This document shows positions 1 through 64,000 of a stretch of DNA of 64,000 nucleotides, one piece after another. The notes below the pieces were generated by a model. That model was not told the origin of the DNA and searched no databases. It was given only the letters and a program-made list of their open reading frames with translations. Position 1 is the stretch's first letter. Each line of letters opens with the position of its first letter. Source of the DNA: a virus. The translations under genes and the position numbers were made by a program. The stretch covers positions 1 through 64,000 of IMG/VR virus record IMGVR_UViG_3300009702_000017. The stretch is one strand, 5' to 3'.

Positions 1-498
1 CCTAAGAATGGCTCCCTTCAGATTGGCATACCTAAGAATGGCTCCCTTCAGATAGGCACCAACCAGATAGGCATAAGTCAGATCGGTATTGGCCAGATTG
101 GCATTCTTCAGATTGGCACCACCCAGATTGGCATTCTTCAGATCGGCAGCTCCCAGATTGGCATTCTTCAGATCGGCAGCTCCCAGATTGGCATTCTTCA
201 GATCGGCAGCTCCCAGATTGGCATTCTTCAGATCGGCAACTCCCAGATTGGCATACTTCAGATTGGCACCACCCAGATTGGCATTCTTCAGATTGGCACC
301 ACTCAGAATAGCGTTAGCCAGATAGGCACCCTTCAGAATGGCACCCTTCAGAATGGCCCCCTTCAGATCGGCACCTTCCAGATTGGCACCCTCAAAAGAA
401 ACCCCCCTCTTGACTCCCTCCTCGAGAGCCTTCCTGATGTTGGTAGCTGCGTGGCTGGTATAGATTTCGGTTCCGTTGATGTGGTGTATGACAATCAT
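1..498 (-). CDS. Pentapeptide-repeat protein (partial, runs off left edge)
   Basis: The minus strand is open from the ATG at 498 to the window edge. It reads [15 protein letters not shown], a leader of about 40 residues, then continuous A(N/D)LxN-type pentapeptides (for example ANLKN, ADLKN, AILKG). Such proteins fold into a right-handed beta-helix; Qnr/MfpA members mimic DNA and bind gyrase, but this job is not shown here. AAAGGAAC lies just before the ATG. The first 40 residues and the upstream bases nearly match those of the complete protein at 28313, so the two are paralogues. A motif A promoter lies about 90 bases upstream. The stop codon is outside the window. Confidence 0.85.
   Translation of the reverse strand, partial: MIVIHHINGTEIYTSHAATNIRKALEEGVKRGVSFEGANLEGADLKGAILKGAILKGAYLANAILSGANLKNANLGGANLKYANLGVADLKNANLGAADLKNANLGAADLKNANLGAADLKNANLGGANLKNANLANTDLTYAYLVGAYLKGAILRYANLKGAILR
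91..300. repeat. Seven tandem 30-bp units inside the pentapeptide gene
   Basis: Seven head-to-tail 30-base units built on CCAGATTGGCATTCTTCAGA each encode two pentapeptides. The four units at 121-240 are almost identical at the DNA level, which suggests recent unit duplication. Confidence 0.85.
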
Positions 499-587
499 TT
501 TTGTTCCTTTGGTTTTAAAAAGTGGAAACAAAATTCCTGATGGATGCGTGTTTTTCCTAGCTAACCGCAAGAATACGGGTTGTCCTA

Positions 588-607
588 CTTATACTACAGC
601 GAGAAAA
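588..607 (-). promoter_or_regulatory. Motif A promoter upstream of pentapeptide gene
   Basis: Read on the minus strand it is TTTTCTCGCTGTAGTATAAG, matching the recurrent motif A of this window. TATAAG also has a TTGAGG 17 bases upstream, so it could double as a sigma70-like promoter. It points at the pentapeptide gene starting at 498. Confidence 0.6.
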
Positions 608-668
608 GAACCTCAAAAACTTTCGCGGCCTCTACCGTATCATACTCCTGATAAGTAGTAGTCTGACA

Positions 669-935
669 TCACCAATCGTAGGGGTAAGGGACTATGGCAT
701 CACCAATAATCTCACATGCCTCATCGTCGTAAGTCCGGGTAGCCTCTTCTCGCGCCTGTGCGATACGCTCCTCACGCTCGGTAATGAAGTCGGCAAGTGC
801 GGCCACGTCGCCCTCGGGGGCCACATACCATTCCCCCGTTCCACGGTCCCTGTAGACAAGCTTGTCGTTGACGCGGAGAATGTTGTAGTTGTAGAGGGAC
901 ATCATCGCCGTCTGGATCTGAAGTCCCGTAGCCAT
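669..935 (-). CDS. Hypothetical protein, 88 aa
   Basis: This is a small acidic protein with no recognised family. It has an N-terminal segment suited to beta strands (NILRVNDKLVYRD) and a Glu/Arg-rich helical second half. The start at 935 has a clear AAGGAG eight bases upstream. After its TGA the same frame stays open and coding-like for 23 codons, to a TAG inside the motif A promoter. That stretch may be a remnant of another small gene (a separate ATG overlaps the stop as TGATG). Confidence 0.6.
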   Translation of the reverse strand: MATGLQIQTAMMSLYNYNILRVNDKLVYRDRGTGEWYVAPEGDVAALADFITEREERIAQAREEATRTYDDEACEIIGDAIVPYPYDW

Positions 936-1024
936 TGCTTTTCTCCTTAGTCGTTGTTCGTGTTCGTCATCATGGATACAATGTACTTCATTTTGAGATA
1001 GGTGTCAAGGTATTTTTACAGCCA

Positions 1025-1034
1025 CAATCTATAG
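1025..1034 (+). promoter_or_regulatory. Motif B promoter of the tail operon
   Basis: CAATCTATAG lies about 30 bases before the first tail-operon start. The same motif precedes many virion genes in this window. Confidence 0.55.
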
Positions 1035-1064
1035 AAGTGGCGAATGAACGCCAGAGGAGCAAAT

Positions 1065-1475
1065 ATGGGCAGTATGACAAATACGGTAGAGTTCACTATT
1101 ACCGAGGTGGGTGAACGTACCGGAGAAACCTTCGCAGGCACATTCACTACCAAGGTTTTCCTCAGTTTTGATGAAGAAATGACCCAAGACCGCCTTCGCC
1201 GCCAGTTCCTAGGGGAGAACGCCATTGACGCTACCCCAAGGGCGGCTGACCAAGCCATGGTCTTCTCCGAGTTAGCTGTCCGATTGGTAGATGCACCGGC
1301 ATGGTGGGAAGATAGTCGTAATGGCAGAGGGTTATTTGACGACAATGTAGTCAAGGCCGTCTACGACGCAGCAATGAAGCCAGAAGCCGACCGGCTTGCA
1401 GAGGCAGAGAAGAAGGCGAAGGAGGCAAAGGATGCGTTGCGAAAGGAAGCCAAGGAAGTAGCCGCAGCTGATTAG
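1065..1475 (+). CDS. Putative tail assembly chaperone-like protein
   Basis: This 136-residue protein has a beta-rich N-terminus (VEFTITEVGERTGETFAG) and a charged, Ala/Glu/Lys helical C-terminus. I chose the ATG at 1065 because AGAGGAGCAAAT precedes it; the ATG at 1044 has no ribosome site. Position directly before the tape measure, size and pairing with the next gene fit a tail chaperone (gpG-like), but no motif proves it. The TAG stop is followed in frame by GCG TAG TCG and a TGA that overlaps the next GTG start as GTGA, so limited readthrough is conceivable. A simple -1 frameshift into the next gene is blocked by a TGA in that frame at 1469-1471. Confidence 0.6.
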   Translation: MGSMTNTVEFTITEVGERTGETFAGTFTTKVFLSFDEEMTQDRLRRQFLGENAIDATPRAADQAMVFSELAVRLVDAPAWWEDSRNGRGLFDDNVVKAVYDAAMKPEADRLAEAEKKAKEAKDALRKEAKEVAAAD

Positions 1476-1483
1476 GCGTAGTC

Positions 1484-1957
1484 GTGACATACCTGGAGTC
1501 CATTCGATTGCTGGCCTACTGGTCAGTAACCCACCCCGACCGCGACTATCATATCCGCCGGGTACATCGGTGGTACTCCAAGACTTTCTCTACTCCTCTT
1601 CACGAGGTCTACCAGCTTCCTCTTGATGATGTTTTGCGAGTGTACTTTGAGGAACTCTACGAGAGCATGGATGATCCTCAACGGGAAGAGGAGCTTGGAG
1701 TGCTAGCCGAGAGTGAAGCAGAGAAGGTCGCACGTTTGAAGAGGGAGTCCGCAGAAGAAGCAGCGGACTACGACTTCTGGAAGCTTGCAGAGGAAGAAGC
1801 AAAGGCAGAGGAGGAAGAGGAAGAAACCGTGCGACCCCAAAAACCACGGTGGCTAGAAGACGAGGTAGTGCAACCTGACGTTCAGTTCGAATTTCAGGAT
1901 CCAACAGGATCCATGATTCCTAAGATTAGATCGTTGGGTAGCTTTGATGAAGGGTAA
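1484..1957 (+). CDS. Putative second tail assembly chaperone-like protein
   Basis: This 157-residue protein starts at GTG. Residues 1-60 are helical with many aromatics (SIRLLAYWSVTHPD). Residues 75-125 form a very acidic coiled-coil-like segment. It sits between the previous small protein and the tape measure, where phages place gpGT/gp14-like chaperones or small tail proteins. It has no strong ribosome site of its own, so translation is probably coupled to the preceding gene. The function is inferred from position only. Confidence 0.5.
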   Translation: MTYLESIRLLAYWSVTHPDRDYHIRRVHRWYSKTFSTPLHEVYQLPLDDVLRVYFEELYESMDDPQREEELGVLAESEAEKVARLKRESAEEAADYDFWKLAEEEAKAEEEEEETVRPQKPRWLEDEVVQPDVQFEFQDPTGSMIPKIRSLGSFDEG

Positions 1958-1959
1958 AG

Positions 1960-4518
1960 ATGCCATTAGGTAGTGGACCAAGTGAGAAGCAGCTACGGTT
2001 TGTGATGTACGTAGACGAGCAGTCTGTGCACAAGGCCAGACGGCTCGTCAAGGATCTCACAGATGACGTGCGCAAACTTGTTGAAACTACTCAACGAGTC
2101 AACCTTGGTGGATTTGGTGGTGTTGGTGGCGGAGGTGGCTTCCGTGGCAATACCACAGTGACCAGTGGACCCGCAGCTGCTTCTAATGCAGCGGGTACAG
2201 CAACAAACAATGCCACCGACAATCTCATACAGACTCTCACAAAGCACAAGGAGGTGTTCCGAAGCATCGCCACCGGATCCAAGGATGCGATGAAGGTTAT
2301 GGATGATGCCATGCGCTCATCCGTTCAAGACCAGAAGCAGCAGATCAGGGATCTCCAGAACTCCATCAAGTCCCTGTCACAGTCGTATAAAGACCTCGGG
2401 CAGTTCTCCAAGTCTCTCGAAGGTATTCCTGGTCAAGAAGGTGTGCAGCGTAGACTGCACCAGGACCGACAGGGAATGCTCAACCAGATTGCCGAACAGA
2501 TGGTCAGCAGGTCGAAGGGAGAGCAGAACCTTGCTACCCTCCGCTCTATTGGCATCCAGCAGATTGCTGGTCGCTCTGGCCAGAACTTCGTCAATCCAAA
2601 GCTAGGTCTCTTCCAGCGTGCGTTTGGTATGCGTCAGACAAACTTGGCGACAGGGCAGACAAGTGGTGGAGTTGGAGACTTCATGCGTAGGCGGCGCAGG
2701 TTGCCCTTTTCCTTCGGTGCGGGGGTTGTGGGTGCAACGGGGCTGTGGGCACTCCATACGGGTGTAGCCGAAGAGCTTCGTGAGCCTACCGACATCTTGC
2801 GTCAACACCAAACGCTGGCTGGATTTGGTAGCGCAGCAGTTGCTACTCGTGCGGGTGACTACACTACTGAATGGACTCTCTCACATATGGATCAAGCCGA
2901 TATGGCAGGGCTGAAGCGCATCCTAGGAGGTGGTCAGAAGTTTGCGCGATACATAAAAGCTATCGAAGCGAGTCCTGGTAATTGGGCGGCTAACCTCATG
3001 GACTTGCCAGCGCAGCAAAAGGCAGCTGCGATGAAGTACATTACGGGGTTGAAGGCAAAGCACCCTCTTACGATGCAGCGACTTCGTGAAGCTAGCCAGA
3101 CTGCCGAAGGGCGTGTAGCGGAGATGCGTGCAACTGGCCTTGGTGATAGCTATGATAAAGTCGGTAACTTCATGGGCAATGCGTCTAACAAGTTTGTGGA
3201 TAAGCTCACTACCAATGGCGCTTATACCAGAGGCCAAGTGTTAGCTGCCTTCAGACAAGAGGCGGCGGCGGGTGGCCGTGGAACAGCGCAACATCAACTC
3301 GGTGGTGCACTCTATGCTCAGGCTGGAGGATTCCACAACGCAGGCGGCTTCGCCGGTATCATGGCAATGGGTGGCCTCTCTCCTGATGAGGCATTGAATC
3401 GGATGGGGTCTATTACGGGCCCTCGAAAGAATGGTGGCGTCGATGTTGAAGCTGTCAACAAGATGGGCGACGTGATCATGCAACAGATGCTCAACGGTAC
3501 ACCCGTCACTACCGGTACTGGCATGATGGGTATGTTCGGTGGCCGTGCATGGCAGGGTGGTAACGCCGCCCAAGACATGAAGTACGCCCGATTCGCCCAG
3601 CAGGGAATGGACACAGGAACCCAATTCCTCAAGGGTGGACCAGATGCCTATCAGCATGGATTGAACCTACTACTGGCAATCAAGCATGGTAAGGGATTGG
3701 GTATTTATGCGCAGAACTATCTCGCTGGTCACCTCAACATGAACCTAATAGCACAGGCTATGTCTGGGGGTAAGTTGCCCGCCGAGATGGCGGCCAGAGG
3801 CATCACCCGTGGCATGATTAGTGGGATGGGACGAGATGTACTGAGCAGCTTCATGATGCGTCGGCTACATGATGGCGATCCACGTAACAAGCTGATGAAC
3901 ACCATCCAAAAGGATTTTGGTGGAGATGTCGTACGCTTCCTCCACTCGAAGCATGGCAAGGAGCTAAACCAAGACATCGTAAGCCTTGGTACTGCATTCC
4001 ATGACACAATGGGAATGGGAACCGAAATGGGCGACGAGAACATGATGCGGATGCTCGCCACTATAGGTGACTATAGCCATTCTCGTAAGTGGTCTCACAA
4101 GCATGGCCGTGGGTTCTATGATCCCTCAAGTGGAAGCGCCTCGGCCAGCGCTGCCAAGCAACACGCAAGAGCACAGCAAGATCTAGACGTATGGATGGAT
4201 CACTTCAAGGGCTCTGTTAAGACTATGACAACCGGCGCAGATACGGTTGCGGAAAAGCTCAATGACGTAGCCTCGGATCTCTCGATCACCGCTGGACAGC
4301 TAACAGATAGTTTGGTTGGAATCACGGCCGCATTTAAAGAAGCCAGAAGTGCATTGGAATCTGGAAAGAGCGAATCACAAAGCGAATTCCATAAGAATGT
4401 CGAAGTGCGCATCCACGCTGCAAACAGCGCAAGAGTAACGGCCAAGGCAAACGCAAAGCTTCATTCAGCTTTGGTTCCTGCGGTAAATGGAATCGATCCT
4501 TCCTCTAGGATACGGTAA
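1960..4518 (+). CDS. Tail tape measure protein
   Basis: This 852-residue protein sets tail length and is threaded inside the tail tube. It has a Gly-rich flexible stretch near residue 50, long helical Gln/Ser-rich segments, and a basic run followed by a hydrophobic segment near residues 242-265 (RRRRRLPFSFGAG, then GVVGATGLWAL). The Met/Gly/Ala-rich composition is typical of the family. It is at the usual place between chaperone-like genes and the hub. GAAGGGTAAAG precedes the ATG. The stop and the next start overlap as TAATG. Confidence 0.8.
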   Translation: MPLGSGPSEKQLRFVMYVDEQSVHKARRLVKDLTDDVRKLVETTQRVNLGGFGGVGGGGGFRGNTTVTSGPAAASNAAGTATNNATDNLIQTLTKHKEVFRSIATGSKDAMKVMDDAMRSSVQDQKQQIRDLQNSIKSLSQSYKDLGQFSKSLEGIPGQEGVQRRLHQDRQGMLNQIAEQMVSRSKGEQNLATLRSIGIQQIAGRSGQNFVNPKLGLFQRAFGMRQTNLATGQTSGGVGDFMRRRRRLPFSFGAGVVGATGLWALHTGVAEELREPTDILRQHQTLAGFGSAAVATRAGDYTTEWTLSHMDQADMAGLKRILGGGQKFARYIKAIEASPGNWAANLMDLPAQQKAAAMKYITGLKAKHPLTMQRLREASQTAEGRVAEMRATGLGDSYDKVGNFMGNASNKFVDKLTTNGAYTRGQVLAAFRQEAAAGGRGTAQHQLGGALYAQAGGFHNAGGFAGIMAMGGLSPDEALNRMGSITGPRKNGGVDVEAVNKMGDVIMQQMLNGTPVTTGTGMMGMFGGRAWQGGNAAQDMKYARFAQQGMDTGTQFLKGGPDAYQHGLNLLLAIKHGKGLGIYAQNYLAGHLNMNLIAQAMSGGKLPAEMAARGITRGMISGMGRDVLSSFMMRRLHDGDPRNKLMNTIQKDFGGDVVRFLHSKHGKELNQDIVSLGTAFHDTMGMGTEMGDENMMRMLATIGDYSHSRKWSHKHGRGFYDPSSGSASASAAKQHARAQQDLDVWMDHFKGSVKTMTTGADTVAEKLNDVASDLSITAGQLTDSLVGITAAFKEARSALESGKSESQSEFHKNVEVRIHAANSARVTAKANAKLHSALVPAVNGIDPSSRIR

Positions 4519-6512
4519 TGATTACCATCAACAGATACAAGCTCATTGAAGACTTCAAGGCGAAGGATGAGACATACATCAGTCTCGATCCCTACTTCGT
4601 CATGGCCGTCGTGCAGTTTAAGCGTAGGACCACGTTCTCTCGCAGCAAGCTTGCCAGCTTCAGCGAGAACGCTAGCGATGGCATCGAAGTGGTATCCACT
4701 CCACTCATCATCGTAAACGATGTCGTGAACTACACCATCACTCATGGGAAGTCATCCCATGTCTCTTCGATGCAAGTAAGACTGAAGCACAGTGACTTCA
4801 ACTACGCTGCCAACGTTGGTAAGGGAGACTGGGCATGGGGATGGGTAGTCAATAGCAGAGAAAAGGCACAGAACATCATAAGTCGTATTAAGAAGAATGA
4901 GCCATGCAACAACTTTGACGATGGACTGAAGTTCATGGGACGCATCCAGTCAACGTTTGAGTCGGGTATGATCAACCCGGAGAACGGTATCTCTACCGTC
5001 GAGTACACTATCCATGCGAATGGCTTCACGGAGCTAAACGCCAAGACCTTCTACGACCCTTACCTCGTTCACAAGGACATGACCATGAACGACTGGGCGG
5101 CCAGGATTGGGATCGAGGATGGCATCAACGCGCTTATTGAAAAGCCCTCGAAGGAAAAGGGCGGGGTAGCTGCTATCACAATCAACAAGGTCATCCCCAA
5201 GCTATTGAGCATCCTAGTGGGCAAGGGAATCTCCCAGCAGTTCTCCAACCTCGCGGGTGAGTCCCCACTCCAATCTGTCACTGGTCTGGAGAGTTCAAAG
5301 GAAGCTCCCTACGCCTACATCGTGCCAAAGGAAGTGGGCAAGATGATCGGCAAGACAAACCCAAGTAAGAGCAGTAACATGCTTGCGTACTCGGATCTCC
5401 TAGAGCTTAACATGGGGCTGCATCGTTACACCGAGAACACTCACGCCGCAGATAGGTATCGAATCTTCATCCCCGATGGATTGCGTGAAGAAGAGCATAA
5501 CCACAAGTTTACCCACAAGCCTTTGATGGGGCTGTTCACACCCACTATCCCAAGCTTCACAAACCAGACGGTATGGGGAATTCTCTCGCAGTTCCTCAAC
5601 CCTCATGTCAACGAGATGTACACGGCCATGAGGGTCAACAACAAGGGCAAGATCGTACCTACGTTGATGGTAAGGCAGCTACCGTTTTCCACCGAAGAGA
5701 TGCTAAATCTGTCTGAGTCATCTGGCGTTGGAGGAACGATTTCAGAAATTCGAAACCAACGAGCTAGCAGTAACATCAATACCAACGTCACCAAGAACGT
5801 ACACCTGAAGCGGCAGGGCAACAGACGCACGCCCACTACTGACTACAGCACCTCTATATTGGATCTTGGCAGTTCGCCTAACGACATCCCCCCTGTCACC
5901 CCCTATCTAGAGCTACCGAGATGGCAGCTACACAATACGATGGTAAAGTCATGGCATGTGGGAAGTAGTAATACATTGCGAATCAACTTCCTGCATGTCT
6001 ATGGGCAGTCGGTACAGGGATCGCAGCAGGATAACCCCACCAACCAGCTTGTCCGAAACCCTCCTATCAGAGACGAGATGGACATCAAGTCACAGGGCCT
6101 CTCGCCCTACATGGGAGTCGTCGCAGTCAGTCCGCTGGAGTCCATGGTGCATGGACCAAAGAAGTGGATGGAGGTAATGAGCGATTGGATGATGGGGCTT
6201 CAGAACTCCCTCACAGGCACAATCAATCTCTTGCCTATCCAGTCGCCTATCGTGCCTGGAGACAATGTGGAATGGAATGGTGTGGTGTATCACATCGAGG
6301 ACGTAACGTTCACTGGAACAATCAATCCAGAGAATGGCACCAAGAAGTTTGGGACAATGCTTCAAGTGAGCCATGGAATGCGGTCCAACTCCGATCCCAA
6401 GTATGTGGGCATGCCTACTGGCAACGAGCCCAATGAGACAATCTACGCTAACATCTACGACGACGATACAGTTGGACCTCTTCTCGGCTTGACTACCAAT
6501 GAGGATATGTAA
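4518..6512 (+). CDS. Baseplate hub / tail protein (gpD or gp27-like)
   Basis: This 664-residue protein lies between the tape measure and the spike, the usual place for the baseplate hub on which tube and spike sit. The C-terminal region has beta-rich segments of hub type (SPIVPGDNVEWNGVVYHIED, then FTGTINPENGTKKFG). The N-terminus resembles tail-hub proteins that begin with a beta-sandwich built around TFSRSKLASFSEN. The gene overlaps both neighbours by one base (TAATG). Assignment is by order and fold-like features; no catalytic motif is expected. Confidence 0.7.
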   Translation: MITINRYKLIEDFKAKDETYISLDPYFVMAVVQFKRRTTFSRSKLASFSENASDGIEVVSTPLIIVNDVVNYTITHGKSSHVSSMQVRLKHSDFNYAANVGKGDWAWGWVVNSREKAQNIISRIKKNEPCNNFDDGLKFMGRIQSTFESGMINPENGISTVEYTIHANGFTELNAKTFYDPYLVHKDMTMNDWAARIGIEDGINALIEKPSKEKGGVAAITINKVIPKLLSILVGKGISQQFSNLAGESPLQSVTGLESSKEAPYAYIVPKEVGKMIGKTNPSKSSNMLAYSDLLELNMGLHRYTENTHAADRYRIFIPDGLREEEHNHKFTHKPLMGLFTPTIPSFTNQTVWGILSQFLNPHVNEMYTAMRVNNKGKIVPTLMVRQLPFSTEEMLNLSESSGVGGTISEIRNQRASSNINTNVTKNVHLKRQGNRRTPTTDYSTSILDLGSSPNDIPPVTPYLELPRWQLHNTMVKSWHVGSSNTLRINFLHVYGQSVQGSQQDNPTNQLVRNPPIRDEMDIKSQGLSPYMGVVAVSPLESMVHGPKKWMEVMSDWMMGLQNSLTGTINLLPIQSPIVPGDNVEWNGVVYHIEDVTFTGTINPENGTKKFGTMLQVSHGMRSNSDPKYVGMPTGNEPNETIYANIYDDDTVGPLLGLTTNEDM

Positions 6513-7501
6513 TGGCTACGGTTCTTGCAGATGGGACAGTCATTCCCAGCTACCTTGACGTGGAAGACACTTCTTACGGCTCGCCAGATCCGAACTACGG
6601 CAACATTGCTTTGCGTCTCGGTGAAGTCGTCAAGGTGATCTATCCAACTGACTCTCGCAGTCGTTCTAAGAAGATTATCGAGTACGACGTTGCTACCGAT
6701 GGGGTCACGTCCACAGATGGTAGCTTGGGTGGACACATCAAGAGGTACCTCAACTGCGTTATGAACAACCCCTTCGGTGGGCTTGCAGACAAGCTGGTAT
6801 GGACAGCAAGGGCGCAACCAAGTGACAACCCCAATGACAAGGCGATTGGTATTGGGCTAGGTAGCAAGGTGATCTTGCTGTGTGTTGATGGAGAGACCAA
6901 TCGAGGCATCATTATTGGTGGTGTTAGAGATGTTCACGATACTGGCGATGTAGAGAAGGACGGGCACCATCTTCACTTCGCCTTCAACGGTCTCAACGCC
7001 ATTGTGAATGATGATGGTGAGCTTACAGCTACCTTCAATGGAAAGACAAAGGCCAACGGCAAATTGGATGACAACGCAGACAAGGACTCTTCTGGTACCT
7101 ACTTGAAGATGGACAAGACAGGCGCATTCAAAGTGGCCTCCAAGAAGGACAAAGACTTCTTCCTGTTGGATCGCAAGAACAAGCTTTTGCATCTAAAGTC
7201 ATCGGGGAAGTACCATCTAGAAGCAGCAGACGATGTTACAGTTGATGGTGACAAAACCATCTATCTGAAGGGGACGAAGGGGTTGCGTGTAGGAGCCGCC
7301 ACCGACAGCATGCTGAAGGGAACGACATACCGAAATGCTGAATCAAATTTCCACCAAAGCCTGCTCACAGACCTAACGTCTCTCACTACTCAAATTGGAA
7401 TAGCCGCAGCGGCCCTTGCCGGGTCAACTGCTCCTCTGTCCGTACCCGTTGTTGGGGGTTCGCTCGCGGCACCTTTCATCGTCACAGCTAGCAAGCGTTA
7501 G
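6512..7501 (+). CDS. Baseplate spike / central puncturing protein (gp5-VgrG-like)
   Basis: This 329-residue protein begins with an OB-fold-like region (GEVVKVIYP). The middle holds the conserved VgrG/gp5-type stretch around IGLGSKVILLCVDG. A strand-repeat C-terminus with KTIYLKGTKGLRVGAAT forms the trimeric needle. The ORF stops at TAG 7499-7501, but after a -1 shift at the AAG codon at 7493 the next frame reads a natural continuation (ASKALVQATKTLVQVAKDLG) to a TAA. That TAA overlaps the next ATG as TAATG, the junction style of this operon. The full protein was therefore probably 362 residues, ending at 7599. Confidence 0.75.
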   Translation: MATVLADGTVIPSYLDVEDTSYGSPDPNYGNIALRLGEVVKVIYPTDSRSRSKKIIEYDVATDGVTSTDGSLGGHIKRYLNCVMNNPFGGLADKLVWTARAQPSDNPNDKAIGIGLGSKVILLCVDGETNRGIIIGGVRDVHDTGDVEKDGHHLHFAFNGLNAIVNDDGELTATFNGKTKANGKLDDNADKDSSGTYLKMDKTGAFKVASKKDKDFFLLDRKNKLLHLKSSGKYHLEAADDVTVDGDKTIYLKGTKGLRVGAATDSMLKGTTYRNAESNFHQSLLTDLTSLTTQIGIAAAALAGSTAPLSVPVVGGSLAAPFIVTASKR

Positions 7502-7599
7502 TACAAGCTACCAAGACGCTTGTACAGGTGGCGAAAGACCTAGGCTCATTCGAGGCCAAGTCATCTACCTTCCTGTCGACTCTCAACAAGGCAGACTAA
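7492..7599 (+). pseudogene. Frameshifted C-terminus of the spike gene
   Basis: This stretch reads as a helical coding tail (SFEAKSSTFLSTLNKAD at its end) in the -1 frame relative to the spike ORF. It has no start codon of its own. One missing G at 7495 (AAGCG instead of AAGGCG) would join the two. No canonical slippery heptamer is visible, so a mutation or sequence error is more likely than programmed frameshifting. Confidence 0.6.
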
Positions 7600-8153
7600 T
7601 GGTTGCAACACTCACAGATCCAGCCAACGATGTCATTGAAGACGTAGACTCACAGCTTGATGATGTCTTTGCTAATGGAGTTTCGGTGAATGGTTCTACG
7701 GTCGGGCCGTTTCCAAGCTACAACGAGAGCTTTCTGACAAAGGCCAACAAGTCCCTCATTCGGGATACGTATCGACTCGCATTGGCAGGTCTGTTGAAGT
7801 CACTTGGTAAGCTACGACCAAGGTGGATTGCGCTAAACACTCTCAATGGATGGACTGTCAAAAACTACATCTTATACGAACTACCGTCTTACTCCGTGGA
7901 CGTATTCGGAAGAGTTAGGATGCGCGGCAGGATTCAAGGGACAAGTACCAATGTCCCCGTCGTTGTATTGCCATCTGGCGCTCGTCCGCAAAAAGAGCAC
8001 GCTTTCGTTGTTGCTTCCGACCCTACAGGCAGCGCAAGTGGGAGTGGGTCTGCTACCATAAAGGTGCTATCAAATGGACAGGTGGTTGTGACTCGAATGC
8101 CAAAGACACCAGACTGGATCTCACTTGATACAGTCTCATTTGATGCAATCTAG
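7599..8153 (+). CDS. Tail fibre / baseplate-associated protein with fibre-tip-like C-terminus
   Basis: This 184-residue protein starts at the ATG overlapping the spike remnant. Residues 95-184 carry the pattern common at the end of phage tail proteins: a GRVRMRGRI strand, then LPSGARPQKEH, ATIKVLSNGQVVVTR and a final DWISLDTVSFDAI. The N-terminus has a short helix (TKANKSLIRDTYRLALAGLL). It probably binds the baseplate or host surface. A motif B sequence overlaps its stop codon and serves the next gene. TAG is its terminator. Confidence 0.65.
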   Translation: MVATLTDPANDVIEDVDSQLDDVFANGVSVNGSTVGPFPSYNESFLTKANKSLIRDTYRLALAGLLKSLGKLRPRWIALNTLNGWTVKNYILYELPSYSVDVFGRVRMRGRIQGTSTNVPVVVLPSGARPQKEHAFVVASDPTGSASGSGSATIKVLSNGQVVVTRMPKTPDWISLDTVSFDAI

Positions 8154-8154
8154 A
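8146..8154 (+). promoter_or_regulatory. Motif B-like element
   Basis: CAATCTAGA is a variant of motif B a few bases before the ATG at 8159, overlapping the preceding stop codon. Confidence 0.35.
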
Positions 8155-8158
8155 ACAC

Positions 8159-10630
8159 ATGGTAGCCAACACCTCCCTTGACTTCGGGTTGCATGGTAAA
8201 GCCCAGGACAACCGTTTCCCAATCTCACAAGAGACGGATGGAAGTAGTTGGGAGGCTACGCCTACCTACATTAGCAAGGATTGGGCCTTCGCTGGTATCA
8301 ACAAGCTTCACTGGGACCAATATCATCCGTACCAACTGCTTGTCATTGATTACTCTACCGGTTCCCCACAGGTAGACAACAAGTGGGAGTTCACTCTTCC
8401 AATCAGCCCAAGCGATTTGCGCACTACGCTGCCCTTCGCTATCAGAACTACGATTACGCAAGGTGGTGTAGTAGAGCAACACAATGGAGTACGGGCCATG
8501 CCAATCGTGTTCAGCGGTACATTTGGCACAATGCTAGATCGTCCTACTAGTGGCTACTTCGAGCCCTTCAGTAATGGTAGAGCTATCTTTGCTGGTGTTG
8601 TTACGGGATTCTCGCGTGCTAATGCAGCAGCCGACACACAAGTCACCAAGAAGCTGCAAGAAGCGGCTATGGTCTCTGACACAGACATCAGCAGTAAGGA
8701 TGCTGGCAAGACCACAGGGTATTATCAAGCCAGAATGATGAGCCAGTTCCTTGAATCCTACGCGGCAATGAAGCAGACGGAAGAAGGAAGAAACCGGGTA
8801 CTTGCGCTTGCTATATGGAAGGATGAGGCCGTGTACCTTGGCACCCCAGTCCAGTACATCTCACATCGAAGCGCAAACGATCCATTCGGCTATAGCTATA
8901 CCTTCGCTTTCAAAGCGTGGAAGCGCGTTGACCTGAAGGAACCAAAGTTCCATACGAGTGCAAAACCTTCTCTAACAGCGGACAAGGACACCTACCACAA
9001 GATCCTCGACAAAGTAATCCAAGCCAGAAAGGTATTGCAGAATCTCGCCTCTGGCATTAGCTCAATGCGCTCTGACCTTCAATACGCTGTGCTAGATAGT
9101 CTTCGTCAAGTCAACCTCTTCACCAAAGATGTATTGGGTGTGCCTCTGGCTATTGCCGACTTGCCAGCAAACATCATCAAAGACATGTATGAGCCTGCAA
9201 TGCAGACCGTAGCAGCTACCAAGAGAAATGTCTCTGGCATTGGGCAAGCGTCAGATCTACTTACCTCCAACATTGACAATGACGCTCAATACCTCATCAA
9301 CCAGCTTACAGCAGCCGGCGTTATTGAAGGCGCTGTGTCTACTGGTCGGGCGCAGTCAAGCGGAGCGAAGCCAAACCTATCTCTGCCAGCACGTAACATC
9401 TTCAATAACCCTAACCGCTACTACAGTGTCCTATCTCAAATCCAGCCTGGGCGGCTCAACCTACCTCCCCACCTGAAGGACTTCATCAATAGAGAGCGAG
9501 CGAAGACACAGAAGATGACCACCAAGGACTTCCGTGCTCTCCGTGACACCATCGAGACTGCGGCTGAAACGCTTGCAGAAGCGGTTGGGGCGGTTAGCTC
9601 GCCCGCTACTAGTAAGAGCCCCACGGACAATGACTACTCTGTGCTATGGGCTCTCAACGACGTATCTATGGCGCTGTCGAAGCTTGCTCTGGCGCCACCA
9701 CCCTCGGTAACTACCAACCCACTCGATTACGTGGCAGGGCTAGCTAGCCAGAGTGGCATTGCGTTCAAGGTACCTGTATCCAAGTATGCTGTACCATTCC
9801 CATACGGTGCCTCGCTAGAGTCGTTGGCTGCGAAGTATCTTGGCGACCCTCAACGGTGGCATGAGATTTCCTCGCTAAACGTCCTGGAAGATCCATACGT
9901 GGACGAAACGGGGTTCAGCTATCCCCTATTGAGTAATCCTACCAAAAACACTGTCGTAGTAGCTAGCGCGACTAATATGTACGTGGGGCAGCAAGCGTGG
10001 CTTGGCTCTTCTACTGTACCGGCGTTTACACGTCGCGTCCTGGACATCAAAGTAGTAGATGCGACGCAAACTCTTATTGAAGTAGATGGTGACGAACTCA
10101 CGGGCCTCAACACACTCAACAGTGCCTACATCAAAGCATACCTACCAAACACGATCAACTCGGGTATGGTACTCTACATCCCTAGCGACAAGCCGCCTAT
10201 CGATGGGGACACGTTCGTCACCACACACATTCCAACTGTGGATGAATACGACCCCATGCTCCATGTGGGTGGTATTGACCTGATGCTAACGGCTGAAGGG
10301 GACTTGGCTATCACTGATACTGGCAACTGCCAGCTTGCGTATGGGATGGCGAACCTGATTCAGCGTGTGAAGATTGCGGTTGGTACTCCCAAGGGCTCCA
10401 TGCTACTACATCCAGACTTTGGGATTGGTGTGCGCATTGGTTCTAACACAGCAGACGTGAACGCACACGACATCCTCAGTCAAGCAAAGCGCATGCTCTC
10501 GAACGATCCAGCGTTCTCTGGTGTGCTTGGTGCAGCCGTAAACAAGAACGGCCCTAGCCTCTCCATTGCGCTCGAAGTGGGAGTAGCCAGGACCGACAAG
10601 ATCCTACCCATTGTTGTGGATCTTCGGTAA
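8159..10630 (+). CDS. Baseplate protein with LysM-like and gp25-like domains
   Basis: This 823-residue protein is a fusion. Residues 1-500 are a beta-rich tail region of unknown fold. Around 545-580 lies a LysM-like segment (YGASLESLAAKYLGDPQRWH) as found in gp53/gpX-like baseplate proteins. Residues 700-823 resemble T4 gp25/W-type wedge domains (GDLAITDTGNCQLAYGMANL, then GTPKGSMLLHPDFGIGVRIG). Ordinary contractile phages encode the LysM and gp25-like parts separately. It is the last gene of the left tail operon and converges on the next gene, with stops back to back. Confidence 0.75.
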   Translation: MVANTSLDFGLHGKAQDNRFPISQETDGSSWEATPTYISKDWAFAGINKLHWDQYHPYQLLVIDYSTGSPQVDNKWEFTLPISPSDLRTTLPFAIRTTITQGGVVEQHNGVRAMPIVFSGTFGTMLDRPTSGYFEPFSNGRAIFAGVVTGFSRANAAADTQVTKKLQEAAMVSDTDISSKDAGKTTGYYQARMMSQFLESYAAMKQTEEGRNRVLALAIWKDEAVYLGTPVQYISHRSANDPFGYSYTFAFKAWKRVDLKEPKFHTSAKPSLTADKDTYHKILDKVIQARKVLQNLASGISSMRSDLQYAVLDSLRQVNLFTKDVLGVPLAIADLPANIIKDMYEPAMQTVAATKRNVSGIGQASDLLTSNIDNDAQYLINQLTAAGVIEGAVSTGRAQSSGAKPNLSLPARNIFNNPNRYYSVLSQIQPGRLNLPPHLKDFINRERAKTQKMTTKDFRALRDTIETAAETLAEAVGAVSSPATSKSPTDNDYSVLWALNDVSMALSKLALAPPPSVTTNPLDYVAGLASQSGIAFKVPVSKYAVPFPYGASLESLAAKYLGDPQRWHEISSLNVLEDPYVDETGFSYPLLSNPTKNTVVVASATNMYVGQQAWLGSSTVPAFTRRVLDIKVVDATQTLIEVDGDELTGLNTLNSAYIKAYLPNTINSGMVLYIPSDKPPIDGDTFVTTHIPTVDEYDPMLHVGGIDLMLTAEGDLAITDTGNCQLAYGMANLIQRVKIAVGTPKGSMLLHPDFGIGVRIGSNTADVNAHDILSQAKRMLSNDPAFSGVLGAAVNKNGPSLSIALEVGVARTDKILPIVVDLR

Positions 10631-11239
10631 CTATCCTTCCGCCTTAGTATGGGATCGTGGTACGCGCTCTATAACGTGATAAGGGTCCACGTCTCCTTGG
10701 TACAGGCGGTAGAAGCTTCCATCTGAACAATGCTCAATGTACCAACTTCTGAACGGACACTTATCCTCATGAGCATCCCGTAGATTCTTGAGACCAATAA
10801 ATACAGCACCACACCACTTACACTTGTACTCGGTATTTCTGTCCAGTTCCGGCTCTCTGGTAGTGATTGCAGATGGATACGCAACCCCTAGGCGCAGGTT
10901 GGGATAAGGCCCAATCCAAGTGTTCTTGTACTCGTCGGCATTGGTTTCTTCTTCTTCAAGAGGAACGGCTCTGTGCATAATGGACTTATGTATGTTGTAG
11001 GATAGTTCGGTAGAGAACTTCTGATTACAGTATTCGCATGAGAATGGATAATCTACCTTCTGGCCCGAGTGCGGATCGGACTCCACCTTCCGGCGGATCC
11101 TCAGAGAAAAGGAGGTATTTGTGCCCTCAAGGAATGAGCGCACCTCGACAGGCACATTCATCTTCGAGGACTCCTTGATACCTTCTGTCATTCCCTTGGA
11201 GATTCCTCTGTCCACATAGACTACGACAAGATCACACAC
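10631..11239 (-). CDS. C-terminal half of a deoxyribosyltransferase-like protein plus two zinc fingers (frameshifted)
   Basis: The first 45 residues (CDLVVVYVDRGISKGM) are the C-terminal half of a Rossmann-type phage family related to nucleoside 2-deoxyribosyltransferase and SLOG folds. The N-terminal half is in the upstream ORF in another frame. After it come a C2H2-like finger (Cys69, Cys72, His85, His90) and a second finger with CKWC near residue 140. The visible ORF starts at GTG 11239. An ATG at 11161 has AAGGAG upstream, so a zinc-finger-only product could also be made. It converges with the baseplate gene. Confidence 0.6.
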   Translation of the reverse strand: MCDLVVVYVDRGISKGMTEGIKESSKMNVPVEVRSFLEGTNTSFSLRIRRKVESDPHSGQKVDYPFSCEYCNQKFSTELSYNIHKSIMHRAVPLEEEETNADEYKNTWIGPYPNLRLGVAYPSAITTREPELDRNTEYKCKWCGAVFIGLKNLRDAHEDKCPFRSWYIEHCSDGSFYRLYQGDVDPYHVIERVPRSHTKAEG

Positions 11240-11565
11240 CTTGCGAAACTCGGTACCAGCGGCAATGCCTTGGCACGCTCCTCTGATACAGTGTCATCAA
11301 GAACACCTTCCTGTGTGTACAGGCCATGGCTAGCATACGGCGCCTCTCCGCGTTTTAAGCAATCGACCATGCACCTGCGTAGGTACTTTAGATTCTCCTC
11401 TACGAGCGTGTGGATACAATACGCTTCGATGAGATATTTGGGCACCAGCAAAACCGAATTGATCGCCCGTCGAATCAACGTAGAAACGGTGATTCCCAAT
11501 TCAAATTCGATTGAACCAATGGCTTTGGCCATTGATCTTGGTAGAGAATAGTTCGCCGCCCCCAT
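11221..11565 (-). CDS. N-terminal half of deoxyribosyltransferase-like Rossmann protein
   Basis: Residues 50-98 match the family pattern CLKRGEAPYASHGLYTQEGV followed by LDDTVSEERAK. In the family this is followed by a GI-x-AG segment and D-V-V-Y-D-GIS-GM. Here that continuation is found only in the -1 frame (GIAAGTEFRKVCDLVVVY), reached by re-reading one G after AAG near 11268-11273. The remaining residues to the TAG are out-of-frame translation. The family is thought to act on nucleotides; the precise substrate is unknown. Confidence 0.6.
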   Translation of the reverse strand: MGAANYSLPRSMAKAIGSIEFELGITVSTLIRRAINSVLLVPKYLIEAYCIHTLVEENLKYLRRCMVDCLKRGEAPYASHGLYTQEGVLDDTVSEERAKALPLVPSFARCVILS

Positions 11566-11666
11566 AGCGTAGATAGAGGTCTTTTTGCCGAGGGATCTAC
11601 AGCCATATCCCGTGCGAATGCTCTGGCTAGCTTCTTACTGAACATCTGTGTTCCCCGGAAAACTTC

Positions 11667-11768
11667 TCATTCTGCATCGTCCGAATAGTACCAAGGAAAT
11701 CCATACCCAACAGCAAAGGAACCAAGGCTAATGAGTATACATCCACCTACCACAAGACTGACAATCAC
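11667..11768 (-). CDS. Tiny membrane protein, 33 aa
   Basis: A GTG start with a perfect GAGGAGGAAAG ribosome site opens a 33-residue peptide made of one transmembrane helix (IVSLVVGGCILISLGSFAVG) and a short acidic tail. The start overlaps the stop of the upstream tiny ORF (GTGA), suggesting translational coupling. A longer reading from GTG 11876 is open but has no ribosome site. Confidence 0.5.
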   Translation of the reverse strand: MIVSLVVGGCILISLGSFAVGYGFPWYYSDDAE

Positions 11769-11863
11769 CTTTCCTCCTCTTCCATTTTCATGAGCTTCTT
11801 GACTACCAGCTGTCCTACAACGAGCCCTAGGCCCCATGACAATGCGATGCCCCCACAATCCAT
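11765..11863 (-). CDS. Tiny membrane protein, 32 aa
   Basis: An ATG opens MDCGGIALSWGLGLVVGQLV and a Lys/Glu-rich tail ending in EEEER. The hydrophobic run could span a membrane. The Glu-Arg tail is encoded by the same GAGGAGGAAAGG bases that form the ribosome site of the next tiny gene, and the stop overlaps that start. The nested layout resembles small phage membrane or lysis peptides, but no family is recognised. Confidence 0.4.
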   Translation of the reverse strand: MDCGGIALSWGLGLVVGQLVVKKLMKMEEEER

Positions 11864-11876
11864 CCAAGAAACACAC

Positions 11877-12158
11877 TCATAGTGGCTCCTTTCCGTCGTT
11901 TCGAAATTGAGTAAGAATCAGCTTGGCCTCAATTGGCATAGCACTCCAACTAGCGGGACAGTCCTGGCACTCGAAGATGACCCGAGTAATAGGAGGACCA
12001 TATCGGGTTGGGTCAGGATCCTCTCGGCTTGAGAAGTCTACCAGACCATCTTTCACGCCATATTTGGCCGAGATAGTACGAGACATATTTGCCTTCAGTC
12101 GCCTACTACCACATTGCCAACATGCCAAAGGCACATACGTAGCGTTTACGCTATTCAT
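11877..12158 (-). CDS. Zinc-ribbon protein, 93 aa
   Basis: Two Cys pairs (CWQCGSRR near residue 14 and ECQDC near residue 67) suggest a zinc ribbon. I chose ATG 12158 because AAGGGAG lies seven bases before it. The start overlaps the upstream gene by eight bases. The role is unknown; small zinc ribbons are common in phage accessory operons. Confidence 0.6.
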   Translation of the reverse strand: MNSVNATYVPLACWQCGSRRLKANMSRTISAKYGVKDGLVDFSSREDPDPTRYGPPITRVIFECQDCPASWSAMPIEAKLILTQFRNDGKEPL

Positions 12159-12561
12159 TCTCAAACTCCCTTAGGCGTTCAGTCCAGTAGCCTCGAAGGT
12201 CGTCGGCTGTCTTCTCTTTCTCTAGGTCTCGCTCATTCCTTTTCTTGTCCATCTCTGTAACGAGCTTCACCAACACTGCCTTGACGTACTCTTCCCAAGG
12301 TCCATGGAAAAGGAAATGGTCTTTGGCGTACACTTCCACGTACGACACCACCGTTGCGTCTCGCGAGGGTTCCACGTAGATATGGGTAGAAAGCATAGTG
12401 TGGTTGTACAAAATACGAACCCCATTTGCTCGATAGGAATTGGTTTTCTGCATACCCACAATACCCTCCTGGTGGGCCTCTCGCAATACCGAACCCATCC
12501 GCGTAGGATACTCCAGCGCTTCTGCTGCTTGTGCTTCGGCTTCTTCTTTGGTCAATGCCAT
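12151..12561 (-). CDS. Hypothetical protein, 136 aa
   Basis: An acidic N-terminal helix (LTKEEAEAQAAEALE) is followed by a beta region (GVRILYNHTMLSTHIYVEP) and a long charged C-terminal helix (DKKRNERDLEKEKTADDLRG). No family is recognised. It has a fair ribosome site (GAGAGGG) and lies 50 bases downstream of a motif A promoter, so it is the first gene of a small leftward operon that includes the zinc ribbon and the tiny membrane proteins. Confidence 0.6.
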   Translation of the reverse strand: MALTKEEAEAQAAEALEYPTRMGSVLREAHQEGIVGMQKTNSYRANGVRILYNHTMLSTHIYVEPSRDATVVSYVEVYAKDHFLFHGPWEEYVKAVLVKLVTEMDKKRNERDLEKEKTADDLRGYWTERLREFENE

Positions 12562-12611
12562 TTCTATCCCTCTCGCTTAATAGGTAAGCCCAAGTCTACG
12601 ATGTTGTTTCC

Positions 12612-12633
12612 TACTCTACTTACAGCGAGAAAA
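12612..12633 (-). promoter_or_regulatory. Motif A promoter
   Basis: The minus strand reads TTTTCTCGCTGTAAGTAGAG. It keeps the TTTTCTCGCTGTA core but the minus-10-like part is weaker than in other copies. It points at the gene starting at 12561. Confidence 0.55.
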
Positions 12634-12645
12634 CATTGTTAAGCC

Positions 12646-12747
12646 CTAGTGCAGGACTACGGCATTCAGACAGAGGGCAGTGAGAGGAGGTCCGGACTTG
12701 CTTATCAGACGATCGTAGATGCCATTCTCTGTATCCTTCTTGCCCAT
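12646..12747 (-). CDS. Small hypothetical protein, 33 aa
   Basis: ATG 12747, preceded by AAAGGGAGTGAAC, opens a 33-residue peptide beginning MGKKDTENGIYDRL. It starts three bases after the stop of the upstream ORF, as expected in a tight operon. No family is recognised. Confidence 0.4.
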   Translation of the reverse strand: MGKKDTENGIYDRLISKSGPPLTALCLNAVVLH

Positions 12748-12749
12748 GT

Positions 12750-12980
12750 TCACTCCCTTTTGCATCCATCAGGGGTACAGCTTACAACGTAAGGTGATTT
12801 GTTGTACCCCAGAGGAGTTACGACACATTCCTCTGCGACATGATAGAATTCGTATCTGCACTGATCCGAGCTACCTCCTCCGCTGTATGCTACAAAGTGA
12901 CGCATTTGCCAGATGATGTGAGCGGCCCGTGTTTCGTTGGGAGTGTTTATCACCTTGGCGACACAAGATCCAATATCCAT
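12750..12980 (-). CDS. Hypothetical Cys-containing protein, 76 aa
   Basis: The sequence contains an amphipathic helix (NETRAAHIIWQMRHFVA) and several Cys residues (CRYEFYHVAEECVV, then CTPDGCKRE). The reading looks natural, but the bases before ATG 12980 are pyrimidine-rich and give no ribosome site. Between this gene and 13144 the minus strand has one open, coding-like but start-less stretch (ends near 13030), and otherwise nothing I can name. Confidence 0.4.
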   Translation of the reverse strand: MDIGSCVAKVINTPNETRAAHIIWQMRHFVAYSGGGSSDQCRYEFYHVAEECVVTPLGYNKSPYVVSCTPDGCKRE

Positions 12981-13143
12981 AAAAAGGAGGGAGAGTAGGA
13001 CAACCTAGAAGGAAAGTGTGGCAACAGTACCCACTAACCCCAACTAGCTTCGCGTTGTATATCTACATCGGAATCTTTTGTGGCCTTTTCTACTTCTTCG
13101 TCGTACCTGCTTCTACGTGTATAGGTATCCCATACTTGTCACA

Positions 13144-13476
13144 TCATCCCTCCACCCGTAGAATCACAAAATGCAATTCGGTTTTGTTTTTTGTCTTGGA
13201 TACAAGGATTGAGCGCGAATGTGTTGCGCAAAAAATATTTGGCCATGGGTGCCGCGTTGACTCAGGGCTGTTCGACCACATCCATTTGTAGGCAAGAGCA
13301 GCAAGCTCGCCCTTGCGCAGATACCCATCCTCGTTGCCATCCTCGATTTCGACTGGCCAGAAGTCCCCCTTATAGCCATATTCAAAGCAAACTACGAATT
13401 TATCAATCACTTCTGGAAGGTACAGGCGACAGGGCTTGTCGTCTACGAACTCCACGTAACCAATTGTTCTACTCAT
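13144..13476 (-). CDS. Hypothetical protein, 110 aa
   Basis: The protein begins with beta strands (TIGYVEFVDDKPCRLYL) and ends basic. AGGAGACACGA precedes the ATG, and the start overlaps the SLOG gene by eight bases, so they share an operon. No family is recognised. Confidence 0.55.
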   Translation of the reverse strand: MSRTIGYVEFVDDKPCRLYLPEVIDKFVVCFEYGYKGDFWPVEIEDGNEDGYLRKGELAALAYKWMWSNSPESTRHPWPNIFCATHSRSILVSKTKNKTELHFVILRVEG

Positions 13477-13828
13477 TCGTGTCTCCTAGCATGAATTCTG
13501 GTATAGGTGGTAGCTCGCTATCAGGTCGCACAACGTCAACATGTAGGCCAGCCTTTCTGGCCCTCCTAATGGTGTTTAGCGTTCCCTTACTCACCTTCGC
13601 CAATCCATCCCAGAACGCCACCACCCAATCGGCCTTGGCAATGATATCCGCATTGCGGAACATTCCAGCGGCAACAGCCCAGCGATCCCAGTTTGCCTCA
13701 AGCTCCTGTGTGGCTAGGGCACGTTCCTTCGCAAGTGCTATTGCAAGGGTGTCAACTCCCCTAGCACCACCAGAAACGACGCCTACGCCTTCAGGCAACG
13801 ACTCTACAAAAACCGTGACCTTATCCAA
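13469..13828 (-). CDS. SLOG/YspA-like Rossmann protein (DUF2493 type)
   Basis: The family pattern is plain: VSGGARGVDTLA (nucleotide-binding loop and helix), then ADWVVAFWDG and KGTLNTIRRARKAG. SLOG proteins bind nucleotides or nucleotide-derived ligands. The first strand of the fold, VAIVGGREYGP, is encoded in frame upstream of the only usual start (TTG 13828). It is preceded by ATG AAG TAG at 13862-13870. The gene thus has its true N-terminus behind an amber codon at position 3, or starts at a rare ATT/GTA. It sits directly under a motif A promoter. Confidence 0.7.
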   Translation of the reverse strand: MDKVTVFVESLPEGVGVVSGGARGVDTLAIALAKERALATQELEANWDRWAVAAGMFRNADIIAKADWVVAFWDGLAKVSKGTLNTIRRARKAGLHVDVVRPDSELPPIPEFMLGDTNE

Positions 13829-13861
13829 GGGGCCGTACTCGCGGCCACCGACAATCGCTAC

Positions 13862-13864
13862 CTA
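13862..13864 (-). other. In-frame amber codon in SLOG N-terminus
   Basis: ATG AAG TAG GTA GCG ATT reads M-K-stop-V-A-I in the SLOG frame. The conserved first beta strand follows directly, so the region after the amber codon should be translated in a working gene. Confidence 0.6.
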
Positions 13865-13870
13865 CTTCAT

Positions 13871-13896
13871 ACTCTATATACAGCGTAAAACAAAAG
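13871..13896 (-). promoter_or_regulatory. Motif A promoter of SLOG gene
   Basis: The minus strand reads TTTTACGCTGTATATAGAGT. TATATA lies only four bases before the ATG at 13870, so a transcript from here would be leaderless or nearly so. Confidence 0.55.
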
Positions 13897-14132
13897 CGAT
13901 CCACGTTGAGTATCCGAATTCGCCCACGCCCAGGCAACCATCATCAACGCACCACCTAGAGGAGTCATCCCACATGCCAATGCGAGAGTAGATATGCTCG
14001 GCCATAGCCACTTCATGTCTACGCCCAACGTACTCCCACCCCATGCTGCTCCTGATGGCCTTCCATTGGAACTGCGGAAGCTCTTTTTTTGAGAAACGCT
14101 ATCGTAGGACGGATGAGAATGGGATCGGTCAT
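13874..14132 (-). pseudogene. Small gene split by a frameshift at a 7-base A run
   Basis: An ATG at 14132 right after the stop of the upstream gene opens MTDPILIRPTIAFLKK. At the A7 run (14084-14090 as T on the plus strand) the natural reading moves one frame: ELPQFQWKAIRSSMGWEYVG and on to RHEVAMAEHIYSRIGMWDDS, ending at 13874. The downstream part can also start alone at ATG 14044 (AGGAGCAGC upstream). A competing frame holds a hydrophobic 49-residue ORF from ATG 14016 (MKWLWPSISTLALACGMTPL), whose TGA overlaps the SLOG ATG. I cannot decide which frame is real. Confidence 0.4.
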
Positions 14133-14133
14133 A

Positions 14134-14457
14134 TTACCCCTTGTGATCTGGCTTTACGAGAGCGAAGTATTGTGGTATGGGACGGTCTTTCAAGACCGAC
14201 GCGAGGCTGTCCTGATCCTTGTTCCGTTGAGCTTTCGCGCCATCAAGAAACCCCTGCCAATAAAGCGCACGCATGCGCATGTCCATAGCCTTGTTCGAAA
14301 GTGCCTTTGCCTGTGCCAGGACATGGGGCACAGGGGGTCTTGGGACTGGCTTCAGATCCACGTAGAGGGTACCCGAAACAAAAGCTATACAGGAGAGTGC
14401 GAGGGCAACAGCAAGCCCCCATACCCATCGAACAGACCCGTCGTCGTAGTTCATCAT
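14134..14457 (-). CDS. Membrane-anchored hypothetical protein, 107 aa
   Basis: One N-terminal transmembrane helix (VWGLAVALALSCIAFVSG) is followed by a Pro-rich linker (LKPVPRPPVPHV) and a helical soluble part. The topology suggests an inner-membrane anchor with a periplasmic domain, as in phage spanins or superinfection-exclusion proteins, but no family is recognised. The start overlaps the upstream stop (ATGA). Confidence 0.6.
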   Translation of the reverse strand: MMNYDDGSVRWVWGLAVALALSCIAFVSGTLYVDLKPVPRPPVPHVLAQAKALSNKAMDMRMRALYWQGFLDGAKAQRNKDQDSLASVLKDRPIPQYFALVKPDHKG

Positions 14458-14666
14458 GCTACCTCAGACAGACCAAGCATGCTCTTGCACTTTGAGCATG
14501 TGAGCATCACATGAGCGACGCCATTGCCCGCGTACACATTCCAAACTGTACCAGAGGCACCGCACATAGGTTCAAGGGGAACGTTTAGCCGAATACCATT
14601 GGGATCAGCGACATGCCACTGACCGTCAGCAGGCACATACACGCATACATCGACATCGCTCTTCAT
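14454..14666 (-). CDS. Small Cys-containing protein, 70 aa
   Basis: A compact beta-rich protein (VDVCVYVPADGQWHVADPNG) with a CSKC pair near the C-terminus and a further Cys at position 35. A good ribosome site (AGGAGAACAGC) precedes the ATG. It may bind zinc. It overlaps the membrane-anchored gene downstream. Confidence 0.55.
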   Translation of the reverse strand: MKSDVDVCVYVPADGQWHVADPNGIRLNVPLEPMCGASGTVWNVYAGNGVAHVMLTCSKCKSMLGLSEVA

Positions 14667-14697
14667 GCTGTTCTCCTGGTTGAGGGGGATCGAAATC

Positions 14698-15150
14698 CTA
14701 CTCTGATGGTATCAGCTTGTCAACCTTCTCCACCATCAACTTCACCTTCTGCAACACATCCCGTGTCTCTAGCTCAGTCTTCAGAGCAACCGCAAGTGTC
14801 TTCTTCGACCTAGCTCTATCTCGCTCCTCTTGTCGATTTTGAGCCATCATGATTAGTGGCGCTTGAATCGCCGAAAGACATGACAAAGCCAAGTTGAGCA
14901 AGATGAACGGGTACGGATCGAAAGCTCGTGATAGGATGAAGCCAAGATTAAGCGACATCCAAAACACGATTGCCGCAAGGAAGAGCAGAATGAACTTACC
15001 CGAACCAAGAAACGCAACGGTGCGGTCAATGAAACGCTGTACGATCCCACCATCTTCCTCCGGCTCATTAATCTCTGCTAGAAGCTCGCTCCTCGCATTG
15101 TCCCGTTCCTCCAAGGGCCGGATGAGGCTCTTGCGTTTCGTGGTTGGCAT
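14698..15150 (-). CDS. DUF1003 family membrane protein
   Basis: The family signature is clear: RTVAFLGSGKFILLFLAAIV, then DPYPFILLNLALSCLSAIQA and APLIMMAQNRQEERDR, giving two transmembrane helices and a cytoplasmic C-terminal coiled coil. DUF1003 proteins are widespread bacterial membrane proteins of unknown role. I start at ATG 15150 because a motif B sequence (CAATCTATT) lies just upstream. Starting at 15192 would add 14 residues without a ribosome site. Confidence 0.75.
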   Translation of the reverse strand: MPTTKRKSLIRPLEERDNARSELLAEINEPEEDGGIVQRFIDRTVAFLGSGKFILLFLAAIVFWMSLNLGFILSRAFDPYPFILLNLALSCLSAIQAPLIMMAQNRQEERDRARSKKTLAVALKTELETRDVLQKVKLMVEKVDKLIPSE

Positions 15151-15361
15151 GCTGAATAGATTGCGTCTGCGCATTAGCACTGAAATAGTCATCTACAGAG
15201 TTACAGATAGCCGCCATCCAAAAGAAGCACATCAAGATGACCACCCAAGTGAGGTAGATACTCCTACGGTTCCGCGTCCTCGCTTCCTTCCGAAGCGCCT
15301 AGGCCTGCTTGTTATCGTGCTCTAGCTTTTCGACAAACTGTTCCAGATTAAATTGAGTCGT
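15068..15361 (-). pseudogene. Coiled-coil/transmembrane small gene interrupted by amber codons
   Basis: Directly after the TAG of the upstream gene the same frame reads TTQFNLEQFVEKLEHDNKQA, then TAG (15299-15301), then ALRKEARTRNRRSIYLTWVV and a hydrophobic run (ILMCFFWMAAIC), closing with TAA at 15068. Basic residues before the hydrophobic stretch follow the positive-inside rule. Taken together it looks like one coiled-coil membrane protein, but it has no usual start codon before the amber. An ATG at 15232 would give only the last 54 residues. The end overlaps the DUF1003 start. Confidence 0.35.
15153..15165 (-). promoter_or_regulatory. Motif B element before DUF1003 gene
   Basis: The minus strand reads ACGCAATCTATTCAGC immediately before the ATG at 15150, leaving almost no leader. 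Confidence 0.5.
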
Positions 15362-15604
15362 CTACACATCTACCGTCTCGTCATTAGGAAGAGTGGTGTC
15401 GTTGTAGAGAACCTTGCAGCACGTCCTGCAAAGATCGGTTTCTTCGTCAAGCCAGTTGCGTAAATCCCTCCCATAGTAAAAGTAGATGTGTTGAAGAGAA
15501 CTGGATACGTACCCTTCTACACCGCACATAAGATACAGACCACATTGAGAGTACATAGTAGATGGCACGCCATCGTCGTTAACTCCAACTGCGATGGCGT
15601 GCAA
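15362..15604 (-). CDS. Hypothetical protein, 80 aa
   Basis: The best start is TTG 15604 after ACGGAAAGAAG. The protein reads MHAIAVGVNDDGVPS with Cys pairs further on (CGLYLMCG; CRTCC near residue 60), possibly metal-binding. The N-terminus overlaps the coding-like tail of the previous zinc-ribbon gene. No family is recognised. Confidence 0.5.
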   Translation of the reverse strand: MHAIAVGVNDDGVPSTMYSQCGLYLMCGVEGYVSSSLQHIYFYYGRDLRNWLDEETDLCRTCCKVLYNDTTLPNDETVDV

Positions 15605-15644
15605 CTTCTTTCCGTACTCGTTTCATCCAATCAGCATATTCAGC

Positions 15645-15821
15645 CTACTCATTATCATTCTCTTTGTCATGATCTTCTGGAAGATGACCCACGTAGTCAC
15701 CATCGTCAAGTCCCCGTGGGTGCTCTGCGCAGATAAGCTCCCCGCATCCATTACAGAAGTCGTCTACATCTACTGGGTTTCCACACAGGTAACACAGGGC
15801 TGCGTCGTCGTACTTGTTCAT
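15645..15821 (-). CDS. Zinc-ribbon protein, 58 aa
   Basis: ATG 15821 overlaps the kinase stop (ATGA). The protein has CYLCG and CNGCGELICAEH, a double Cys-pair zinc ribbon, then an acidic tail. After its TAG the same frame continues for 21 codons of natural-looking sequence (AEYADWMKRVRKEVARHR) to a TAA, so the amber codon may be read through or may be a mutation. Confidence 0.6.
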   Translation of the reverse strand: MNKYDDAALCYLCGNPVDVDDFCNGCGELICAEHPRGLDDGDYVGHLPEDHDKENDNE

Positions 15822-16582
15822 CCGTTCCTCACAGCATTGGCAAGGTTAGCTACCTTGATCTTGAAGTCCGATAGAGTTCCGTTGTTGTTGATGTCCAGCG
15901 TAACCAACTCGTCCATGAGTGGGTCATTCTGCTCTACTTCGCTGGAATGCTTGGCTACGTCTCCACTCAAGCCAGCGCCGTTGCGATTGATGCGCCATAC
16001 CTCACCGCCAGCCTTTTGGATCGCCTTGGCCTCGTTGAGGTAACGGCAGTCCGAGATTACTACTACACCATAGCCATCTTGCTGTAAGCTCTTCGCTCTA
16101 TTCAAAGCAATCTTGAGCCAGAAGTTCTCATTCACATGCAAACGTACCCATTCCCCCAAATGCTGTAGCGCAAAGCGAGCACTGATTTGGGGCTGTGTCA
16201 AAATTTCGTCCAACCAACCCCCATGTTTGATCTGGAGAGCATTCGATGAAACCTTGTCGATCTCGTACTTATTGCACCAATCGGAAAACCAAATGATACG
16301 ATTGGTGCGAGTGTCGATGCGTGTCTGCACATGCTTCGGTACCTTTCGATAGTGCTTGTCTAGGAACCGCTCCTTTGGTAGGTACCGCTGGTCCACTCGA
16401 TTGCGGTACTGACTTGGGCCATAGAGGGTCTTGTGGCTGAACCCAAAGACATGGCCAACCAGATCCTTTAGCGGCTCTGCGAACCCGATCTTCTTACCGA
16501 AGGTCTGCTTCACAATCACGTCAGCCGCAGTGTCCTTTCCAGACCCAGCATGTCCCATCAACCCAATCAGTCTCGTTCTCAT
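15818..16582 (-). CDS. Deoxynucleoside monophosphate kinase-like protein
   Basis: A P-loop (GHAGSGKD, residues 10-17) starts a 254-residue protein resembling phage dNMP kinases of the T4 gp1 type. Features are LKDLVGHVFGFSHKTLYGPS after the P-loop, a long substrate insert, and GVVVISDCRYLNEAKAI near residue 180 before a C-terminal GEVWRINRNGAGL segment. It should phosphorylate dNMPs for phage DNA synthesis, working with the ThyA encoded at 40793. GGGAGGAACG precedes the ATG, which overlaps the small gene upstream. Confidence 0.75.
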   Translation of the reverse strand: MRTRLIGLMGHAGSGKDTAADVIVKQTFGKKIGFAEPLKDLVGHVFGFSHKTLYGPSQYRNRVDQRYLPKERFLDKHYRKVPKHVQTRIDTRTNRIIWFSDWCNKYEIDKVSSNALQIKHGGWLDEILTQPQISARFALQHLGEWVRLHVNENFWLKIALNRAKSLQQDGYGVVVISDCRYLNEAKAIQKAGGEVWRINRNGAGLSGDVAKHSSEVEQNDPLMDELVTLDINNNGTLSDFKIKVANLANAVRNG

Positions 16583-16722
16583 CGTTCCTCCCGAATGTAC
16601 TTCTTGATCTTCTCCAAGTCGGCAATCACAGCATCGATGGCCTTCAAGATGAGTAGCCTCTTGATGCTCTGGGAGCTAACCTGCTTGTTAGGCCCTGCGT
16701 GAGAATTGTCTCTTTCTGTCAT
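16579..16722 (-). CDS. Small hypothetical protein, 47 aa
   Basis: ATG 16722 follows AAGAGGATTTCAA and opens a 47-residue, mostly helical, basic peptide (SIKRLLILKAIDAVIADLEK). The stop overlaps the kinase start (ATGA). It is the first gene after a motif A promoter. No family is recognised. Confidence 0.6.
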   Translation of the reverse strand: MTERDNSHAGPNKQVSSQSIKRLLILKAIDAVIADLEKIKKYIREER

Positions 16723-16756
16723 TTGAAATCCTCTTGTCACCTAGTTGAACCCCATA

Positions 16757-16778
16757 CCAAGTATACAGCGTAGAAAAA
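16757..16778 (-). promoter_or_regulatory. Motif A promoter of the kinase operon
   Basis: The minus strand reads TTTTTCTACGCTGTATACTT, one of the best copies, with an extended minus-10-like TGTATACT. It follows immediately after the terminator of the tail-tube operon. Confidence 0.65.
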
Positions 16779-16808
16779 CAAAAAGGCCGCCGACTTTCGT
16801 CAGCGGCC
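16774..16808 (-). terminator. Rho-independent terminator after tail tube gene
   Basis: On the minus strand, GGCCGC and GCGGCC arms enclose TGACGAAAGTCG (itself partly paired) and are followed by TTTTTGTTTTT. It closes the leftward tail-tube/sheath operon. Its T-tract runs into the next promoter. Confidence 0.8.
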
Positions 16809-16845
16809 CGGAACGGCGCCTCCACCATGGAGGCTTTATCCGGCC

Positions 16846-17337
16846 TTATGCCGGAAGAGTTGCGGCGTCAGACGCCTCTGCGTTGGCATTTCCACCACCG
16901 CTAGACGATTCGTCGTCTTCTAGGATGCCCATGTAGGGTAGCTGCATCTTCGTTAGCTGACCGGCAGTGAAGCCTGTGCTGAAGCCAAGTGGACGTACAC
17001 TATGGATGACGGCCACCGCTTCGCCGCTCTGTCGATCGATCACGCTAATGTCAATCGGCTCATGCTTCATCAAATCCTGAAGCTTCGGGACGGAGGCAGC
17101 AACCCGCGCGCCGTGACCAACGATGCGCCAGCCACTAGCTGAAATGTGCACCGGCTCGTAGCTCAAATAGTCGATCGACTGTGCGCTGTAGGCGCCCAGA
17201 ATCTTGGTAGCCGCGGCTCCATACACGACGCTGTAGTCAAAGTTGTCGAAGATTCCGATCAACCTTGTCTTACCGCCAGTATTTGGGTCGGTGAAGTAGA
17301 CCTTCGCCCGAGCGCCGTTCATCATCTTTGCTGCCAT
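16846..17337 (-). CDS. Tail tube protein
   Basis: This 163-residue protein follows the sheath gene and has the tube-protein pattern: an N-terminal strand naming a field such as KVYFTDPNTGGKTRLIGIFD, a central ILGAYSAQSIDYLSYEPVHI and a C-terminal strand region (SVRPLGFSTGFTAGQL). It polymerises into the inner tube through which DNA passes. AAAGGAGACGTAAC precedes the ATG. A strong terminator follows. Confidence 0.8.
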   Translation of the reverse strand: MAAKMMNGARAKVYFTDPNTGGKTRLIGIFDNFDYSVVYGAAATKILGAYSAQSIDYLSYEPVHISASGWRIVGHGARVAASVPKLQDLMKHEPIDISVIDRQSGEAVAVIHSVRPLGFSTGFTAGQLTKMQLPYMGILEDDESSSGGGNANAEASDAATLPA

Positions 17338-17356
17338 GTTACGTCTCCTTTAGAGG

Positions 17357-19870
17357 TTATGCTGTTTGCTGGACCGGAGAAACGGTGATACCCACAGGAA
17401 CGAAGTAGATGGCGCCGGCCTGCTTCACTTCTGCGTTCACAACAACTCCCCCACCGGTCAAAACGGCGGTGGCGTTTCTGTATCCACGTGGGGCAGTATC
17501 ATCAGCGACAATGAACTTTGCCTTGAGCAAATTGCCCATGATCTGTCGGAAATCCGAGAGGGCAACTGGTGCGCTCACCTTTGAATTCGGGCGCCCCACA
17601 ATCGCATTGTCCATGCCATCGAGAACAGTCAGGGCGATGATGTTGGCCACATACACAGCCTGCAAACTGTTGTACAAGAAGTTGCTGTCCTTGCTATACG
17701 TAGTCTGGTCAGACACCCAGTGGTAGCCGCCCGTCTTGACTCTCTTGGCCACAAGGAGACCAGCCTTCAGCGCTTCCTCGACCTGGGTATCGTCCTGGTC
17801 ATTGAAATCTCCAGCAGCCTGGAGTACCCCAACGGTGTTGATGTACTTGTGAATTATTGGCTCTACACCACCGGCCAACTGCATTGCCGCTGCATCCACC
17901 GCAGTCATCCAAGGATGGAACGTCTTAACGCTTCCAGTAGAATCGGTAGCCTTGAAGTCCTGGAAAGCCATAGCCATTGTGAAGTCTGCCATGTTGGCAG
18001 CCGCATCGAGAGCATCATTGAAGGTCCCACGGTACGATGCGATACCCTGGCGATTGCGACGACGCTTGATAGTGCTCATTGTATCGACGTGAGTCTTCAG
18101 GTTACTGTTGACTGCCGCAATGGTGTAGGTCGAAGCGCCATCGGTGAGCCCATCGGTGATGTCCGCAGTCGCATCCCGAGAGAAAAGGGTAACAACCATG
18201 TTCCCATCGACCTTCTCTAGTGCTGCGAGAGCACCTAGAACGTCTCCATCGGAAGTACCACCCTTTGTCCCACCAGAAAGGAAGGCTGTAGTAGCTACAT
18301 CAGGAAGACCAGCTGCCGCACGAGCCGGGGTAGCACCAAGCTGCACAAGCTGGGTATCTGCCACTGCATTGTAGAAGCGATAGGCATCGAGCTTGACGCG
18401 ACCGGTGTTGACACCATTTACAGTGACGCAACCGACAGTCACTTGATCGAGAGCGCTACTTGGAAGCTGACCAAGAGTAGCCGTTCCTGCGCTAGCAGTC
18501 CAACCAGTCAATGTGTTGATGTAGGCCACCAAGTCTGCGATGGTGGGATAGTCTGCGAAGGCGAGTTCGCCAGAAGAGGGGAAGGATGCGCCTGTGCCAC
18601 CAGTAGCTGTACCGGTAACACCAGTCGTACTGACAGTAACAGAAGCGGTTGTTCCGACGTAGCCAATAGTGAGACCAACGTCTCCACCTGCGATGAAGGA
18701 CTCTACAATGCCATCCTTCTTGCGACCATCGGTAAGCTTTACCTTGTACTCGGCAGAACTTGTGAGCACATACGGAGTAGTGGATGTTGAAATCCAGGTA
18801 ACAGGAGTCGTATCCAGCTGGAACACATAGCTATTGAACGTATCCGTACCGGTTCCTGTGTCAGCGATCTCAAGCGAAAGCCCCTGCCCGCTCACAGGCG
18901 TAGCAACCGATGAAGAAACAGTGATTGGTGAATACACGTCAATGTCGGTTGCCGCAGCAACGGCGGCTGACGCCACATTAGCAGGGGCAGTGATTGTCCC
19001 AGCTACAGCACTTCCGCTTCCACCATCGGAAAGCTTAGTAGCAGTGATACTCGCAGAAGTAGCGGCGGTGACAACGTAACCACCTACATTCTCGCCACTC
19101 GCGCCGGCAACGACAGATCCAATCGGGATCACAAGGGTATCGCCTACCGTTGGGGTAACACCAAAGGTTCCGTCGTAGTCAACACGCACGGTGTTGCCAG
19201 AGACAACAGTGAGGGTCAGGTGATTGGTAGCGAGAGTCAATGCAAGCGCACGAAGCGCACCTCCAGTTACGGTGGTATCAACAGTAGCCAATGCCGTTGC
19301 AACGTCCGAAGGGACAGAACCAGCTGGGAAGAGGCCACTTGCCGTGGTCACGTCTCCATTGGCAATGATCTTGTATCCAACGGTCCCAACGTTTGGGATC
19401 CAAGTGAACTGACCAGTAGTAGGAACAACCTGGGCCTGATACTGGGATACGTCGAAGTAGATTAGGTTGCCAAGTTTACCATATGACTTGTCGTCAAGGG
19501 TAGCGTATGTACCACCGCCAATAGCCGGCAGGTTTGCAGAAGCCTTGGTTCCCGCATTTGTCTTGGCCAGGACGATCGTAGCTGGGGCACCTGTGATAAT
19601 GTTGTCACTACCGGGCTGGACGGCCTTCAGGAAGGCATCTACCAGAGGTCCAGAGCCATACTTCGCCAACACAGCCGCAGCTGAAGTAGGACCAAATACG
19701 TTCTTCGAAAGGTCATCCTCAAGAGTGTAGTCTTCGCCAGCGTCCGCTTCGCCAACCAACATCAAAACGCCAGTTGTTGCCACGCCCGCAGGCTGAGGCT
19801 TGACGGTCGTCTTTACGTATGCCCCTGGGATATATACGGTCCCACCGCTAGTCAAAATGCTTTGTGCCAT
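17357..19870 (-). CDS. Tail sheath protein (enlarged)
   Basis: The N-terminus (YIPGAYVKTTVKPQPAGVAT, then VLMLVGEADAGED) and the C-terminus (VAPVALSDFRQIMG-like region, FIVADDTAPRGYRNA) are those of contractile sheath proteins. At 837 residues it is much longer than the usual 480-660. Residues about 190-480 are a Thr/Ser/Val/Gly-rich insertion of Ig-like or bacterial-adhesin type, probably exposed on the tail surface. A motif B promoter lies upstream. The sheath contracts to drive the tube into the host. Confidence 0.9.
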   Translation of the reverse strand: MAQSILTSGGTVYIPGAYVKTTVKPQPAGVATTGVLMLVGEADAGEDYTLEDDLSKNVFGPTSAAAVLAKYGSGPLVDAFLKAVQPGSDNIITGAPATIVLAKTNAGTKASANLPAIGGGTYATLDDKSYGKLGNLIYFDVSQYQAQVVPTTGQFTWIPNVGTVGYKIIANGDVTTASGLFPAGSVPSDVATALATVDTTVTGGALRALALTLATNHLTLTVVSGNTVRVDYDGTFGVTPTVGDTLVIPIGSVVAGASGENVGGYVVTAATSASITATKLSDGGSGSAVAGTITAPANVASAAVAAATDIDVYSPITVSSSVATPVSGQGLSLEIADTGTGTDTFNSYVFQLDTTPVTWISTSTTPYVLTSSAEYKVKLTDGRKKDGIVESFIAGGDVGLTIGYVGTTASVTVSTTGVTGTATGGTGASFPSSGELAFADYPTIADLVAYINTLTGWTASAGTATLGQLPSSALDQVTVGCVTVNGVNTGRVKLDAYRFYNAVADTQLVQLGATPARAAAGLPDVATTAFLSGGTKGGTSDGDVLGALAALEKVDGNMVVTLFSRDATADITDGLTDGASTYTIAAVNSNLKTHVDTMSTIKRRRNRQGIASYRGTFNDALDAAANMADFTMAMAFQDFKATDSTGSVKTFHPWMTAVDAAAMQLAGGVEPIIHKYINTVGVLQAAGDFNDQDDTQVEEALKAGLLVAKRVKTGGYHWVSDQTTYSKDSNFLYNSLQAVYVANIIALTVLDGMDNAIVGRPNSKVSAPVALSDFRQIMGNLLKAKFIVADDTAPRGYRNATAVLTGGGVVVNAEVKQAGAIYFVPVGITVSPVQQTA

Positions 19871-19885
19871 GTTCTATCTCCAGTC

Positions 19886-19895
19886 GTATAGATTG
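19886..19895 (-). promoter_or_regulatory. Motif B promoter of sheath gene
   Basis: The minus strand reads CAATCTATAC, 16 bases before the sheath ATG at 19870. Confidence 0.6.
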
Positions 19896-19909
19896 CGACC
19901 ACCGTTGTT

Positions 19910-21487
19910 TTACTTGTGCTCTCCGGCCTCGGACTTCTTCGCGTCCTCCAGGGCCTTGACGTGGCGCGGATGGACGCCGTGGATCACCGACCGATCCCCC
20001 TTCCACAGGATCCTGTGTTCGGGGTCGGCATCATTGCCTTCGGACTTGTTTGTGGGAGCACCACTACGAAGAGCCGAACGGAAGCGACCAATGAGAGAGG
20101 ACTTTCCAGGAGCCGCGCCGGCTGCCCCTGCCAGCGTAGGTGGCTTAGGTGGGCGCAGAGGTGGGTTCATACCAGCGAACTTGTCCTTGGCGGGAGCCGG
20201 AGGTGCGCCAAACTTGGCACCGTTCGCAGCGTTTACGTCACTCATGTCATAGTGACTAGCGGCACGCGGTTGAGCCGGGGCCGCTGGAGTTGCCTCCGCT
20301 CCCCCCATGCTTGTTGAACGGGCGTGAGCAGCTTCCGCGCCCGCATTCGCGGAATTGCGGAACGGTAGATGGGCCTTATGCAAACTTCCGCTCTTCTCCA
20401 AAGCACACTTGCGAATCTCCGCAACCGACTTCGTAAGACCACCCACACTTGGAGATCCAACCTTAGAGGTCGGGACCTTATCGGTAACGCCAGTTGGAGG
20501 CTTTGCCATTGGGGGCTCTGCTTTGGAAATCGCATCGGTCATGAACGTATCGTTGGTCTTGTTGCCCATTGGGGGCACACGGCGACCAGCGGGAGCACGA
20601 GTTTCACCACCATTACCGGGTGACTGCTTGGTCTGGGTGGCACCGGGAGGCATCGAGCCACCAAGTTCTGGGCGATTCACTACACCACCACCACGCTTAC
20701 CCATGCCAAGTACATCTTGTGCATTCACATTGCTAGAGGTGTGCTTGGGTGTCCCTGGCTTGGTCCCCTTTGGAGTACCCCTCTTCTCTTCACCACCGTT
20801 TGAGCCATCAGATTTATCTTCGGCTGCGCCAGCCTTCTGGGTTCCACCCTTGCCTTCAGCAGCAGGCCCTTGCTTCTTGCCCTTGCCAGCCTTGGACTTG
20901 ATGGAATCAGAAGTCGGTCCACCGCCCTTAGCCTTCTTTTTCTTCTCCTTCTTTCCTACCTTCTTACCCTTCTTGATCTGCCCGCCAGAACCTTCACCTT
21001 CAGGGCGCTCTTCCGATGCCTTGTCTTCCGGCGTCACCCCGTCCTTCTGAATGGTCTTGATTCGCTTGCCATAGGTATTTTCGTTTTCTAGGTCAATGAC
21101 CTCTTCGGTCTTGCCAAGGTGCTCTAGCCGAATCTCTGACTTGGCGAGCGTAGAATAGCAACCGCAGGGAAACTCAGACCGTCCGCAAATGACACACGCA
21201 TTTTTGTGCTTTGCAAGCTTGTTGACCTCTCGCTCCCGCATCTTCTGGAGATTATCTTTGTACTTCTCGATGCCGTCCTTCAACACCTCCAAAATAGGAT
21301 AGCGAAGATCATAGGCGTCGTAATCTTCCGACTTCTCGACATCCTTACCACCGGAATGATGCTTCATACGCTTGAAAATGGACATGACATACTTCCAGTC
21401 CTTGGCGTGACCCTCCTTTTCTGCCTGGGCCTTTGCATTCTTCCAATATCTCTCGTCTGCTGGTGTCTTCACTACGGTACTTGGCAT
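19910..21487 (-). CDS. Low-complexity virion-associated protein with Cys cluster
   Basis: This 525-residue protein has a folded N-terminus (ADERYWKNAKAQAEKEGHAK, helical) and a Cys cluster near residue 100 (CVICGRSEFPCGCY) similar to one in the protein at 30686. A long Lys/Gly/Pro/Ala-rich disordered remainder follows. Several copies of the K-S-E motif occur (VEKSEDYDAYD, LAKSEIRLEHLGK, KKSEAGEHK). It lies between sheath and neck genes, so it is probably a virion or assembly protein. I start at ATG 21487 after GAAGGAG; a motif B sequence lies just upstream. Confidence 0.55.
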   Translation of the reverse strand: MPSTVVKTPADERYWKNAKAQAEKEGHAKDWKYVMSIFKRMKHHSGGKDVEKSEDYDAYDLRYPILEVLKDGIEKYKDNLQKMREREVNKLAKHKNACVICGRSEFPCGCYSTLAKSEIRLEHLGKTEEVIDLENENTYGKRIKTIQKDGVTPEDKASEERPEGEGSGGQIKKGKKVGKKEKKKKAKGGGPTSDSIKSKAGKGKKQGPAAEGKGGTQKAGAAEDKSDGSNGGEEKRGTPKGTKPGTPKHTSSNVNAQDVLGMGKRGGGVVNRPELGGSMPPGATQTKQSPGNGGETRAPAGRRVPPMGNKTNDTFMTDAISKAEPPMAKPPTGVTDKVPTSKVGSPSVGGLTKSVAEIRKCALEKSGSLHKAHLPFRNSANAGAEAAHARSTSMGGAEATPAAPAQPRAASHYDMSDVNAANGAKFGAPPAPAKDKFAGMNPPLRPPKPPTLAGAAGAAPGKSSLIGRFRSALRSGAPTNKSEGNDADPEHRILWKGDRSVIHGVHPRHVKALEDAKKSEAGEHK

Positions 21488-21502
21488 GCGAACTCCTTCA
21501 CA

Positions 21503-21513
21503 CAATAGATTAC
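21503..21513 (-). promoter_or_regulatory. Motif B promoter
   Basis: The minus strand reads GTAATCTATTG, 16 bases before ATG 21487. Confidence 0.55.
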
Positions 21514-21522
21514 GACTGATAG

Positions 21523-22497
21523 TTAACTACCTAGGGTAAGTGCATCTTTCTCGCCTACCCAAATGGAATTACTTGCTTCATGACCAGCGGGAAGATGGTC
21601 CCCTCCGATCATCTTGATTTGTGTTTCAGCACCCTGGAGCTTATCCGAGATGTGTTTTGGCCATGTGTGCTCGGATACGCCCTTCAGTGTGATGTAGCGG
21701 CTGTAGGCTTGCTGTGGGGAGATGTCTTGCTCTGGGGCAAACTGTGAGCTACTTATGGACGTTACCTGTAGCCCCCTGTCCTCAAAGTACGCCTCCCTGT
21801 ATCGAAGTAGGATGAACATCACAATCGAGTGAAGGTAAATGGCCTCCAACTGGTCATTGGCTACATGGCACCCAATCTGGTAGTTGTCAGAGGTGCGAGT
21901 TGACTCAATCTCCATGGTCTGCGGAGGCTTGGCGCTTTTGATAACGCACATACCAAAGTCCGCAATTGTTCCTACGGGCACTTTCACCTGAGTCCTAGAC
22001 AGTACTTCTTCGATGGGCACCTGATTGCCTACGCTATCTACAATAACCTGTCCTGGAAAGATCAAGAGGCTATCTGCAATGGCAGTTGGAATTACAAGCA
22101 AGCCAGTAGAGGCATCGTATGATACAGGAGTGAATTTGTCACTCAGCGTTGGCCAACTGATTTCAATGTCCTCGCCAGATACATAGTGAATGTCTCCTAG
22201 CGTCTTATAGGACTCTTGGTTTGGCTGAATCGACAAGGTGATCGCTGGGAGGTCTGATATCTCGATGAGGTCCGCCATCTTCACTTTGATGTCAGTTGCC
22301 AGAAACCACTTCTTGGCCGAATCGATAGAAGCCTGACCATAGTTTTTGGTGGTCATGGGGTCTGCATTGAGAGAAGCAAAACAGAAATCCAGGAGATAGG
22401 CGTTCCTACGCAAATCGTTCAAGCCAGCCACCAACCCGCTTCGCAAGATGATGTCTGGTTGAAAGATGCCCAGTACCTCTTTGGAGCCATACGCCAT
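21523..22497 (-). CDS. Virion structural protein (neck / tail-completion candidate)
   Basis: This 324-residue protein has mixed alpha/beta content (KKWFLATDIKVKMADLIEIS; a beta-rich middle with LLVIPTAIADSLLIFPGQVI) and a helical segment YLHSIVMFILLRYREAYFED. Its place between sheath and a gp10-like protein suggests a neck or tail-terminator role. I use ATG 22497 because a motif B element (CAATCTTTGGGG) directly precedes it. Confidence 0.6.
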   Translation of the reverse strand: MAYGSKEVLGIFQPDIILRSGLVAGLNDLRRNAYLLDFCFASLNADPMTTKNYGQASIDSAKKWFLATDIKVKMADLIEISDLPAITLSIQPNQESYKTLGDIHYVSGEDIEISWPTLSDKFTPVSYDASTGLLVIPTAIADSLLIFPGQVIVDSVGNQVPIEEVLSRTQVKVPVGTIADFGMCVIKSAKPPQTMEIESTRTSDNYQIGCHVANDQLEAIYLHSIVMFILLRYREAYFEDRGLQVTSISSSQFAPEQDISPQQAYSRYITLKGVSEHTWPKHISDKLQGAETQIKMIGGDHLPAGHEASNSIWVGEKDALTLGS

Positions 22498-22500
22498 ACC

Positions 22501-22530
22501 CCAAAGATTGTGGCTGAACACAATCTAGCT
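22501..22530. promoter_or_regulatory. Divergent pair of motif B elements
   Basis: CAATCTTTGG on the minus strand (22501-22510) and CAATCTAGCT on the plus strand (22521-22530) face away from each other. They serve the gene starting at 22497 and the gene starting at 22534, in a 36-base intergenic gap. Confidence 0.5.
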
Positions 22531-22533
22531 TGT

Positions 22534-22845
22534 ATGGACAGACAACAGGCAGAGTGGGCCGCAAACATCATCAGACAGGTGGTACAGCGACGCAAGGAGA
22601 AGTTCGAAACCGCCAATATTCTACGTACCCAAATGGTACGTCAAATCAATGCCGGACAGAAGCCAACTGGCTATCGTGCACATTGGCACTACGAATCAGC
22701 CAAGGAACTCAGAGACAAGCTCGTTGAGATTGCCACGCGCTTCAACGCAGAGCATCCCTACGATGTAGCTACTATCACAGACCTGATTGACATCCTCCAT
22801 ACGACTGCCGGGCAATTCAAGCAGGCAATCCAGGGAACGGACTAG
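22534..22845 (+). CDS. Hypothetical helical protein, 103 aa
   Basis: This all-helical basic protein (QQAEWAANIIRQVVQRRKEK, then YESAKELRDKLVEIATRF) is transcribed against the surrounding virion genes. The start follows a motif B sequence with no ribosome site in between, so the message may be nearly leaderless. Its stop overlaps the convergent gene in a shared CTAG. It could bind nucleic acid; no family is recognised. Confidence 0.6.
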   Translation: MDRQQAEWAANIIRQVVQRRKEKFETANILRTQMVRQINAGQKPTGYRAHWHYESAKELRDKLVEIATRFNAEHPYDVATITDLIDILHTTAGQFKQAIQGTD

Positions 22846-23669
22846 ACCCACTGGATCACATAGTCAAGGACCATGGGGGCGATTTTGTCTTCCCATTCCT
22901 TGAGCGCCCACTCGGCTCCCTCGTCAAGAAAATTCTTGGGCTCTAGTCCGGGGTGAACCCACTTGCCGGTTCCCTTCTGCTTGCTGGATGCGACCCTGAA
23001 GGTCATGATAGACCGTTGTACATGGGGCTTGCCCTGCTTGTCATTGGTCATGCGCTGATAGACCGAGATACCCTGTAGAAAAGGTGTACCTGTCCAACCC
23101 TGCTTCACATCCCCGATTGACCCTCGACCTTGGCCCGGTCCCTCACGGGTCTTCTTGGGCTGATTCATGATGTTGAAGGTGTGCAGCTTCCCGAGCATGG
23201 GCTTGCCGTTCTCCCCCCTTTCAATTGTACCAAACGGAATCCCCGCCTTCTTGAACGCAGCCTTGATGGTGCTGGTTAGATCCTGCTGTGCTGGCGTAGA
23301 GTTCGTGGGGCCAAGTCCAGGTCCATGTCTGAATGGCACGACAATGTACTTGCTACCATCTTTTGCGGTCTTTGCCTTTGGAGACTTCAGTAGATCGTCC
23401 AACATCTCATGCTCTGGCATACCATCTTCAATCCACCTGGCAGAAGCATCGAGCGTGATCATCCACACACCATCTACCTCCTTCATGTGCAGGGACTCCA
23501 GGTACTTCTCTCTTCTGCTGTGGAGAGACTGCTGTACCTTCTCAAGGATGTGCCCGTACGTCGCAGCGGTAAGCTGTTGAACGGCTGTGTCCATGGCTTT
23601 CTCCGCTGCGTCTGGAAGCCTGTCTGTAAACTGCTCTAACTCACTAAAATCTACGTTGATGTGAAACAT
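22842..23669 (-). CDS. Head-tail / minor tail protein (HK97 gp10-like candidate)
   Basis: A 275-residue protein whose N-terminus (FSELEQFTDRLPDAAEKAMD, then LTAATYGHILEKVQQ) resembles gp10/gpZ-like tail-completion proteins. The rest is Gly/Lys/Pro-rich and ends in a helix (EWALKEWEDKIAPMVLDYV). It sits between neck and polyprotein genes. Assignment is by N-terminal pattern and position. Confidence 0.55.
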   Translation of the reverse strand: MFHINVDFSELEQFTDRLPDAAEKAMDTAVQQLTAATYGHILEKVQQSLHSRREKYLESLHMKEVDGVWMITLDASARWIEDGMPEHEMLDDLLKSPKAKTAKDGSKYIVVPFRHGPGLGPTNSTPAQQDLTSTIKAAFKKAGIPFGTIERGENGKPMLGKLHTFNIMNQPKKTREGPGQGRGSIGDVKQGWTGTPFLQGISVYQRMTNDKQGKPHVQRSIMTFRVASSKQKGTGKWVHPGLEPKNFLDEGAEWALKEWEDKIAPMVLDYVIQWV

Positions 23670-23670
23670 G

Positions 23671-26229
23671 TTACCTACCGTTCGGGTTACGTGAAGAGAT
23701 TGGGTGGCCTTCCTGCGACATTATCATTCCATCTCGTACCTGCACCCACGAAACAGTGCCGTCCGAATGCTCTACTTTGATCTGCCCAACCTTCCTAGTA
23801 CCACCTGGGCCCGCATCCTTCACGCTTCCCACTGGTAGATTCAAGTGATGGTGCGCTGGCGCTCCTGGCATCGGCAGATTACCAATACCTGACTTATCGA
23901 GACCTTGTTCTGACGAGTGAGAATGTACATCATACTTCCCTGGCTCAACAATATGCTCTCGTTCCTCCCTGAAGGGGTTTGAGCCAGCCCCCGAGGCATT
24001 CCCATACATGTGCGGAATGCTCACAATACTAGACTGAGGAATCCAAGCGCCAAGGAACTCCGACTTACTATCTGGATCCCAAAAGTTCTCGTTAACGTAC
24101 TTGCTATCGGGGGACCATGAGCTACGGCTTGGAATCGATACCTTTCCAGGAGCGGATTCGAAATCTACATCATATGGGTGTGCCGCTCTCCACATCAAAA
24201 ACTCCCGTTCGTTTGTAGTTGGATTCATCCGAACATCAGTGAGCCCATGAAGACGATGCAACCCGCGCTTCAAAAGGTTCTGCTCATCTTCACCATCTTC
24301 ATCCATCCTTGGAATTTCTTCTTTAGCAGATTCACCGTTATGTTGCCAAAACTCAATCTCGGATCTTGGCTCTACGGAACTTGGGGTTGCAGGCGCAAGT
24401 CTCTTCATCGCACCATCAGCCTTGTCCAACGACTCCTCTGACTTTAAGGTGTACTCGTAAGGCCCGTATGCATCGTCATACGCCTCGGGAGGCATACCGG
24501 GCTCCGTACCCTGTCCGATCTTCCTCTTGTTGATTCTCGGTGTTTCCAAGTACTCTAGTCCATGCTTCCTTGCCAATGATTCATGAACTCGTTGTGCCAT
24601 GGAAGAATGGGTGTCGCCAATAACGTACCTTGCACCGTGCTTGTGATAAGCATGAGCGTAAACGGCCTCGTATAGCGGATTCCCGAGACCCTTACCATGA
24701 AGGGCTGGGGGGAGCTGTACATAGTCTACAGACAGACTTGGCGCATCATCTTCTGCATCATCATCAAGGTAAGCACTCAAGTTATGGTATGGGTCGATGG
24801 CCATATCCTTGAAATACAAATTGCTTCTAAGTCCATGTCCATCGTCACTAACATACAGCTTGTAGCCTTCCGCCCTACGCTCTGGGGGCAATAGATGTGA
24901 GTAGTCGTAGCGCTTATTTCTTCGACCTGGGTAAGCTCCATCAATCTTTCCCGCTGGAATATCTGCGATAGCCATTTTTTCAAGTGACTCTTCTGACTTC
25001 TGAAACCGTGTGAACGCTTCTGTTACGAACTTGTGAGTACGGTAGTAATCGGGATCCTCTTTCAGATGCGCCCAAGCAATCTTGCCAGTCTTGAGGGGAT
25101 CAAAGTTGGCGATATTGGTCTGTGGATCCTCGCTATGCTCTACCTCAACCGCCATTCCAAGATGAAAGTCGTTGAGAGTGAACTGCTCATTATCGAAGTC
25201 AATACCGAGGGCTCTAGCTGTCTCGTCAGCCTCTTTCGAAGACACACCGTCCCTAAGGTTCACTGCATTGTCATGGACCTGTGCAGGTTGTCCACCAAAC
25301 TCGCCATTCTCCTCTTGAGGCGCACCAGTAGGATCGCCTGCACCCTCAACAGGATCTCCCATGTCCGCCTTATCAAGTGGCTCTGGAACTGACCCTAGCG
25401 ATCCTTCAACACGCTCAATGCGAAACTTACCGGACTCTGAAGCCCGACCCCTTTCCCTGGAATGTTTCTTGAGGGAGCGTGCCATGTCAATGACCGAATG
25501 AGTCATCATCATAAGCGTATTGTAAGCATCCGGGTCTGTCTGCTTTAGCTGCCCTAGCTGGGGGGCCTTTGCTTTGATCTGCTTCAACGCATCTACGACA
25601 CGTTGCTTGGCCATCTCAAGCGTCTGGTCATCTACGGCTGTGTTGGTCGCCTCCTTCTCATGCGTGGCCTGCGCAAGCTCGTGTAGCCGGTCATGGAAGT
25701 CCTTCGCCGCATCACCATGGTCTTCAGGTCGTTCGTCTTCTGACTTTCCAATGGGATCATCCGTAAAGGCTTTTTGCTCGGGAAGTTCCTTTAGATACTC
25801 ATCTCCGATCTTGTCTAGCTCGCCCTGACTCTTGTACTTCTCCTGGGCGCGTTGATACTCTTCGGCTGCCTCGTCGGTCCACAGAACGATGCGATTGCCA
25901 CCCCGTAGCTTGGCGACCATAAGGGCTTTGTCCCCTTCGGAGAGCTTGTAGCCAATGCCTACAGACAGGGTAGCGCCTACAGCCTTCTGGTACTTGCGCT
26001 GGACCTCTGGTAGATTTGCCACTTTGGCAGCAGGTACTCGCACCCGGGCTTCATCTCCCCCATAGGAGATCACCGTACCTCCAGATGAACGAACCCAATC
26101 GGCCACCACCTCATTGCCATGCTCGATTGCACGGCTGATTCGACGCAGCCCAGCTTCATCGTCGTTATGAGCAGCCCGCCCCACACGACTACCGATTTTA
26201 TCGCCGTCCACCGCTACATATAGGTCCAT
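23671..26229 (-). CDS. Virion polyprotein: mCpol-like cyclase, GNAT and ADP-ribosyltransferase domains
   Basis: Residues 1-125 carry VAVDGDKIGSRVG and SYGGDEARV, the paired Asp/GGDE pattern of minimal CRISPR-polymerase-like (mCpol) and GGDEF nucleotidyl cyclases. A helical linker follows. Near 500-530, LPPALHGKGLGNPLYEAVYA is the acetyl-CoA loop of a GNAT acetyltransferase. Residues 675-765 look like an R-S-E class ADP-ribosyltransferase: LMWRAAHP, RSSWSPDSKYV and EREHIVEPGKY (the ExE pair). The domains are separated by IGKSEDE, RFQKSEESLEK and TLKSEESLDKA. It lies among head and neck genes, so it is probably packaged. A motif B variant precedes the ATG. Confidence 0.75.
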   Translation of the reverse strand: MDLYVAVDGDKIGSRVGRAAHNDDEAGLRRISRAIEHGNEVVADWVRSSGGTVISYGGDEARVRVPAAKVANLPEVQRKYQKAVGATLSVGIGYKLSEGDKALMVAKLRGGNRIVLWTDEAAEEYQRAQEKYKSQGELDKIGDEYLKELPEQKAFTDDPIGKSEDERPEDHGDAAKDFHDRLHELAQATHEKEATNTAVDDQTLEMAKQRVVDALKQIKAKAPQLGQLKQTDPDAYNTLMMMTHSVIDMARSLKKHSRERGRASESGKFRIERVEGSLGSVPEPLDKADMGDPVEGAGDPTGAPQEENGEFGGQPAQVHDNAVNLRDGVSSKEADETARALGIDFDNEQFTLNDFHLGMAVEVEHSEDPQTNIANFDPLKTGKIAWAHLKEDPDYYRTHKFVTEAFTRFQKSEESLEKMAIADIPAGKIDGAYPGRRNKRYDYSHLLPPERRAEGYKLYVSDDGHGLRSNLYFKDMAIDPYHNLSAYLDDDAEDDAPSLSVDYVQLPPALHGKGLGNPLYEAVYAHAYHKHGARYVIGDTHSSMAQRVHESLARKHGLEYLETPRINKRKIGQGTEPGMPPEAYDDAYGPYEYTLKSEESLDKADGAMKRLAPATPSSVEPRSEIEFWQHNGESAKEEIPRMDEDGEDEQNLLKRGLHRLHGLTDVRMNPTTNEREFLMWRAAHPYDVDFESAPGKVSIPSRSSWSPDSKYVNENFWDPDSKSEFLGAWIPQSSIVSIPHMYGNASGAGSNPFREEREHIVEPGKYDVHSHSSEQGLDKSGIGNLPMPGAPAHHHLNLPVGSVKDAGPGGTRKVGQIKVEHSDGTVSWVQVRDGMIMSQEGHPISSRNPNGR

Positions 26230-26231
26230 GC

Positions 26232-26243
26232 CTCAAAGATTGC
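26232..26243 (-). promoter_or_regulatory. Motif B variant before polyprotein gene
   Basis: The minus strand reads GCAATCTTTGAG, three bases before ATG 26229; a transcript from here would have almost no leader. Confidence 0.4.
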
Positions 26244-26263
26244 TGCGTAGGCTTGAAAAAGCG

Positions 26264-26280
26264 GTTTCTGTGCTGTATCT
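26264..26280 (+). promoter_or_regulatory. Motif A-like promoter
   Basis: GTTTCTGTGCTGTATCTG matches motif A with one extra base before GCTGTAT. TTGAAA at 26253-26258 is 17 bases upstream of TATCTG, so it may also be read by sigma70. It points at the gene starting at 26297. Confidence 0.45.
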
Positions 26281-26296
26281 GTATCTTGAGGGAACT

Positions 26297-26509
26297 ATGA
26301 CTACCATGCACGTCGTCCCCAAGACCCTAGACCTCCTGACGATCCAGCGGACCAATGACACGGATCTGTACCCCTATTGTGGCGAACAGCTCGAAACCGA
26401 GGACCTGTTGTTGCAGGATGGATTGATCACGAAGATCCCACTTTACATGGGTGGGATTACACTGCGCGCCTATGGATTCACAATCACCCCAAGGGTCGGG
26501 ATTTGCTGA
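26297..26509 (+). CDS. Hypothetical protein, 70 aa
   Basis: ATG 26297 follows TTGAGGGAACT. The protein reads MTTMHVVPKTLDLLTIQRTN and later beta strands (ITKIPLYMGGITLRAYGF). No family is recognised. It is the first of the rightward early-type genes. Confidence 0.5.
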   Translation: MTTMHVVPKTLDLLTIQRTNDTDLYPYCGEQLETEDLLLQDGLITKIPLYMGGITLRAYGFTITPRVGIC

Positions 26510-26572
26510 AGAAGTGGCTCAGGATGCTCATAAACGACATCAAATCTACTTGACCCGTTTGTTTTGAACACT

Positions 26573-26590
26573 AATCTAGCTGTATACATA
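26573..26590 (+). promoter_or_regulatory. Motif A promoter
   Basis: AATCTAGCTGTATACATA keeps the GCTGTATAC core of motif A, about 25 bases before the gene starting at 26612. Confidence 0.5.
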
Positions 26591-26611
26591 TTGATGAGAA
26601 AGGTTAGAGAC

Positions 26612-26776
26612 ATGGCCACGCGAATCAAGAACTGGATAGATTGTCTACTCACCGGACATACGTACCGGATACACTTTTTCCACGGATCCATGGCGAGAAC
26701 CCCCCGCAAGCTCAACGCCTACTACGTCTGCGAGCATTGTGGACGCACAGAAGGTGTTGACAACCGTCTCAAGTAG
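26612..26776 (+). CDS. Small protein with CxxC, 54 aa
   Basis: ATG 26612 follows AAAGGTTAGAGAC. The protein is basic (RIKNWIDCLLTGHTYRIHFF) and ends with YVCEHCGRTEG, a single Cys pair like half a zinc ribbon. The next promoter lies inside its 3' end. No family is recognised. Confidence 0.5.
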   Translation: MATRIKNWIDCLLTGHTYRIHFFHGSMARTPRKLNAYYVCEHCGRTEGVDNRLK

Positions 26777-26785
26777 TATTATGGT
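26757..26785 (+). promoter_or_regulatory. Sigma70-like promoter
   Basis: TTGACA at 26757-26762 and TATGGT at 26780-26785 are separated by 17 bases. The gene start follows eight bases downstream. Confidence 0.65.
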
Positions 26786-26792
26786 ACAGACA

Positions 26793-26951
26793 ATGGCACG
26801 CGAGAAGGGCCTTGACCCTAACCGTCCTACCAGGGACATGAACATCGCCGCACTCATCAACGGTGCTACGAAGAGCGGCGTCCACAAGGATCGTCGCAAG
26901 GAAGCTAACCGGCGTGCTTGCCGAGGCCGGTGGCATGACAACTATCGGTAA
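26793..26951 (+). CDS. Small basic protein, 52 aa
   Basis: A very basic protein (MAREKGLDPNRPTRDMNIAA, then SGVHKDRRKEANRR). The start lies directly after the TATGGT box, so the transcript would be leaderless or initiate at a nearby base; no ribosome site is seen. Likely nucleic-acid binding by charge only. Confidence 0.5.
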   Translation: MAREKGLDPNRPTRDMNIAALINGATKSGVHKDRRKEANRRACRGRWHDNYR

Positions 26952-26971
26952 ACTCAAACCAGGAGAAAAGC

Positions 26972-27358
26972 ATGCGAATTTCGCGAGAAGAGACCAAGAA
27001 GCGTGAAGCAATCGTCCGTAACCTGTTCCGGGATAACCCGGCCCTGAGTGGCCCCGCTGCCAATCAGGCCCTCTACGAGACAGTGGGGGCGAAGATGAAC
27101 ACGAGGCGGTTGTACGAGCTGCGGACGGAGGTCCGCAAGGACTTGGCTCTGGCCAGTGTCAAGGGGCAGGACATCCCCTTCGATGCCCCCGAGACCCCTG
27201 TGACGAAGACCAACGAGACCCCTGTGACGGAGACCGCTGGTCCCGTGGCGGCTGCCGCTGCCGGTGTCACCGGCCTGGGTGCTCCCGCTGCCAGTGTGGA
27301 CGACGACGAGGAGATCCCTCAGCTGAGCCTGCCTGTGCGCGAGGCTGGCCGACTCTGA
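26972..27358 (+). CDS. HTH-like N-terminal domain protein (in-frame TGA)
   Basis: AACCAGGAGAAAAGC precedes the ATG. Residues 1-60 are helical and basic (SREETKKREAIVRNLFRDNP, then ALYETVGAKMNTRRLYELRT) and are similar in layout to the N-terminus of the protein at 50858. It is a candidate DNA-binding domain. The rest is Ala/Pro/Thr-rich. After the TGA at 27356 the same frame reads TAIEAAQHARAKLETILSIE to a TAG at 27422, a natural coiled-coil end, so the TGA may be a mutation (CGA to TGA) or a readthrough site. Confidence 0.6.
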   Translation: MRISREETKKREAIVRNLFRDNPALSGPAANQALYETVGAKMNTRRLYELRTEVRKDLALASVKGQDIPFDAPETPVTKTNETPVTETAGPVAAAAAGVTGLGAPAASVDDDEEIPQLSLPVREAGRL

Positions 27359-27450
27359 ACCGCCATCGAGGCCGCCCAGCATGCCCGGGCCAAGCTGGAG
27401 ACCATTCTGTCCATCGAGTTCTAGTAGTTAGACCGGTGGGGGCCGGGCCG

Positions 27451-27493
27451 GAACCGGGGACTGGGCTCATTCGGCCCTTTCCCCGGTTTTTCT
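27451..27493 (+). terminator. Rho-independent terminator
   Basis: AACCGGGGA (27452-27460) pairs with TCCCCGGTT (27480-27488), enclosing a GGGC/GCCC inner stem, and is followed by TTTTTCT. It ends the 26.3-27.4 kb rightward unit. Confidence 0.8.
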
Positions 27494-27494
27494 A

Positions 27495-27523
27495 TTGACA
27501 CCACGTTTACTTTGATGTAGGAT
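27495..27523 (+). promoter_or_regulatory. Sigma70-like promoter of the tRNA unit
   Basis: TTGACA (27495-27500), a 17-base spacer and TAGGAT (27518-27523) lie directly after the terminator and before two tiny ORFs and the tRNA genes. Confidence 0.7.
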
Positions 27524-27529
27524 GCTCCC

Positions 27530-27592
27530 ATGTTTGAGATCACTCCACCAGAAAGCACCCTAAGCCTGGACCTGCTGTCGGAGCGGCAATGA
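27530..27592 (+). CDS. Leader-like peptide, 20 aa
   Basis: A 20-residue ORF (MFEITPPESTLSLDLLSERQ) starts right after the promoter, and its stop overlaps the next tiny ORF (ATGA). No ribosome site is visible. It could be a leaderless peptide or chance. Confidence 0.3.
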   Translation: MFEITPPESTLSLDLLSERQ

Positions 27593-27684
27593 AGTACCTC
27601 CAGGAGCTTCTGAACAAGCACAAATCTATCTCCAAGCACAGGTTGCTGAATCTTGGGGTTGCATTGGCAGGGAAGTTCAAGTAG
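27589..27684 (+). CDS. Small basic peptide, 31 aa
   Basis: ATG 27589 overlaps the preceding stop and opens a basic amphipathic peptide (MKYLQELLNKHKSISKHRLL). It ends 16 bases before the first tRNA. It resembles the tiny ORF at 29394 in character (a short helix with Leu and Lys). No family is recognised. Confidence 0.35.
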   Translation: MKYLQELLNKHKSISKHRLLNLGVALAGKFK

Positions 27685-27699
27685 AATAGCAGTACCAGT

Positions 27700-27783
27700 G
27701 GCCTTCTGGTGGAATTTGGTAGACACACCTGATTCAAAATCAGGCGCCCCTAGGGCATCCCGGTTCGATCCCGGGGAGGGCCA
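27700..27783 (+). tRNA. tRNA-Leu (anticodon CAA)
   Basis: Acceptor arms GGCCTTC and GAGGGCC pair. The anticodon stem CCTGA/TCAGG holds loop TTCAAAA (anticodon CAA). The T arm is CCCGG-TTCGATC-CCGGG. A long variable arm is present, as expected for Leu. CCA is not encoded. Confidence 0.9.
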
Positions 27784-27784
27784 A

Positions 27785-27862
27785 TCCCCTGTAGCAGAAT
27801 TGGCATATGCGCTGGACTTAAAATCCGGGTCATTGTGGGTTCGAATCCCATCAGGGGTACCA
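27785..27862 (+). tRNA. tRNA-Leu-like (anticodon UAA) with short variable loop
   Basis: The acceptor TCCCCTG pairs with CAGGGGT except for a U-U mismatch at the first position. The anticodon stem CTGGA/TCCGG holds loop CTTAAAA, anticodon UAA, reading UUA. The T arm is GTGGG-TTCGAAT-CCCAT, and CCA is encoded. The variable loop is only about six bases, whereas Leu tRNAs normally have a long variable arm, so its charging is uncertain. It starts two bases after the first tRNA. Confidence 0.75.
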
Positions 27863-27872
27863 ATCGAATAAC

Positions 27873-27957
27873 GGGAGCGTGGCGAAACTTGGTAGACGCA
27901 CCAGACTTAGGATCTGGTGGCCGAAAGGTCGTGGGGGTTCGAGCCCCCCCGCTCCTA
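27873..27957 (+). tRNA. tRNA-Leu (anticodon UAG)
   Basis: Acceptor arms GGGAGCG and CGCTCCT pair (one G-U). The anticodon stem CCAGA/TCTGG holds loop CTTAGGA (anticodon UAG). A long variable arm follows (GGCCGAAAGGTC). The T arm is GGGGG-TTCGAGC-CCCCC. CCA is not encoded. Confidence 0.9.
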
Positions 27958-27979
27958 CTCACAAACACAGGAGAGAGCA

Positions 27980-28213
27980 ATGAAGGGTACAGTGATCATT
28001 AACAGAGGCTCAGACGAAAAATCCATATGCGTGTTCGCAGGGATGGACCATATTGGCAAGCAGCGAATCCATAGGGTGTTCACGTTCCACCAAGAGGATG
28101 AATACCCGATCGAACAGTTCGTTCCAGGCGCCATCGCTCCATATCCAGAGTGGGAATTCCATCTCAATGACTTTCACAACCCCATCGTAGAAGTCGCAAT
28201 GGGAACACAGTGA
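27980..28213 (+). CDS. Hypothetical protein, 77 aa
   Basis: ATG 27980 follows AGGAGAGAGCA. The protein is beta-rich at first (MKGTVIINRGSDEKSICVFA) with a Pro/Tyr/Trp-rich end (YPEWEFHLNDFHNPIVEVAM). It lies directly downstream of the tRNA cluster. No family is recognised. Confidence 0.6.
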   Translation: MKGTVIINRGSDEKSICVFAGMDHIGKQRIHRVFTFHQEDEYPIEQFVPGAIAPYPEWEFHLNDFHNPIVEVAMGTQ

Positions 28214-28296
28214 CCTATCGAGTAGGTGCCTGGAAGTGGGTAGATTTCAATAGTGAAGAGGGCTGGAAGTACCGGGAAGAGAGGGGTATCGAGTGA
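28210..28296 (+). CDS. Tiny ORF, 28 aa
   Basis: A GTG overlapping the previous stop (GTGA) opens VTYRVGAWKWVDFNSEEGWK, ending shortly before the pentapeptide gene. The coupling and Trp-rich sequence suggest it may be translated. No family is recognised. Confidence 0.3.
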   Translation: MTYRVGAWKWVDFNSEEGWKYREERGIE

Positions 28297-28312
28297 TGAA
28301 CAAGGAACAAAA

Positions 28313-29353
28313 ATGATTGTCATACACCACATCAACGGAACCGAAATCTATACCAGCCAAGCAACTACTAACGTCAAGAAGGCTCTTGAGGAGGGAGTCA
28401 AGAAGGGAGTTCCTTTCGAGGGTGCCAATCTGGAAGGTACCTATCTGGCTGGTGCCAATCTGACTGATGCCAATCTGACTAATGCCAATCTGGCCAGTGC
28501 CAATCTGGTTGGTGCCAATCTGACTGGTGCCGATCTGACTGGTGCCGATCTGAAGTATGCCAATCTGGAGGGTGCCTATCTGGCTGGTGCCAATCTGGCC
28601 AGTGCCAATCTGGTTGGTGCCAATCTGAAGAATGTCGATCTGGAAGCTGCCTATCTGAAGGGCACCAATCTGACTGGTGCCGATCTGACTGGTGCCGATC
28701 TGAAGTATGCCAATCTGGAGGGTGCCTATCTGGCTGGTGCCAATCTGGCTAGTGCCAATCTGGAAGGTGCCGATCTGAAGAATGTCAATCTGGCCAGTGT
28801 CGATCTGGCCAGTGCCGATCTGACTGGGGCCTATCTGGTTGGTGCCAATCTGAAGAATGCCAATCTGGAAGCTGCCTATCTGAAGGGTGCCGATCTGAAG
28901 TATGCCAATCTGAAGTATGCCAATCTAAAGGGTGCCGATCTGGATGGTGCCAATCTGAAGGGTATCAATCTGGAAGGTGCCGATCTGATTGGTACCGATC
29001 TGGCCGGCACCAATCTGACTAACGCTATTCTGATTGGTGCCGATCTGGATGGTGCCAATCTGAAGAATGCCAATCTGGCCGGTGCCGATCTGGAAGGTGC
29101 CAATCTGGTCAGTGCCGATCTGACTGGTGCCTATCTGAAGAATGTCGATCTGGGTGGTGCCAATCTGAAGGGGGGCTATCTGGCTGGTGCCTATCTGGCT
29201 GGTGCCTATCTGGCTGGTGCCAATCTGGCTAGTGCCAATCTGGAAGGTGCCGATCTGAAGGGCGCCGATCTGACTGGTGCCAATCTGAAGAATGCCAATC
29301 TGACTGGTGCCGATCTGAAGAATGCCAATCTGGAAGGGTGCCTGCCTGCTTGA
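28313..29353 (+). CDS. Pentapeptide-repeat protein
   Basis: This 346-residue protein starts at ATG 28313 (AAGGAAC upstream), not at the earlier ATG of the open frame. After a leader like that of the paralogue at 1-498 ([15 protein letters not shown]) it has about 60 continuous A(N/D)LxG-type pentapeptides. They predict a long right-handed quadrilateral beta-helix of about 15 coils. Gyrase-protecting pentapeptide proteins are shorter, so the role (DNA mimicry, virion or host interaction) is open. The DNA itself is a degenerate 15-base repeat (GGTGCCAATCTG units). Confidence 0.9.
28425..29340. repeat. 15-base degenerate tandem repeat
   Basis: About 60 head-to-tail copies of a 15-base unit of the form GGTGCCAATCTGANN encode the pentapeptides. 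Some 60-90 base blocks recur nearly exactly (for example around 28525 and 28675), indicating block duplication. Confidence 0.8.
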
Positions 29354-29393
29354 CTGATACCTGTCTGGACAGCCACCCGTCCCCTGTGGGAAG

Positions 29394-29468
29394 ATGCCAA
29401 TCAACACCTTGGAGAAGTTGCTGAACATCAAGAGCATTCGTTTAGTTGAATCTGGACTACCGGAATGA
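29394..29468 (+). CDS. Tiny ORF, 24 aa
   Basis: ATG 29394 after GTGGGAAG opens [20 protein letters not shown], ending at the edge of the next promoter. It is short and helical, with no family. Confidence 0.3.
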
Positions 29469-29486
29469 TTTCTCGCTGTATACTAG
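29469..29486 (+). promoter_or_regulatory. Motif A promoter (best plus-strand copy)
   Basis: TTTCTCGCTGTATACTAG, 31 bases before the ATG of the ACP-like gene, with TGTATACT as an extended minus-10-like element. Confidence 0.65.
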
Positions 29487-29517
29487 TTAGAAGACAACCC
29501 CTCTGTAGGAGAACCAT

Positions 29518-29991
29518 ATGAAGAAGACTGGATTGTACATTGCCCTTTTCATAACCGTCGCTGGTATCTTGACGGCACTCACCGTGGCTGCCGGCATTGT
29601 CTGGCGGCCCCTCGCATTCATTGTGCTTGGGCTTACGAGCTTGCCAACTGTGCTGTGGGGTACTAACCAGATTGACACCAAGGTCTTTGGTGCCAACACG
29701 GCAGACCTTCCGACCACCACGCTGTTCCGAGATACCAAGGATCTTGTAGCCAACGCCCGCTTTGACGTGGAGCACACCGTCAAGGACATCGTTGGCGAGA
29801 TTGCTGGCCTACATGCCAGCGAAGTGCACCTAGAGCATACCCTGGCAACCGATCTGAAGCTCGGAGAGAAGGACATCCACGAAGTCCTGTTTACTGTCGA
29901 AGCAGAGCTTCGGGTTGAGGCGACCACCATCGACAAGGCAACCGTGAAGACAGTCGGAGACCTCGTGAACTGGGTAAAGACTCACATCTAA
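29518..29991 (+). CDS. Membrane-anchored acyl-carrier-protein-like protein
   Basis: Two N-terminal hydrophobic helices (residues 5-25 and 30-50) are followed by a cytoplasmic helical region. Residues 95-157 follow the ACP pattern (LEHTLATDLKLGEKDIHEVL, then TVKTVGDLVNWVK). The usual Asp-Ser-Leu, whose Ser carries phosphopantetheine, is replaced by EKDI, so it should not carry an acyl chain. It may mimic ACP or use the fold as a binding module. TGTAGGAG precedes the ATG. A terminator follows. Confidence 0.6.
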   Translation: MKKTGLYIALFITVAGILTALTVAAGIVWRPLAFIVLGLTSLPTVLWGTNQIDTKVFGANTADLPTTTLFRDTKDLVANARFDVEHTVKDIVGEIAGLHASEVHLEHTLATDLKLGEKDIHEVLFTVEAELRVEATTIDKATVKTVGDLVNWVKTHI

Positions 29992-30011
29992 CAACCAAAA
30001 AGGACAAACCC

Positions 30012-30046
30012 ACCCACCTAGAGCATTCATTGTCTAGGTGGGTTTT
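30012..30046 (+). terminator. Rho-independent terminator
   Basis: CCCACCTAGA (30013-30022) and TCTAGGTGGG (30033-30042) form a perfect 10-bp stem with a 10-base loop, followed by TTTT. Confidence 0.85.
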
Positions 30047-30085
30047 CATATCAGGAGAACGCAACGAAGAAGACAGTCTACAGGT

Positions 30086-30340
30086 ATGGGTTACTTCTTG
30101 AAACTCACTGAAAGCTGTGGTGCGTTGGCCCTCCGTTCTTTTTCTGACGGCACCATCGGCGCAGGTGCAGCAAAAAAGATCCTACGTGCTCTACAAAGCA
30201 ACAAGCCCGTCTTCGAGCTTGGAACAGCGGAAGCTACTCGCTTCCTGGATGTGGAACAGACTCGGGCGAAGATCCGTGAGATTCGCCAGAATGCTCCTGA
30301 GCGTCCGCAATTGCAAATGCATCCCCATGATGAGGCTTGA
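30086..30340 (+). CDS. Hypothetical protein, 84 aa
   Basis: Reads MGYFLKLTESCGALALRSFS and a helical C-terminus (EQTRAKIREIRQNAPERPQL). The ribosome site AGGAG at 30053 is too far from ATG 30086, and an in-between frame (KKTVYRYG) also looks coding, so the N-terminus may be shifted. Its last 107 bases overlap the convergent gene at 30234. Confidence 0.45.
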   Translation: MGYFLKLTESCGALALRSFSDGTIGAGAAKKILRALQSNKPVFELGTAEATRFLDVEQTRAKIREIRQNAPERPQLQMHPHDEA

Positions 30341-30689
30341 ACCTATAAAGCTTCATAGGCTCCTCCTCAACGTGATTCATGACCGCTGGTGGTACAGGTC
30401 CATGTGGATCCATCCCAAGTGCCTTGAGATGTAGCTCGTACATGACGTGGTGCTTGCGTGCAGAATCCATGTCCCCCACTGAAAGTGCAGCCTTGTTCCC
30501 CCGATAGTGATGACTCGCGGCTGCGATGCGCTTGTTTCGAACGTAGTCCTCGTAAGCCTTTTCCTCTGCCTTGTCTCGGGGCATCTTGTGCCCAAACTCA
30601 TTCAAGGCAGCGTCACGTTCAAGTCCGTGAATGTGGTCCTGGTCTAGAATATCACGACCAAGCCATTGTCCTGGTACTAGCTTCTTCAT
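30234..30689 (-). CDS. Hypothetical virion-operon protein, 151 aa
   Basis: A helical middle (AEEKAYEDYVRNKRIAAASH, then GNKAALSVGDMDSARKHHVM) and a His/Pro-rich end. The HH-rich helix pattern recurs in small proteins of phage head operons. It overlaps the upstream gene by ATGA and the convergent gene by 107 bases. No known function. Confidence 0.5.
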   Translation of the reverse strand: MKKLVPGQWLGRDILDQDHIHGLERDAALNEFGHKMPRDKAEEKAYEDYVRNKRIAAASHHYRGNKAALSVGDMDSARKHHVMYELHLKALGMDPHGPVPPAVMNHVEEEPMKLYRFKPHHGDAFAIADAQEHSGESHGSSPESVPHPGSE

Positions 30690-31516
30690 TCACCCAACCC
30701 TACCGCTTCCATGAGTGTCTGTAGTGATTCTGTGTCCCACTTTTTACCAAAGCTCAACTGAACGCCCCCTTCCGTCTTCGTCAGCTTCACATCATCGGCA
30801 AGGTCACGGAAACAATAACATCCAACGAACTCACCCTTGCGAAACTGGGTAGAGCCACAGACTTCACATTCCACACTCATCCGTTCTTCGGATAGATTCA
30901 ATTTTGGAATGTGTGGCGTAACTGTTGGCTTTGGAGGCGCCTTTACACCAGCTGGCTTCGGTTGCGGGGGCTTCGGTTCCACGCCCTGCTTCTGTGGTGC
31001 CCATGGCTTCTCGGGTTCGGTGGGAGCCCTAGGGGCAGCCGCTTGACCCGGGAGATCCATCTTCTCTAGCTCGTCATCCTCTTCATCCTCTTTCTGGGTC
31101 TTCAGGACTTCGGCAAGGACATTAGTCTTCACCAGCAGGTCAATACTCTTTCCCAACTTGACTAAATCAACGTCCTTTACCGATCGGTCAAGTCGCTCAT
31201 GGCCATAGCCAATGCCAACAGCAACCACAGAAGCAACGTGTGCTAGACTGGCATCTGAGAACCGATAGAGGTCGTCGCCAATGGTAATCATGCCATCGTA
31301 CCCTGCTTCCGACTTCTTGAACTGAAGGAAGGTCTTTGATACTCCTGGAATCTGTCCCTCGAATGGGTGTAGCGCAGCTAGCTTCGTCCAGGACCAAACA
31401 ACACGGGGAAGAATAGCGTCGGCAAGCTCTGGCCTTGCGTCCAACGACTTGCGCAAAGCATTTGCCCCAGATTGGCCTACCGTGGCCAGCAAGAACTGAT
31501 ACTTAAGATCGTCCAT
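30686..31516 (-). CDS. Virion-associated protein with zinc-ribbon-like Cys cluster
   Basis: 276 residues: a folded N-terminal half (GQSGANALRKSLDARPELAD, then VAVGIGYGHERLDRSVKDVD), a Pro/Lys-rich linker (residues 160-210) and a C-terminal Cys cluster (CEVCGSTQF with CYCF) like that in the protein at 19910. K-S-E type motifs occur (FKKSEAGYDG). A motif B element (CAATCTATGGGG) sits directly before the ATG with AAAGG as ribosome site. Confidence 0.55.
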   Translation of the reverse strand: MDDLKYQFLLATVGQSGANALRKSLDARPELADAILPRVVWSWTKLAALHPFEGQIPGVSKTFLQFKKSEAGYDGMITIGDDLYRFSDASLAHVASVVAVGIGYGHERLDRSVKDVDLVKLGKSIDLLVKTNVLAEVLKTQKEDEEDDELEKMDLPGQAAAPRAPTEPEKPWAPQKQGVEPKPPQPKPAGVKAPPKPTVTPHIPKLNLSEERMSVECEVCGSTQFRKGEFVGCYCFRDLADDVKLTKTEGGVQLSFGKKWDTESLQTLMEAVGLGE

Positions 31517-31520
31517 CCTT

Positions 31521-31534
31521 TCCCCATAGATTGC
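31521..31534 (-). promoter_or_regulatory. Motif B promoter
   Basis: The minus strand reads GCAATCTATGGGGA, five bases before ATG 31516, overlapping the end of the upstream gene. Confidence 0.5.
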
Positions 31535-32388
31535 TAGCGTGGACCAAACGAACCATCGGGAGGTGCTTCAACGGCTCTTAGGTCTGTGGTGTTACTTCCA
31601 TCGGTCTTTCGATCGGCTGTCTCAAATACGTATTCACGCTGAATGATCATGCTCTGGGGAAAACGTTCCAGATGATCGGGAGCATCGCTATAGTGGTCCT
31701 TCACTCTTGCGACACGGATCTCGTGTAGTAAGTACTTCACGTAGAAGTAGGGACGATATAAGTACCTGATAGCATAGACACGACCTCTATTGTAGTCTGG
31801 ATCGATACCTGGATTATCCTTCCCGTCCCAGTGAATCATTCCGTCTTTGATACTAAAGTCTTGTCGTGAATACCTAACCCCCCTATTGTCTACAATGTCC
31901 TGAACTTCCACAACTGGGAACTTGAGCCTATCGTATCCAGATGGATTGTGCTCCACCAAATGCCATGTAGGCACTACAATGGACTCGTCTTTGAGATACA
32001 GCCGATCGAACGGAGCAATGTAGATGAAGTCTTCAGTACCCTCATAAGTACGAGGTATATTCAGCTGTGCCGAGTCCCCGTAGAGGAGTCCAATATCTAC
32101 AAGCTCCGCAAGCTTGTTGTTTCCACTCATGTACCCAATGACAGTTCCAGCGTTCGTATACATAAACCCATTGGAACAGTTCTCGTGACCCTCGTGCCCT
32201 TCTGGGCGTCTGAACTCATCCTTGTCGATGATGCCGATAGGACAACGCATCGCCTTCCAGTGAACGAACTCAATACCCTGCGCTTTAATAAAGTCATCAA
32301 AGGCATGCGGATCCATGTCAATGGATTCACCTCGGGGAAACTGAGTGTTGACAGAGTTTCCAGATGGCCTGTAGGCGCGAGGGGACAT
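31534..32388 (-). CDS. Conserved phage head-neck structural protein
   Basis: 284 residues with a pattern I recognise from large myovirus head-operon proteins: IYIAPFDRLYLKD, then RLKFPVVEVQDIVDNRGVRY, VYAIRYLYRPYFYVK and MIIQREYVFETADR. The protein is beta-rich and probably virion-associated, near the portal/neck. It overlaps the upstream gene by TAATG. Confidence 0.6.
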   Translation of the reverse strand: MSPRAYRPSGNSVNTQFPRGESIDMDPHAFDDFIKAQGIEFVHWKAMRCPIGIIDKDEFRRPEGHEGHENCSNGFMYTNAGTVIGYMSGNNKLAELVDIGLLYGDSAQLNIPRTYEGTEDFIYIAPFDRLYLKDESIVVPTWHLVEHNPSGYDRLKFPVVEVQDIVDNRGVRYSRQDFSIKDGMIHWDGKDNPGIDPDYNRGRVYAIRYLYRPYFYVKYLLHEIRVARVKDHYSDAPDHLERFPQSMIIQREYVFETADRKTDGSNTTDLRAVEAPPDGSFGPR

Positions 32389-32693
32389 TATTTACTCCGT
32401 TGACGCATGAGATCCGTGAGCATGGTATACTGGGGAATCAGCGGCTTGATGATCTCAAAGGGAACGAAGTCGCTCTTCTCCAGGTCATCAAACTCCAGGT
32501 CCGGATCCTTCTTCTCTGCGATGTATCGACTGATGGCTCGATGAGGCCCTGTACCCAGGATCTCAACCTTCCCCTTGTCTGACTTGGCAACCATGTATAA
32601 ACCACCTGTGGTGGCGATCTCGTATACAGGGGTGCCCTTGGAGTTACCTACTTGCTTCTTGTACCTGATAAGTGCCTTGTTCGCGAGGTCCAT
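32388..32693 (-). CDS. Hypothetical virion-operon protein, 101 aa
   Basis: Beta strands at the start (TPVYEIATTGGLYMVAKSDK), then acidic EFDDLEKSDFVPFE, which contains the recurrent K-S-D/E motif. A motif B element lies about 20 bases before the ATG. No family is recognised. Confidence 0.55.
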   Translation of the reverse strand: MDLANKALIRYKKQVGNSKGTPVYEIATTGGLYMVAKSDKGKVEILGTGPHRAISRYIAEKKDPDLEFDDLEKSDFVPFEIIKPLIPQYTMLTDLMRQRSK

Positions 32694-32710
32694 GCTGCCG
32701 CCTTTCTCCC

Positions 32711-32723
32711 CCTATAGATTGTG
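32711..32723 (-). promoter_or_regulatory. Motif B promoter
   Basis: The minus strand reads CACAATCTATAGGGGGAG, one of the most complete copies, 18 bases before ATG 32693. Confidence 0.6.
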
Positions 32724-32797
32724 TACCCGACACATGTGGAGAATCCCTACCTTGCCTAAAAACACCCACAAGTGCTTACCTTGCGATCGGGGGAAAC

Positions 32798-33022
32798 ATG
32801 GACAAGACTGCTAGAACCGAAGAAGCTCAACAGGCTTGGAGAGAGGCGCAGCGACAAGCGTACCAATGTACGCTGGCAATCGTGACCGCCAAGACCCGCG
32901 ACGAAGAACTGGAGGCGCGTGAGCGCTACGACAAGTCCCTACACGACCTTTCGGTCACCAAGAGCTTGTTCGATTCCTCGCGGACCCGTGACAAGGCTTT
33001 AGGCCACCCCATGGAAGCCTAG
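32798..33022 (+). CDS. Hypothetical helical protein, 74 aa
   Basis: ATG 32798 after GGGGGAAAC opens an all-helical charged protein (RTEEAQQAWREAQRQAYQCT). It runs against the virion genes and shares a CTAG stop with the convergent gene. It is similar in layout to the plus-strand gene at 22534. Confidence 0.6.
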   Translation: MDKTARTEEAQQAWREAQRQAYQCTLAIVTAKTRDEELEARERYDKSLHDLSVTKSLFDSSRTRDKALGHPMEA

Positions 33023-34377
33023 AAGCCGGCCCAGAGGGCATTGATCACTTTGTCCACGGGTCTGGTCTTCGCAAGCCCTTGGATGCGCTCAAGACGCGCT
33101 ACGCTCGAAGAGGGATTGATCCCATACGAGCGAAGCTCCTCTCCGAGTTCAATGCCAGACAGGGAATCCACCCATGCCTTCAAGGTGTCTCTCGCGGACT
33201 GTGAGACGGTGGGTAGGTACTGTAGCTTCTCCTTTGGAGGAAGCTTGTGGAATTCCTTTGGCGCGGCGTAGCGTAGGTAGTACGGTACAAAGCTAAGTTT
33301 GTCCCGACCGGGGTTGAAGCCTGGACCTGCAAAGGCAGAGCCATGGTCAATAAGTCGTACCGTGAGTGATTCTGGATCTACCATGAGGTTCTGGGCATGG
33401 CCATCGGGGTTGCCACACACATAGTCCAATACGGCCCATTTGTGAAGTGTCCCATCGAGATACGGCTGAAACACCCTCGACGCGAAACCAGGGTCATTCT
33501 CATAACGATAGATAGTCTGGAACTTCCACGGAAGCAACCGGATGGCAGCAAACTCCTTGCCGTTTAGGAGCAGGAGGTTCGCCTCCGGTACCCAATCGCC
33601 TAGTCCCCATCGGTCAGCCACAGCTGAAAATGCCGCCTCTCTAACCGGCTGTGAGGCTTGTTCCTCGCCCACACCTGCCGCCGGAGAGACGGCACCCCAG
33701 TCCGGCTTCAAAAGATAGCTATGTCCCTCGGGGTCCTTAGCGAGCAGTGATCCTGTCGAGTGCTTGCCCGGCAATGTGACAGGCTGAGCAACCCCCTCTT
33801 CGAAGGAGCGGGAGACACCGATGGCAGCCTCTTGGTCACGCGGGGCAACCGCCTCTACCACCACACGCTCTGGTACTCCAGCTGACCTACCCAGAGCCTT
33901 GTTGAGGTCTGCTACGGCATCCAACGCGCTCAAGTGCTCTTCGGATGGATCTAGACCATAGGCTCGTAGTGCCGCAGAACGAATGTCGCCCCCCTCATGA
34001 TAGAGAGCATGCCTCATCGACTCTAGGTTGAGCGTATGCCTAGAGCCCGTCAAGAACTTGGCAGCTGCAAACGCATCGTAGAGGTGAGGAACGAATCCGT
34101 GCATATCGCGGAGAGTCCGGTTGGTACTTGCCTTTAGATTATCACTCTTAGCCAAGGCGCCTTCCCACTCCGCAGACGAATCCGACCCGACGATCCGAAT
34201 ACTCACAGCCTGCATACGATCCAAAGCGTCGATTAGTTCTTCGAGGGACCAATGGTACGCCTCAGCCTGCTCCTTGAACCATGGGAACTTCTGTAGGAGA
34301 GCCGCCTCCAACTGGGCTGGCGTACCAGCCATCGGTTCGTTCTCTCCTAGGTAATGGTGGTCAATCTCGATCTTCAT
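33019..34377 (-). CDS. Kinase-like virion polyprotein (PI3/4-kinase or HipA-like fold)
   Basis: 452 residues. The N-terminal part (1-75) ends at ALAKSDNLKAS, then a helical region follows. Residues 205-370 look like a kinase: a Gly/Ser loop (GKHSTGSLLAKD), ATP-binding Lys in YLLKPDWG near 221, catalytic GNPDGHAQNLMVD near 320 (Asp, His, Asn) and metal-binding RLIDHGSAF near 342. This set matches the PI3/4-kinase, HipA and Fam20-like group. Substrate unknown. The gene lies directly downstream of the Nudix polyprotein, within the virion operon. Confidence 0.7.
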   Translation of the reverse strand: MKIEIDHHYLGENEPMAGTPAQLEAALLQKFPWFKEQAEAYHWSLEELIDALDRMQAVSIRIVGSDSSAEWEGALAKSDNLKASTNRTLRDMHGFVPHLYDAFAAAKFLTGSRHTLNLESMRHALYHEGGDIRSAALRAYGLDPSEEHLSALDAVADLNKALGRSAGVPERVVVEAVAPRDQEAAIGVSRSFEEGVAQPVTLPGKHSTGSLLAKDPEGHSYLLKPDWGAVSPAAGVGEEQASQPVREAAFSAVADRWGLGDWVPEANLLLLNGKEFAAIRLLPWKFQTIYRYENDPGFASRVFQPYLDGTLHKWAVLDYVCGNPDGHAQNLMVDPESLTVRLIDHGSAFAGPGFNPGRDKLSFVPYYLRYAAPKEFHKLPPKEKLQYLPTVSQSARDTLKAWVDSLSGIELGEELRSYGINPSSSVARLERIQGLAKTRPVDKVINALWAGF

Positions 34378-34378
34378 G

Positions 34379-36937
34379 CTACCATCCGTTCTCTGCCCTT
34401 ATGCGCGCGTACTCTTCCTCCTCTTCCTCCTCTGGGGTCTTTTCTCCAGGTGAGTAGATAGGGATCGCAGTATTATGCCAGCCTGTGCCGAAGTTGTCAA
34501 GTCCAAGGTCGTGCATCTGATCGAGTAGATCCGCGCGGGTGTTGAAGTTGCGTCGCAGATGCGCCTGTGCATCGGGGTCCTTGATGAGTTGTAGCCTGCT
34601 CTCGAATGCCTTGCGGACATCTGGCCCAACCTGCCCCCACCAATCTATGATCGGTTCGTAGCGATGCAAGCGATCCATGTCGTAGTTGTAATTGGTCTTG
34701 TCCCGCACGTCGATGTAGTTGTTGAAGGGATCTACAGCACTGATGCCACCTTGTAGATAGCCCCTCGGCATATCCTCCAAGTAACCTCCGTTCTCTCGCC
34801 TGAAATCCCTCACCTGTGTCTTGTTAGCACCGAACAACGCAGCGGGAATGCCATACTGGTACGAGAGCGAATGATCGATAGCAATAGGATCACCACGCTT
34901 ATTAATGAGAAGGTTGCCTGAGTGACGATCGGTGTTATGAGACAGGAAGTCCATCAACGCAATCTTGCGAACGTTCTTCCGCGCGTCCTTGTTTGGCTTG
35001 TTTCTGCCGTAAAAAACAGGATGGGCGTTGTCTTCCATATGTACAACCAACATCGGAATGGTATTGCCATCTGGTGCGGTCTGATTAGCTACGTGTACGG
35101 CCTGATGTAAATGCGGAATTCCCGCTGCCTTGTAAAGCTCTTGGTTCGTCATCTCGGCCCAACCGCCCAGAGGGTAATGAGTAAGCAAATTACGGAACTC
35201 AGACGGGAACTTCTCATGGTACGGCTTAATGAGATACTTGTCTCCGTTATCATTCTGAAACACACGCTTGCGAGTGTAACCCCCTACATCTTCGTGGTCA
35301 GGCTGCCACGACTTCTTGGATGTCTGCATATCCTTGAAGCGCGCCAAGGAGCCTTCGTGGTTGTGCGGCACAACCTCAAGCTCTGGTGCAACGTCTACGA
35401 CATCGTTTGCCTTTGTATCAGTCGCCTGAGCGATTCCTTTGAAGTGACGAGGATGAAATGTCTTCCGCAGATTTCGAAGATATTGCGCTAGATCCCCCTC
35501 GAACTTGTGAAGGGTATCCTTCCAAGTAGGCTCGCCTCGGATCGCCTTTCGCTTCGCCAAGTCTTCATCAGTCACGATACTACTTCGCTGACCATTCCCT
35601 TCGGGAGCCCAAAGCAACTTGGGATAAGTCGCATTCTCATTCTTGGGATGTAACTCCCAATCGTAGATCGGTAGATTGAATTTCTTAAGTGCTTCGATGT
35701 GCTCTGCACTCTTACCGGAAGGCCCTAAATGTATCGCCTGTACATCTCTAGGCAGATAGATGCCTCCGTGGATCTGCGCTTCCATGTAGTCTATAGCGTT
35801 GTTCCTCGGATAATAACCGTGTTTCCCAACAATACTCTTTAGGTACCTGACCCTCTCTAATCTATGGGGCCCCAAGTGCCCAACGCGATAGTCAGGTCTA
35901 CTTCCCACCTTCTTAATTGGATTGTGAGCGAACACATACGGAACCACAGGATCCGTCGCAAGATAAGTATCCCGATGCGGATTAGGGTTGAAAGATGACA
36001 AAGACGAATCCGAATACGTTACAGTAGACCTTAGTTTTACTTCTGGCTTCAACTCCAACCAACTGTGACCATACGCCCTAGCTGCCCCAAGCCCTTTGTT
36101 GTCAGCGTTGTAACCCCAGTGAAGCGCACCGTACAGAGGCCGCTCGTGCGCCGGAACAGTACGATCAAGACCAAGCGCTTGATATTCCCAACGCATTCTG
36201 GTGTTAGGTTCCCTCTCGCCTATACCATGCCCTGTTTCAAGGAGGTTCATCATACGCCCATTTTCAAGCATTCCCTCTATAGCACGGATCGGAAAATGTA
36301 TCACAAGTGGAGCGTTTCTGAAATGTTCTACGGCGTTGGGATGGGTGGATACCTTAACGTCATAGTCATCGTTCCCTAGACCACGAAAAAACTCCTCCAA
36401 CAGACGACCGTTTTCATAGTACTTCGGCTGGAGCTCCTCAAAGATGTTATGAAAACCTGCGGGCGTTGACTTTTCCAAGTCATCAAACGATTCCTCAGAC
36501 TTCTTCATATCTCGCTTGTAGTCAACGATACCAAGCTTCCTCAAAGTGACATTCTTGCGAGCGTGCAAGTTATCGAGAATGGACTCTGGTACCTTTTCGG
36601 GATCCACCCAGCAAAACTCTTCACATTCCTTGTCGGGATCGTTCTTTCCAGACACCTTCCCGTCTACCTTCGCCTTGAAAACGAATACCTTGATGTTCTT
36701 GCGATGCTTGTGGGGCCGTACAATCGTTTCGTTGCCAAGGTACTCAAGCTCGGTAGCCTTGAGGTTTGATTCCTCTAGAAGCTCTCGCAGGGCAGCGTGA
36801 ACGGGTGTCTCGCCCTCTTCCACATGACCTCCAGGGAGGGTCCACTTACCAGAATCAAGGCGACGCCCGAATAGAAGCTTCCCGTCAGGGCGGAATGCAG
36901 CAACCGACGCCACACGCTTAGTAGGCTTCTTGTCCAT
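34379..36937 (-). CDS. Virion polyprotein: Nudix hydrolase, DUF3626 and kinase-like domains
   Basis: 852 residues. Residues 8-135 are a Nudix hydrolase with an intact box (GHVEEGETPVHAALRELLEE, near 36-58). The linker MKKSEESFDDLEKST follows. Residues 170-460 match DUF3626 (RPLYGALHWGYNADNKGLGA, then YMEAQIHGGIYLPRDVQAIH). Residues 540-800 are kinase-like: YLIKPYHEKF, catalytic HNTDRHSGNLLI near 674 and IAIDHSLSYQ near 686. The three parts also appear in other polyproteins here. Nudix enzymes cut nucleoside diphosphate derivatives such as NAD or ADP-ribose. Linker and context suggest packaging. Confidence 0.75.
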   Translation of the reverse strand: MDKKPTKRVASVAAFRPDGKLLFGRRLDSGKWTLPGGHVEEGETPVHAALRELLEESNLKATELEYLGNETIVRPHKHRKNIKVFVFKAKVDGKVSGKNDPDKECEEFCWVDPEKVPESILDNLHARKNVTLRKLGIVDYKRDMKKSEESFDDLEKSTPAGFHNIFEELQPKYYENGRLLEEFFRGLGNDDYDVKVSTHPNAVEHFRNAPLVIHFPIRAIEGMLENGRMMNLLETGHGIGEREPNTRMRWEYQALGLDRTVPAHERPLYGALHWGYNADNKGLGAARAYGHSWLELKPEVKLRSTVTYSDSSLSSFNPNPHRDTYLATDPVVPYVFAHNPIKKVGSRPDYRVGHLGPHRLERVRYLKSIVGKHGYYPRNNAIDYMEAQIHGGIYLPRDVQAIHLGPSGKSAEHIEALKKFNLPIYDWELHPKNENATYPKLLWAPEGNGQRSSIVTDEDLAKRKAIRGEPTWKDTLHKFEGDLAQYLRNLRKTFHPRHFKGIAQATDTKANDVVDVAPELEVVPHNHEGSLARFKDMQTSKKSWQPDHEDVGGYTRKRVFQNDNGDKYLIKPYHEKFPSEFRNLLTHYPLGGWAEMTNQELYKAAGIPHLHQAVHVANQTAPDGNTIPMLVVHMEDNAHPVFYGRNKPNKDARKNVRKIALMDFLSHNTDRHSGNLLINKRGDPIAIDHSLSYQYGIPAALFGANKTQVRDFRRENGGYLEDMPRGYLQGGISAVDPFNNYIDVRDKTNYNYDMDRLHRYEPIIDWWGQVGPDVRKAFESRLQLIKDPDAQAHLRRNFNTRADLLDQMHDLGLDNFGTGWHNTAIPIYSPGEKTPEEEEEEEYARIRAENGW

Positions 36938-36940
36938 GGT

Positions 36941-37786
36941 CTAGATATTCCCGACAAAGATACCCAAGCCATACTTCACCTTCAGCCGCTTCACGAGTTT
37001 CGCTTTTTTCTCTTCCAATTGCTGAATCCTGGCATTGTATAGCTCTGGACCAGGAGTGCTGATTGACTGACTCATTCCATCGAGGCCAAGGCTATGGCTA
37101 GAATCGCTAGCGTGAGTAGTAGCAAGCTCTGAAAGCACCTCGATGGCGGCCCTTACGCCAATCAGTTCGTTCACAATACGAGGAAGCTTCCCATCTGGAA
37201 AGCCGGCTACGTAAGTGATCTGGAAGAAAGCGGGAATCCAAGGGTAACGAGCCAGCACGTACAAGAACGCCCCCGCGCCACCCTGACCAGGAGGGATCAC
37301 GGAGCCAGTCATAGCCGTTGCAGGGGTAATGGGGATGAGGTTCAGCTGGCCTCTTGCTAGATAGGTGGTCTCCACCCAGTCTAGTGGCACATCGAAGATA
37401 TCCCAATCGTTTGCAGGGGTGATTGAGACCTGCTGCACAGACGATACGGGTCGCTGCCGTGTCCTGAAGTAACCAAACTGCTGGTACGCTTGCTGGTCGA
37501 ATGGTTGCTTCTCCGCAATCTGACGGGGAAAGATGGTTAGATGTGTCTCCTCTTCGACCATAGATACCGCACGGATGATGATGTCCTTCAGCATCTCCTC
37601 TGTCATTTTTTCTGGCTTCTTGGTCTCTGGATCAACCATATGTGACCACAATGGAATGCCAAACAGGAACCGATTTTTCAACTTAGCTGGATCCAGAAGT
37701 GGCTCGTAGTCATCCCAATCACCATCAATCGCATTGATAGGGTAAAGGGATCCTTTGGTGTCCTTGTTGGTCATAAATACAGCCAT
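36941..37786 (-). CDS. Head-tail connector / neck structural protein
   Basis: 281 residues with helical N-terminus (EEMLKDIIIRAVSMVEEETH), a beta middle (RQRPVSSVQQVSITPANDWD) and ITYVAGFPDGKLPRIVNELI, typical of phage head-completion adaptors that sit under the portal (gp6-like). The ATG overlaps the upstream stop (TAATG). A Lys-rich coiled coil closes it. Confidence 0.65.
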   Translation of the reverse strand: MAVFMTNKDTKGSLYPINAIDGDWDDYEPLLDPAKLKNRFLFGIPLWSHMVDPETKKPEKMTEEMLKDIIIRAVSMVEEETHLTIFPRQIAEKQPFDQQAYQQFGYFRTRQRPVSSVQQVSITPANDWDIFDVPLDWVETTYLARGQLNLIPITPATAMTGSVIPPGQGGAGAFLYVLARYPWIPAFFQITYVAGFPDGKLPRIVNELIGVRAAIEVLSELATTHASDSSHSLGLDGMSQSISTPGPELYNARIQQLEEKKAKLVKRLKVKYGLGIFVGNI

Positions 37787-38196
37787 TACACACGATCCAA
37801 TGTAGTTACGTGCACCTTAGACAGCAAGAACGCCGAGTGGAGATCGTCGCCTTCCGTGAGAGTGAGACGAAGGTTCACTGTGCCCCGCACGGTATCAGTC
37901 GTTAGGATAGGGACAGCCCAAATCGATGGATCGGTAGTTGGAAACGGCTGATTTGCCGCTCGAACAACGCGCAACGCATCGTCAATCGAGTCAAGTGTGA
38001 CTTCTAGCGTAGCTCCGGTGGCAGGCATGTACCTACGCCCACCTGGATGAAACCCCTTCAAGTACGAATCCTTTGACTCATCCACAAGCTGAAGGTACAG
38101 GGTAACGGTATCGCCTTCTACCCACTCGCTTGAATCAGCGTGATCAAAGGTGTTTACGTCTACCACATTGTCTAGAATCCGACAGCCAAGATGCAT
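37786..38196 (-). CDS. Hypothetical virion protein, 136 aa
   Basis: Beta-rich: a DTVTLYLQLVDESKD strand, then ATLEVTLDSIDDALRVVRAA and TVNLRLTLTEGDDLHSAFLL. I start at ATG 38196 with GGAGGC upstream and a motif B element before it. A head-fibre, decoration or neck role is possible. The longer open frame upstream has no support. Confidence 0.6.
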   Translation of the reverse strand: MHLGCRILDNVVDVNTFDHADSSEWVEGDTVTLYLQLVDESKDSYLKGFHPGGRRYMPATGATLEVTLDSIDDALRVVRAANQPFPTTDPSIWAVPILTTDTVRGTVNLRLTLTEGDDLHSAFLLSKVHVTTLDRV

Positions 38197-38210
38197 AGGG
38201 CCTCCATGCA

Positions 38211-38221
38211 CATAGATTACG
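38211..38221 (-). promoter_or_regulatory. Motif B promoter
   Basis: The minus strand reads GTAATCTATG, 14 bases before ATG 38196; it marks the boundary between accessory genes and the virion operon. Confidence 0.5.
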
Positions 38222-38405
38222 AGGGCTTTGGTCGGTTCCTGTCTACCCATTCCAAATAGAGTAGGACAAACGCACAATACACCATCCACAGAAAGTGAAG
38301 CGGAGCAAGGGGCCGTAGAACAACGATGTGCGTATCTGCTGCTAACAAGACTGCGTTCACAAAACCGCAGACCCACACGAGCCACCACATTACCTTATTG
38401 GACAT
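38217..38405 (-). CDS. Small membrane protein, 62 aa
   Basis: Two transmembrane helices (MWWLVWVCGFVNAVLLA and FLWMVYCAFVLLYLEWV) joined by a short loop. The ATG overlaps the end of the upstream gene and has GGTGGAGG before it. A holin-like role is possible from size and topology but unproved. Confidence 0.6.
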   Translation of the reverse strand: MSNKVMWWLVWVCGFVNAVLLAADTHIVVLRPLAPLHFLWMVYCAFVLLYLEWVDRNRPKPS

Positions 38406-38742
38406 CCTCCACCTCCGATTGTGTAGGCTTGGGTTCGTCTTCTGGAAACAGACCACTCTTACTCAAAACCTTGGCGACTTGCACCGTAGCTTCGTAGAGT
38501 AGAGCGTTGTCAAGCAAATCCGCCAGAAATTGAGTATCACCATGCTCCTTGACCAAAAACAAGTAGTCTTGATCGATGTGCTGGAGTACTGAAATCGCCT
38601 GTTGCAAGTTCTGGTCAGCGGCGTACTCATACGCAATATCCAGAAGACACTTGGCCATGCCTTCATCTCCAAAATCCTCTGATCCGTGATGAAGAACCGC
38701 CTTTAGGGTCTGCTCTAGGCGTTCTTTTTGCTGTTGATTCAT
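38395..38742 (-). CDS. Hypothetical helical protein, 115 aa
   Basis: All-helical acidic protein with TPR-like spacing (AKCLLDIAYEYAADQNLQQA, then LADLLDNALLYEATVQVAKV). Starts overlap the methyltransferase stop (ATGA). No family is recognised. Confidence 0.55.
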   Translation of the reverse strand: MNQQQKERLEQTLKAVLHHGSEDFGDEGMAKCLLDIAYEYAADQNLQQAISVLQHIDQDYLFLVKEHGDTQFLADLLDNALLYEATVQVAKVLSKSGLFPEDEPKPTQSEVEDVQ

Positions 38743-39368
38743 TTATCCATCCTCGTTTTAGCCGTCTCTGCGTATACGGGATCCTTCTCGATAAGCATTA
38801 CGTGCCTATTGTTCTTAGCTACTGCAACTCCGGTTGTACCCGATCCAGCGAACGGGTCCAATACACATCCACCAGGATTAGTATATGTCTTGATCGTGTA
38901 CTCCGTCAAAGCCACCGGCTTCTGCGTCGGATGGAGACCACCACCTTTCTCTTCCGATTCAGCCGTTTTGAAATAGAGGACATCTCTTGGATACCTAAAC
39001 CCATCGTCATTTTTCACAAGAACAGCAGTCTGTCCACCATAGACATCAGTTGGCCGATGTGCCTTTCCTTTGTTATATGGATCTCCCTTGATCATTTGCG
39101 GATTGTAGACGCGAGCGGTACTGGATCTGTGAGATGGAGGGTAGAAAATGTAAACCAACTCATGTGCTCGCATCGGCTGATGCTTCGCATTGAGGTAGTT
39201 CGTTGCCTTAGACTTTTCCCAAGTCCACTCGTACTTGAACTGCTTTTCATTACTCATTACTAGACGAGCAGCAAAAGGCATCGCAGCGCATATAGCAATC
39301 ACACCATCCTTCGCCACTACGCGATTCACCATCTTCCACATCCGTTCCAACTCTACATCTACACCCAA
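38739..39368 (-). CDS. DNA adenine/cytosine methyltransferase (frameshifted N-terminus)
   Basis: The visible ORF carries the SAM-binding motif DPFAGSGTTGVAVAK near its C-terminus and THPTQKPVAL-type sequence before it (GLHPTQKPVALTEY), as in beta-class N4-cytosine/N6-adenine methyltransferases. The catalytic motif DPPY is encoded in the fragment at 39377-39490 in another frame (LVLMDPPYGYTQ). Joining them needs one extra G in the GGG at the centre of a 25-bp palindrome. It should methylate phage DNA for protection or host DNA for regulation. Confidence 0.75.
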   Translation of the reverse strand: MGVDVELERMWKMVNRVVAKDGVIAICAAMPFAARLVMSNEKQFKYEWTWEKSKATNYLNAKHQPMRAHELVYIFYPPSHRSSTARVYNPQMIKGDPYNKGKAHRPTDVYGGQTAVLVKNDDGFRYPRDVLYFKTAESEEKGGGLHPTQKPVALTEYTIKTYTNPGGCVLDPFAGSGTTGVAVAKNNRHVMLIEKDPVYAETAKTRMDK

Positions 39369-39383
39369 GCTGCTTGGGTGTAG
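39359..39383. repeat. Perfect 12-bp inverted repeat at the methyltransferase break
   Basis: CTACACCCAAGC and GCTTGGGTGTAG are perfect inverse copies separated by one base. The frame break lies within the right arm. The palindrome could be a template-switch scar, a hairpin that provokes slippage, or a binding site. Confidence 0.8.
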
Positions 39384-39490
39384 CCATATGGAGGATCCAT
39401 CAAAACAAGATTAAAGAAGTCCGGCGCTACACGCTTAAGGCATTCGTAGCAGTCCCCCTCTTCAAATTCGATGTATGGAACAGTATCCAT
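39377..39490 (-). pseudogene. N-terminal fragment of the methyltransferase (DPPY motif)
   Basis: ATG 39490 with a strong GGGAGG-AGAGG ribosome site opens MDTVPYIEFEEGDCYECLKR, a target-protein opening typical of these enzymes, then LMDPPYGYTQAAWV before a TAG. A -1 shift at TTGGGTG continues directly into VDVELERMWKMVN of the main ORF. Confidence 0.65.
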
Positions 39491-39497
39491 CCTCTAT

Positions 39498-39833
39498 CTA
39501 TCCTCCCGGAGTGTAGTATTCGATCTTCAGGTTTTCAGGGGCCATCATATCTGCTACTGCGTCTTCTACCGATGAAAGGTCCATGAGACGAAACGATACC
39601 TCTCGATTCAACCACGCCTTGAATGTAGGGTGAGACACCATTGCACGAAACGCATCCTTGGTGTTCTGAGCCCTACTCTTATGTCGAGTTCCAGTCGTCA
39701 CAACACCAGAGGGAGGGTGACGTAGACGTACACAGTTCTGATGCTTATTTCGATGCTGCCCACCAGCACCAGAACCAGAAAAGTACGTCAACTCGAAGTC
39801 ATTCTTGGTGACGCTAAACAACAACTCCCTCAT
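39498..39833 (-). CDS. GGQ-domain release-factor-like protein
   Basis: 111 residues holding the peptidyl-tRNA hydrolysis domain of class I release factors: GSGAGGQHRNKHQNCVRLRH with the GGQ triplet, then PPSGVVTTGTRHKSRAQNTK. The codon-recognition domains of RF1/RF2 are absent. It may therefore act like ArfB/PrfH on stalled ribosomes, or in stop-codon handling. The start overlaps the upstream stop (TAATG). The linkage to possible in-frame stop readthrough in this window is suggestive only. Confidence 0.75.
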   Translation of the reverse strand: MRELLFSVTKNDFELTYFSGSGAGGQHRNKHQNCVRLRHPPSGVVTTGTRHKSRAQNTKDAFRAMVSHPTFKAWLNREVSFRLMDLSSVEDAVADMMAPENLKIEYYTPGG

Positions 39834-40222
39834 TACTGGTCTCCGAACGCCCAATATTGAATGAAGGCATCCTTGAACGCTTCGTAGTAGGTCTCTCCTT
39901 CACCAAGCAAGTTGTCCCCGAGCTTGATAGTCACACCATCCCTGTGAAACACCCTGGCGGTAGGACCGAAGAGCGCCTTTGAAAGCTTCGTTACACAAGA
40001 GTACGACGTAGCGTACTCCTTCAAGTAGGCATCATCCTGCTCACCAATCTCATTCAGATTGGTTAGGGTCTTGAGCTTAAGAGACAGGTAACGACCTGTC
40101 TGCGCCCTAGCGCTCTGGATACGCTGTCGGATCTCCTGTGGCGTCTGGTACAGCTTCTTCTGAGGATGACTCGGAACCATATCGGTCATCTCCTGCGTTA
40201 TCGTTGGTGTTGGATGATTCAT
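39833..40222 (-). CDS. Hypothetical protein, 129 aa
   Basis: Helical basic N-terminus (TPQEIRQRIQSARAQTGRYL) and a mixed C-terminus (GVTIKLGDNLLGEGETYYEA). CAGGAGAAAAGA precedes ATG 40222, but that start lies 116 bases inside the upstream gene. An ATG at 40180 (MVPSHPQKK) with CAGGAG upstream is an alternative. Confidence 0.5.
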   Translation of the reverse strand: MNHPTPTITQEMTDMVPSHPQKKLYQTPQEIRQRIQSARAQTGRYLSLKLKTLTNLNEIGEQDDAYLKEYATSYSCVTKLSKALFGPTARVFHRDGVTIKLGDNLLGEGETYYEAFKDAFIQYWAFGDQ

Positions 40223-40499
40223 TCTTTTCTCCTGTTAAGCGTTCAAGGATTTCTACTGCGATATGATGAGGCAGGTCTTCGATGGAATAGCTGTTTGGCA
40301 TAGCCAAGAAAGCAACCTTCTTCCAGCCCTTTGTCTCCAGCCATCGTGTTCCATACTCCATCGCAAGGCGCATCTCTTCGCTACCAGCATCATCAGGAAC
40401 GTGGAGCACCACCACGGATCCTTCCTCAATCTTGAGACTTTCCATTGTGATGCGCATATCCGATAGCTTGTTTAACTCTACTCTGTCTGTAGTTCCCAT
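40107..40499 (-). CDS. Hypothetical protein, 130 aa
   Basis: Rossmann-like layout with GSVVVLHVPDDAGSEEMRLA and WKKVAFLAMPNSYSIEDLPH. The Ser/Asp-rich last 38 residues overlap the next gene in another frame and may be an artefact of a lost stop. The start overlaps the upstream gene by 22 bases. No family is recognised. Confidence 0.5.
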   Translation of the reverse strand: MGTTDRVELNKLSDMRITMESLKIEEGSVVVLHVPDDAGSEEMRLAMEYGTRWLETKGWKKVAFLAMPNSYSIEDLPHHIAVEILERLTGEKNESSNTNDNAGDDRYGSESSSEEAVPDATGDPTAYPER

Positions 40500-40786
40500 T
40501 CCCAGTTTCTTTCCATTAGTCTCTCAAGTGGAACACCAAGTACATGTTCTTCAAGCCAATTTTTCATGGTGACAACCTTGGCGTCACATTCTAGAAGCCA
40601 GGGCTCAAAACCAAACTCAGTCAGATACCAATGCCGAGTAACCATCAGTTCATCAAAAGCGATTGAAAGCTCATCTCCCACGTCTGGGGTGCGCTCTATC
40701 AAGGCGGGCCACCCTGATAATTGTTCGCCTACATGGATATACCACTTCTTGAAGTTGTCCAAAATCTTCTTGGTATGCTCATTCAT
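40478..40786 (-). CDS. Hypothetical protein, 102 aa
   Basis: Helical and Trp-rich (NEHTKKILDNFKKWYIHVGE, then LTEFGFEPWLLECDAKVVTM). It follows thyA by six bases and is probably co-transcribed. No family is recognised. Confidence 0.55.
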   Translation of the reverse strand: MNEHTKKILDNFKKWYIHVGEQLSGWPALIERTPDVGDELSIAFDELMVTRHWYLTEFGFEPWLLECDAKVVTMKNWLEEHVLGVPLERLMERNWEWELQTE

Positions 40787-40792
40787 GATGTC

Positions 40793-41683
40793 TCACACAG
40801 CGATAGGGGCCTTGATTGCCGGATAGCATTCATATCCCTCTAGCGTGAAGTCTTCATACTTGTAGTCGAATACGCTGTCGTGAGGGACGATAGTCATCTT
40901 GGGAAGAGGAAGTGGAGTTCTTACCAGTTGCTCTGTCACCTGCTTCAGATGATTCGAGTACACATGAACGTCCCCAAACGTGTGTACAAAATGTCCTGGC
41001 CGATACCCGGTCACCTGGGCCACCGTCATGGTTAACAAAGCGTAGCTCGCGATGTTGAAGGGCACTCCGAGGAAAAGATCGGCACTTCGCTGGTACAACT
41101 GGCAGTCGAGGTACTTACCTGCCCGCACATAGAACTGAAACAGGGTATGGCATGGCGGAAGCGTAACTCGATCGGCTTCCTTTGGATTCCATCCCGTGAC
41201 AATGTGTCTCCGGCTGTTAGGATTCTTCTTGATTGCCTCGACTACATTAGCAATCTGGTCTACGCCTTCGATATCAACGACAAGCTTGTGTGTTGCTTCT
41301 CCGATGATACCACCTTTATACGCCATCACTCCGGTATCAATCGTCCGTGCACCATAGTTACGCCACTGATGCCCATAGACAGGCCCCAGGTCGCCTTCCT
41401 CGCGACCAAATCGAGCGCATTGCTCTGCCGTAGCCCACTCGTCCCAAATATGAACACCGTTGTTCTGGAGGTACTTCACATTGGTATCGCCAGAAAGGAA
41501 CCATAGAAGCTCATGGACGATGCCCCGAAGGAACATTTTCTTGGTGGTCAGAAGAGGGAACCCTTCCTGCAAATCAAAGCGAAGTTGGGCCCCAAAAAGG
41601 CTGTACGTACCTACTCCAGTGCGATCGTCACGCCGTTCACCATCTGTTACTACCTTCTTCAACAAGTCTAGATACTGCTGCAT
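40793..41683 (-). CDS. thyA: Thymidylate synthase
   Basis: 296 residues of the classical ThyA family. It methylates dUMP to dTMP with methylene-tetrahydrofolate for phage DNA synthesis. Visible: N-terminal [53 protein letters not shown], catalytic Cys in [12 protein letters not shown] near 177, [20 protein letters not shown] and the C-terminal [14 protein letters not shown] start at ATG 41683 (AGAGGCACT upstream). The longer frame start at 41710 lacks support. It overlaps a tiny membrane ORF by 16 bases. Confidence 0.95.
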
Positions 41684-41784
41684 AGTGCCTCTAGTAAGAT
41701 TACAGCGCACAAACCAACTATGAGCATTAGACCAAGAGCAACAACTGCGGTTCGCCCACGACCCTTCCTACTCGGGTAGCCCAT
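41668..41784 (-). CDS. Tiny membrane protein, 38 aa
   Basis: ATG 41784 opens a basic N-terminus ([11 protein letters not shown]) followed by one transmembrane helix ([20 protein letters not shown]). It overlaps thyA at its end and a small ORF at its start. No family is recognised. Confidence 0.4.
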
Positions 41785-42002
41785 AGTGACGACGGAGAGC
41801 CTTGGCAACACAAGCCGCTACTGGGTGTAACATCATCCTTCTCCTCCAACAAATCATCAACCTTGTCTCTTGCCTCCTGAATCATCACAGAAAGGATGGT
41901 CTTGGCATTAGCAAGCAAGAACTGAGATGAAGTATATTGTGCTTCCCAATAGTCCACGTCCAAGACCATAAGCCGAATATCCCACTCCTGCATTCGTTCC
42001 AA
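41727..42002 (-). CDS. Hypothetical protein, fragment of a frameshifted gene
   Basis: The ORF reads [20 protein letters not shown] and a helical middle ([20 protein letters not shown]). Upstream in the same frame, 42003-42091 is also coding-like without a start (PEEKAKLFEYACQHQEEPLA). A good ATG at 42120, with AGGAGAAGGC, reads MVDEIRF and needs one T fewer in the T6 run near 42100 to join it. The natural gene is thus about 41768-42120. The last 33 residues of the visible ORF look artificial. Confidence 0.45.
41768..41836 (-). CDS. Tiny ORF, 22 aa, with strong ribosome site
   Basis: GGAGGAGAAGG lies directly before ATGATG and opens [20 protein letters not shown], ending PE. Either it is a real micro-gene or it is the natural C-terminus of the overlapping gene after a +1 shift. 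Confidence 0.35.
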   Translation of the reverse strand: MMLHPVAACVAKALRRHYGLPE

Positions 42003-42147
42003 ACATTCCTTGTATGCTTCGTTTGCTGGATCGGCTAGAGGCTCTTCCTGATGCTGGCACGCATACTCAAATAGCTTTGCCTTCTCCTCTGGAACTGAAA
42101 AAACGAATCTCGTCTACCATGCCTTCTCCTAGTTATGTTGTGTACTA

Positions 42148-42168
42148 CTAGGTATACAGCAAGAAAAC
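42148..42168 (-). promoter_or_regulatory. Motif A promoter of the thyA operon
   Basis: The minus strand reads TTTTCTTGCTGTATACCTAG, about 30 bases before the ATG at 42120. It overlaps the stop codon of the HNH-Mom gene. Confidence 0.65.
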
Positions 42169-43511
42169 TAGTCGAACAAACGTACATACGTATATGCTTG
42201 ATTTCCAGATTTCCACGTCTTTCCAGGAATAGGGACACGAACCCAACCGGCATTGTCCATATGCACGTCAGCCTCTCCTGGCTCGCATGCCCAATGTTCC
42301 CAACGCTGAAGAGTTGTAGTGCCTACCTCTAATACATCCTCGTCTGAGGTAGCTCCTCTAAAGGCACGAATACCGTCAGCGCTTTCAAATACAGGCTGCT
42401 TACTCTTCAGCGTCTTCGTCCAACCAGCACATTGATAAACATAGCCATTGTGTCCTTGTCCCTCATCGTGGTAGGTGATTAAGACAGGCCACCGTGTGCG
42501 ATCGATTTCGTTGTGCATCTGCTGCATCAATGGTTCGGACAGGTGCTCCAAGTATCTCTCCGATTTGGGAACAGCGACCATTCTAGACAAGGCAAGAACG
42601 CCCTGGGGTGCCTCTGGACACACATTTCTCGCACTTCCTATAGATGGTGGACGCCAAAGAAATCCAGCAACCAGCTTATCGGATTCGTACACCCCAAAAG
42701 AGTAGGTAGCAATTGGAGGCGCGGTGCCATATCCATGATACCTTTCGCAAAGCTCGCGTACTTCTTGTACTGGACACCTTACCAACCGAAACGGTAACGC
42801 CTTGGCCCATAGATACTCCAAGGGCATTCTATCTCTCTTACCGGTATTGCACGAAAGGCAAGCAGGAACTAAGTTTGAGTATTGATGAGCATAGTCCCAT
42901 CTGGAAATAGGAATTGCGTGGTCGATAGTAAGATTGGAATCCTTCTTCCCACAATACGCACAACGGTTGTCAAAGGACTCTTTTATCTTCTGCCAATCTA
43001 TGCTTGTCAGTACGTATCCCGTTAAAAGCTTCTTTCCACGCCTTTTTAACCGATAGACATGTCTCTTATGTGCAAGCCATACCCGATACTCCTCAGACTC
43101 AAGCTTCCGCAATCGATAGGACTTGTCATACTCACGCTTTCTGTCCTTGTTCAGGCGTGCACTTAGCGTAACCCTATCAAGAATCGACTGCCTATTGTCC
43201 TTGTAGTATTGTCTATCTCGTTCTCGCTTAGCCTCTAGGTGATCTTCGTTGTACTTCAATTGGCGTTTTTTCTTGCAATCCTTACAGATCGCCATCCTCC
43301 CATCTTTACCAGAAGGAAGCGCATAGAAGTCCTGTACAGACTTCACTAGACCACATTTAGAGCAACGCTTAGAGCCTTCCTGTACCGGAGGTCTGTTGTG
43401 ACGAACCCTAAAGCAATCCTTGCATTCAGATCGCAGCCCATCGGACTTGCCGGAGTCCTTTGAGAAAGCTGACACGGGTTTTTGCTTACCACAAATAGAA
43501 CACGTCTTCAC
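42168..43511 (-). CDS. HNH endonuclease fused to a Mom-like DNA-modification acyltransferase domain
   Basis: 447 residues. Two treble-clef-like repeats open it (CSICGKQKPVSAFSKDSG with CKDC; CSKCGLVKSVQDFYALPSG with CKDC). After a basic linker, residues 185-235 are an HNH nuclease: CAYCGKKDSNLTIDHAIPIS then CLSCNTGK. Residues 265-395 resemble Mu Mom, a GNAT-type enzyme that modifies adenine in phage DNA: YSFGVYESDKLVAGFLW, LSRMVAVPKSERYLEHL, and DEGQGHNGYVYQCAGW. The start is GTG, four bases after the minus-10-like box of a motif A promoter, so the message may be leaderless. Confidence 0.75.
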   Translation of the reverse strand: MKTCSICGKQKPVSAFSKDSGKSDGLRSECKDCFRVRHNRPPVQEGSKRCSKCGLVKSVQDFYALPSGKDGRMAICKDCKKKRQLKYNEDHLEAKRERDRQYYKDNRQSILDRVTLSARLNKDRKREYDKSYRLRKLESEEYRVWLAHKRHVYRLKRRGKKLLTGYVLTSIDWQKIKESFDNRCAYCGKKDSNLTIDHAIPISRWDYAHQYSNLVPACLSCNTGKRDRMPLEYLWAKALPFRLVRCPVQEVRELCERYHGYGTAPPIATYSFGVYESDKLVAGFLWRPPSIGSARNVCPEAPQGVLALSRMVAVPKSERYLEHLSEPLMQQMHNEIDRTRWPVLITYHDEGQGHNGYVYQCAGWTKTLKSKQPVFESADGIRAFRGATSDEDVLEVGTTTLQRWEHWACEPGEADVHMDNAGWVRVPIPGKTWKSGNQAYTYVRLFD

Positions 43512-43512
43512 A

Positions 43513-43532
43513 CTACATATACAGCGAGAAAA
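43513..43532 (-). promoter_or_regulatory. Motif A promoter of HNH-Mom gene
   Basis: The minus strand reads TTTTCTCGCTGTATATGTAG. Its TTTT is also the T-tract of the terminator of the capsid gene. Confidence 0.65.
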
Positions 43533-43558
43533 CCGGCTATCCCTTTTGAGATAGCCGG
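43528..43558 (-). terminator. Rho-independent terminator after major capsid gene
   Basis: On the minus strand CCGGCTATC and GATAGCCGG pair perfectly around TCAAAAGG and are followed by TTTTCTC. It ends the leftward capsid operon. Confidence 0.85.
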
Positions 43559-43590
43559 CCCAGGAGAGACAGCGGTGCTGTCAGGAGGAA

Positions 43591-44988
43591 CTAGCTGAGG
43601 TTGTCAACCAGAACGTTGCGGCGAGGAATGGTAACCGCCAAGGTGAGGAACCGGAAGTGCGCTTCGGGCATGCTGAGGTCGGTCACCGCGAGCTTCAAGC
43701 GGCTATACGGAGCAAGCTGCTTGATGGTCATGGTATCACCTTGGGTGAGGTATCCAGTCACAAACCCAGGAGTCTTGTTGTCGAGGTCGGTGAACACGGT
43801 GGTTCCGGTGGTTGCAGCCTTCACGCGACCAATGTACTTGGCCTGTGCGGCGGTTCCACCGGCAGGAGACCGGTACACATTGTAGAACCGGACTACGCCA
43901 CCGCCAGAGGTGATGGTCACAGTAGTCACGTCACCATTCGCACCTACGGTCGCAGTCGCAGCAGCACTTGCTGTCGATTCGCCCACCTCGTTACCTGCGG
44001 TCACAAAGTAGACGAATGTCTCACCAGCCAGGAACGGAGTAGTAGTGCCAGCAACAGCCGCACTTGCTACAGTGATCGTCGGAGTAGCAGGACCATTTGC
44101 ACGAGTAGGAGCGGGACGGGTCTTGCCTGAAAGGAAACGGCTTGATTCCATTTCGACAACGCCACCCGACACCCACTGGCGCCGCATGCTGATGCCCTGG
44201 GTATCCTGCGGACTACCGGCAAGAATGATGCGTTCCTTGGTGTAGGCAATCTTGTTGTAGTTCGCCAACACGATTGGGTCAACAATCAGCTTGTCGGCCG
44301 AACCCATGTTCATAGCGCTACGAACATGCGCGTCTTCCACCATGCTCTGCGAGAGAGTCCCACCAGCGGTAAGAACCACCGATTCGTCAGAACCGTACTC
44401 ATCGAACATCAGATCCTGAGCATTCCTCATACTATCGGACTGGCGAATCTGGATGTCCATGCCAGGGATGTTTGGAAGCGTAGGGGTTGCAAGCGGGTTG
44501 CCGTCGAACACCCCACCGTTGGAGAAGTCAGCCTTCCCACGGAAGAGGTCGAACTCAACGTCACCGGCGATCTTCATTGCAGCGTCTTCTGCCGCACGCT
44601 CCTCAGCCTTCTTGCCGTCCACGGTATCGACCATGTTGGCAACCAGGGTTACCCGGCGGATGTGGCTATAGAAGCACATCGGAACGACGACACGAACGAA
44701 GTCCGAAGTGGACTCGGCGCCGACGTTTCCTTCGAGGGCCGCAGACCCACCGAACTGACCGTAGCTAAGCTGACGGTCGAACTGTGCCAGAGTTGACTTC
44801 ACATCATCAACCTCAAGCATGTTCTGGAGCTTGATGTGCTTGTCACTGAAGGTGGTGTTGTAAAGAACCGGCGAAAGATCCTCTACCTGAAGGGCTGCAC
44901 CCTGCACCAACGCGCCAGGAGCGGCGTTGTAAGACCCGCCTTCTAGGGCCTTGACCAGTGCTTCGATGTTTGCGATTGCGTCTGCCAT
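43591..44988 (-). CDS. Major capsid protein
   Basis: 465 residues. It follows the scaffold gene, has the strongest ribosome site of the region (TAGGAGAAAACA) and a strong terminator behind it, as expected for the most abundant protein. The HK97-type regions show an N-terminal helix, RVVVPMCFYSHIRRVTLVAN, DLFRGKADFSN, a spine-like region around SADKLIVDPIVLANYNKIAY, and a C-terminal FLTLAVTIPRRNVLVDNLS. Residues about 298-400 are an inserted fibronectin-III/Ig-like domain (TPFLAGETFVYFVTAGNEVG), probably displayed on the capsid surface. Confidence 0.85.
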   Translation of the reverse strand: MADAIANIEALVKALEGGSYNAAPGALVQGAALQVEDLSPVLYNTTFSDKHIKLQNMLEVDDVKSTLAQFDRQLSYGQFGGSAALEGNVGAESTSDFVRVVVPMCFYSHIRRVTLVANMVDTVDGKKAEERAAEDAAMKIAGDVEFDLFRGKADFSNGGVFDGNPLATPTLPNIPGMDIQIRQSDSMRNAQDLMFDEYGSDESVVLTAGGTLSQSMVEDAHVRSAMNMGSADKLIVDPIVLANYNKIAYTKERIILAGSPQDTQGISMRRQWVSGGVVEMESSRFLSGKTRPAPTRANGPATPTITVASAAVAGTTTPFLAGETFVYFVTAGNEVGESTASAAATATVGANGDVTTVTITSGGGVVRFYNVYRSPAGGTAAQAKYIGRVKAATTGTTVFTDLDNKTPGFVTGYLTQGDTMTIKQLAPYSRLKLAVTDLSMPEAHFRFLTLAVTIPRRNVLVDNLS

Positions 44989-45028
44989 TGTTTTCTCCTA
45001 TTACTAGGTTGTTGTTTGAAAGCGTGCC

Positions 45029-45907
45029 TTACTGAAGAAGGTGCTTGATGTCATCAAGGTTTGCCCTGTTGTACATATAGGCGGTGACGAGCCGTCTATC
45101 TTCCTTCTTCATATCTGGGCTCCGAACGGCCTTGTTCAGCCGCTCAGTGACCTCGGACTTTGAGAGCTTGGTAACGTCCACTTCGGACTTGTCTAGCTTC
45201 TCCTCAGTCCCCGGCTTTGCGACGTGACTGATGTGAGTGATTGCCTTGCGGAGCGGCCTGTTGGTCATCAGATGGATCACCTTCTCTACATTCGAGAGAC
45301 GGCCATTTGACTTGCTCAACTGCTCCTGGAGGGCCTTGATCTCTGCGTCCTTCGCAGCGATAGCTGCCCTGTCACTCTTGAGCGTTGGAGTTGCCTCGGG
45401 AGGAGGGCCACCGGGACCAGCTGGACCACTAGCTGGAGGAGATGGTGGAGCACCCTCTGGACCAGAAGCACCGCCCTGGGCGCCCCCAAGAACGGCCATG
45501 AGAGCCTGCTTGGTAGCGAGGTAGTGAAGCTCTAGCTCCTGTGGGGGAAGCTGCGCATATTCATTGACAAGAGCCTCCATGTCAGGGGGTCCGCCTTCTG
45601 CGCCTTCCTCACCAGGAATTCCTTCTGGAGATCCCTCGGGAGATCTTTCTGCGTCAGCGCTTTCCTCACCAGCCTCAGGCGGGATTGGATTTTCTGCATC
45701 TACATCATCCGCACCCTCAACTCCAGGGGAGCCGCTATTGGTAGGGACGGGGGCGGGGACCTCTTCGTCGCCGTCAGGCTCTTCGCCAGGAATTTCATCC
45801 TTACGGAGAGGCTGCGCGTTCGCATCTGCGCCTACGCTCTTGTGGAACACCTCTAGCACGTCCCCAAGAACTTGATCGATTTCCTCATTTGAAATTCGAA
45901 GTGTCAT
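45029..45907 (-). CDS. Prohead scaffold-like protein
   Basis: 292 residues directly upstream of the capsid gene. It has a very acidic Pro/Gly/Glu-rich N-terminal half, a coiled coil (AAIAAKDAEIKALQEQLSKS) and a basic C-terminus (LRKAITHISHVAKPGTEEKL) of the type that contacts the capsid. It contains four K-S motifs (LSKSNGRL, LDKSEVDV, LSKSEVTE and TLKSDRA), which could be protease sites for scaffold removal. No motif B or A is seen before it. Confidence 0.65.
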   Translation of the reverse strand: MTLRISNEEIDQVLGDVLEVFHKSVGADANAQPLRKDEIPGEEPDGDEEVPAPVPTNSGSPGVEGADDVDAENPIPPEAGEESADAERSPEGSPEGIPGEEGAEGGPPDMEALVNEYAQLPPQELELHYLATKQALMAVLGGAQGGASGPEGAPPSPPASGPAGPGGPPPEATPTLKSDRAAIAAKDAEIKALQEQLSKSNGRLSNVEKVIHLMTNRPLRKAITHISHVAKPGTEEKLDKSEVDVTKLSKSEVTERLNKAVRSPDMKKEDRRLVTAYMYNRANLDDIKHLLQ

Positions 45908-45956
45908 TTGTTCTTCTCTCGTTTGGGTTAGTAGTTAGCTACGTGCGTGCTAGCTA

Positions 45957-46412
45957 TTAGGAAGCAGAGGTCATTGGATACTGGATCTCGCTATCGAAGG
46001 TTGCCTGGAGGTTTGCGGCCACCAAAGTCGCTGCCGTAGGAGCAGTTCCGTTTGCGCTGTTGAAGATTTCGACAGTGGCGTTGTGCCATACAGCTTCACC
46101 GATGAGAGCCATCAGGGTGGCCCAATCGTTGATGTCGGCACCCGCACCGGCAGGGTTTGCCTCAAGGCCGATCTGAATCACCGATGGAACATAGGTGGGT
46201 GCGGTCAAACCAAGAGAGTCCTTGGCGAGAGGCCAATCAACGGGACGAACCTTGATAAAGCCCCCTGCTGATCCAGCGGTGCCAGCCCCTACTTGGATAG
46301 TAGGGGACTCGTCGGTATCAAAGCCTTCGGTAATGGTAAGTGCCGGAAGACGAAGCTTCAGGTTGCTTGCGATCTGGTGAGCTAGCTCAATTGCCTTGTA
46401 AGAAGTTGCCAT
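45957..46412 (-). CDS. Small capsid-operon protein, 151 aa
   Basis: Helical start (SYKAIELAHQIASNLKLRLP), then Gly/Ala/Thr-rich beta segments (PSVIQIGLEANPAGAGADIN). Its position beside scaffold and capsid suggests a decoration or head protein. Upstream is an imperfect motif B (GCAATTCTATAGG) and a good ribosome site (CAGGAGTAAAGA). Confidence 0.55.
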   Translation of the reverse strand: MATSYKAIELAHQIASNLKLRLPALTITEGFDTDESPTIQVGAGTAGSAGGFIKVRPVDWPLAKDSLGLTAPTYVPSVIQIGLEANPAGAGADINDWATLMALIGEAVWHNATVEIFNSANGTAPTAATLVAANLQATFDSEIQYPMTSAS

Positions 46413-46459
46413 TCTTTACTCCTGCGAGTTGTTTTGTGGGGAGTACCGTTCCGTACACC

Positions 46460-46471
46460 TATAGAATTGCT
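46460..46471 (-). promoter_or_regulatory. Imperfect motif B
   Basis: The minus strand reads GCAATTCTATAG, one base longer than the consensus, about 48 bases before ATG 46412. Confidence 0.35.
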
Positions 46472-46518
46472 TTTGAGCATGAGGCAAATTCTGTGCAAAG
46501 CGTAGCAATCTAGCTGAT

Positions 46519-46884
46519 ATGCGATGCTCCTCATGCAAAGTCGACCTTCCAGACAACCAATTTCATCAAGCTGGAAGGAGATACAACAAAGAGCATCGTG
46601 AGTATCGCTGCAAATTCTGTAGGTCAGAACAGCGATATGAAAAGCTGTACCCGGATACCGTCTGTATCCTGTGCGGAAAACACCGGAAGCTCGAAAACAA
46701 CCTTGCGTGTCACAGGTGCAATCGAGACAGCGGACTGAGGCAATGTGGTGTCTGTGGAGAAATCCAGCTTACTGAGCTAGAGTTCTATGGACGCCATAGC
46801 ACCTGCAAGACATGCCTTAAGCATTCACAGTCGAAAAGGGGTTCTGTCCAGTCTGTACCGGCTTCGGAGACTCAGGTGGCCTAA
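46519..46884 (+). CDS. Treble-clef zinc protein, 121 aa
   Basis: Three Cys-rich modules: CSSCKVDLPDNQF with CKFC, CILCG with CHRC, and CGVCGEIQLTELEFYG with CKTC. The first and third match the repeats at the N-terminus of the HNH-Mom protein, so it is a stand-alone zinc-module relative without a nuclease domain. A plus-strand motif B variant (CAATCTAGCTGAT) precedes the ATG. Its end overlaps the convergent GGDEF gene by 68 bases. Confidence 0.65.
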   Translation: MRCSSCKVDLPDNQFHQAGRRYNKEHREYRCKFCRSEQRYEKLYPDTVCILCGKHRKLENNLACHRCNRDSGLRQCGVCGEIQLTELEFYGRHSTCKTCLKHSQSKRGSVQSVPASETQVA

Positions 46885-48115
46885 TCGGTGGCTTATCCAG
46901 AGGCTCAAATGGAATGACTCCTTCTCTGCCAGGAACAGCAGAATGAGCATATAGCGCATGGGGCGCTCTAATCGATCCGACTCGTGCTTCTGGGTCACCA
47001 CCTAGCGCCGCTACAGCCGATTTCTTCTGAACCTTCGCGCCACTGTTCAGGGCAAAGTCGGCTTGCTGGGGGGTCTCGCCAAGGCCAGCCGAGATAGATA
47101 GCTTGTGCGTACCGCCAACAGCAGGAACCCCTTCAAGCTCTGTGCACAAATGACAGAGGAACCGACTAGCGTGCTCATACTGGGGAAAGTGAGCACTGAA
47201 CTCGTCTCCACCAAACCGATGAAGCTTCCCCTGTGGATCCTGACCTTCATAGGTTCTCGTCATGGCTCGCTGCATGGCGTCTCCCATCGTACGAATAGCA
47301 TTGTCGCCCTGCTCATGTCCAAGCTCATCGTTGATGCTCTTGAAGTCATTGGCATCCATCATCACATGAACACCCTGCCGTGCAGGCTGTGTTTCCAAAA
47401 AGTCGCGATAAGCTCTCTTGTTGCCAATCCCCGGAACCATCTCGTCTTCAAACAGTTCCTTGCGAATGGTGTCATAGTCTTCTGGATCAAGATGCCCTGC
47501 ATCAACAAGCGAGCGAAGCTTATCCATCGAGCCGGTAACTGGAGACTCGGCCTTGATCAACTCGTAGAATGCGTTCTTAGTCTTCTTCACGGACTTCTCC
47601 AAAGTCTTTGTGTAACGCAGAGTAGCAAGTCCCTGCTCTACATTCTGTACGATTCGCTCGATTTCCTGCAATGCAAGCGGAGCACCATCCAAATGCGCAG
47701 TTCCTTCGATATACTCAAGCAAACGCGGACGTTCCATTCCTACCCTCTGATACAGGAATGAGTTCGGTCTGTCTGCAATGGCTTGTGCTGGCTCATCTGG
47801 TTTCACGTCCAGAGAACCGTTATCGTCGCCACCATCTTCTGCCTCAAATGGCTTCAATAGCTCTGGATACAACCCTTTCCTGACATCTCCCTTCGAGACG
47901 ATTTGGAAGTAGGGGTGCTTCTTCATGCGCTGCAAGAAATCTAATGTTCCCTGATGACACACCCCTTCTGGCAAGTCGCTCAAATGCTCGAAGTAATCCG
48001 ATAGCACATGTAAACCATCGTCTAGAATGGCAAACTTCCCTGAGTGCTGTCGATGTACACCACTAGAATGAGGACGAATGACGTACACGTTGTAGATGTG
48101 ATCGTAGTCTAGCAT
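46817..48115 (-). CDS. GGDEF diguanylate-cyclase domain protein in the capsid operon
   Basis: 432 residues. Residues 225-385 are a complete GGDEF domain: VHVMMDANDFKSINDELGHE with the metal-binding Asp and substrate Asn, LHRFGGDEFSAHFP with an intact GGDEF near 301, and HKLSISAGLGETP. No RxxD inhibition site is visible five residues before GGDEF. It should make c-di-GMP (or a related dinucleotide) if folded. The N-terminus is unlike known sensor domains. The gene lies between the scaffold side and the protease-kinase gene, suggesting a packaged enzyme. Its stop region overlaps the zinc gene. Confidence 0.8.
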   Translation of the reverse strand: MLDYDHIYNVYVIRPHSSGVHRQHSGKFAILDDGLHVLSDYFEHLSDLPEGVCHQGTLDFLQRMKKHPYFQIVSKGDVRKGLYPELLKPFEAEDGGDDNGSLDVKPDEPAQAIADRPNSFLYQRVGMERPRLLEYIEGTAHLDGAPLALQEIERIVQNVEQGLATLRYTKTLEKSVKKTKNAFYELIKAESPVTGSMDKLRSLVDAGHLDPEDYDTIRKELFEDEMVPGIGNKRAYRDFLETQPARQGVHVMMDANDFKSINDELGHEQGDNAIRTMGDAMQRAMTRTYEGQDPQGKLHRFGGDEFSAHFPQYEHASRFLCHLCTELEGVPAVGGTHKLSISAGLGETPQQADFALNSGAKVQKKSAVAALGGDPEARVGSIRAPHALYAHSAVPGREGVIPFEPLDKPPIRPPESPKPVQTGQNPFSTVNA

Positions 48116-48127
48116 TATTCCTTACCC

Positions 48128-50731
48128 TTATACCGACCCGGGTGGTTGCCAAGCATCTGGGTTTCGAGTTATCTGGTTAAACGAAGCCTTTGGATTCTGC
48201 TCATGACGAAGTTGCATCCTCTGAAGCCTCTGCCCAGCAAGAGTTCCCGCTCTTTCAAGCCGATACTTGTCCGCCAACCTCCTTACCTCGTTGGGGTCAA
48301 GGCCCCTTAGCCAATCAGCAGCGTTTTTATGGAGCGGTTTTGTCAGATCCAAATCGTCATTGTAATCTAGATACTCCATATCCCTGCGCCGCTCATTAGC
48401 CATTGTATTTCCATGATCAATTAGATACATGTTATCGCGATTTGGCCCACCGAAGAGAAAATTCCCCCTATGTCTATCTTCATTATTAAGAACAGTATCA
48501 AAAAGACCAAACCTGTGAAGCGTACCATTGTCCTTCATCCGCTGCAAAATGTCTCGGGTTGTACTTGTCTTAGTATATCCGGATTCCGCATTCTCCACAC
48601 CCTCTTGTACAGACATCTCTCGCTCTCTATTCCTTGGATCGAGTATGTGCGCAGTCACAGGAACATGATCCCCAAGGCCAAAACTCTTAGCTAACTCATA
48701 CGCAAAAGCCTCTTTTCTTGACATAGGATCACCATGTAGGCTAGACTTGACAAGGACAGGCTTCCCATGGGCACCAAGACGCCAATGTGTGCTATACGCA
48801 CCGGAGTCCGCCAAACGAATCAAAGGCGCCTCCGATAAATCAAGCCCATGAATCAAGGCGCGCTGTTCTTCGCTCTGCGGTGTAATGATATGCTTGTCGG
48901 CGTCCACTACAGTTGGAGCGCCATATTTCATTGGCAACCGATGGAGGGTATAGGACGAACCCTCTCCCAAACTCATACGTTTCGGTTCGCCACCTTCTTC
49001 GCCAATCTTGTGGCCGTAGGCTAACCCTAGTTGTCCCTTGACGCCGCTTCCTGTGAATTCGTAAACCTTGTACCCATTGCCATCATTACCAGTTGCGTAT
49101 CCCGGCTTTATGGTTTGCCCTTTCCATTCCACAGGTTCCATCTCTGGAATCTCAACCGAATTCTCCGACATGGCCTTGGCAAGCCTAGCAGCCTCAATAG
49201 CAATTCTGTGCTTTCGTAGATCCCTTTCAAGCTGTGTCCTAGGCTCAGACTTCTCTGTTGGCTCTTCTAGATCCTGTTGCTGAACGCCCAAGATTCCATG
49301 AATGGCTTGACGTATCCTCTGATGCCTATACAAATCGTCTTCATTGTCAATATGTGGCTCGAAAAATACCTCAGGAACAAAGCTGCTTGAAATAGAATTA
49401 GGCCCATCTTCATTAGACCACACTCTGGCGGCCTTGGTAGGCTTTAGGACAAAGCCACCTCGTTCCAATGCACGCAATACGTTCGGACGGAAGTATTGCT
49501 TTAGATGTTCTGGCTTACGAAACCCAAACAATATAGGATTGGGGTGTTGTCCCGAAAACCCGTGATGAAACATATGGTAATCGGAAGGATCAAAGGTTTT
49601 TTCGGGCCCAGGTTGATCGGTGATCCTAAGATCTGCCCTTTCAACCGGATCGTCGGAATCACTGTATCGTCGAATAGCCTCGAACCCAGCACCTTGGAAT
49701 GGCCCTTCTCCATCATCGTTCTCAAACCGATATACTGTCATCGGATTCTTGGGATCATTGTGGATGAGCGCCATCTTGGCTAGCTTCACCTCGGCCTTCT
49801 TCAGTCCAAATACCGAAACAAGCTTGGCGAACTTCTCTAACGTCGCGTCCTTGTCCTCTGACTCTGCCAATACACCACCGAGACGATTGGCCAGGAACTT
49901 CTTCAGATCGCCCTTATTGGGATCGTAGTCACGCGCCGCCGCCTTCGCTTGACTAAGTAGCCACAACTTCTTGAGACGAGCAGACCGATCCTCACGCTGA
50001 AGAGCAGCACCTCCTACCAACCCACCGGGAGCAGCACTAGGGACACTGGCAGCAAGTGCCTTACCAAGCTTTCCCTCTGTCACAACAGGATTCGAGTACA
50101 TCGTTACTTGTCCGGCGAGATGACGGTAGTTGGGGTGTTGTAGCTCGCTCTTGTTGATGTTCTCTAGGATGTCCTCCTTCGCCTTCCGAGGCTTGCTGTC
50201 GTCTACCTTGGGATCGTACACCAAGCCACTGATGGCAGTCTTGTTACAAGGCTTGACAGTGATGGCGACTTGACGCATAATGGTACGCTTAAGACGATTT
50301 CCCTTGCGCTCAAGGGTTCCACCCTGGATACTATACCTCACAAGCAACGGCTCGTTGTGCTCAATCTGGTCACGCACGATAGCCGCCAGTGAAACAGCAT
50401 TGAGATGACCGGATCCATCAAACAGACGCACCATCCCATACAGAAACGGGACCTTGATCTCATCCCAGTAGTGCCTCTGCCGATCGGTTTCGCAATCGCC
50501 CTTCTTGAAAATTTTCTTGACGTAGATGATCTTACCTACGAAATCGTTCGAAGAAGCTCCGTTTGCCTCTTCGTCACGATGCTCCCAGTTAGCGAGCGCC
50601 TTTCCTTCCTCGCCATCGCTGATATCTACGCCCTTAATCTCCAGGATTTCACCAGACGAATCAATGGCCTCTGTACCAAAGGCACCATCAATAACCATCC
50701 CCTTGGACCTACTGGTGTCTGGCAGCTGCAT
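48128..50731 (-). CDS. Virion polyprotein: prohead-protease-like and kinase-like domains
   Basis: 867 residues from ATG 50731, directly after a motif B element. Residues 1-165 resemble phage head-maturation proteases (VDISDGEEGKALANWEHRDE, then LLVRYSIQGGTLERKGNRLK) and the gene is close to scaffold and capsid. After NINKSELQ comes a helical part. Around 330 a YRFENDDGEGPF domain of unknown type follows, then TEKSEPRTQ. Residues 600-867 are kinase-like: VLVKSSLHG (ATP Lys), NNEDRHRGNFLF near 757 and YLIDHGNTM near 769. The open frame extends to 50815 without support. Confidence 0.65.
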   Translation of the reverse strand: MQLPDTSRSKGMVIDGAFGTEAIDSSGEILEIKGVDISDGEEGKALANWEHRDEEANGASSNDFVGKIIYVKKIFKKGDCETDRQRHYWDEIKVPFLYGMVRLFDGSGHLNAVSLAAIVRDQIEHNEPLLVRYSIQGGTLERKGNRLKRTIMRQVAITVKPCNKTAISGLVYDPKVDDSKPRKAKEDILENINKSELQHPNYRHLAGQVTMYSNPVVTEGKLGKALAASVPSAAPGGLVGGAALQREDRSARLKKLWLLSQAKAAARDYDPNKGDLKKFLANRLGGVLAESEDKDATLEKFAKLVSVFGLKKAEVKLAKMALIHNDPKNPMTVYRFENDDGEGPFQGAGFEAIRRYSDSDDPVERADLRITDQPGPEKTFDPSDYHMFHHGFSGQHPNPILFGFRKPEHLKQYFRPNVLRALERGGFVLKPTKAARVWSNEDGPNSISSSFVPEVFFEPHIDNEDDLYRHQRIRQAIHGILGVQQQDLEEPTEKSEPRTQLERDLRKHRIAIEAARLAKAMSENSVEIPEMEPVEWKGQTIKPGYATGNDGNGYKVYEFTGSGVKGQLGLAYGHKIGEEGGEPKRMSLGEGSSYTLHRLPMKYGAPTVVDADKHIITPQSEEQRALIHGLDLSEAPLIRLADSGAYSTHWRLGAHGKPVLVKSSLHGDPMSRKEAFAYELAKSFGLGDHVPVTAHILDPRNREREMSVQEGVENAESGYTKTSTTRDILQRMKDNGTLHRFGLFDTVLNNEDRHRGNFLFGGPNRDNMYLIDHGNTMANERRRDMEYLDYNDDLDLTKPLHKNAADWLRGLDPNEVRRLADKYRLERAGTLAGQRLQRMQLRHEQNPKASFNQITRNPDAWQPPGSV

Positions 50732-50733
50732 AC

Positions 50734-50745
50734 CTAATAGATTGT
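50734..50745 (-). promoter_or_regulatory. Motif B promoter
   Basis: The minus strand reads CACAATCTATTAGG, directly before ATG 50731; the transcript would be nearly leaderless. Confidence 0.5.
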
Positions 50746-50808
50746 GGGGGAGCAAAAAAGGGGGATCCGTCTCTCCGAATGCGCATCGCAGAAATACCAA
50801 AGTAGTGC

Positions 50809-50837
50809 TTGACATCTAGAGCGGCTAGCGGTATAAC
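50809..50837 (+). promoter_or_regulatory. Strong sigma70-like promoter
   Basis: TTGACA (50809-50814) and TATAAC (50832-50837) with a 17-base spacer, 21 bases before the gene at 50858. It is the closest match to consensus in this window. Confidence 0.85.
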
Positions 50838-50857
50838 CATCATCGAAAGGAGATCCC

Positions 50858-51592
50858 ATGCCCCGCCTGAAGAAAGAGGTTGTCCTCGCCCGAGAGAAGT
50901 TCGTTCGAGATTTCTTCAAGAACCACCCTGCCGCCAAAGTTGACGACGCCCAGAAGGCCATCCAGGATAGTACGGGGATGCGTATGGCGCCTCCACGGTT
51001 GAAGGAGCTTTACGGGGAAACGCGCGGCACCGGAACCACTTCGATCACCCCCGCCGCAAGTCCTGTCACGGATGACGCCAAGATCGATAGTGCCTACACT
51101 CCCCCGTCTGATGACGAGGATGACGCCATGTCCTCCATCCCCCTGGCACCCGACGGATACGTTCCCCAGACGCCGATCTCCGATGAGCAGAAGAAGACCA
51201 TGTACTCAGAGCTTTGCGACCGCATGAACGACATGATGGACCACTACAATGCGGATAACATCCCCGATCGCGTCAAGTTCTACGCCAACCGAATTTACGC
51301 CGCACCCGATCTCCAGATCGCCAAGGAGGTGCGACACAAGACTCTCCAGAAGCTCCAGATCCACTTCCTGGCCATGTGGTCCAAGCACCGGATCCTTGGT
51401 CCCGACAGCCTCCAGGGGTGCCTGAAGCGCTCCAAGGAAGCGGACAACCTTGCGAACTTCCTGGAGTCCAAGAACGATCTCCAGGGGGCCCGGCGGGAGC
51501 GCCAGCGGGCAGCAAGGATGCGCGCCAAGGCTACCGAACTTCGGGCACTCCAGGTCGAGGGAGTCTCGGACGAAGCCGCACAAAGCACTTGA
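50858..51592 (+). CDS. HTH-like N-terminal domain protein, early type
   Basis: 244 residues. The first 55 (LKKEVVLAREKFVRDFFKNH, then AIQDSTGMRMAPPRLKELYG) parallel the N-terminus of the protein at 26972, a shared candidate DNA-binding domain. The middle is disordered and acidic. The C-terminus is helical and basic (KTLQKLQIHFLAMWSKHRIL, then ARRERQRAARMRAKATELRA). A perfect ribosome site (GAAAGGAGATCCC) and a strong promoter suggest early high expression. No family is recognised. Confidence 0.65.
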   Translation: MPRLKKEVVLAREKFVRDFFKNHPAAKVDDAQKAIQDSTGMRMAPPRLKELYGETRGTGTTSITPAASPVTDDAKIDSAYTPPSDDEDDAMSSIPLAPDGYVPQTPISDEQKKTMYSELCDRMNDMMDHYNADNIPDRVKFYANRIYAAPDLQIAKEVRHKTLQKLQIHFLAMWSKHRILGPDSLQGCLKRSKEADNLANFLESKNDLQGARRERQRAARMRAKATELRALQVEGVSDEAAQST

Positions 51593-51617
51593 CTTTATCA
51601 TTTCCAGGTAGTATTGT
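51589..51617 (+). promoter_or_regulatory. Sigma70-like promoter
   Basis: TTGACT (51589-51594), 17-base spacer, TATTGT (51612-51617), overlapping the end of the upstream gene and 20 bases before the next ATG. Confidence 0.65.
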
Positions 51618-51637
51618 AGTTGCACAAGGAGAAACAC

Positions 51638-52021
51638 ATGGCGCTCTCAAAGAGGATGAGACTTCCCAAGACCCTGGAATATCTGGACCTGGAGTCCATC
51701 CGCACCGCCCGGGAAGAGGTCGTGGTTCTGGAGGCGAAGTTGACGGAGAAGAAGAAGGCGCTCCGAGAGATGGAGGGGACGGCAATCGCCATCCTGGAGC
51801 ATGGAGGCTACTGCCGGGGACCTCTCACGGCGACCCTGGATACCGTCACTAAGGCTGGCAAGCGTAGCCCCAAATGGAAGGGTCTCTACGCGACACACCT
51901 CCAGACCATTCACGATCTCACCGAAGAGCAGGTGAAGGAACGATTCCAGGGGATCGTGGACAGCATGGAACCGAACGTCACCAAGTCCACCAACCTCGTC
52001 ATTTCAGAAAAGGAGGGGTAA
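51638..52021 (+). CDS. Coiled-coil protein, 127 aa
   Basis: ATG 51638 with AAGGAGAAACAC. It has an N-terminal coiled coil (AREEVVVLEAKLTEKKKALR), then YATHLQTIHDLTEEQVKERF. The layout resembles small phage-encoded regulators, but no family is recognised. An AAGGAGGGG ribosome site at its end serves a 13-residue ORF at 52023. Confidence 0.55.
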   Translation: MALSKRMRLPKTLEYLDLESIRTAREEVVVLEAKLTEKKKALREMEGTAIAILEHGGYCRGPLTATLDTVTKAGKRSPKWKGLYATHLQTIHDLTEEQVKERFQGIVDSMEPNVTKSTNLVISEKEG

Positions 52022-52022
52022 T

Positions 52023-52064
52023 ATGTCATCGACGGTTACAGCAAAGCCAACTACAATGCCGTGA
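52023..52064 (+). CDS. 13-residue ORF with a strong ribosome site
   Basis: AAAAGGAGGGGTAAT precedes an ATG that gives only MSSTVTAKPTTMP. The neighbouring frame is open and natural-looking (YVIDGYSKANYNAVTDTEWR) to a TGA near 52110, but has no start. The strong site therefore probably once served that longer protein, or the tiny peptide couples to the gene at 52075. Confidence 0.3.
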   Translation: MSSTVTAKPTTMP

Positions 52065-52074
52065 CGGACACAGA

Positions 52075-52248
52075 ATGGAGGAATTGGATCGCCTCGTTGA
52101 CGAGAAGCTGATGGAAGCCGAAAACGAGGCCGATCGCGAGCTTTCAAGGCAGATGCGCGACTACGGGTATGAAGAGTGGCCGCCTACCCAATCGGAAGAT
52201 GGGTGGATCCTCCTGAAGGAGAGCCCCTACCAAGGAAGACGCATCTGA
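52075..52248 (+). CDS. Hypothetical acidic protein, 57 aa
   Basis: Reads MEELDRLVDEKLMEAENEAD and a Trp/Pro-rich end (GYEEWPPTQSEDGWILLKES). It has no ribosome site of its own, so translation may depend on the upstream ORFs. No family is recognised. Confidence 0.45.
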   Translation: MEELDRLVDEKLMEAENEADRELSRQMRDYGYEEWPPTQSEDGWILLKESPYQGRRI

Positions 52249-52258
52249 CAAGGGATTT

Positions 52259-52363
52259 GTGACGTGGAGGCGAAGTGCCCTCTGGGATTGTCTGGGAATG
52301 TGGAACAAAATCACAATAGACGCCGACGCCTGGAAGCCCTATAACCCAAACAGCAATCTATAG
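52259..52363 (+). CDS. Small ORF, 34 aa
   Basis: A GTG after CAAGGGATTT opens a 34-residue peptide ending ITIDADAWKPYNPNSNL. It fills the gap between two genes, and its stop lies in the next motif B element. Weak support. Confidence 0.3.
   Translation: MTWRRSALWDCLGMWNKITIDADAWKPYNPNSNL
52354..52363 (+). promoter_or_regulatory. Motif B element
   Basis: CAATCTATAG, a perfect copy, three bases before ATG 52367; no ribosome site lies between, so the message would be leaderless. Confidence 0.55.
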
Positions 52364-52366
52364 ACA

Positions 52367-52639
52367 ATGGAAAATTCAACCTACAAGATCATGGCTTGGC
52401 TCCCGTCAAGCGGAAATGTTGCCCTAGTGGCCCCTAATGGATCGGTCGGATGGGCGGGTCCCTCAACCGAATATCACTTCCAACCGATGTTCCCACAGTT
52501 CATCGAGTCCGCAGTCCAAAAGCACTGGTACGTTCGCCTCAAGACTCCTTTGGAGGTTACTCTAGAGGATCTCCCTAGTGTGGTGGAACATATGGAGCGT
52601 GGATTCGAGGCCAACAGCGGACAAGGCCAAGGCGAATAG
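52367..52639 (+). CDS. Hypothetical protein, 90 aa
   Basis: Reads MENSTYKIMAWLPSSGNVAL and WYVRLKTPLEVTLEDLPSVV. It is preceded by a perfect motif B and has no ribosome site. It is the only early-type region gene with motif B. No family is recognised. Confidence 0.55.
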   Translation: MENSTYKIMAWLPSSGNVALVAPNGSVGWAGPSTEYHFQPMFPQFIESAVQKHWYVRLKTPLEVTLEDLPSVVEHMERGFEANSGQGQGE

Positions 52640-52642
52640 TTC

Positions 52643-52671
52643 TTGACGCCCAGTGTCCAATGTGCTAACTT
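52643..52671 (+). promoter_or_regulatory. Sigma70-like promoter
   Basis: TTGACG (52643-52648), 17-base spacer, TAACTT (52666-52671), followed by AAAGGAGGAAGTA and ATG 52693. Confidence 0.7.
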
Positions 52672-52692
52672 GTGATCACAAAGGAGGAAGTA

Positions 52693-53001
52693 ATGCACGA
52701 GTTCAATATCGATGCCCATCTCGACTATCAGCTGTACCAGCACCTCTCCGCCGAAGAGGAGTCTGATCGTCTCTACGAGGAAGCATGGGGAAACGCCATC
52801 CCATGTCCGGTTCACGGCAAAGACCTTCTGGACGAGCGGCTGAATCCAATCACCTACATGCCGGAAATCTACTGCACTGGTATCAATGGCTGCCCCAACT
52901 GCGGCGGCTCCGGCCCCTGCGACGAGGGTTCCGATAATGTCGCTCTCGATCGCTGCCCCGGCTGCGGGGCGGCGCTGGTGAATGGGCAGGTCAAGGACTG
53001 A
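52693..53001 (+). CDS. Zinc-ribbon protein, 102 aa
   Basis: Helical acidic N-terminus (DAHLDYQLYQHLSAEEESDR), then Cys pairs CPNCGGSGPC and CPGCGAALV that should bind zinc. Strong ribosome site AAAGGAGGAAGTA. The stop overlaps the next start (TGATG). Confidence 0.65.
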   Translation: MHEFNIDAHLDYQLYQHLSAEEESDRLYEEAWGNAIPCPVHGKDLLDERLNPITYMPEIYCTGINGCPNCGGSGPCDEGSDNVALDRCPGCGAALVNGQVKD

Positions 53002-53225
53002 TGTCCCTCACTACCTGCCCCATTTGCCGTACCTCCTACGACCTTGAAGGATTCCGGGCCCTTGAGTTCGTGGAGTACAAGCAAGTCCGGGGCACCTACA
53101 AGCGCATGGAGATTCGACGCTGCAAGTGTCACAAGGGCGTCAGAATCCTCTGGGTGGACAGCTGGTTAGAACCGTGTCCACCACCCTCCATCGACCCTCC
53201 AGTAGCACAAATGAGGCTCCTATGA
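53001..53225 (+). CDS. Small zinc-binding protein, 74 aa
   Basis: CPICRTSYD near the start and CKCHKG near residue 42 make a zinc-ribbon layout; the end is Pro-rich. It is coupled to the gene before and overlaps the start of the gene after. Confidence 0.55.
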   Translation: MSLTTCPICRTSYDLEGFRALEFVEYKQVRGTYKRMEIRRCKCHKGVRILWVDSWLEPCPPPSIDPPVAQMRLL

Positions 53226-53587
53226 CAACAAGAGAAGAATTCCAGCAGGCAATCGAAGAGGAAGATCGGATTCGAAAGTCAATGCACCCGATCGAGCTTC
53301 AGATCGACCAGGAACTCCAAGCCGAAACGATGGAGACATTCAAGGGATTCTTCCCAAAGTCCAAGATTACCGATTGGGTAAAGGCACAGAAGAAGATTCC
53401 CGCCGATGTCCTGGTAGAAATGTTAGGGCGCTACCACGAAAAAGCGCGTACAGCCGGAGATAAGTGGATGGCTGATCGAAAAACGGCGAAGGAGCGCGTT
53501 CACACACTCGCCAAGGATCTTCGCCCCATCCCCGGAAGAGAAAGGTTCAAGTGGAAGTCTCGCTACGAATCCGAGTACCATACTTAG
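53222..53587 (+). CDS. Hypothetical protein, 121 aa (coding continues past amber)
   Basis: ATG 53222 after TGAGGCTCCT. The protein is helical and charged (REEFQQAIEEEDRIRKSMHP, then VLVEMLGRYHEKARTAGDKW). After the TAG at 53585 the same frame runs another 32 natural-looking codons (GFGAHHYAQNTAEMFADVAK, then FYDIPVNDLPTT) to a TAA at 53684. That TAA overlaps the stop of the convergent polyprotein gene, as at the other convergent junctions of this phage. The gene was therefore probably 154 residues, and the amber is either read through or a mutation. Confidence 0.6.
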   Translation: MTTREEFQQAIEEEDRIRKSMHPIELQIDQELQAETMETFKGFFPKSKITDWVKAQKKIPADVLVEMLGRYHEKARTAGDKWMADRKTAKERVHTLAKDLRPIPGRERFKWKSRYESEYHT

Positions 53588-53686
53588 GGCTTCGGGGCAC
53601 ACCACTACGCCCAAAACACAGCGGAGATGTTCGCTGACGTAGCTAAATTCTACGACATCCCGGTTAATGACCTACCTACTACCTAA
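53585..53686 (+). other. Coding-like extension after amber codon
   Basis: TAG followed by 32 open codons with a helical, aromatic-rich sequence and a TAA exactly at the convergent gene boundary. It is the clearest of several amber-interrupted frames in this window. Confidence 0.55.
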
Positions 53687-56600
53687 CTTGTAGCAGGCAC
53701 CCACCCTTTATCAAAGGTGAAGCTACCTTGCGTACCGTGACGCCTCTGGTGTAGCTGTGTGAGGAAGTGCTCAAAGTCGGTACGTAAGTTCGCCTTGCGC
53801 GCCAGCATAGCGTTCTCGCGTTCCTGGCGACGTGGAGTTCCCGGAGGGAAGAACTTGTCCAGATACGGAGAGAACTCCCTCAGATACTCGTGATCGGGAA
53901 TGGACTGTGCACCTCTGATGAACGGTTCTAGCTGCTGTGGATCAAAATCCATACGGTTGTCCGCAAATGCATGCCAGAAGTTGTTGTAGTACGGCGCCGG
54001 AGTGCCATACATCGCATTTGGATTGTAGTCAAGTGCCAAACGATCATTCGGGAAGTACCTGAATGCCTGTTCCTTATCGATAGCAGCAATCCTACCATCC
54101 TTGCGCACGATGAAATTGTCCGGGTGACTGTCGTGCTGGGACATCAGCCAATCGGCTACGTGAGCGGCCCCAACGTCCCTCTTCTGCACATCCGTTAGCT
54201 TGGACGGTGGGATAGACCTCAACGTCCCTGTCGTGTCATAGAGAGGCTGCACGGTGGCTACATTGTCACCGTTATTCACTCGATGGATTGGCACCGCAAC
54301 TGGATTGAACCTACGCTCGATACGCGACAGCGCCTGCTGCACATCGGCTCGGAATGGCTCTGGCTCGCCCGCTTTTGAAAGTGCTGGCTTTACAAGCCAC
54401 TTGCTTCCGTTCTTGTGCTGCGGTCCCTCGTAGATGTGCTTCTCACCCGCACCTCCAAGATTAGCTCCATTCCGAACATACTGAAGCTCATGGAACTCTG
54501 GTTCTTCGTCGCTTTTCCCTAACTTCTCTTCGGTCTGTGTCGGGGCGTACACTTGTTGTATATCACCCTGTTCCCCATGCCTGAACACTGGGATGTTGTA
54601 CTTCTTGCCCAAATCAACAAGTTGTGCTGCCCGGTCAGCTGCCCTTTCCGCGTAGTACGACGAAGATTTTTCGAGATGTGGATAATGCAATGAAGCAACA
54701 TCCTTACTCAAGTCTACTCCACCATGAATATGTGCTTCTGGTGCATTTATAAAGCGATCTAGCTTACTCCCGTTCGCCAACCCAATAATAGGTGACTGCG
54801 AGTTCAATCTATTCGGGAGCACACCCAGTCTTGGATTTCCGGTGGTGGTTTGAAATATATTCTGAAATGCAATTATACGAGGAAATTCTGATGTTACAGG
54901 ATGAAGATCCGCTCCCTCCCTAGGGGACATTCCAGTCGTACTGTCAGCGATATATGCGGTATCGTCACCTGTAAAGGTAGACCGATCCTTAACATGCGGC
55001 TTTAACTCTGCCCAATAGTCCCCATACCCACGGGCGCCCCCTCGATCAAAAGTCAAATTAGGATGACGACTAGCTATATGTAATGCACCGTATACCGGCC
55101 GATACTTCCCATCCAAATCCCTGGGGAATTTGAATACACTTTCATCCCACTTTTCTCTGTCGGGCCTATCATCTCCCCAATCGCTAGGCGTCCCGTTTGC
55201 GAAGGTATTCACAAATCTCCCACGCCTCATTAGTCCAGCAATGGCTTCGTGAGGGAAATTCATGGTAATTGGAGCTTCCTCTACATACCTGATGATCTCT
55301 GGATCCGAAAGAACCTTGTGATAGAAGTCGTATCTATTTTGCAACGGAATACCAGCCGCATCGTTCTGCATCGTCCTAATCACTTTATTGAAATCCGGGT
55401 TACTTGGATTGAACACATTGGCAAGGTACTCGGTCCAAACCTTACCATTGTTCCTCCAAGTAGGAGCATTCGGCTTAAATATCTTATCAATAGCTTCCGG
55501 GGAATGCTTTCCTAGCTTCTCTTCCTCTGGCAATGGAAGGTGGACCTGTTCTACCTTGCCTGTGTCACGATCATGCTTGAACACAGGAAGATTGTACTTC
55601 TTACCAAGCTCTACCATGTCGTTCACCTCACTGGGAGCTATAATCGACGAGTAGTGTAACGAATGTACGTCGTCTGGTAAATGAACACCTCCATGGATCT
55701 GCGCTTCAATTGGCCGAGTACCATTGACACGATACGCAGTCTTATCTACCTTATGCAAATCTGGATGAAGCCAATTCAAAAGTGCGGCACCTGTTGTCTG
55801 AACCATACGTGGCTTCTGGTCTACTAGATCGTTAGGATTGGCAAAGAATAGGTGCTGATACGCAAGCGCTTTCGGGTGATTGATCGTGACAGGCATCCTA
55901 TGTGCATCTGGCCCACTATACGCAAATGTATCGTGTCCCGTGAACGTAGACCTATTCTTCACATGATCATGTAGCTGCGCCCACGCTGCCCCATACGTAC
56001 TATGGCCTCCATATTTTGCTGTATCGCTGTCGTCTCTATTGGTTATGGCAAGAGCACCATAGATGGGTCGGATGGGTCCGGTCTTCATCAAATCTTCCAC
56101 AGTGTCACGATCACGATTAAACGGGAATCCAAATACATCCCGTTCAATGCTCGGCCTCAACCCAGAATAGGAATCTCCCCCGTTTGCATCTGGGTGGAAA
56201 GCGTTGAGGAACTTCCCATCCTTTAGTAATCGTCTAGCCGTAGGTGGATTGAAATTGACAGTGATAGGTGCTTTCTGAATTGCATCCAATAGCTTCTCGT
56301 CGAAGACGGGAGCATGCTCTTTGAGTGATGGATTCAAGCGATCGTTGATGAAATCTTCCCAGTCCTTTCCGTTCTGTCGAAATCTCTCTACGTTCGGTTC
56401 CCAATACTGCTTGATCGCTTCCCGTGAGTGCTTTGCCAGCTTGGACTCGCTCTTCCCAATATCATCCTCTTCGGGACTCCAGGTACCACGGTTGAAGACA
56501 GATTTGATCTGATGAGGATGAAAAGCAATGTAGCCTGTCCCTCCTTCGATCTCGTTAGGATACACAACACCGTCGTAGCCTTGATCCAGGAGCTTACGCT

Positions 56601-58011
56601 TCAGTGCTTGTGCCAGTTCGTAAGCGACCTCGTGAGATCCAGTCTCCCGATCCCTTCCAATGAGGTCTAGGTGCACTTCCCTTCTATAGTCGGCGTCGTT
56701 GTCATACCGATCCCACCCCGGGTCATCGGGATGCCGGCCGATCCAACCATAAGCCTCTGGCAAGTCACTCAAATGGCCTGGAAGATCCTGCTCTAGGATC
56801 ATGTTCGATAGCTTATCTTCGTCTACATAGAGAGGATTGCGGAGCGATAAATAAGCTGGGATGACGCGCCCACCAACGTTTTCGTCGCCTTCGCCGTGGA
56901 AACGGCTATCCCTCCAGTCGCCAGTCTTCTGCGATCCAGTAAATGCGCTTCCTACCTGTGGAGAATCACTGAAATGTGCGCCCAAGAACGAATTTGGGTC
57001 CCCGCTAGATCCAACAAACGGACCCTCAAGCTCCTCTTCATCAGGCTCATATGGGTCAGCTCCATTAGTGCTAAACTCACTGAAGTTCACAGGCGAGTTC
57101 GTACCATGGTACACTACCTTGGGTCTATTGTTCTCTGTGATCTGAGAACCATTGAACCAGTGCTTGAACGCTGGGCTGTTTTCCATCGAAGGATCTCGTC
57201 CAGACTTCGGTTCATCGAACATAGCCAGCTGTTCCGCCTTTTCAAGAGGGCGCTGCTTCTCCCACTCGTCCCACTTCGGTCCCTTGTAGGTCACATGGCC
57301 GTTGTGGTCAAAGCCATATCCAGGCATGAGGGTAGCTATCGTACATCTACAATGCGGGTGCTCCCCAGCAATGCTCGGTTCATTGTCTCCACGCTTATGG
57401 TAGCCGGCCTTGCATTCTGACAAGCGCCATAGTCTCGGCGTTACATCGTCTTCGTTCAAGTGAAGACGCTTACACTCATCACACAGATGCTCGTCATGTA
57501 CGACCACGAAATAGACAACTGGATCGTTTTCTCCAACGTCCTCATTGATCTTGACGATTCCCTCTAGAGCACCAAAGGCACGTCCGTTCTGCGCCTCGCT
57601 ATCGATGATTGTCTTGACATTCTTGCCGACCTCACCCCATACATCCGTGAGCTTTCCGTTCAACACCGTCTCTACGTCAGTGTCGATGCCCTGAGCCTTC
57701 GCATCCGCGAGGAACGAAGATACTTCGTTGACGACCTTGGCCTTTGCATTAGCGCGAGAGGCATCGAGATAGTTTTCTGCAACGGATAACAACGACTTCA
57801 ATACCCGAGGATTTCCATTGACCCCTTCCGCCTCTGCGGCAGTAAGGTACAAGCCCGGAAGAGACATCCGCGACTTACGACCAAACAAGATACGCTTGTC
57901 GATGCTACCTTTTCCGAGGAAGCGAGACTTGGCGCGGTCAAACATTTGATCGATGAGACTATCGATCAACTTGAGAGCGGCGCCAGAGAGAACGTAGTGC
58001 GGCGCTGGCAT
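53683..58011 (-). CDS. Virion polyprotein: MuF head protein, ADP-ribosyltransferase, two DUF3626 domains, kinase-like domain
   Basis: 1442 residues. Residues 1-260 are a MuF/SPP1 gp7-like minor head protein (VHDEHLCDECKRLHL near 175, then HPHCRCTI), in its usual place after the portal. Residues 275-525 match ART-PolyVal: KVVYHGTNSP, LGAHFSDSPQVGSAFTG and GYDGVVYPNEIEGG. Two DUF3626 copies follow (540-830 and 850-1160; EAQIHGGVHLPDDVHSLHY and EAHIHGGVDLSKDVASLHY). The C-terminus is kinase-like (SQHDSHPDNFIV near 1289, then AAIDKEQAFRY, with Lys replacing His/Gly of the usual DH motif). The joints read IGKSESKLAKHS, EEKLGKHS and EEKLGKSDEE. Confidence 0.8.
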   Translation of the reverse strand: MPAPHYVLSGAALKLIDSLIDQMFDRAKSRFLGKGSIDKRILFGRKSRMSLPGLYLTAAEAEGVNGNPRVLKSLLSVAENYLDASRANAKAKVVNEVSSFLADAKAQGIDTDVETVLNGKLTDVWGEVGKNVKTIIDSEAQNGRAFGALEGIVKINEDVGENDPVVYFVVVHDEHLCDECKRLHLNEDDVTPRLWRLSECKAGYHKRGDNEPSIAGEHPHCRCTIATLMPGYGFDHNGHVTYKGPKWDEWEKQRPLEKAEQLAMFDEPKSGRDPSMENSPAFKHWFNGSQITENNRPKVVYHGTNSPVNFSEFSTNGADPYEPDEEELEGPFVGSSGDPNSFLGAHFSDSPQVGSAFTGSQKTGDWRDSRFHGEGDENVGGRVIPAYLSLRNPLYVDEDKLSNMILEQDLPGHLSDLPEAYGWIGRHPDDPGWDRYDNDADYRREVHLDLIGRDRETGSHEVAYELAQALKRKLLDQGYDGVVYPNEIEGGTGYIAFHPHQIKSVFNRGTWSPEEDDIGKSESKLAKHSREAIKQYWEPNVERFRQNGKDWEDFINDRLNPSLKEHAPVFDEKLLDAIQKAPITVNFNPPTARRLLKDGKFLNAFHPDANGGDSYSGLRPSIERDVFGFPFNRDRDTVEDLMKTGPIRPIYGALAITNRDDSDTAKYGGHSTYGAAWAQLHDHVKNRSTFTGHDTFAYSGPDAHRMPVTINHPKALAYQHLFFANPNDLVDQKPRMVQTTGAALLNWLHPDLHKVDKTAYRVNGTRPIEAQIHGGVHLPDDVHSLHYSSIIAPSEVNDMVELGKKYNLPVFKHDRDTGKVEQVHLPLPEEEKLGKHSPEAIDKIFKPNAPTWRNNGKVWTEYLANVFNPSNPDFNKVIRTMQNDAAGIPLQNRYDFYHKVLSDPEIIRYVEEAPITMNFPHEAIAGLMRRGRFVNTFANGTPSDWGDDRPDREKWDESVFKFPRDLDGKYRPVYGALHIASRHPNLTFDRGGARGYGDYWAELKPHVKDRSTFTGDDTAYIADSTTGMSPREGADLHPVTSEFPRIIAFQNIFQTTTGNPRLGVLPNRLNSQSPIIGLANGSKLDRFINAPEAHIHGGVDLSKDVASLHYPHLEKSSSYYAERAADRAAQLVDLGKKYNIPVFRHGEQGDIQQVYAPTQTEEKLGKSDEEPEFHELQYVRNGANLGGAGEKHIYEGPQHKNGSKWLVKPALSKAGEPEPFRADVQQALSRIERRFNPVAVPIHRVNNGDNVATVQPLYDTTGTLRSIPPSKLTDVQKRDVGAAHVADWLMSQHDSHPDNFIVRKDGRIAAIDKEQAFRYFPNDRLALDYNPNAMYGTPAPYYNNFWHAFADNRMDFDPQQLEPFIRGAQSIPDHEYLREFSPYLDKFFPPGTPRRQERENAMLARKANLRTDFEHFLTQLHQRRHGTQGSFTFDKGWVPATS

Positions 58012-60119
58012 TAGTTCTCCTTTGGTAGATAGTTCCTACGAATTACCTTGCAAGCCTCTTTGAGCATCCGCTTGGAGTCATTTTCCCACCACTGCATGAA
58101 ATCGTTCACGGTGACCTTGTGGTGAGCCAAGACCCTACGCTTCGACGTAGGTAACTGACGCTCGGACTTGGTAAGGGAGTCCAAGGCAAGATCGGCGCTT
58201 CTGGATAGATCCTGTTCTCCAGACATGTCCTGTTCGGGCGATGGCTGACCCGCTTCGCTTGCCTGTGTGCCTTCCTGGCCCTGGGCCTCGGCTGGGGCGT
58301 CACCACTGCCCGCTGCAGCTCCTGGGGCTCCCTGGGCGCCCTGCTGTTGCTGCATTTGAGCCTGCTGCTGCATTTGAGCCTGTTGCTGCATCTGCTGCCA
58401 TTCGAACCAGAACGGGTCTCTAATGTAGGCAAGGGACTGATCTTGGGATGCCCCCTGGACCCCCAACAGCTTCTCCACGATGACACCTACCGGAACGTAC
58501 TTGTCAATGACAGCTTGCCACTGTGGATTGAGAAGGAAATCGCCCCCAAGTTGCTGGTCAATCGGATCCTTCTCTACCGCCTCCAGCACCTTGTTCATCG
58601 TCATATGCAGCGGCATGTCTTGCTGCAACCGGATGGACTCCTTCTCTGCCGTCTCGGACTCTAGACCAAGAAGCTTCAAGGTGCAAATCTTCGACAAGTT
58701 CTTGTCGATGACAGGCATGATGTAGGTGTTGAGAAAGTCCTGCCACTGTGCAATTAGCGGCCTAATACCTACGTCTCTGGCTGCCTCCAACTTGTACTCG
58801 GCGTTAGATTCGGATAGAGCCTGATTGTTTGTACCGCGAGACAAGTGGGCGTAGCCAGGAAGCTCCTCTGGAGACATTTGGAACGCTGCCATGATAGTCC
58901 GCGCGTTTGTGTCCGACAAGAACTGGAACTCCATATCACGCTGACCTTGATCAATCGGGGTCCAATTGATCCTGTCTTCTGGCCCGATACCAAATACGGG
59001 CATACGCCAGGAGTTGTCTACGCCATTGATGTTCGCATTGAACTCTTGCTGCACCTGAGATACAACCTGCTCATCTACCTCTTCCGACTGAATGATGAGC
59101 ATTCCCCGGGTAGCGCGGCCAGACTGGAAGTACAGCTTGTTGTGGGTCGTAATGTTGATGTGGGTTGTAACGGCTGCTAGAATAGTATCAAGCGGAGTTA
59201 CTGGATACCCATCTAACTCAATGTCGTTCACAGGATAGAAATTATGTACCACACACTCTTCGTCTGTGAATGCCTGCTTCGGAGTTCCATCGATAACCTG
59301 AATCCAGGTGTACTCGTCATTCTCAAACCGCTCTGGCTCCAGCCTTTCGTTCTTGAAGCGCTCAAGTAGCTTCCGGGCTTGATCACGAATAGCTTGCTCA
59401 GCCTCCTGCTGCGGAGTGGCACGGTAGATGGTACCAGCGTCGATTGGACGGAAGCTGTGGAACTCACGCTCCCCATTACCATTCATCACGTAGATGAGTT
59501 CTGTCGCAATACGCCCAACTGTGATTGCGTTTTTGGTACTACGCAATAGGTACTGCGAAAACGTCATGCGATCTTCTGCATGATCATAGCCTTCTACTCG
59601 ACCACAGCTATATAGGAGCTTCTCAGCCTTCTCAATACGATCCCGAAGAGCCTCTTTTTGCTCTTCATCCATCTTGTCCGTCGTACCTGGATTTGGTTCA
59701 ATAACGTAACCAGTCGAGAAGCGATCGGGACGAGGACGACCAAAGGTTCCAACGTGATTGCCTCGTGCGTTTATAATGGCAGCGACAAGATCGTCCTGAA
59801 TGGCAATGCGCTTCAGAACCCTATCTGGAATCATCCGCAGCTTGGCGCGGTAGACTGACTGGTACTCACCCGGATGGTTTGGATCCTTTTCAAAGGCCAA
59901 GCGCGTGATACTACGCTTACCACCTGGACCATTGAGGATATTCAATACACTCTTGGCTAGAGAAGGATAGCCATCAGACGTTGCATCCTCCTCCGATTTC
60001 TCTAGAGACGCTTCCACGAACGGATCGATGAACGCGACCGAAACCCCCTTGGGGCGCTTAGATCCGATGGGATACATCTTGAGCGACAAGGGCTCTTCGT
60101 GGTGAATTGAGGAAGACAT
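58011..60119 (-). CDS. Portal protein
   Basis: 702 residues starting at ATG 60119, which overlaps the upstream stop (TAATG). Family features: DRFSTGYVIEPNP, RSTKNAITVGRIATELIYVM, DDLVAAIINARG, and LYFQSGRATRGMLIIQSEEV. It forms the dodecameric DNA gate and the platform for packaging. Near 575-595 is a Gln-rich repeat (QQMQQQAQMQQQAQM). K-S-E motifs occur near both ends (SLEKSEEDATS; LTKSERQLPTS), as in the polyproteins. The longer frame start at 60185 is not supported. Confidence 0.85.
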   Translation of the reverse strand: MSSSIHHEEPLSLKMYPIGSKRPKGVSVAFIDPFVEASLEKSEEDATSDGYPSLAKSVLNILNGPGGKRSITRLAFEKDPNHPGEYQSVYRAKLRMIPDRVLKRIAIQDDLVAAIINARGNHVGTFGRPRPDRFSTGYVIEPNPGTTDKMDEEQKEALRDRIEKAEKLLYSCGRVEGYDHAEDRMTFSQYLLRSTKNAITVGRIATELIYVMNGNGEREFHSFRPIDAGTIYRATPQQEAEQAIRDQARKLLERFKNERLEPERFENDEYTWIQVIDGTPKQAFTDEECVVHNFYPVNDIELDGYPVTPLDTILAAVTTHINITTHNKLYFQSGRATRGMLIIQSEEVDEQVVSQVQQEFNANINGVDNSWRMPVFGIGPEDRINWTPIDQGQRDMEFQFLSDTNARTIMAAFQMSPEELPGYAHLSRGTNNQALSESNAEYKLEAARDVGIRPLIAQWQDFLNTYIMPVIDKNLSKICTLKLLGLESETAEKESIRLQQDMPLHMTMNKVLEAVEKDPIDQQLGGDFLLNPQWQAVIDKYVPVGVIVEKLLGVQGASQDQSLAYIRDPFWFEWQQMQQQAQMQQQAQMQQQQGAQGAPGAAAGSGDAPAEAQGQEGTQASEAGQPSPEQDMSGEQDLSRSADLALDSLTKSERQLPTSKRRVLAHHKVTVNDFMQWWENDSKRMLKEACKVIRRNYLPKEN

Positions 60120-61102
60120 TACTCGGTAGAAATGACAGTGAGGTTTAGGGTCTGCGTACTCTTGTTCACCACTTCCATCGACCACGTTGGACCAATCTTG
60201 GTGAGATAGGCTACGCTAGCTGGGTCAGCTGCGGTACTAGGTGACAAACGCTGGTAATCTCCGGTGTCCCCATTCATACGTACAACGCACTCTTGGTCTG
60301 CCTCGATGTGAACGAATCGTTTGGAAGACGTATAGAACTGAAGCCCAGTCGCATCCGGCAAAATACCGGTCTCGGTCGCAAGCGGTGAGGTGCTTGCAAA
60401 CTCGATCCACGTAGAAGTCACTCGCTGCAACTCGTAGGTCTTTTGGGTGCCAATGGCGAATCCAGCACTAATAGCAAGTTTGTCTCCTGGCTGTACACCA
60501 TCGGCCGAAAAAGCGATCAGTTGTGCATCAGAGGTGAGCGTGACGCTTTCGGAAACACCAGTAAAGACTTCTCCTGCGAGGCGAGTTAGCTGAATTTGGG
60601 TAGTGGACTGAACCGCCATCACCTGCCAGAATCCCACATTGAGGAAGTTGAACGGCGAAGCCGAGTCTCCAGTTAGCTGACCCGGAATGAACAGCGTATC
60701 ACCGGGCGCGACACCAGCAAACGACCCAACATCGATCTGCATAGTAACACTACCATTGCTATTGACCGTAGTAGTAACGGTAGAGCCAGAAAGCGCCAGA
60801 TTCCGATCTGTCCTAAATACCGGGTTCGTACCACTAGTCCAGGTAAGCCTATAGATACCCCTGTTCGCCACATTCTCTTCAAGCGAGAACTGCGATGTAG
60901 CGTCTGTCAGAGTAGTACGCACACCATTGAAGATCGATAGCGTAGCAGATGGATCAACCGCATATCCCCTAGACGTTGGGTTTTCAACAATCAATCCACT
61001 CTGCTCATGAGTCCAGTCTACAAACCTGCGCTGTGGATTGTCGTTAGCGGCAGAGTCACCGTAAGCGATGATTTTGATTAAGTGTCTGAAAACCGCATTC
61101 AT
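60119..61102 (-). CDS. Beta-rich virion protein, 327 aa
   Basis: Beta-rich protein with Ser/Thr/Gly-rich strands (NLALSGSTVTTTVNSNGSVT, then AGVAPGDTLFIPGQLTGDSA). It lies between terminase and portal. It could be a head fibre, decoration or tail protein. I start at ATG 61102 (GGAGTAGGAGTAC upstream), not at 61123, because of the ribosome site; a motif B lies just upstream. No family is recognised. Confidence 0.6.
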   Translation of the reverse strand: MNAVFRHLIKIIAYGDSAANDNPQRRFVDWTHEQSGLIVENPTSRGYAVDPSATLSIFNGVRTTLTDATSQFSLEENVANRGIYRLTWTSGTNPVFRTDRNLALSGSTVTTTVNSNGSVTMQIDVGSFAGVAPGDTLFIPGQLTGDSASPFNFLNVGFWQVMAVQSTTQIQLTRLAGEVFTGVSESVTLTSDAQLIAFSADGVQPGDKLAISAGFAIGTQKTYELQRVTSTWIEFASTSPLATETGILPDATGLQFYTSSKRFVHIEADQECVVRMNGDTGDYQRLSPSTAADPASVAYLTKIGPTWSMEVVNKSTQTLNLTVISTE

Positions 61103-61120
61103 TGGCGTACTCCTACTCCC

Positions 61121-61130
61121 CATAGATTAC
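61121..61130 (-). promoter_or_regulatory. Motif B promoter
   Basis: The minus strand reads GTAATCTATGGGGAG, 19 bases before ATG 61102, at the end of the terminase gene. It may start the head operon. Confidence 0.55.
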
Positions 61131-61132
61131 GG

Positions 61133-63067
61133 CTAGATACCAAAGTGGAAGCCGCCCTTCTTTTTCACACCGCCGGTGATGACTCGACCCGGCCTAACGC
61201 CGGTAAGCTGTTCGATCTGCTTCTGCATCCAGTCATCTTGGGTATACCGCGCATCAATCGTAACTGGCCTTCGCCCCTCTTCTAATATGGGGGGGCCACT
61301 AATCCCCTTCCCCTTCTTGAACGTATTCATCAATCCATAACGCAATGCATCACAACTGTCGTCATCCTCCTCGTCGGGCTTGTTAGTCAAATTTCCCTCC
61401 GAGTCGGTAGCAAAGTGGTACTTGGATATACGCTCGAAAGCAGTGTCGATAGCCTTATCTCCCTTCAGGAAATACAACCTGGACGGCATTCCTACGGGGT
61501 GAATCATGGCACGAGTCAACTCAATACCAGCCTTCACACTTCCCGCATTCTTCTTCCACGTTACACAACGAAACCCCTTACGCTTAAACGTCTTTGTCGA
61601 AGCCGGATCCTCCGGGTCTGCGTAAATCTTCGGATCGTAATCTCGGATTTGCTGGTTGCACACGTCAATCTTCTGCTCTAACTCCAACCCTTCCTTTGAG
61701 ATAGACTCCAACACAAAAGCCCTATCACCATCTACCGCAAAAAGAATGACAGCAAACGGGTGAGTGAATCCGTAGTCCATACCCGCCACGAACTTCGTAC
61801 CCCTAGACTTGAATAGCGCAACAAGTTCCTGCTTTGAGAAATCCTCCGAATACTCCTCGCCGGTCACCATTGACGCAATTTCAGCGGCAGTCTTCTTCTG
61901 CCTTTCCGCATCAAGGTACGGATAAATCAAGCCATATGCCCCTGGCTTGCGACACATCAGCTGTGCATTCGCTTCTTCAAGGTCAACGCTCTTGAACTGA
62001 TTGACAACGTGCGTAATAGGCTTCAGCAAGGGTGGGTACAGATCATCTGGCAACGAGCCCCGCTGCTTTGTCGCAAGGCGCCCCTTACACATCGCAAATA
62101 AGTTACAGTTACGCAGACAACCAACAAAGCCTTCGTCTCGCTCGTACTTCTTCTGCTTCTCTGGAGGCAGGCCGTTGTATTGCTTTTCCGAAATCGATTC
62201 CAGGTACTCGTCACTGTAGTAGATAGGGATACGAGGGAAGTCTGGAAGGTGTCGATCTGGAGTGCACTTCTCTGTCACATCGATGATGTTCCAGTGCCGA
62301 ATCTGTAAGTCACTCCTCTCTGGGTCCTTCTCATGCTTGTCAATCTCCTGCTGTACTAGACCATATGAAGTCTTTCGCGTACTGGTGAGAAAGACCACGG
62401 GGTTGTGGCGCTCCTCATCAGGCGATGGAATCATCTTCGACTCCTTGTACGCCCTGGGATTCGCCAAGTCCATCTCGTCTAGACAGAAGAACGGAACGTG
62501 CTCTGAGTTTGCACCGGCCACAGTACCTACAATCACCTGAAGATACTTGGTGTACTTCTTGTAGCGAAACTGCTCCTCATCAGAAAGCTCAAGGTACTTA
62601 GCGCGATTTAGGAATTCCCCAGTTTCGCGACGTTCATACCACTCAACCTCAAGACGTCTCTGGCTCGAGCTTACCTTGTAATCACGCAAATATGGCCTAT
62701 CGAAAAACCCCTGAATGTAGCTAACTGCCTTTGCGGACTGCGATGTAATGGCCGCCATATGAGCAACATTCCTACGACCATGCAACATGGTTGCAACGTG
62801 AAGTGCCGCTGAACCAAGAGTCTTAAAGCCTTCTCGATAAGCATATGCAAGCAAACGGCTAATGCTAGCGTCGTTCCGAAGCATAGCAGAGTAAAGCTCC
62901 CAAATCATGTCCATGGGAGACGAATTCGACTGTTCATCAATGATCGAATCAGTAAAATTCAGATGCAGGTATATCTGCATCCACCGATGCAAGTCCTGTT
63001 TAGTCTCACACGGGAGAAAAAGTGCTTGCCTGTAAAGGCGATCTTTATCACTAACTATCATTGCCAT
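61133..63067 (-). CDS. Terminase large subunit
   Basis: 644 residues. The ATPase part shows YREGFKTLGSAAL (a variant Walker A) and HVPFFCLDEMDLA (Walker B Asp-Glu). The nuclease part shows VAGMDYGFTHPFAVILF near 429 and DDSCDALRYGLMNTF near 569 as RNase-H-like metal ligands. It packages DNA through the portal and cuts it. The start overlaps the small subunit gene by 17 bases. It contains a Cys-rich insertion (GCLRNCNLFAMCKGR) of a type seen in some large phages. Confidence 0.9.
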   Translation of the reverse strand: MAMIVSDKDRLYRQALFLPCETKQDLHRWMQIYLHLNFTDSIIDEQSNSSPMDMIWELYSAMLRNDASISRLLAYAYREGFKTLGSAALHVATMLHGRRNVAHMAAITSQSAKAVSYIQGFFDRPYLRDYKVSSSQRRLEVEWYERRETGEFLNRAKYLELSDEEQFRYKKYTKYLQVIVGTVAGANSEHVPFFCLDEMDLANPRAYKESKMIPSPDEERHNPVVFLTSTRKTSYGLVQQEIDKHEKDPERSDLQIRHWNIIDVTEKCTPDRHLPDFPRIPIYYSDEYLESISEKQYNGLPPEKQKKYERDEGFVGCLRNCNLFAMCKGRLATKQRGSLPDDLYPPLLKPITHVVNQFKSVDLEEANAQLMCRKPGAYGLIYPYLDAERQKKTAAEIASMVTGEEYSEDFSKQELVALFKSRGTKFVAGMDYGFTHPFAVILFAVDGDRAFVLESISKEGLELEQKIDVCNQQIRDYDPKIYADPEDPASTKTFKRKGFRCVTWKKNAGSVKAGIELTRAMIHPVGMPSRLYFLKGDKAIDTAFERISKYHFATDSEGNLTNKPDEEDDDSCDALRYGLMNTFKKGKGISGPPILEEGRRPVTIDARYTQDDWMQKQIEQLTGVRPGRVITGGVKKKGGFHFGI

Positions 63068-63671
63068 TTTTCTGCGACTTCAAGAGCAGTTCTCGAAGCG
63101 CCTCCGCATGTTCTGGACCTACGATTGACTCCACTGACACCGTGTTCTCTACCTTCCCGGTATGCTCAATCTGGCCAACGAGCTTCGTCGTATTGTTTTG
63201 ACCCGTCATTTCAAGAAGGAGCTTACTCAAGTCCTTGTAGTTGCGTACATTGTCAGGTACCATAGTGTTCTTGAGATGAGTAGCGTCTCCCGTTTGAATA
63301 AACCTCTGAATCGCCTCACGTTGCTTCTTGTGGGTAGCCGAAAGTACCGTGGCGATGAAGTCTACAGCCTCTACCTGCACCTGTCTCACTCGACCAGCTA
63401 CAGTATCAAACAGACGAGCCATATGCTCGTCACGAAGACGATCCCAGTCCCCCTCAAGGCGTGCTTGTATGACAGCGCCATGAGGCAGCTTGTTCAGCTT
63501 CGCAATTTCGAGACAGCTACTACCGTTGAGGAACAGTGAAAAAAGTTGAGCCTGCAACGAGGTTGCTAGGCGGTACCCTTCCTTCTCTTCGTAAGCCTTG
63601 AGGGCTGTTCTCTCCCTCTCCGTCAACCGATCCATCGGAACTAGCTGGTTCTCTTCTTGGTTCAGGTCCAT
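63051..63671 (-). CDS. Terminase small subunit candidate
   Basis: 206 residues directly before the large subunit. Helical with an HTH-like middle (LFLNGSSCLEIAKLNKLPHG, then DWDRLRDEHMARLFDTVAGR). Its C-terminus is helical (ALRELLLKSQKN). It probably recognises packaging sites on phage DNA. The start at 63671 lies inside the upstream open frame; ATG 63635 (MDRLTERE) is an alternative. Confidence 0.7.
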   Translation of the reverse strand: MDLNQEENQLVPMDRLTERERTALKAYEEKEGYRLATSLQAQLFSLFLNGSSCLEIAKLNKLPHGAVIQARLEGDWDRLRDEHMARLFDTVAGRVRQVQVEAVDFIATVLSATHKKQREAIQRFIQTGDATHLKNTMVPDNVRNYKDLSKLLLEMTGQNNTTKLVGQIEHTGKVENTVSVESIVGPEHAEALRELLLKSQKNGNDS

Positions 63672-64000
63672 ATCTCTCTACTTCCACTTCGTTCCCATCT
63701 ACGAAAATCTCCACCATCCACTCATCTCCAAGCATCGAAACTACCGAATACTGAAGCATCTTGAATCTCTGTGGTATGTCGTCTGGATACACTTTTTCTG
63801 GATCTGTCTCAAAACGAAACCGAATCGTGTATGCGGGACGGTCAATCTCAACCGTGTACTTTGCGCCAGGGTAAGCAACAAGAGGCCAATGCTTCAACTG
63901 GACAATTTGCGCCTCATGGAGCATCCCCGTCTTTTCGGTCACCATGCTCCGAAGGCGTTTTAGCTTTAGCCAACCTTCGGAACTATTCACATCCCAATCC
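63520..64000 (-). CDS. Hypothetical protein, partial (runs off right edge)
   Basis: The frame is open to the window end; a GTG at 63990 is a possible start. Residues are beta-rich (PGAKYTVEIDRPAYTIRFRF, then EWMVEIFVDGNEVEVERYGP). The last 50 residues overlap the small terminase gene and look artificial, so the real end may lie near 63650. No family is recognised. Confidence 0.45.
   Translation of the reverse strand, partial: DWDVNSSEGWLKLKRLRSMVTEKTGMLHEAQIVQLKHWPLVAYPGAKYTVEIDRPAYTIRFRFETDPEKVYPDDIPQRFKMLQYSVVSMLGDEWMVEIFVDGNEVEVERYGPEPRREPASSDGSVDGEGENSPQGLRREGRVPPSNLVAGSTFFTVPQR

What the first reader, a model, noticed from the sequence alone, without database searches (positions are those of the whole stretch)
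23671..58011. A set of virion polyproteins loaded with signalling and modifying domains
Five long genes in the head/neck operons fuse structural or unknown regions to effector-like domains: mCpol-GNAT-ART (23671), kinase (33019), Nudix-DUF3626-kinase (34379), protease-kinase (48128) and MuF-ART-DUF3626x2-kinase (53683); a GGDEF protein (46817) lies among them. What is seen: domain motifs and gene order. Known: T4 packages ART enzymes (Alt) and injects them; ART-PolyVal and MuF-effector fusions are described. Inferred: this phage delivers a pre-made package of enzymes acting on NAD/nucleotide signals and host proteins at injection. The shared kinase-like domain in four of the proteins could be a common packaging or regulatory module.
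Basis: partly seen in the sequence, partly recalled or inferred. Interest (0 to 1): 0.85.

Follow-up and report, generated by a model that had tools for sequence, protein, structure and literature searches.

The report
Phage capsid cargo enzymes, protease-cut polyproteins
This tailed phage, like the lab phage Mx1 and its uncultured relatives, appears to make its signalling and protein-modifying enzymes as long chains that the virus's own capsid protease cuts apart at a short recurring tag (hydrophobic-x-Lys|Ser/Ala-Glu), which would load a ready-made enzyme kit into the head for injection.

Summary
The genes and nearly all domain calls are real. The window is part of a 121-kb phage contig syntenic with Myxococcus phage Mx1 and with dozens of IMG/VR relatives. 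P0005 is a herpesvirus/T4-gp21-fold prohead protease fused to a kinase. DUF3626 matches the SopF ADP-ribosyltransferase. The kinases, mCpol and GGDEF keep their catalytic residues. The C-terminal 'ART' of gene 23671 is only probable.
It is dense in the scaffold, nearly absent from outer proteins, excluded from enzyme domains (15 of 208 sites inside a domain versus 91 expected) and concentrated at domain borders. The capsid N-terminus carries the matching LxK-ALEAG. Distant Herelleviridae capsid proteins are cut at exactly K|S (A511 mature-peptide annotation; 439-residue PDB chain 9row).
Best reading: cargo polyproteins enter the prohead and the prohead protease releases separate enzymes, which are then injected. 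Packaging, cutting and injection are inferred, not shown. The kinase is not a packaging module, because a subclade lacks it. New variant of a known kind (T4 Alt, phiKZ/SPN3US head processing, polyvalent proteins).

The parts
23671..26229 (-). P0001: mCpol (25885-26220, active-site DGD and GGDE intact) - DUF5661 (25039-25230) - GNAT (about 24460-24972) - ART-like (about 23905-24417)
   Evidence: Pfam, Mx1 homology, A12 alignment with invariant R, S, ExE, AF2/Foldseek weakly ART
25744..25752 (-). predicted cleavage linker IGK|SE after mCpol
   Evidence: phi-x-K-[SA]-E site, residue 162
24997..25005 (-). predicted cleavage linker FQK|SE between DUF5661 and GNAT
   Evidence: residue 411
24421..24429 (-). 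predicted cleavage linker LDK|AD between GNAT and ART-like (a KSE lies 7 residues upstream)
   Evidence: residue 603; KSE at 596
33019..34377 (-). P0002: N-terminal region, site LAK|SD (34147-34155), kinase (33028-33810)
   Evidence: Mx1 homologue 38% identical
34379..36937 (-). P0003: Nudix (36578-36919), site MKK|SE (36500-36508), DUF3626 (35681-36280), kinase (34538-35305)
   Evidence: Pfam
46817..48115 (-). P0004: N-terminal domain, site LIK|AE (47552-47560), GGDEF (47066-47428); two separate genes in Mx1
48128..50815 (-). P0005: herpesvirus/gp21-fold prohead protease (50201-50713), site INK|SE (50150-50158), capsid-N-arm-like element (about 49985-50071), phrog_1106 domain, kinase (48206-48943)
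   Evidence: AF2 pLDDT about 95 over residues 40-200 and Foldseek to 4v07, 2pbk, 5jbl
53683..58011 (-). P0006: MuF (57247-58011), site LEK|AE (57238-57246), ART-PolyVal (56488-57132), site IGK|SE (56452-56460), DUF3626 (55543-56235), DUF3626 (about 54532-55419), site LGK|SD (54514-54522), kinase (53722-54504)
45029..45907 (-). scaffold-position protein with phi-x-KSE sites at residues 240 and 250
   Evidence: between protease/GGDEF and capsid gene, homologous to Mx1 WNM70326; relatives carry up to 12 sites; Herelleviridae scaffold in the same position
43591..44988 (-). major capsid protein; N-terminal LVK|ALEGG (44950-44958)
   Evidence: 57% identical to Mx1 capsid protein; element in 68 of 69 relatives
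58011..60185 (-). portal; sites near its N-terminus (59997-60005) and C-terminus (58167-58175)
   Evidence: Pfam portal

Best explanation
The five large proteins and the GGDEF protein are cargo polyproteins of the phage head. They are built with, or fused to, inner head proteins (prohead protease, MuF) and enter the prohead with the scaffold. The prohead protease (N-terminus of P0005) then cuts at linkers of the form hydrophobic-x-Lys|Ser/Ala-(Glu/Asp), the same rule it would use to destroy the scaffold and trim the capsid N-terminus (LxK|ALEAG). Because sites lie in linkers and not in enzyme domains, cutting releases separate, intact enzymes: mCpol, GNAT, about four or five ARTs, Nudix, GGDEF and four kinases. 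These are later ejected with the DNA to modify host proteins and to alter NAD/ADP-ribose and cyclic-nucleotide signals. Shown by sequence: domain identities, motif enrichment, its position, and conservation of the module across the clade. Inferred: packaging, cutting, injection and targets.
For: (1) Motif [LIVMF].KSE: 13 observed vs 0.7 expected in this head module, 2 vs 1.3 elsewhere in the contig; Mx1 12 vs 0.7 and 1 vs 2.6. Family head loci 461 vs 52; unrelated phage loci 7 vs 8.7. KSE is the most over-represented tripeptide. (2) Distribution: scaffold 17 per 1000 aa, cargo and protease about 1.2-2.8, capsid/terminase/MuF class about 0.2, adaptors and decoration 0. (3) Sites inside recognised domains 15 of 208 vs 90.8 expected, p 9e-32, 11 of the 15 in portal cores; reversed-motif controls not excluded. 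(4) The capsid N-terminal element is in 23 of 72 protease proteins, mostly 14-184 residues after the protease domain, and in 0 of 1725 other proteins. (5) Protease fold: herpesvirus proteases and T4 gp21, invariant H79 and S162. (6) Scissile bond by homology: A511 mature capsid protein is annotated to start at ALK|SFTTGYG; phage 812 VVK|SFQTGYG matches a 439-residue PDB chain lacking 24 residues; Herelleviridae scaffolds carry up to 11 phi-x-K-S sites. (7) The P0004 N-terminal domain and GGDEF are separate genes in Mx1 and fused here with a site at the junction; most fused relatives also have one. (8) The 24 strict sites in this head region are 24 different 15-mers, so selection is on protein, not DNA. 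(9) Cargo modules are shuffled among carriers between phages while the linkers persist.
Against: No proteomics: neither presence in virions nor any cut is shown for this clade. The scissile bond is transferred from distant Herelleviridae, and A511's scaffold-position protein shows no excess of the motif. Some junctions lack a strong site (DUF3626-kinase in P0003; DUF3626-DUF3626 in P0006 has only KHS). The motif could be a binding or loading signal. Portal cores contain a few sites that are probably buried. Half of the sampled genomes lack the kinase, Nudix and GGDEF cargo.
Confidence: 0.7

Rival explanations
1. The motif is a capsid-loading (core-targeting) tag, not a cleavage site: it binds the capsid interior or scaffold and recruits cargo, which stays full length.
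For: The same element lies at the capsid N-terminus and in scaffold, protease and cargo. T4 and P1 use targeting sequences for internal proteins (PMC9958956, PMC9024508).
Against: Sites lie at domain junctions, often one per junction, rather than at one end. Up to 12 sites per scaffold looks like degradation. The homologous Herelleviridae position is annotated as cut. One short sequence can do both.
Confidence: 0.13
2. The enzyme regions act only during assembly (for example modifying head proteins or the host late in infection) and are destroyed or expelled before DNA packaging, so nothing is injected.
For: The scaffold core of T4-type heads is degraded and the fragments exit (PMC9958956).
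Against: Enzyme domains contain almost no sites, while the scaffold is full of them, so the enzymes are spared.
Confidence: 0.11
3. The enzymes are ordinary cytoplasmic late proteins that happen to be fused to head genes; the motif is a neutral linker habit of the clade.
For: No experimental localisation exists. mCpol sits in the neck/tail part of the operon.
Against: The motif is not enriched in the non-head part of the same genomes and is nearly absent from outer head proteins. Other phages fuse DUF3626/ART to MuF or portal (PMC9503650).
Confidence: 0.06

Closest known systems
T4 internal head proteins (Alt ADP-ribosyltransferase, IPI-III) and gp21 prohead protease
   Same: ART packaged in the head, herpesvirus-fold protease, proteolytic trimming of core and capsid proteins (PMC9958956; fold match)
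   Different: T4 cargo are separate proteins that lose small N-terminal peptides. Here several enzymes share one chain, cleavage-like linkers separate them, and the protease itself carries cargo.
phiKZ/SPN3US head processing (gp245, AXE motif)
   Same: One protease and one short motif for capsid, portal and internal/ejected proteins; C-terminal propeptide on the protease (PMC10052503)
   Different: Different motif (K|S/A rather than after E). In SPN3US the cuts remove propeptides rather than separating enzymes.
Polyvalent proteins and MuF-effector fusions
   Same: Multi-enzyme virion-linked proteins with ART, GNAT, kinase, GGDEF; assemblin-like peptidase predicted to process some (PMC5512222); Nudix fused to MuF, portal or the capsid peptidase (PMC9503650)
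   Different: No cleavage code was found in the passages read. Here the code is readable across a clade. In that work the assemblin-like peptidase lies at the C-terminus; here it is at the N-terminus. The kinases here are PI3/4K/HipA-like.
Panoptes mCpol (OptS) cyclic-nucleotide synthase
   Same: mCpol domain with counterparts of the two catalytic Asp positions kept (DGD, GGDE)
   Different: Phage-encoded, in the virion operon; inactive-looking in Mx1 and L126; an effector partner was not sought
SopF ADP-ribosyltransferase (DUF3626)
   Same: Profile of the three phage copies matches PDB 7dn8/7dn9 at 1e-15
   Different: A cargo domain inside a phage polyprotein; target unknown

Membership tests
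Herpesvirus/T4-gp21 type prohead protease | Fold of gp21/assemblin | tested here: met
   Foldseek 4v07 prob 0.99, 2pbk 0.99, 5jbl 0.95; E 0.003-0.01, so probable rather than strong by E-value
Herpesvirus/T4-gp21 type prohead protease | Conserved catalytic His and Ser | tested here: met
   H79 and S162 invariant in 45 sequences; that these are the catalytic residues is inferred
Herpesvirus/T4-gp21 type prohead protease | Gene position near portal and scaffold, before the capsid gene | tested here: met
T4-type injected internal head protein | Protein present in the virion | not testable with these tools
   No proteomics for this clade found in the library; the Mx1 announcement has none
T4-type injected internal head protein | Cleavage motif shared with capsid protein and scaffold | tested here: met
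T4-type injected internal head protein | Cleavage demonstrated at the motif | tested here: inconclusive
   Only by homology: A511 annotation and PDB chain 9row
Polyvalent protein | Several unrelated enzymatic domains in one phage polypeptide, in or next to virion genes | tested here: met
Panoptes (mCpol-2TMbeta) | mCpol domain with active-site residues | tested here: met
Panoptes (mCpol-2TMbeta) | Operon with an OptE/2TM-beta effector | not tested
   No dedicated search for the effector was made; neighbours are neck and tail genes conserved with Mx1, so it is not filed as Panoptes
SopF-type ADP-ribosyltransferase (DUF3626) | Sequence match to SopF | tested here: met
   E 1e-15 to 7dn8; that 7dn8/7dn9 is SopF is from my own knowledge
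SopF-type ADP-ribosyltransferase (DUF3626) | NAD-dependent transferase activity | not testable with these tools
   Conserved R, S/T and E positions only
PI3/PI4K/HipA-like kinase | ATP Lys, catalytic D....N and metal-binding D | tested here: met
   Invariant in six copies; Mx1 copy over the Pfam cut-off
ADP-ribosyltransferase at the C-terminus of gene 23671 | R - S - ExE signature and ART fold | tested here: inconclusive
   Signature invariant in 12 sequences; an ART heads the Foldseek list but E >= 0.37; no Pfam or hhalign support

The most novel reading that the evidence does not exclude
A clade of myoviruses runs a modular capsid-cargo system: any enzyme joined to a head protein through a phi-x-K|(S/A)E linker is loaded, cut free by the prohead protease and injected. 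One ancestral cargo is a CRISPR-polymerase-like cyclic-nucleotide synthase (mCpol, over the Pfam cut-off in 10 of 12 related contigs) that could refill the decoy messenger guarded by Panoptes, or flood host cyclic-nucleotide defences, at the moment of infection.
Probability: 0.25. Interest if true: 0.9.

Novelty: new variant of a known kind. Interest (0 to 1): 0.74.

Why it matters
If right, a five-residue motif tells from sequence alone which phage proteins are inside the head and where they are cut, turning 'which effectors does a virion inject' into a direct prediction for a whole, mostly uncultured phage clade. It would also be a natural, swappable protein-delivery format, and would show phages carrying an mCpol enzyme, so far known as bacterial defence. 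It can be tested at once in the cultured phage Mx1.

Tried and rejected
Kinase as packaging module: rejected, absent from 6 of 12 related contigs and also encoded alone. DNA-level repeat behind the motif: rejected, the 24 strict sites in the head region are 24 different 15-mers and KSE uses 23 codon combinations across the family. Cut after Glu as in T4/SPN3US: not favoured, because KSE and KALE cannot be aligned on E but align on K, and the homologous Herelleviridae site is K|S. ART in 23671: Pfam and hhalign negative, AF2/Foldseek suggestive only. Host from genome collections: no capsid relative found.

Full report
WHAT WAS CHECKED. The window is bases 1-64000 of a 121,050-bp virus contig. 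Read together with the rest of the contig, it shares over 50 proteins, largely in conserved order, with Myxococcus phage Mx1 (169,621 bp, contractile tail). The head module reads terminase (61133) - 60119 - portal (58011) - MuF protein P0006 - protease protein P0005 - GGDEF protein P0004 - small protein (45957) - scaffold-position protein (45029) - major capsid protein (43591) - ... - 36941 - P0003 - P0002 - neck genes - P0001 - ... - tail sheath (17357).

DOMAINS. Pfam supports mCpol and DUF5661 in P0001; Nudix and DUF3626 in P0003; GGDEF in P0004; ART-PolyVal and two DUF3626 in P0006; portal in P0007. GNAT in P0001 is supported through Mx1 (36% identity over 411-626, where Mx1 passes Pfam Acetyltransf_1). 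The kinase domains of P0002, P0003, P0005 and P0006 are below the Pfam cut-off one by one. Six aligned copies, two of them from Mx1, keep an invariant Lys, D...D....N and ID pattern, an Mx1 copy passes the PI3/PI4-kinase cut-off, and the profile finds PI4KA. The protease has no Pfam hit. An AF2 model from 45 relatives is confident over residues 40-200 with a low-confidence linker after it, and its best PDB neighbours are herpesvirus proteases and T4 gp21; H79 and S162 are invariant. A profile of the three DUF3626 copies matches PDB 7dn8/7dn9 at 1e-15. That these are SopF structures, and that SopF is an ADP-ribosyltransferase, is from my own knowledge; that SopF carries DUF3626 is stated in PMC6682159. 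The C-terminal region of P0001 shows an invariant R / S / ExE pattern in 12 sequences and several ARTs near the top of a non-significant Foldseek list: probable, not proven.

DOMAIN SHUFFLING. Mx1's MuF is 268 aa with no cargo. Mx1's 1,479-aa NUDIX protein carries the GNAT, ART and Nudix pieces that lie in three different proteins here. Scans with the portal and capsid alignments brought 57 and 80 relatives from IMG/VR. In them the protease protein often continues into a kinase or into the P0004 N-terminal domain plus GGDEF, and Nudix, GNAT, ART-like, DUF3626 and kinase pieces occur in many orders. In 12 related contigs of 132-182 kb, mCpol passes the Pfam cut-off in 10; GGDEF, Nudix and kinase occur in 6 each, the same 6. 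So mCpol looks ancestral and the kinase is not needed for assembly.

THE MOTIF. Linkers between domains repeat a short sequence. [LIVMF]-x-K-S-E occurs 13 times in the head region (0.7 expected by shuffling, maximum 4 in 200) and 2 times in the rest of the contig (1.3 expected); in Mx1 12 (0.7) and 1 (2.6). Over the family's head loci it is 461 vs 52, against 7 vs 8.7 in mostly unrelated phage loci, and KSE is the most over-represented tripeptide. Related sequences count repeatedly in the family totals, so the two single-genome tests are the cleaner ones. Density per 1000 aa of phi-x-K-[SA]-E: scaffold 17, protein class 32388 7.7, cargo and protease about 1.2-2.8, capsid, terminase and the MuF class about 0.2, adaptor and decoration classes 0 to 0.1. 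Of 208 sites, 15 lie inside recognised domains (11 in portal cores) against 90.8 expected, p 9e-32; the two reversed control motifs show no exclusion, the RSE control some, and the near-variant K[SA][GNTQ] a weaker one. The sites are encoded by different codons.

WHY CLEAVAGE. Capsid N-termini of the family carry LxK-ALEAG..NAAPSxLxQGxAL (68 of 69). The same element recurs after the protease domain in 23 of 72 protease proteins and in none of 1,725 other proteins. The capsid protein is distantly related to Herelleviridae. There the Listeria phage A511 record annotates the mature capsid protein as starting at ALK|SFTTGYG, phage 812 has VVK|SFQTGYG, and a PDB capsid chain of 439 residues (9row) lacks the first 24 residues of the 463-residue form. 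How A511's cut was determined is not stated in the record. Scaffold-position proteins of Goe2, LysYB1 and 812 carry 11, 8 and 7 phi-x-K-[SA] sites against about 1 expected; A511's does not. Aligning on Lys unites KSE linkers and the KALE capsid site; aligning on Glu does not. The P0004 N-terminal domain and GGDEF are two genes in Mx1 and one gene here, with LIK|AE at the joint; most relatives that fuse them also carry a site there.

MECHANISM. Best supported: cargo enters the prohead as polyproteins with the protease, MuF and scaffold; the protease cuts at phi-x-K|(S/A); the scaffold is shredded, the capsid and perhaps the portal are trimmed, and enzymes are freed intact and later ejected. Shown: domains, motif statistics, positions, clade-wide conservation. 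Inferred: packaging, cutting, ejection, host targets. The two catalytic Asp positions reported for Panoptes OptS (PMC12657218) have plausible counterparts in P0001 (DGD, GGDE), while Mx1 and L126 have lost them, so catalysis by mCpol is not essential in every member.

NOVELTY. Packaged ARTs (T4), protease-processed head and ejection proteins (SPN3US) and multi-enzyme virion proteins are known, and Nudix fused to the capsid peptidase has been noted. A readable cleavage code that separates several enzymes in one chain, shared with scaffold and capsid across a clade, and mCpol as a near-constant virion-operon gene, were not found in the papers read. This is a new variant of a known kind.

Noticed in passing
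25820-26229 (-): mCpol, known from the Panoptes anti-phage system, is carried by 10 of 12 related phage contigs; active site kept in most members but lost in Mx1 and L126.
   Followed up: partly
42168-43511 (-): One ORF joins an HNH endonuclease and a Mom-family (DNA modification) domain, beside the capsid gene; an N6/N4 DNA methylase lies at 38739-39368.
   Followed up: partly
27699-27958 (+): Three tRNA-Leu genes in tandem with different anticodons (CAA, TAA, TAG).
   Followed up: no
1-406 and G000 120906-120978: Both contig ends consist of 15/30-bp repeats of the same CAGATYGGCA type, seemingly on opposite strands, so the contig may stop inside a repeat; a pentapeptide-repeat protein lies at 28253-29353.
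   Followed up: partly
19910-21505 (-): Low-complexity 531-aa protein beside the sheath gene carries several phi-x-K-[SA]-E sites; function unknown, possibly another inner head protein.
   Followed up: no
L006 5310-7154 (G000 69310-71154): Phage-encoded GroEL homologue, 49% identical to that of Mx1.
   Followed up: no
L153, L166, L186, L211: DUF3626 (SopF-like ART) is fused to MuF or portal, often with another ART or a 2H phosphoesterase, in unrelated phages whose loci show no KSE enrichment.
   Followed up: partly
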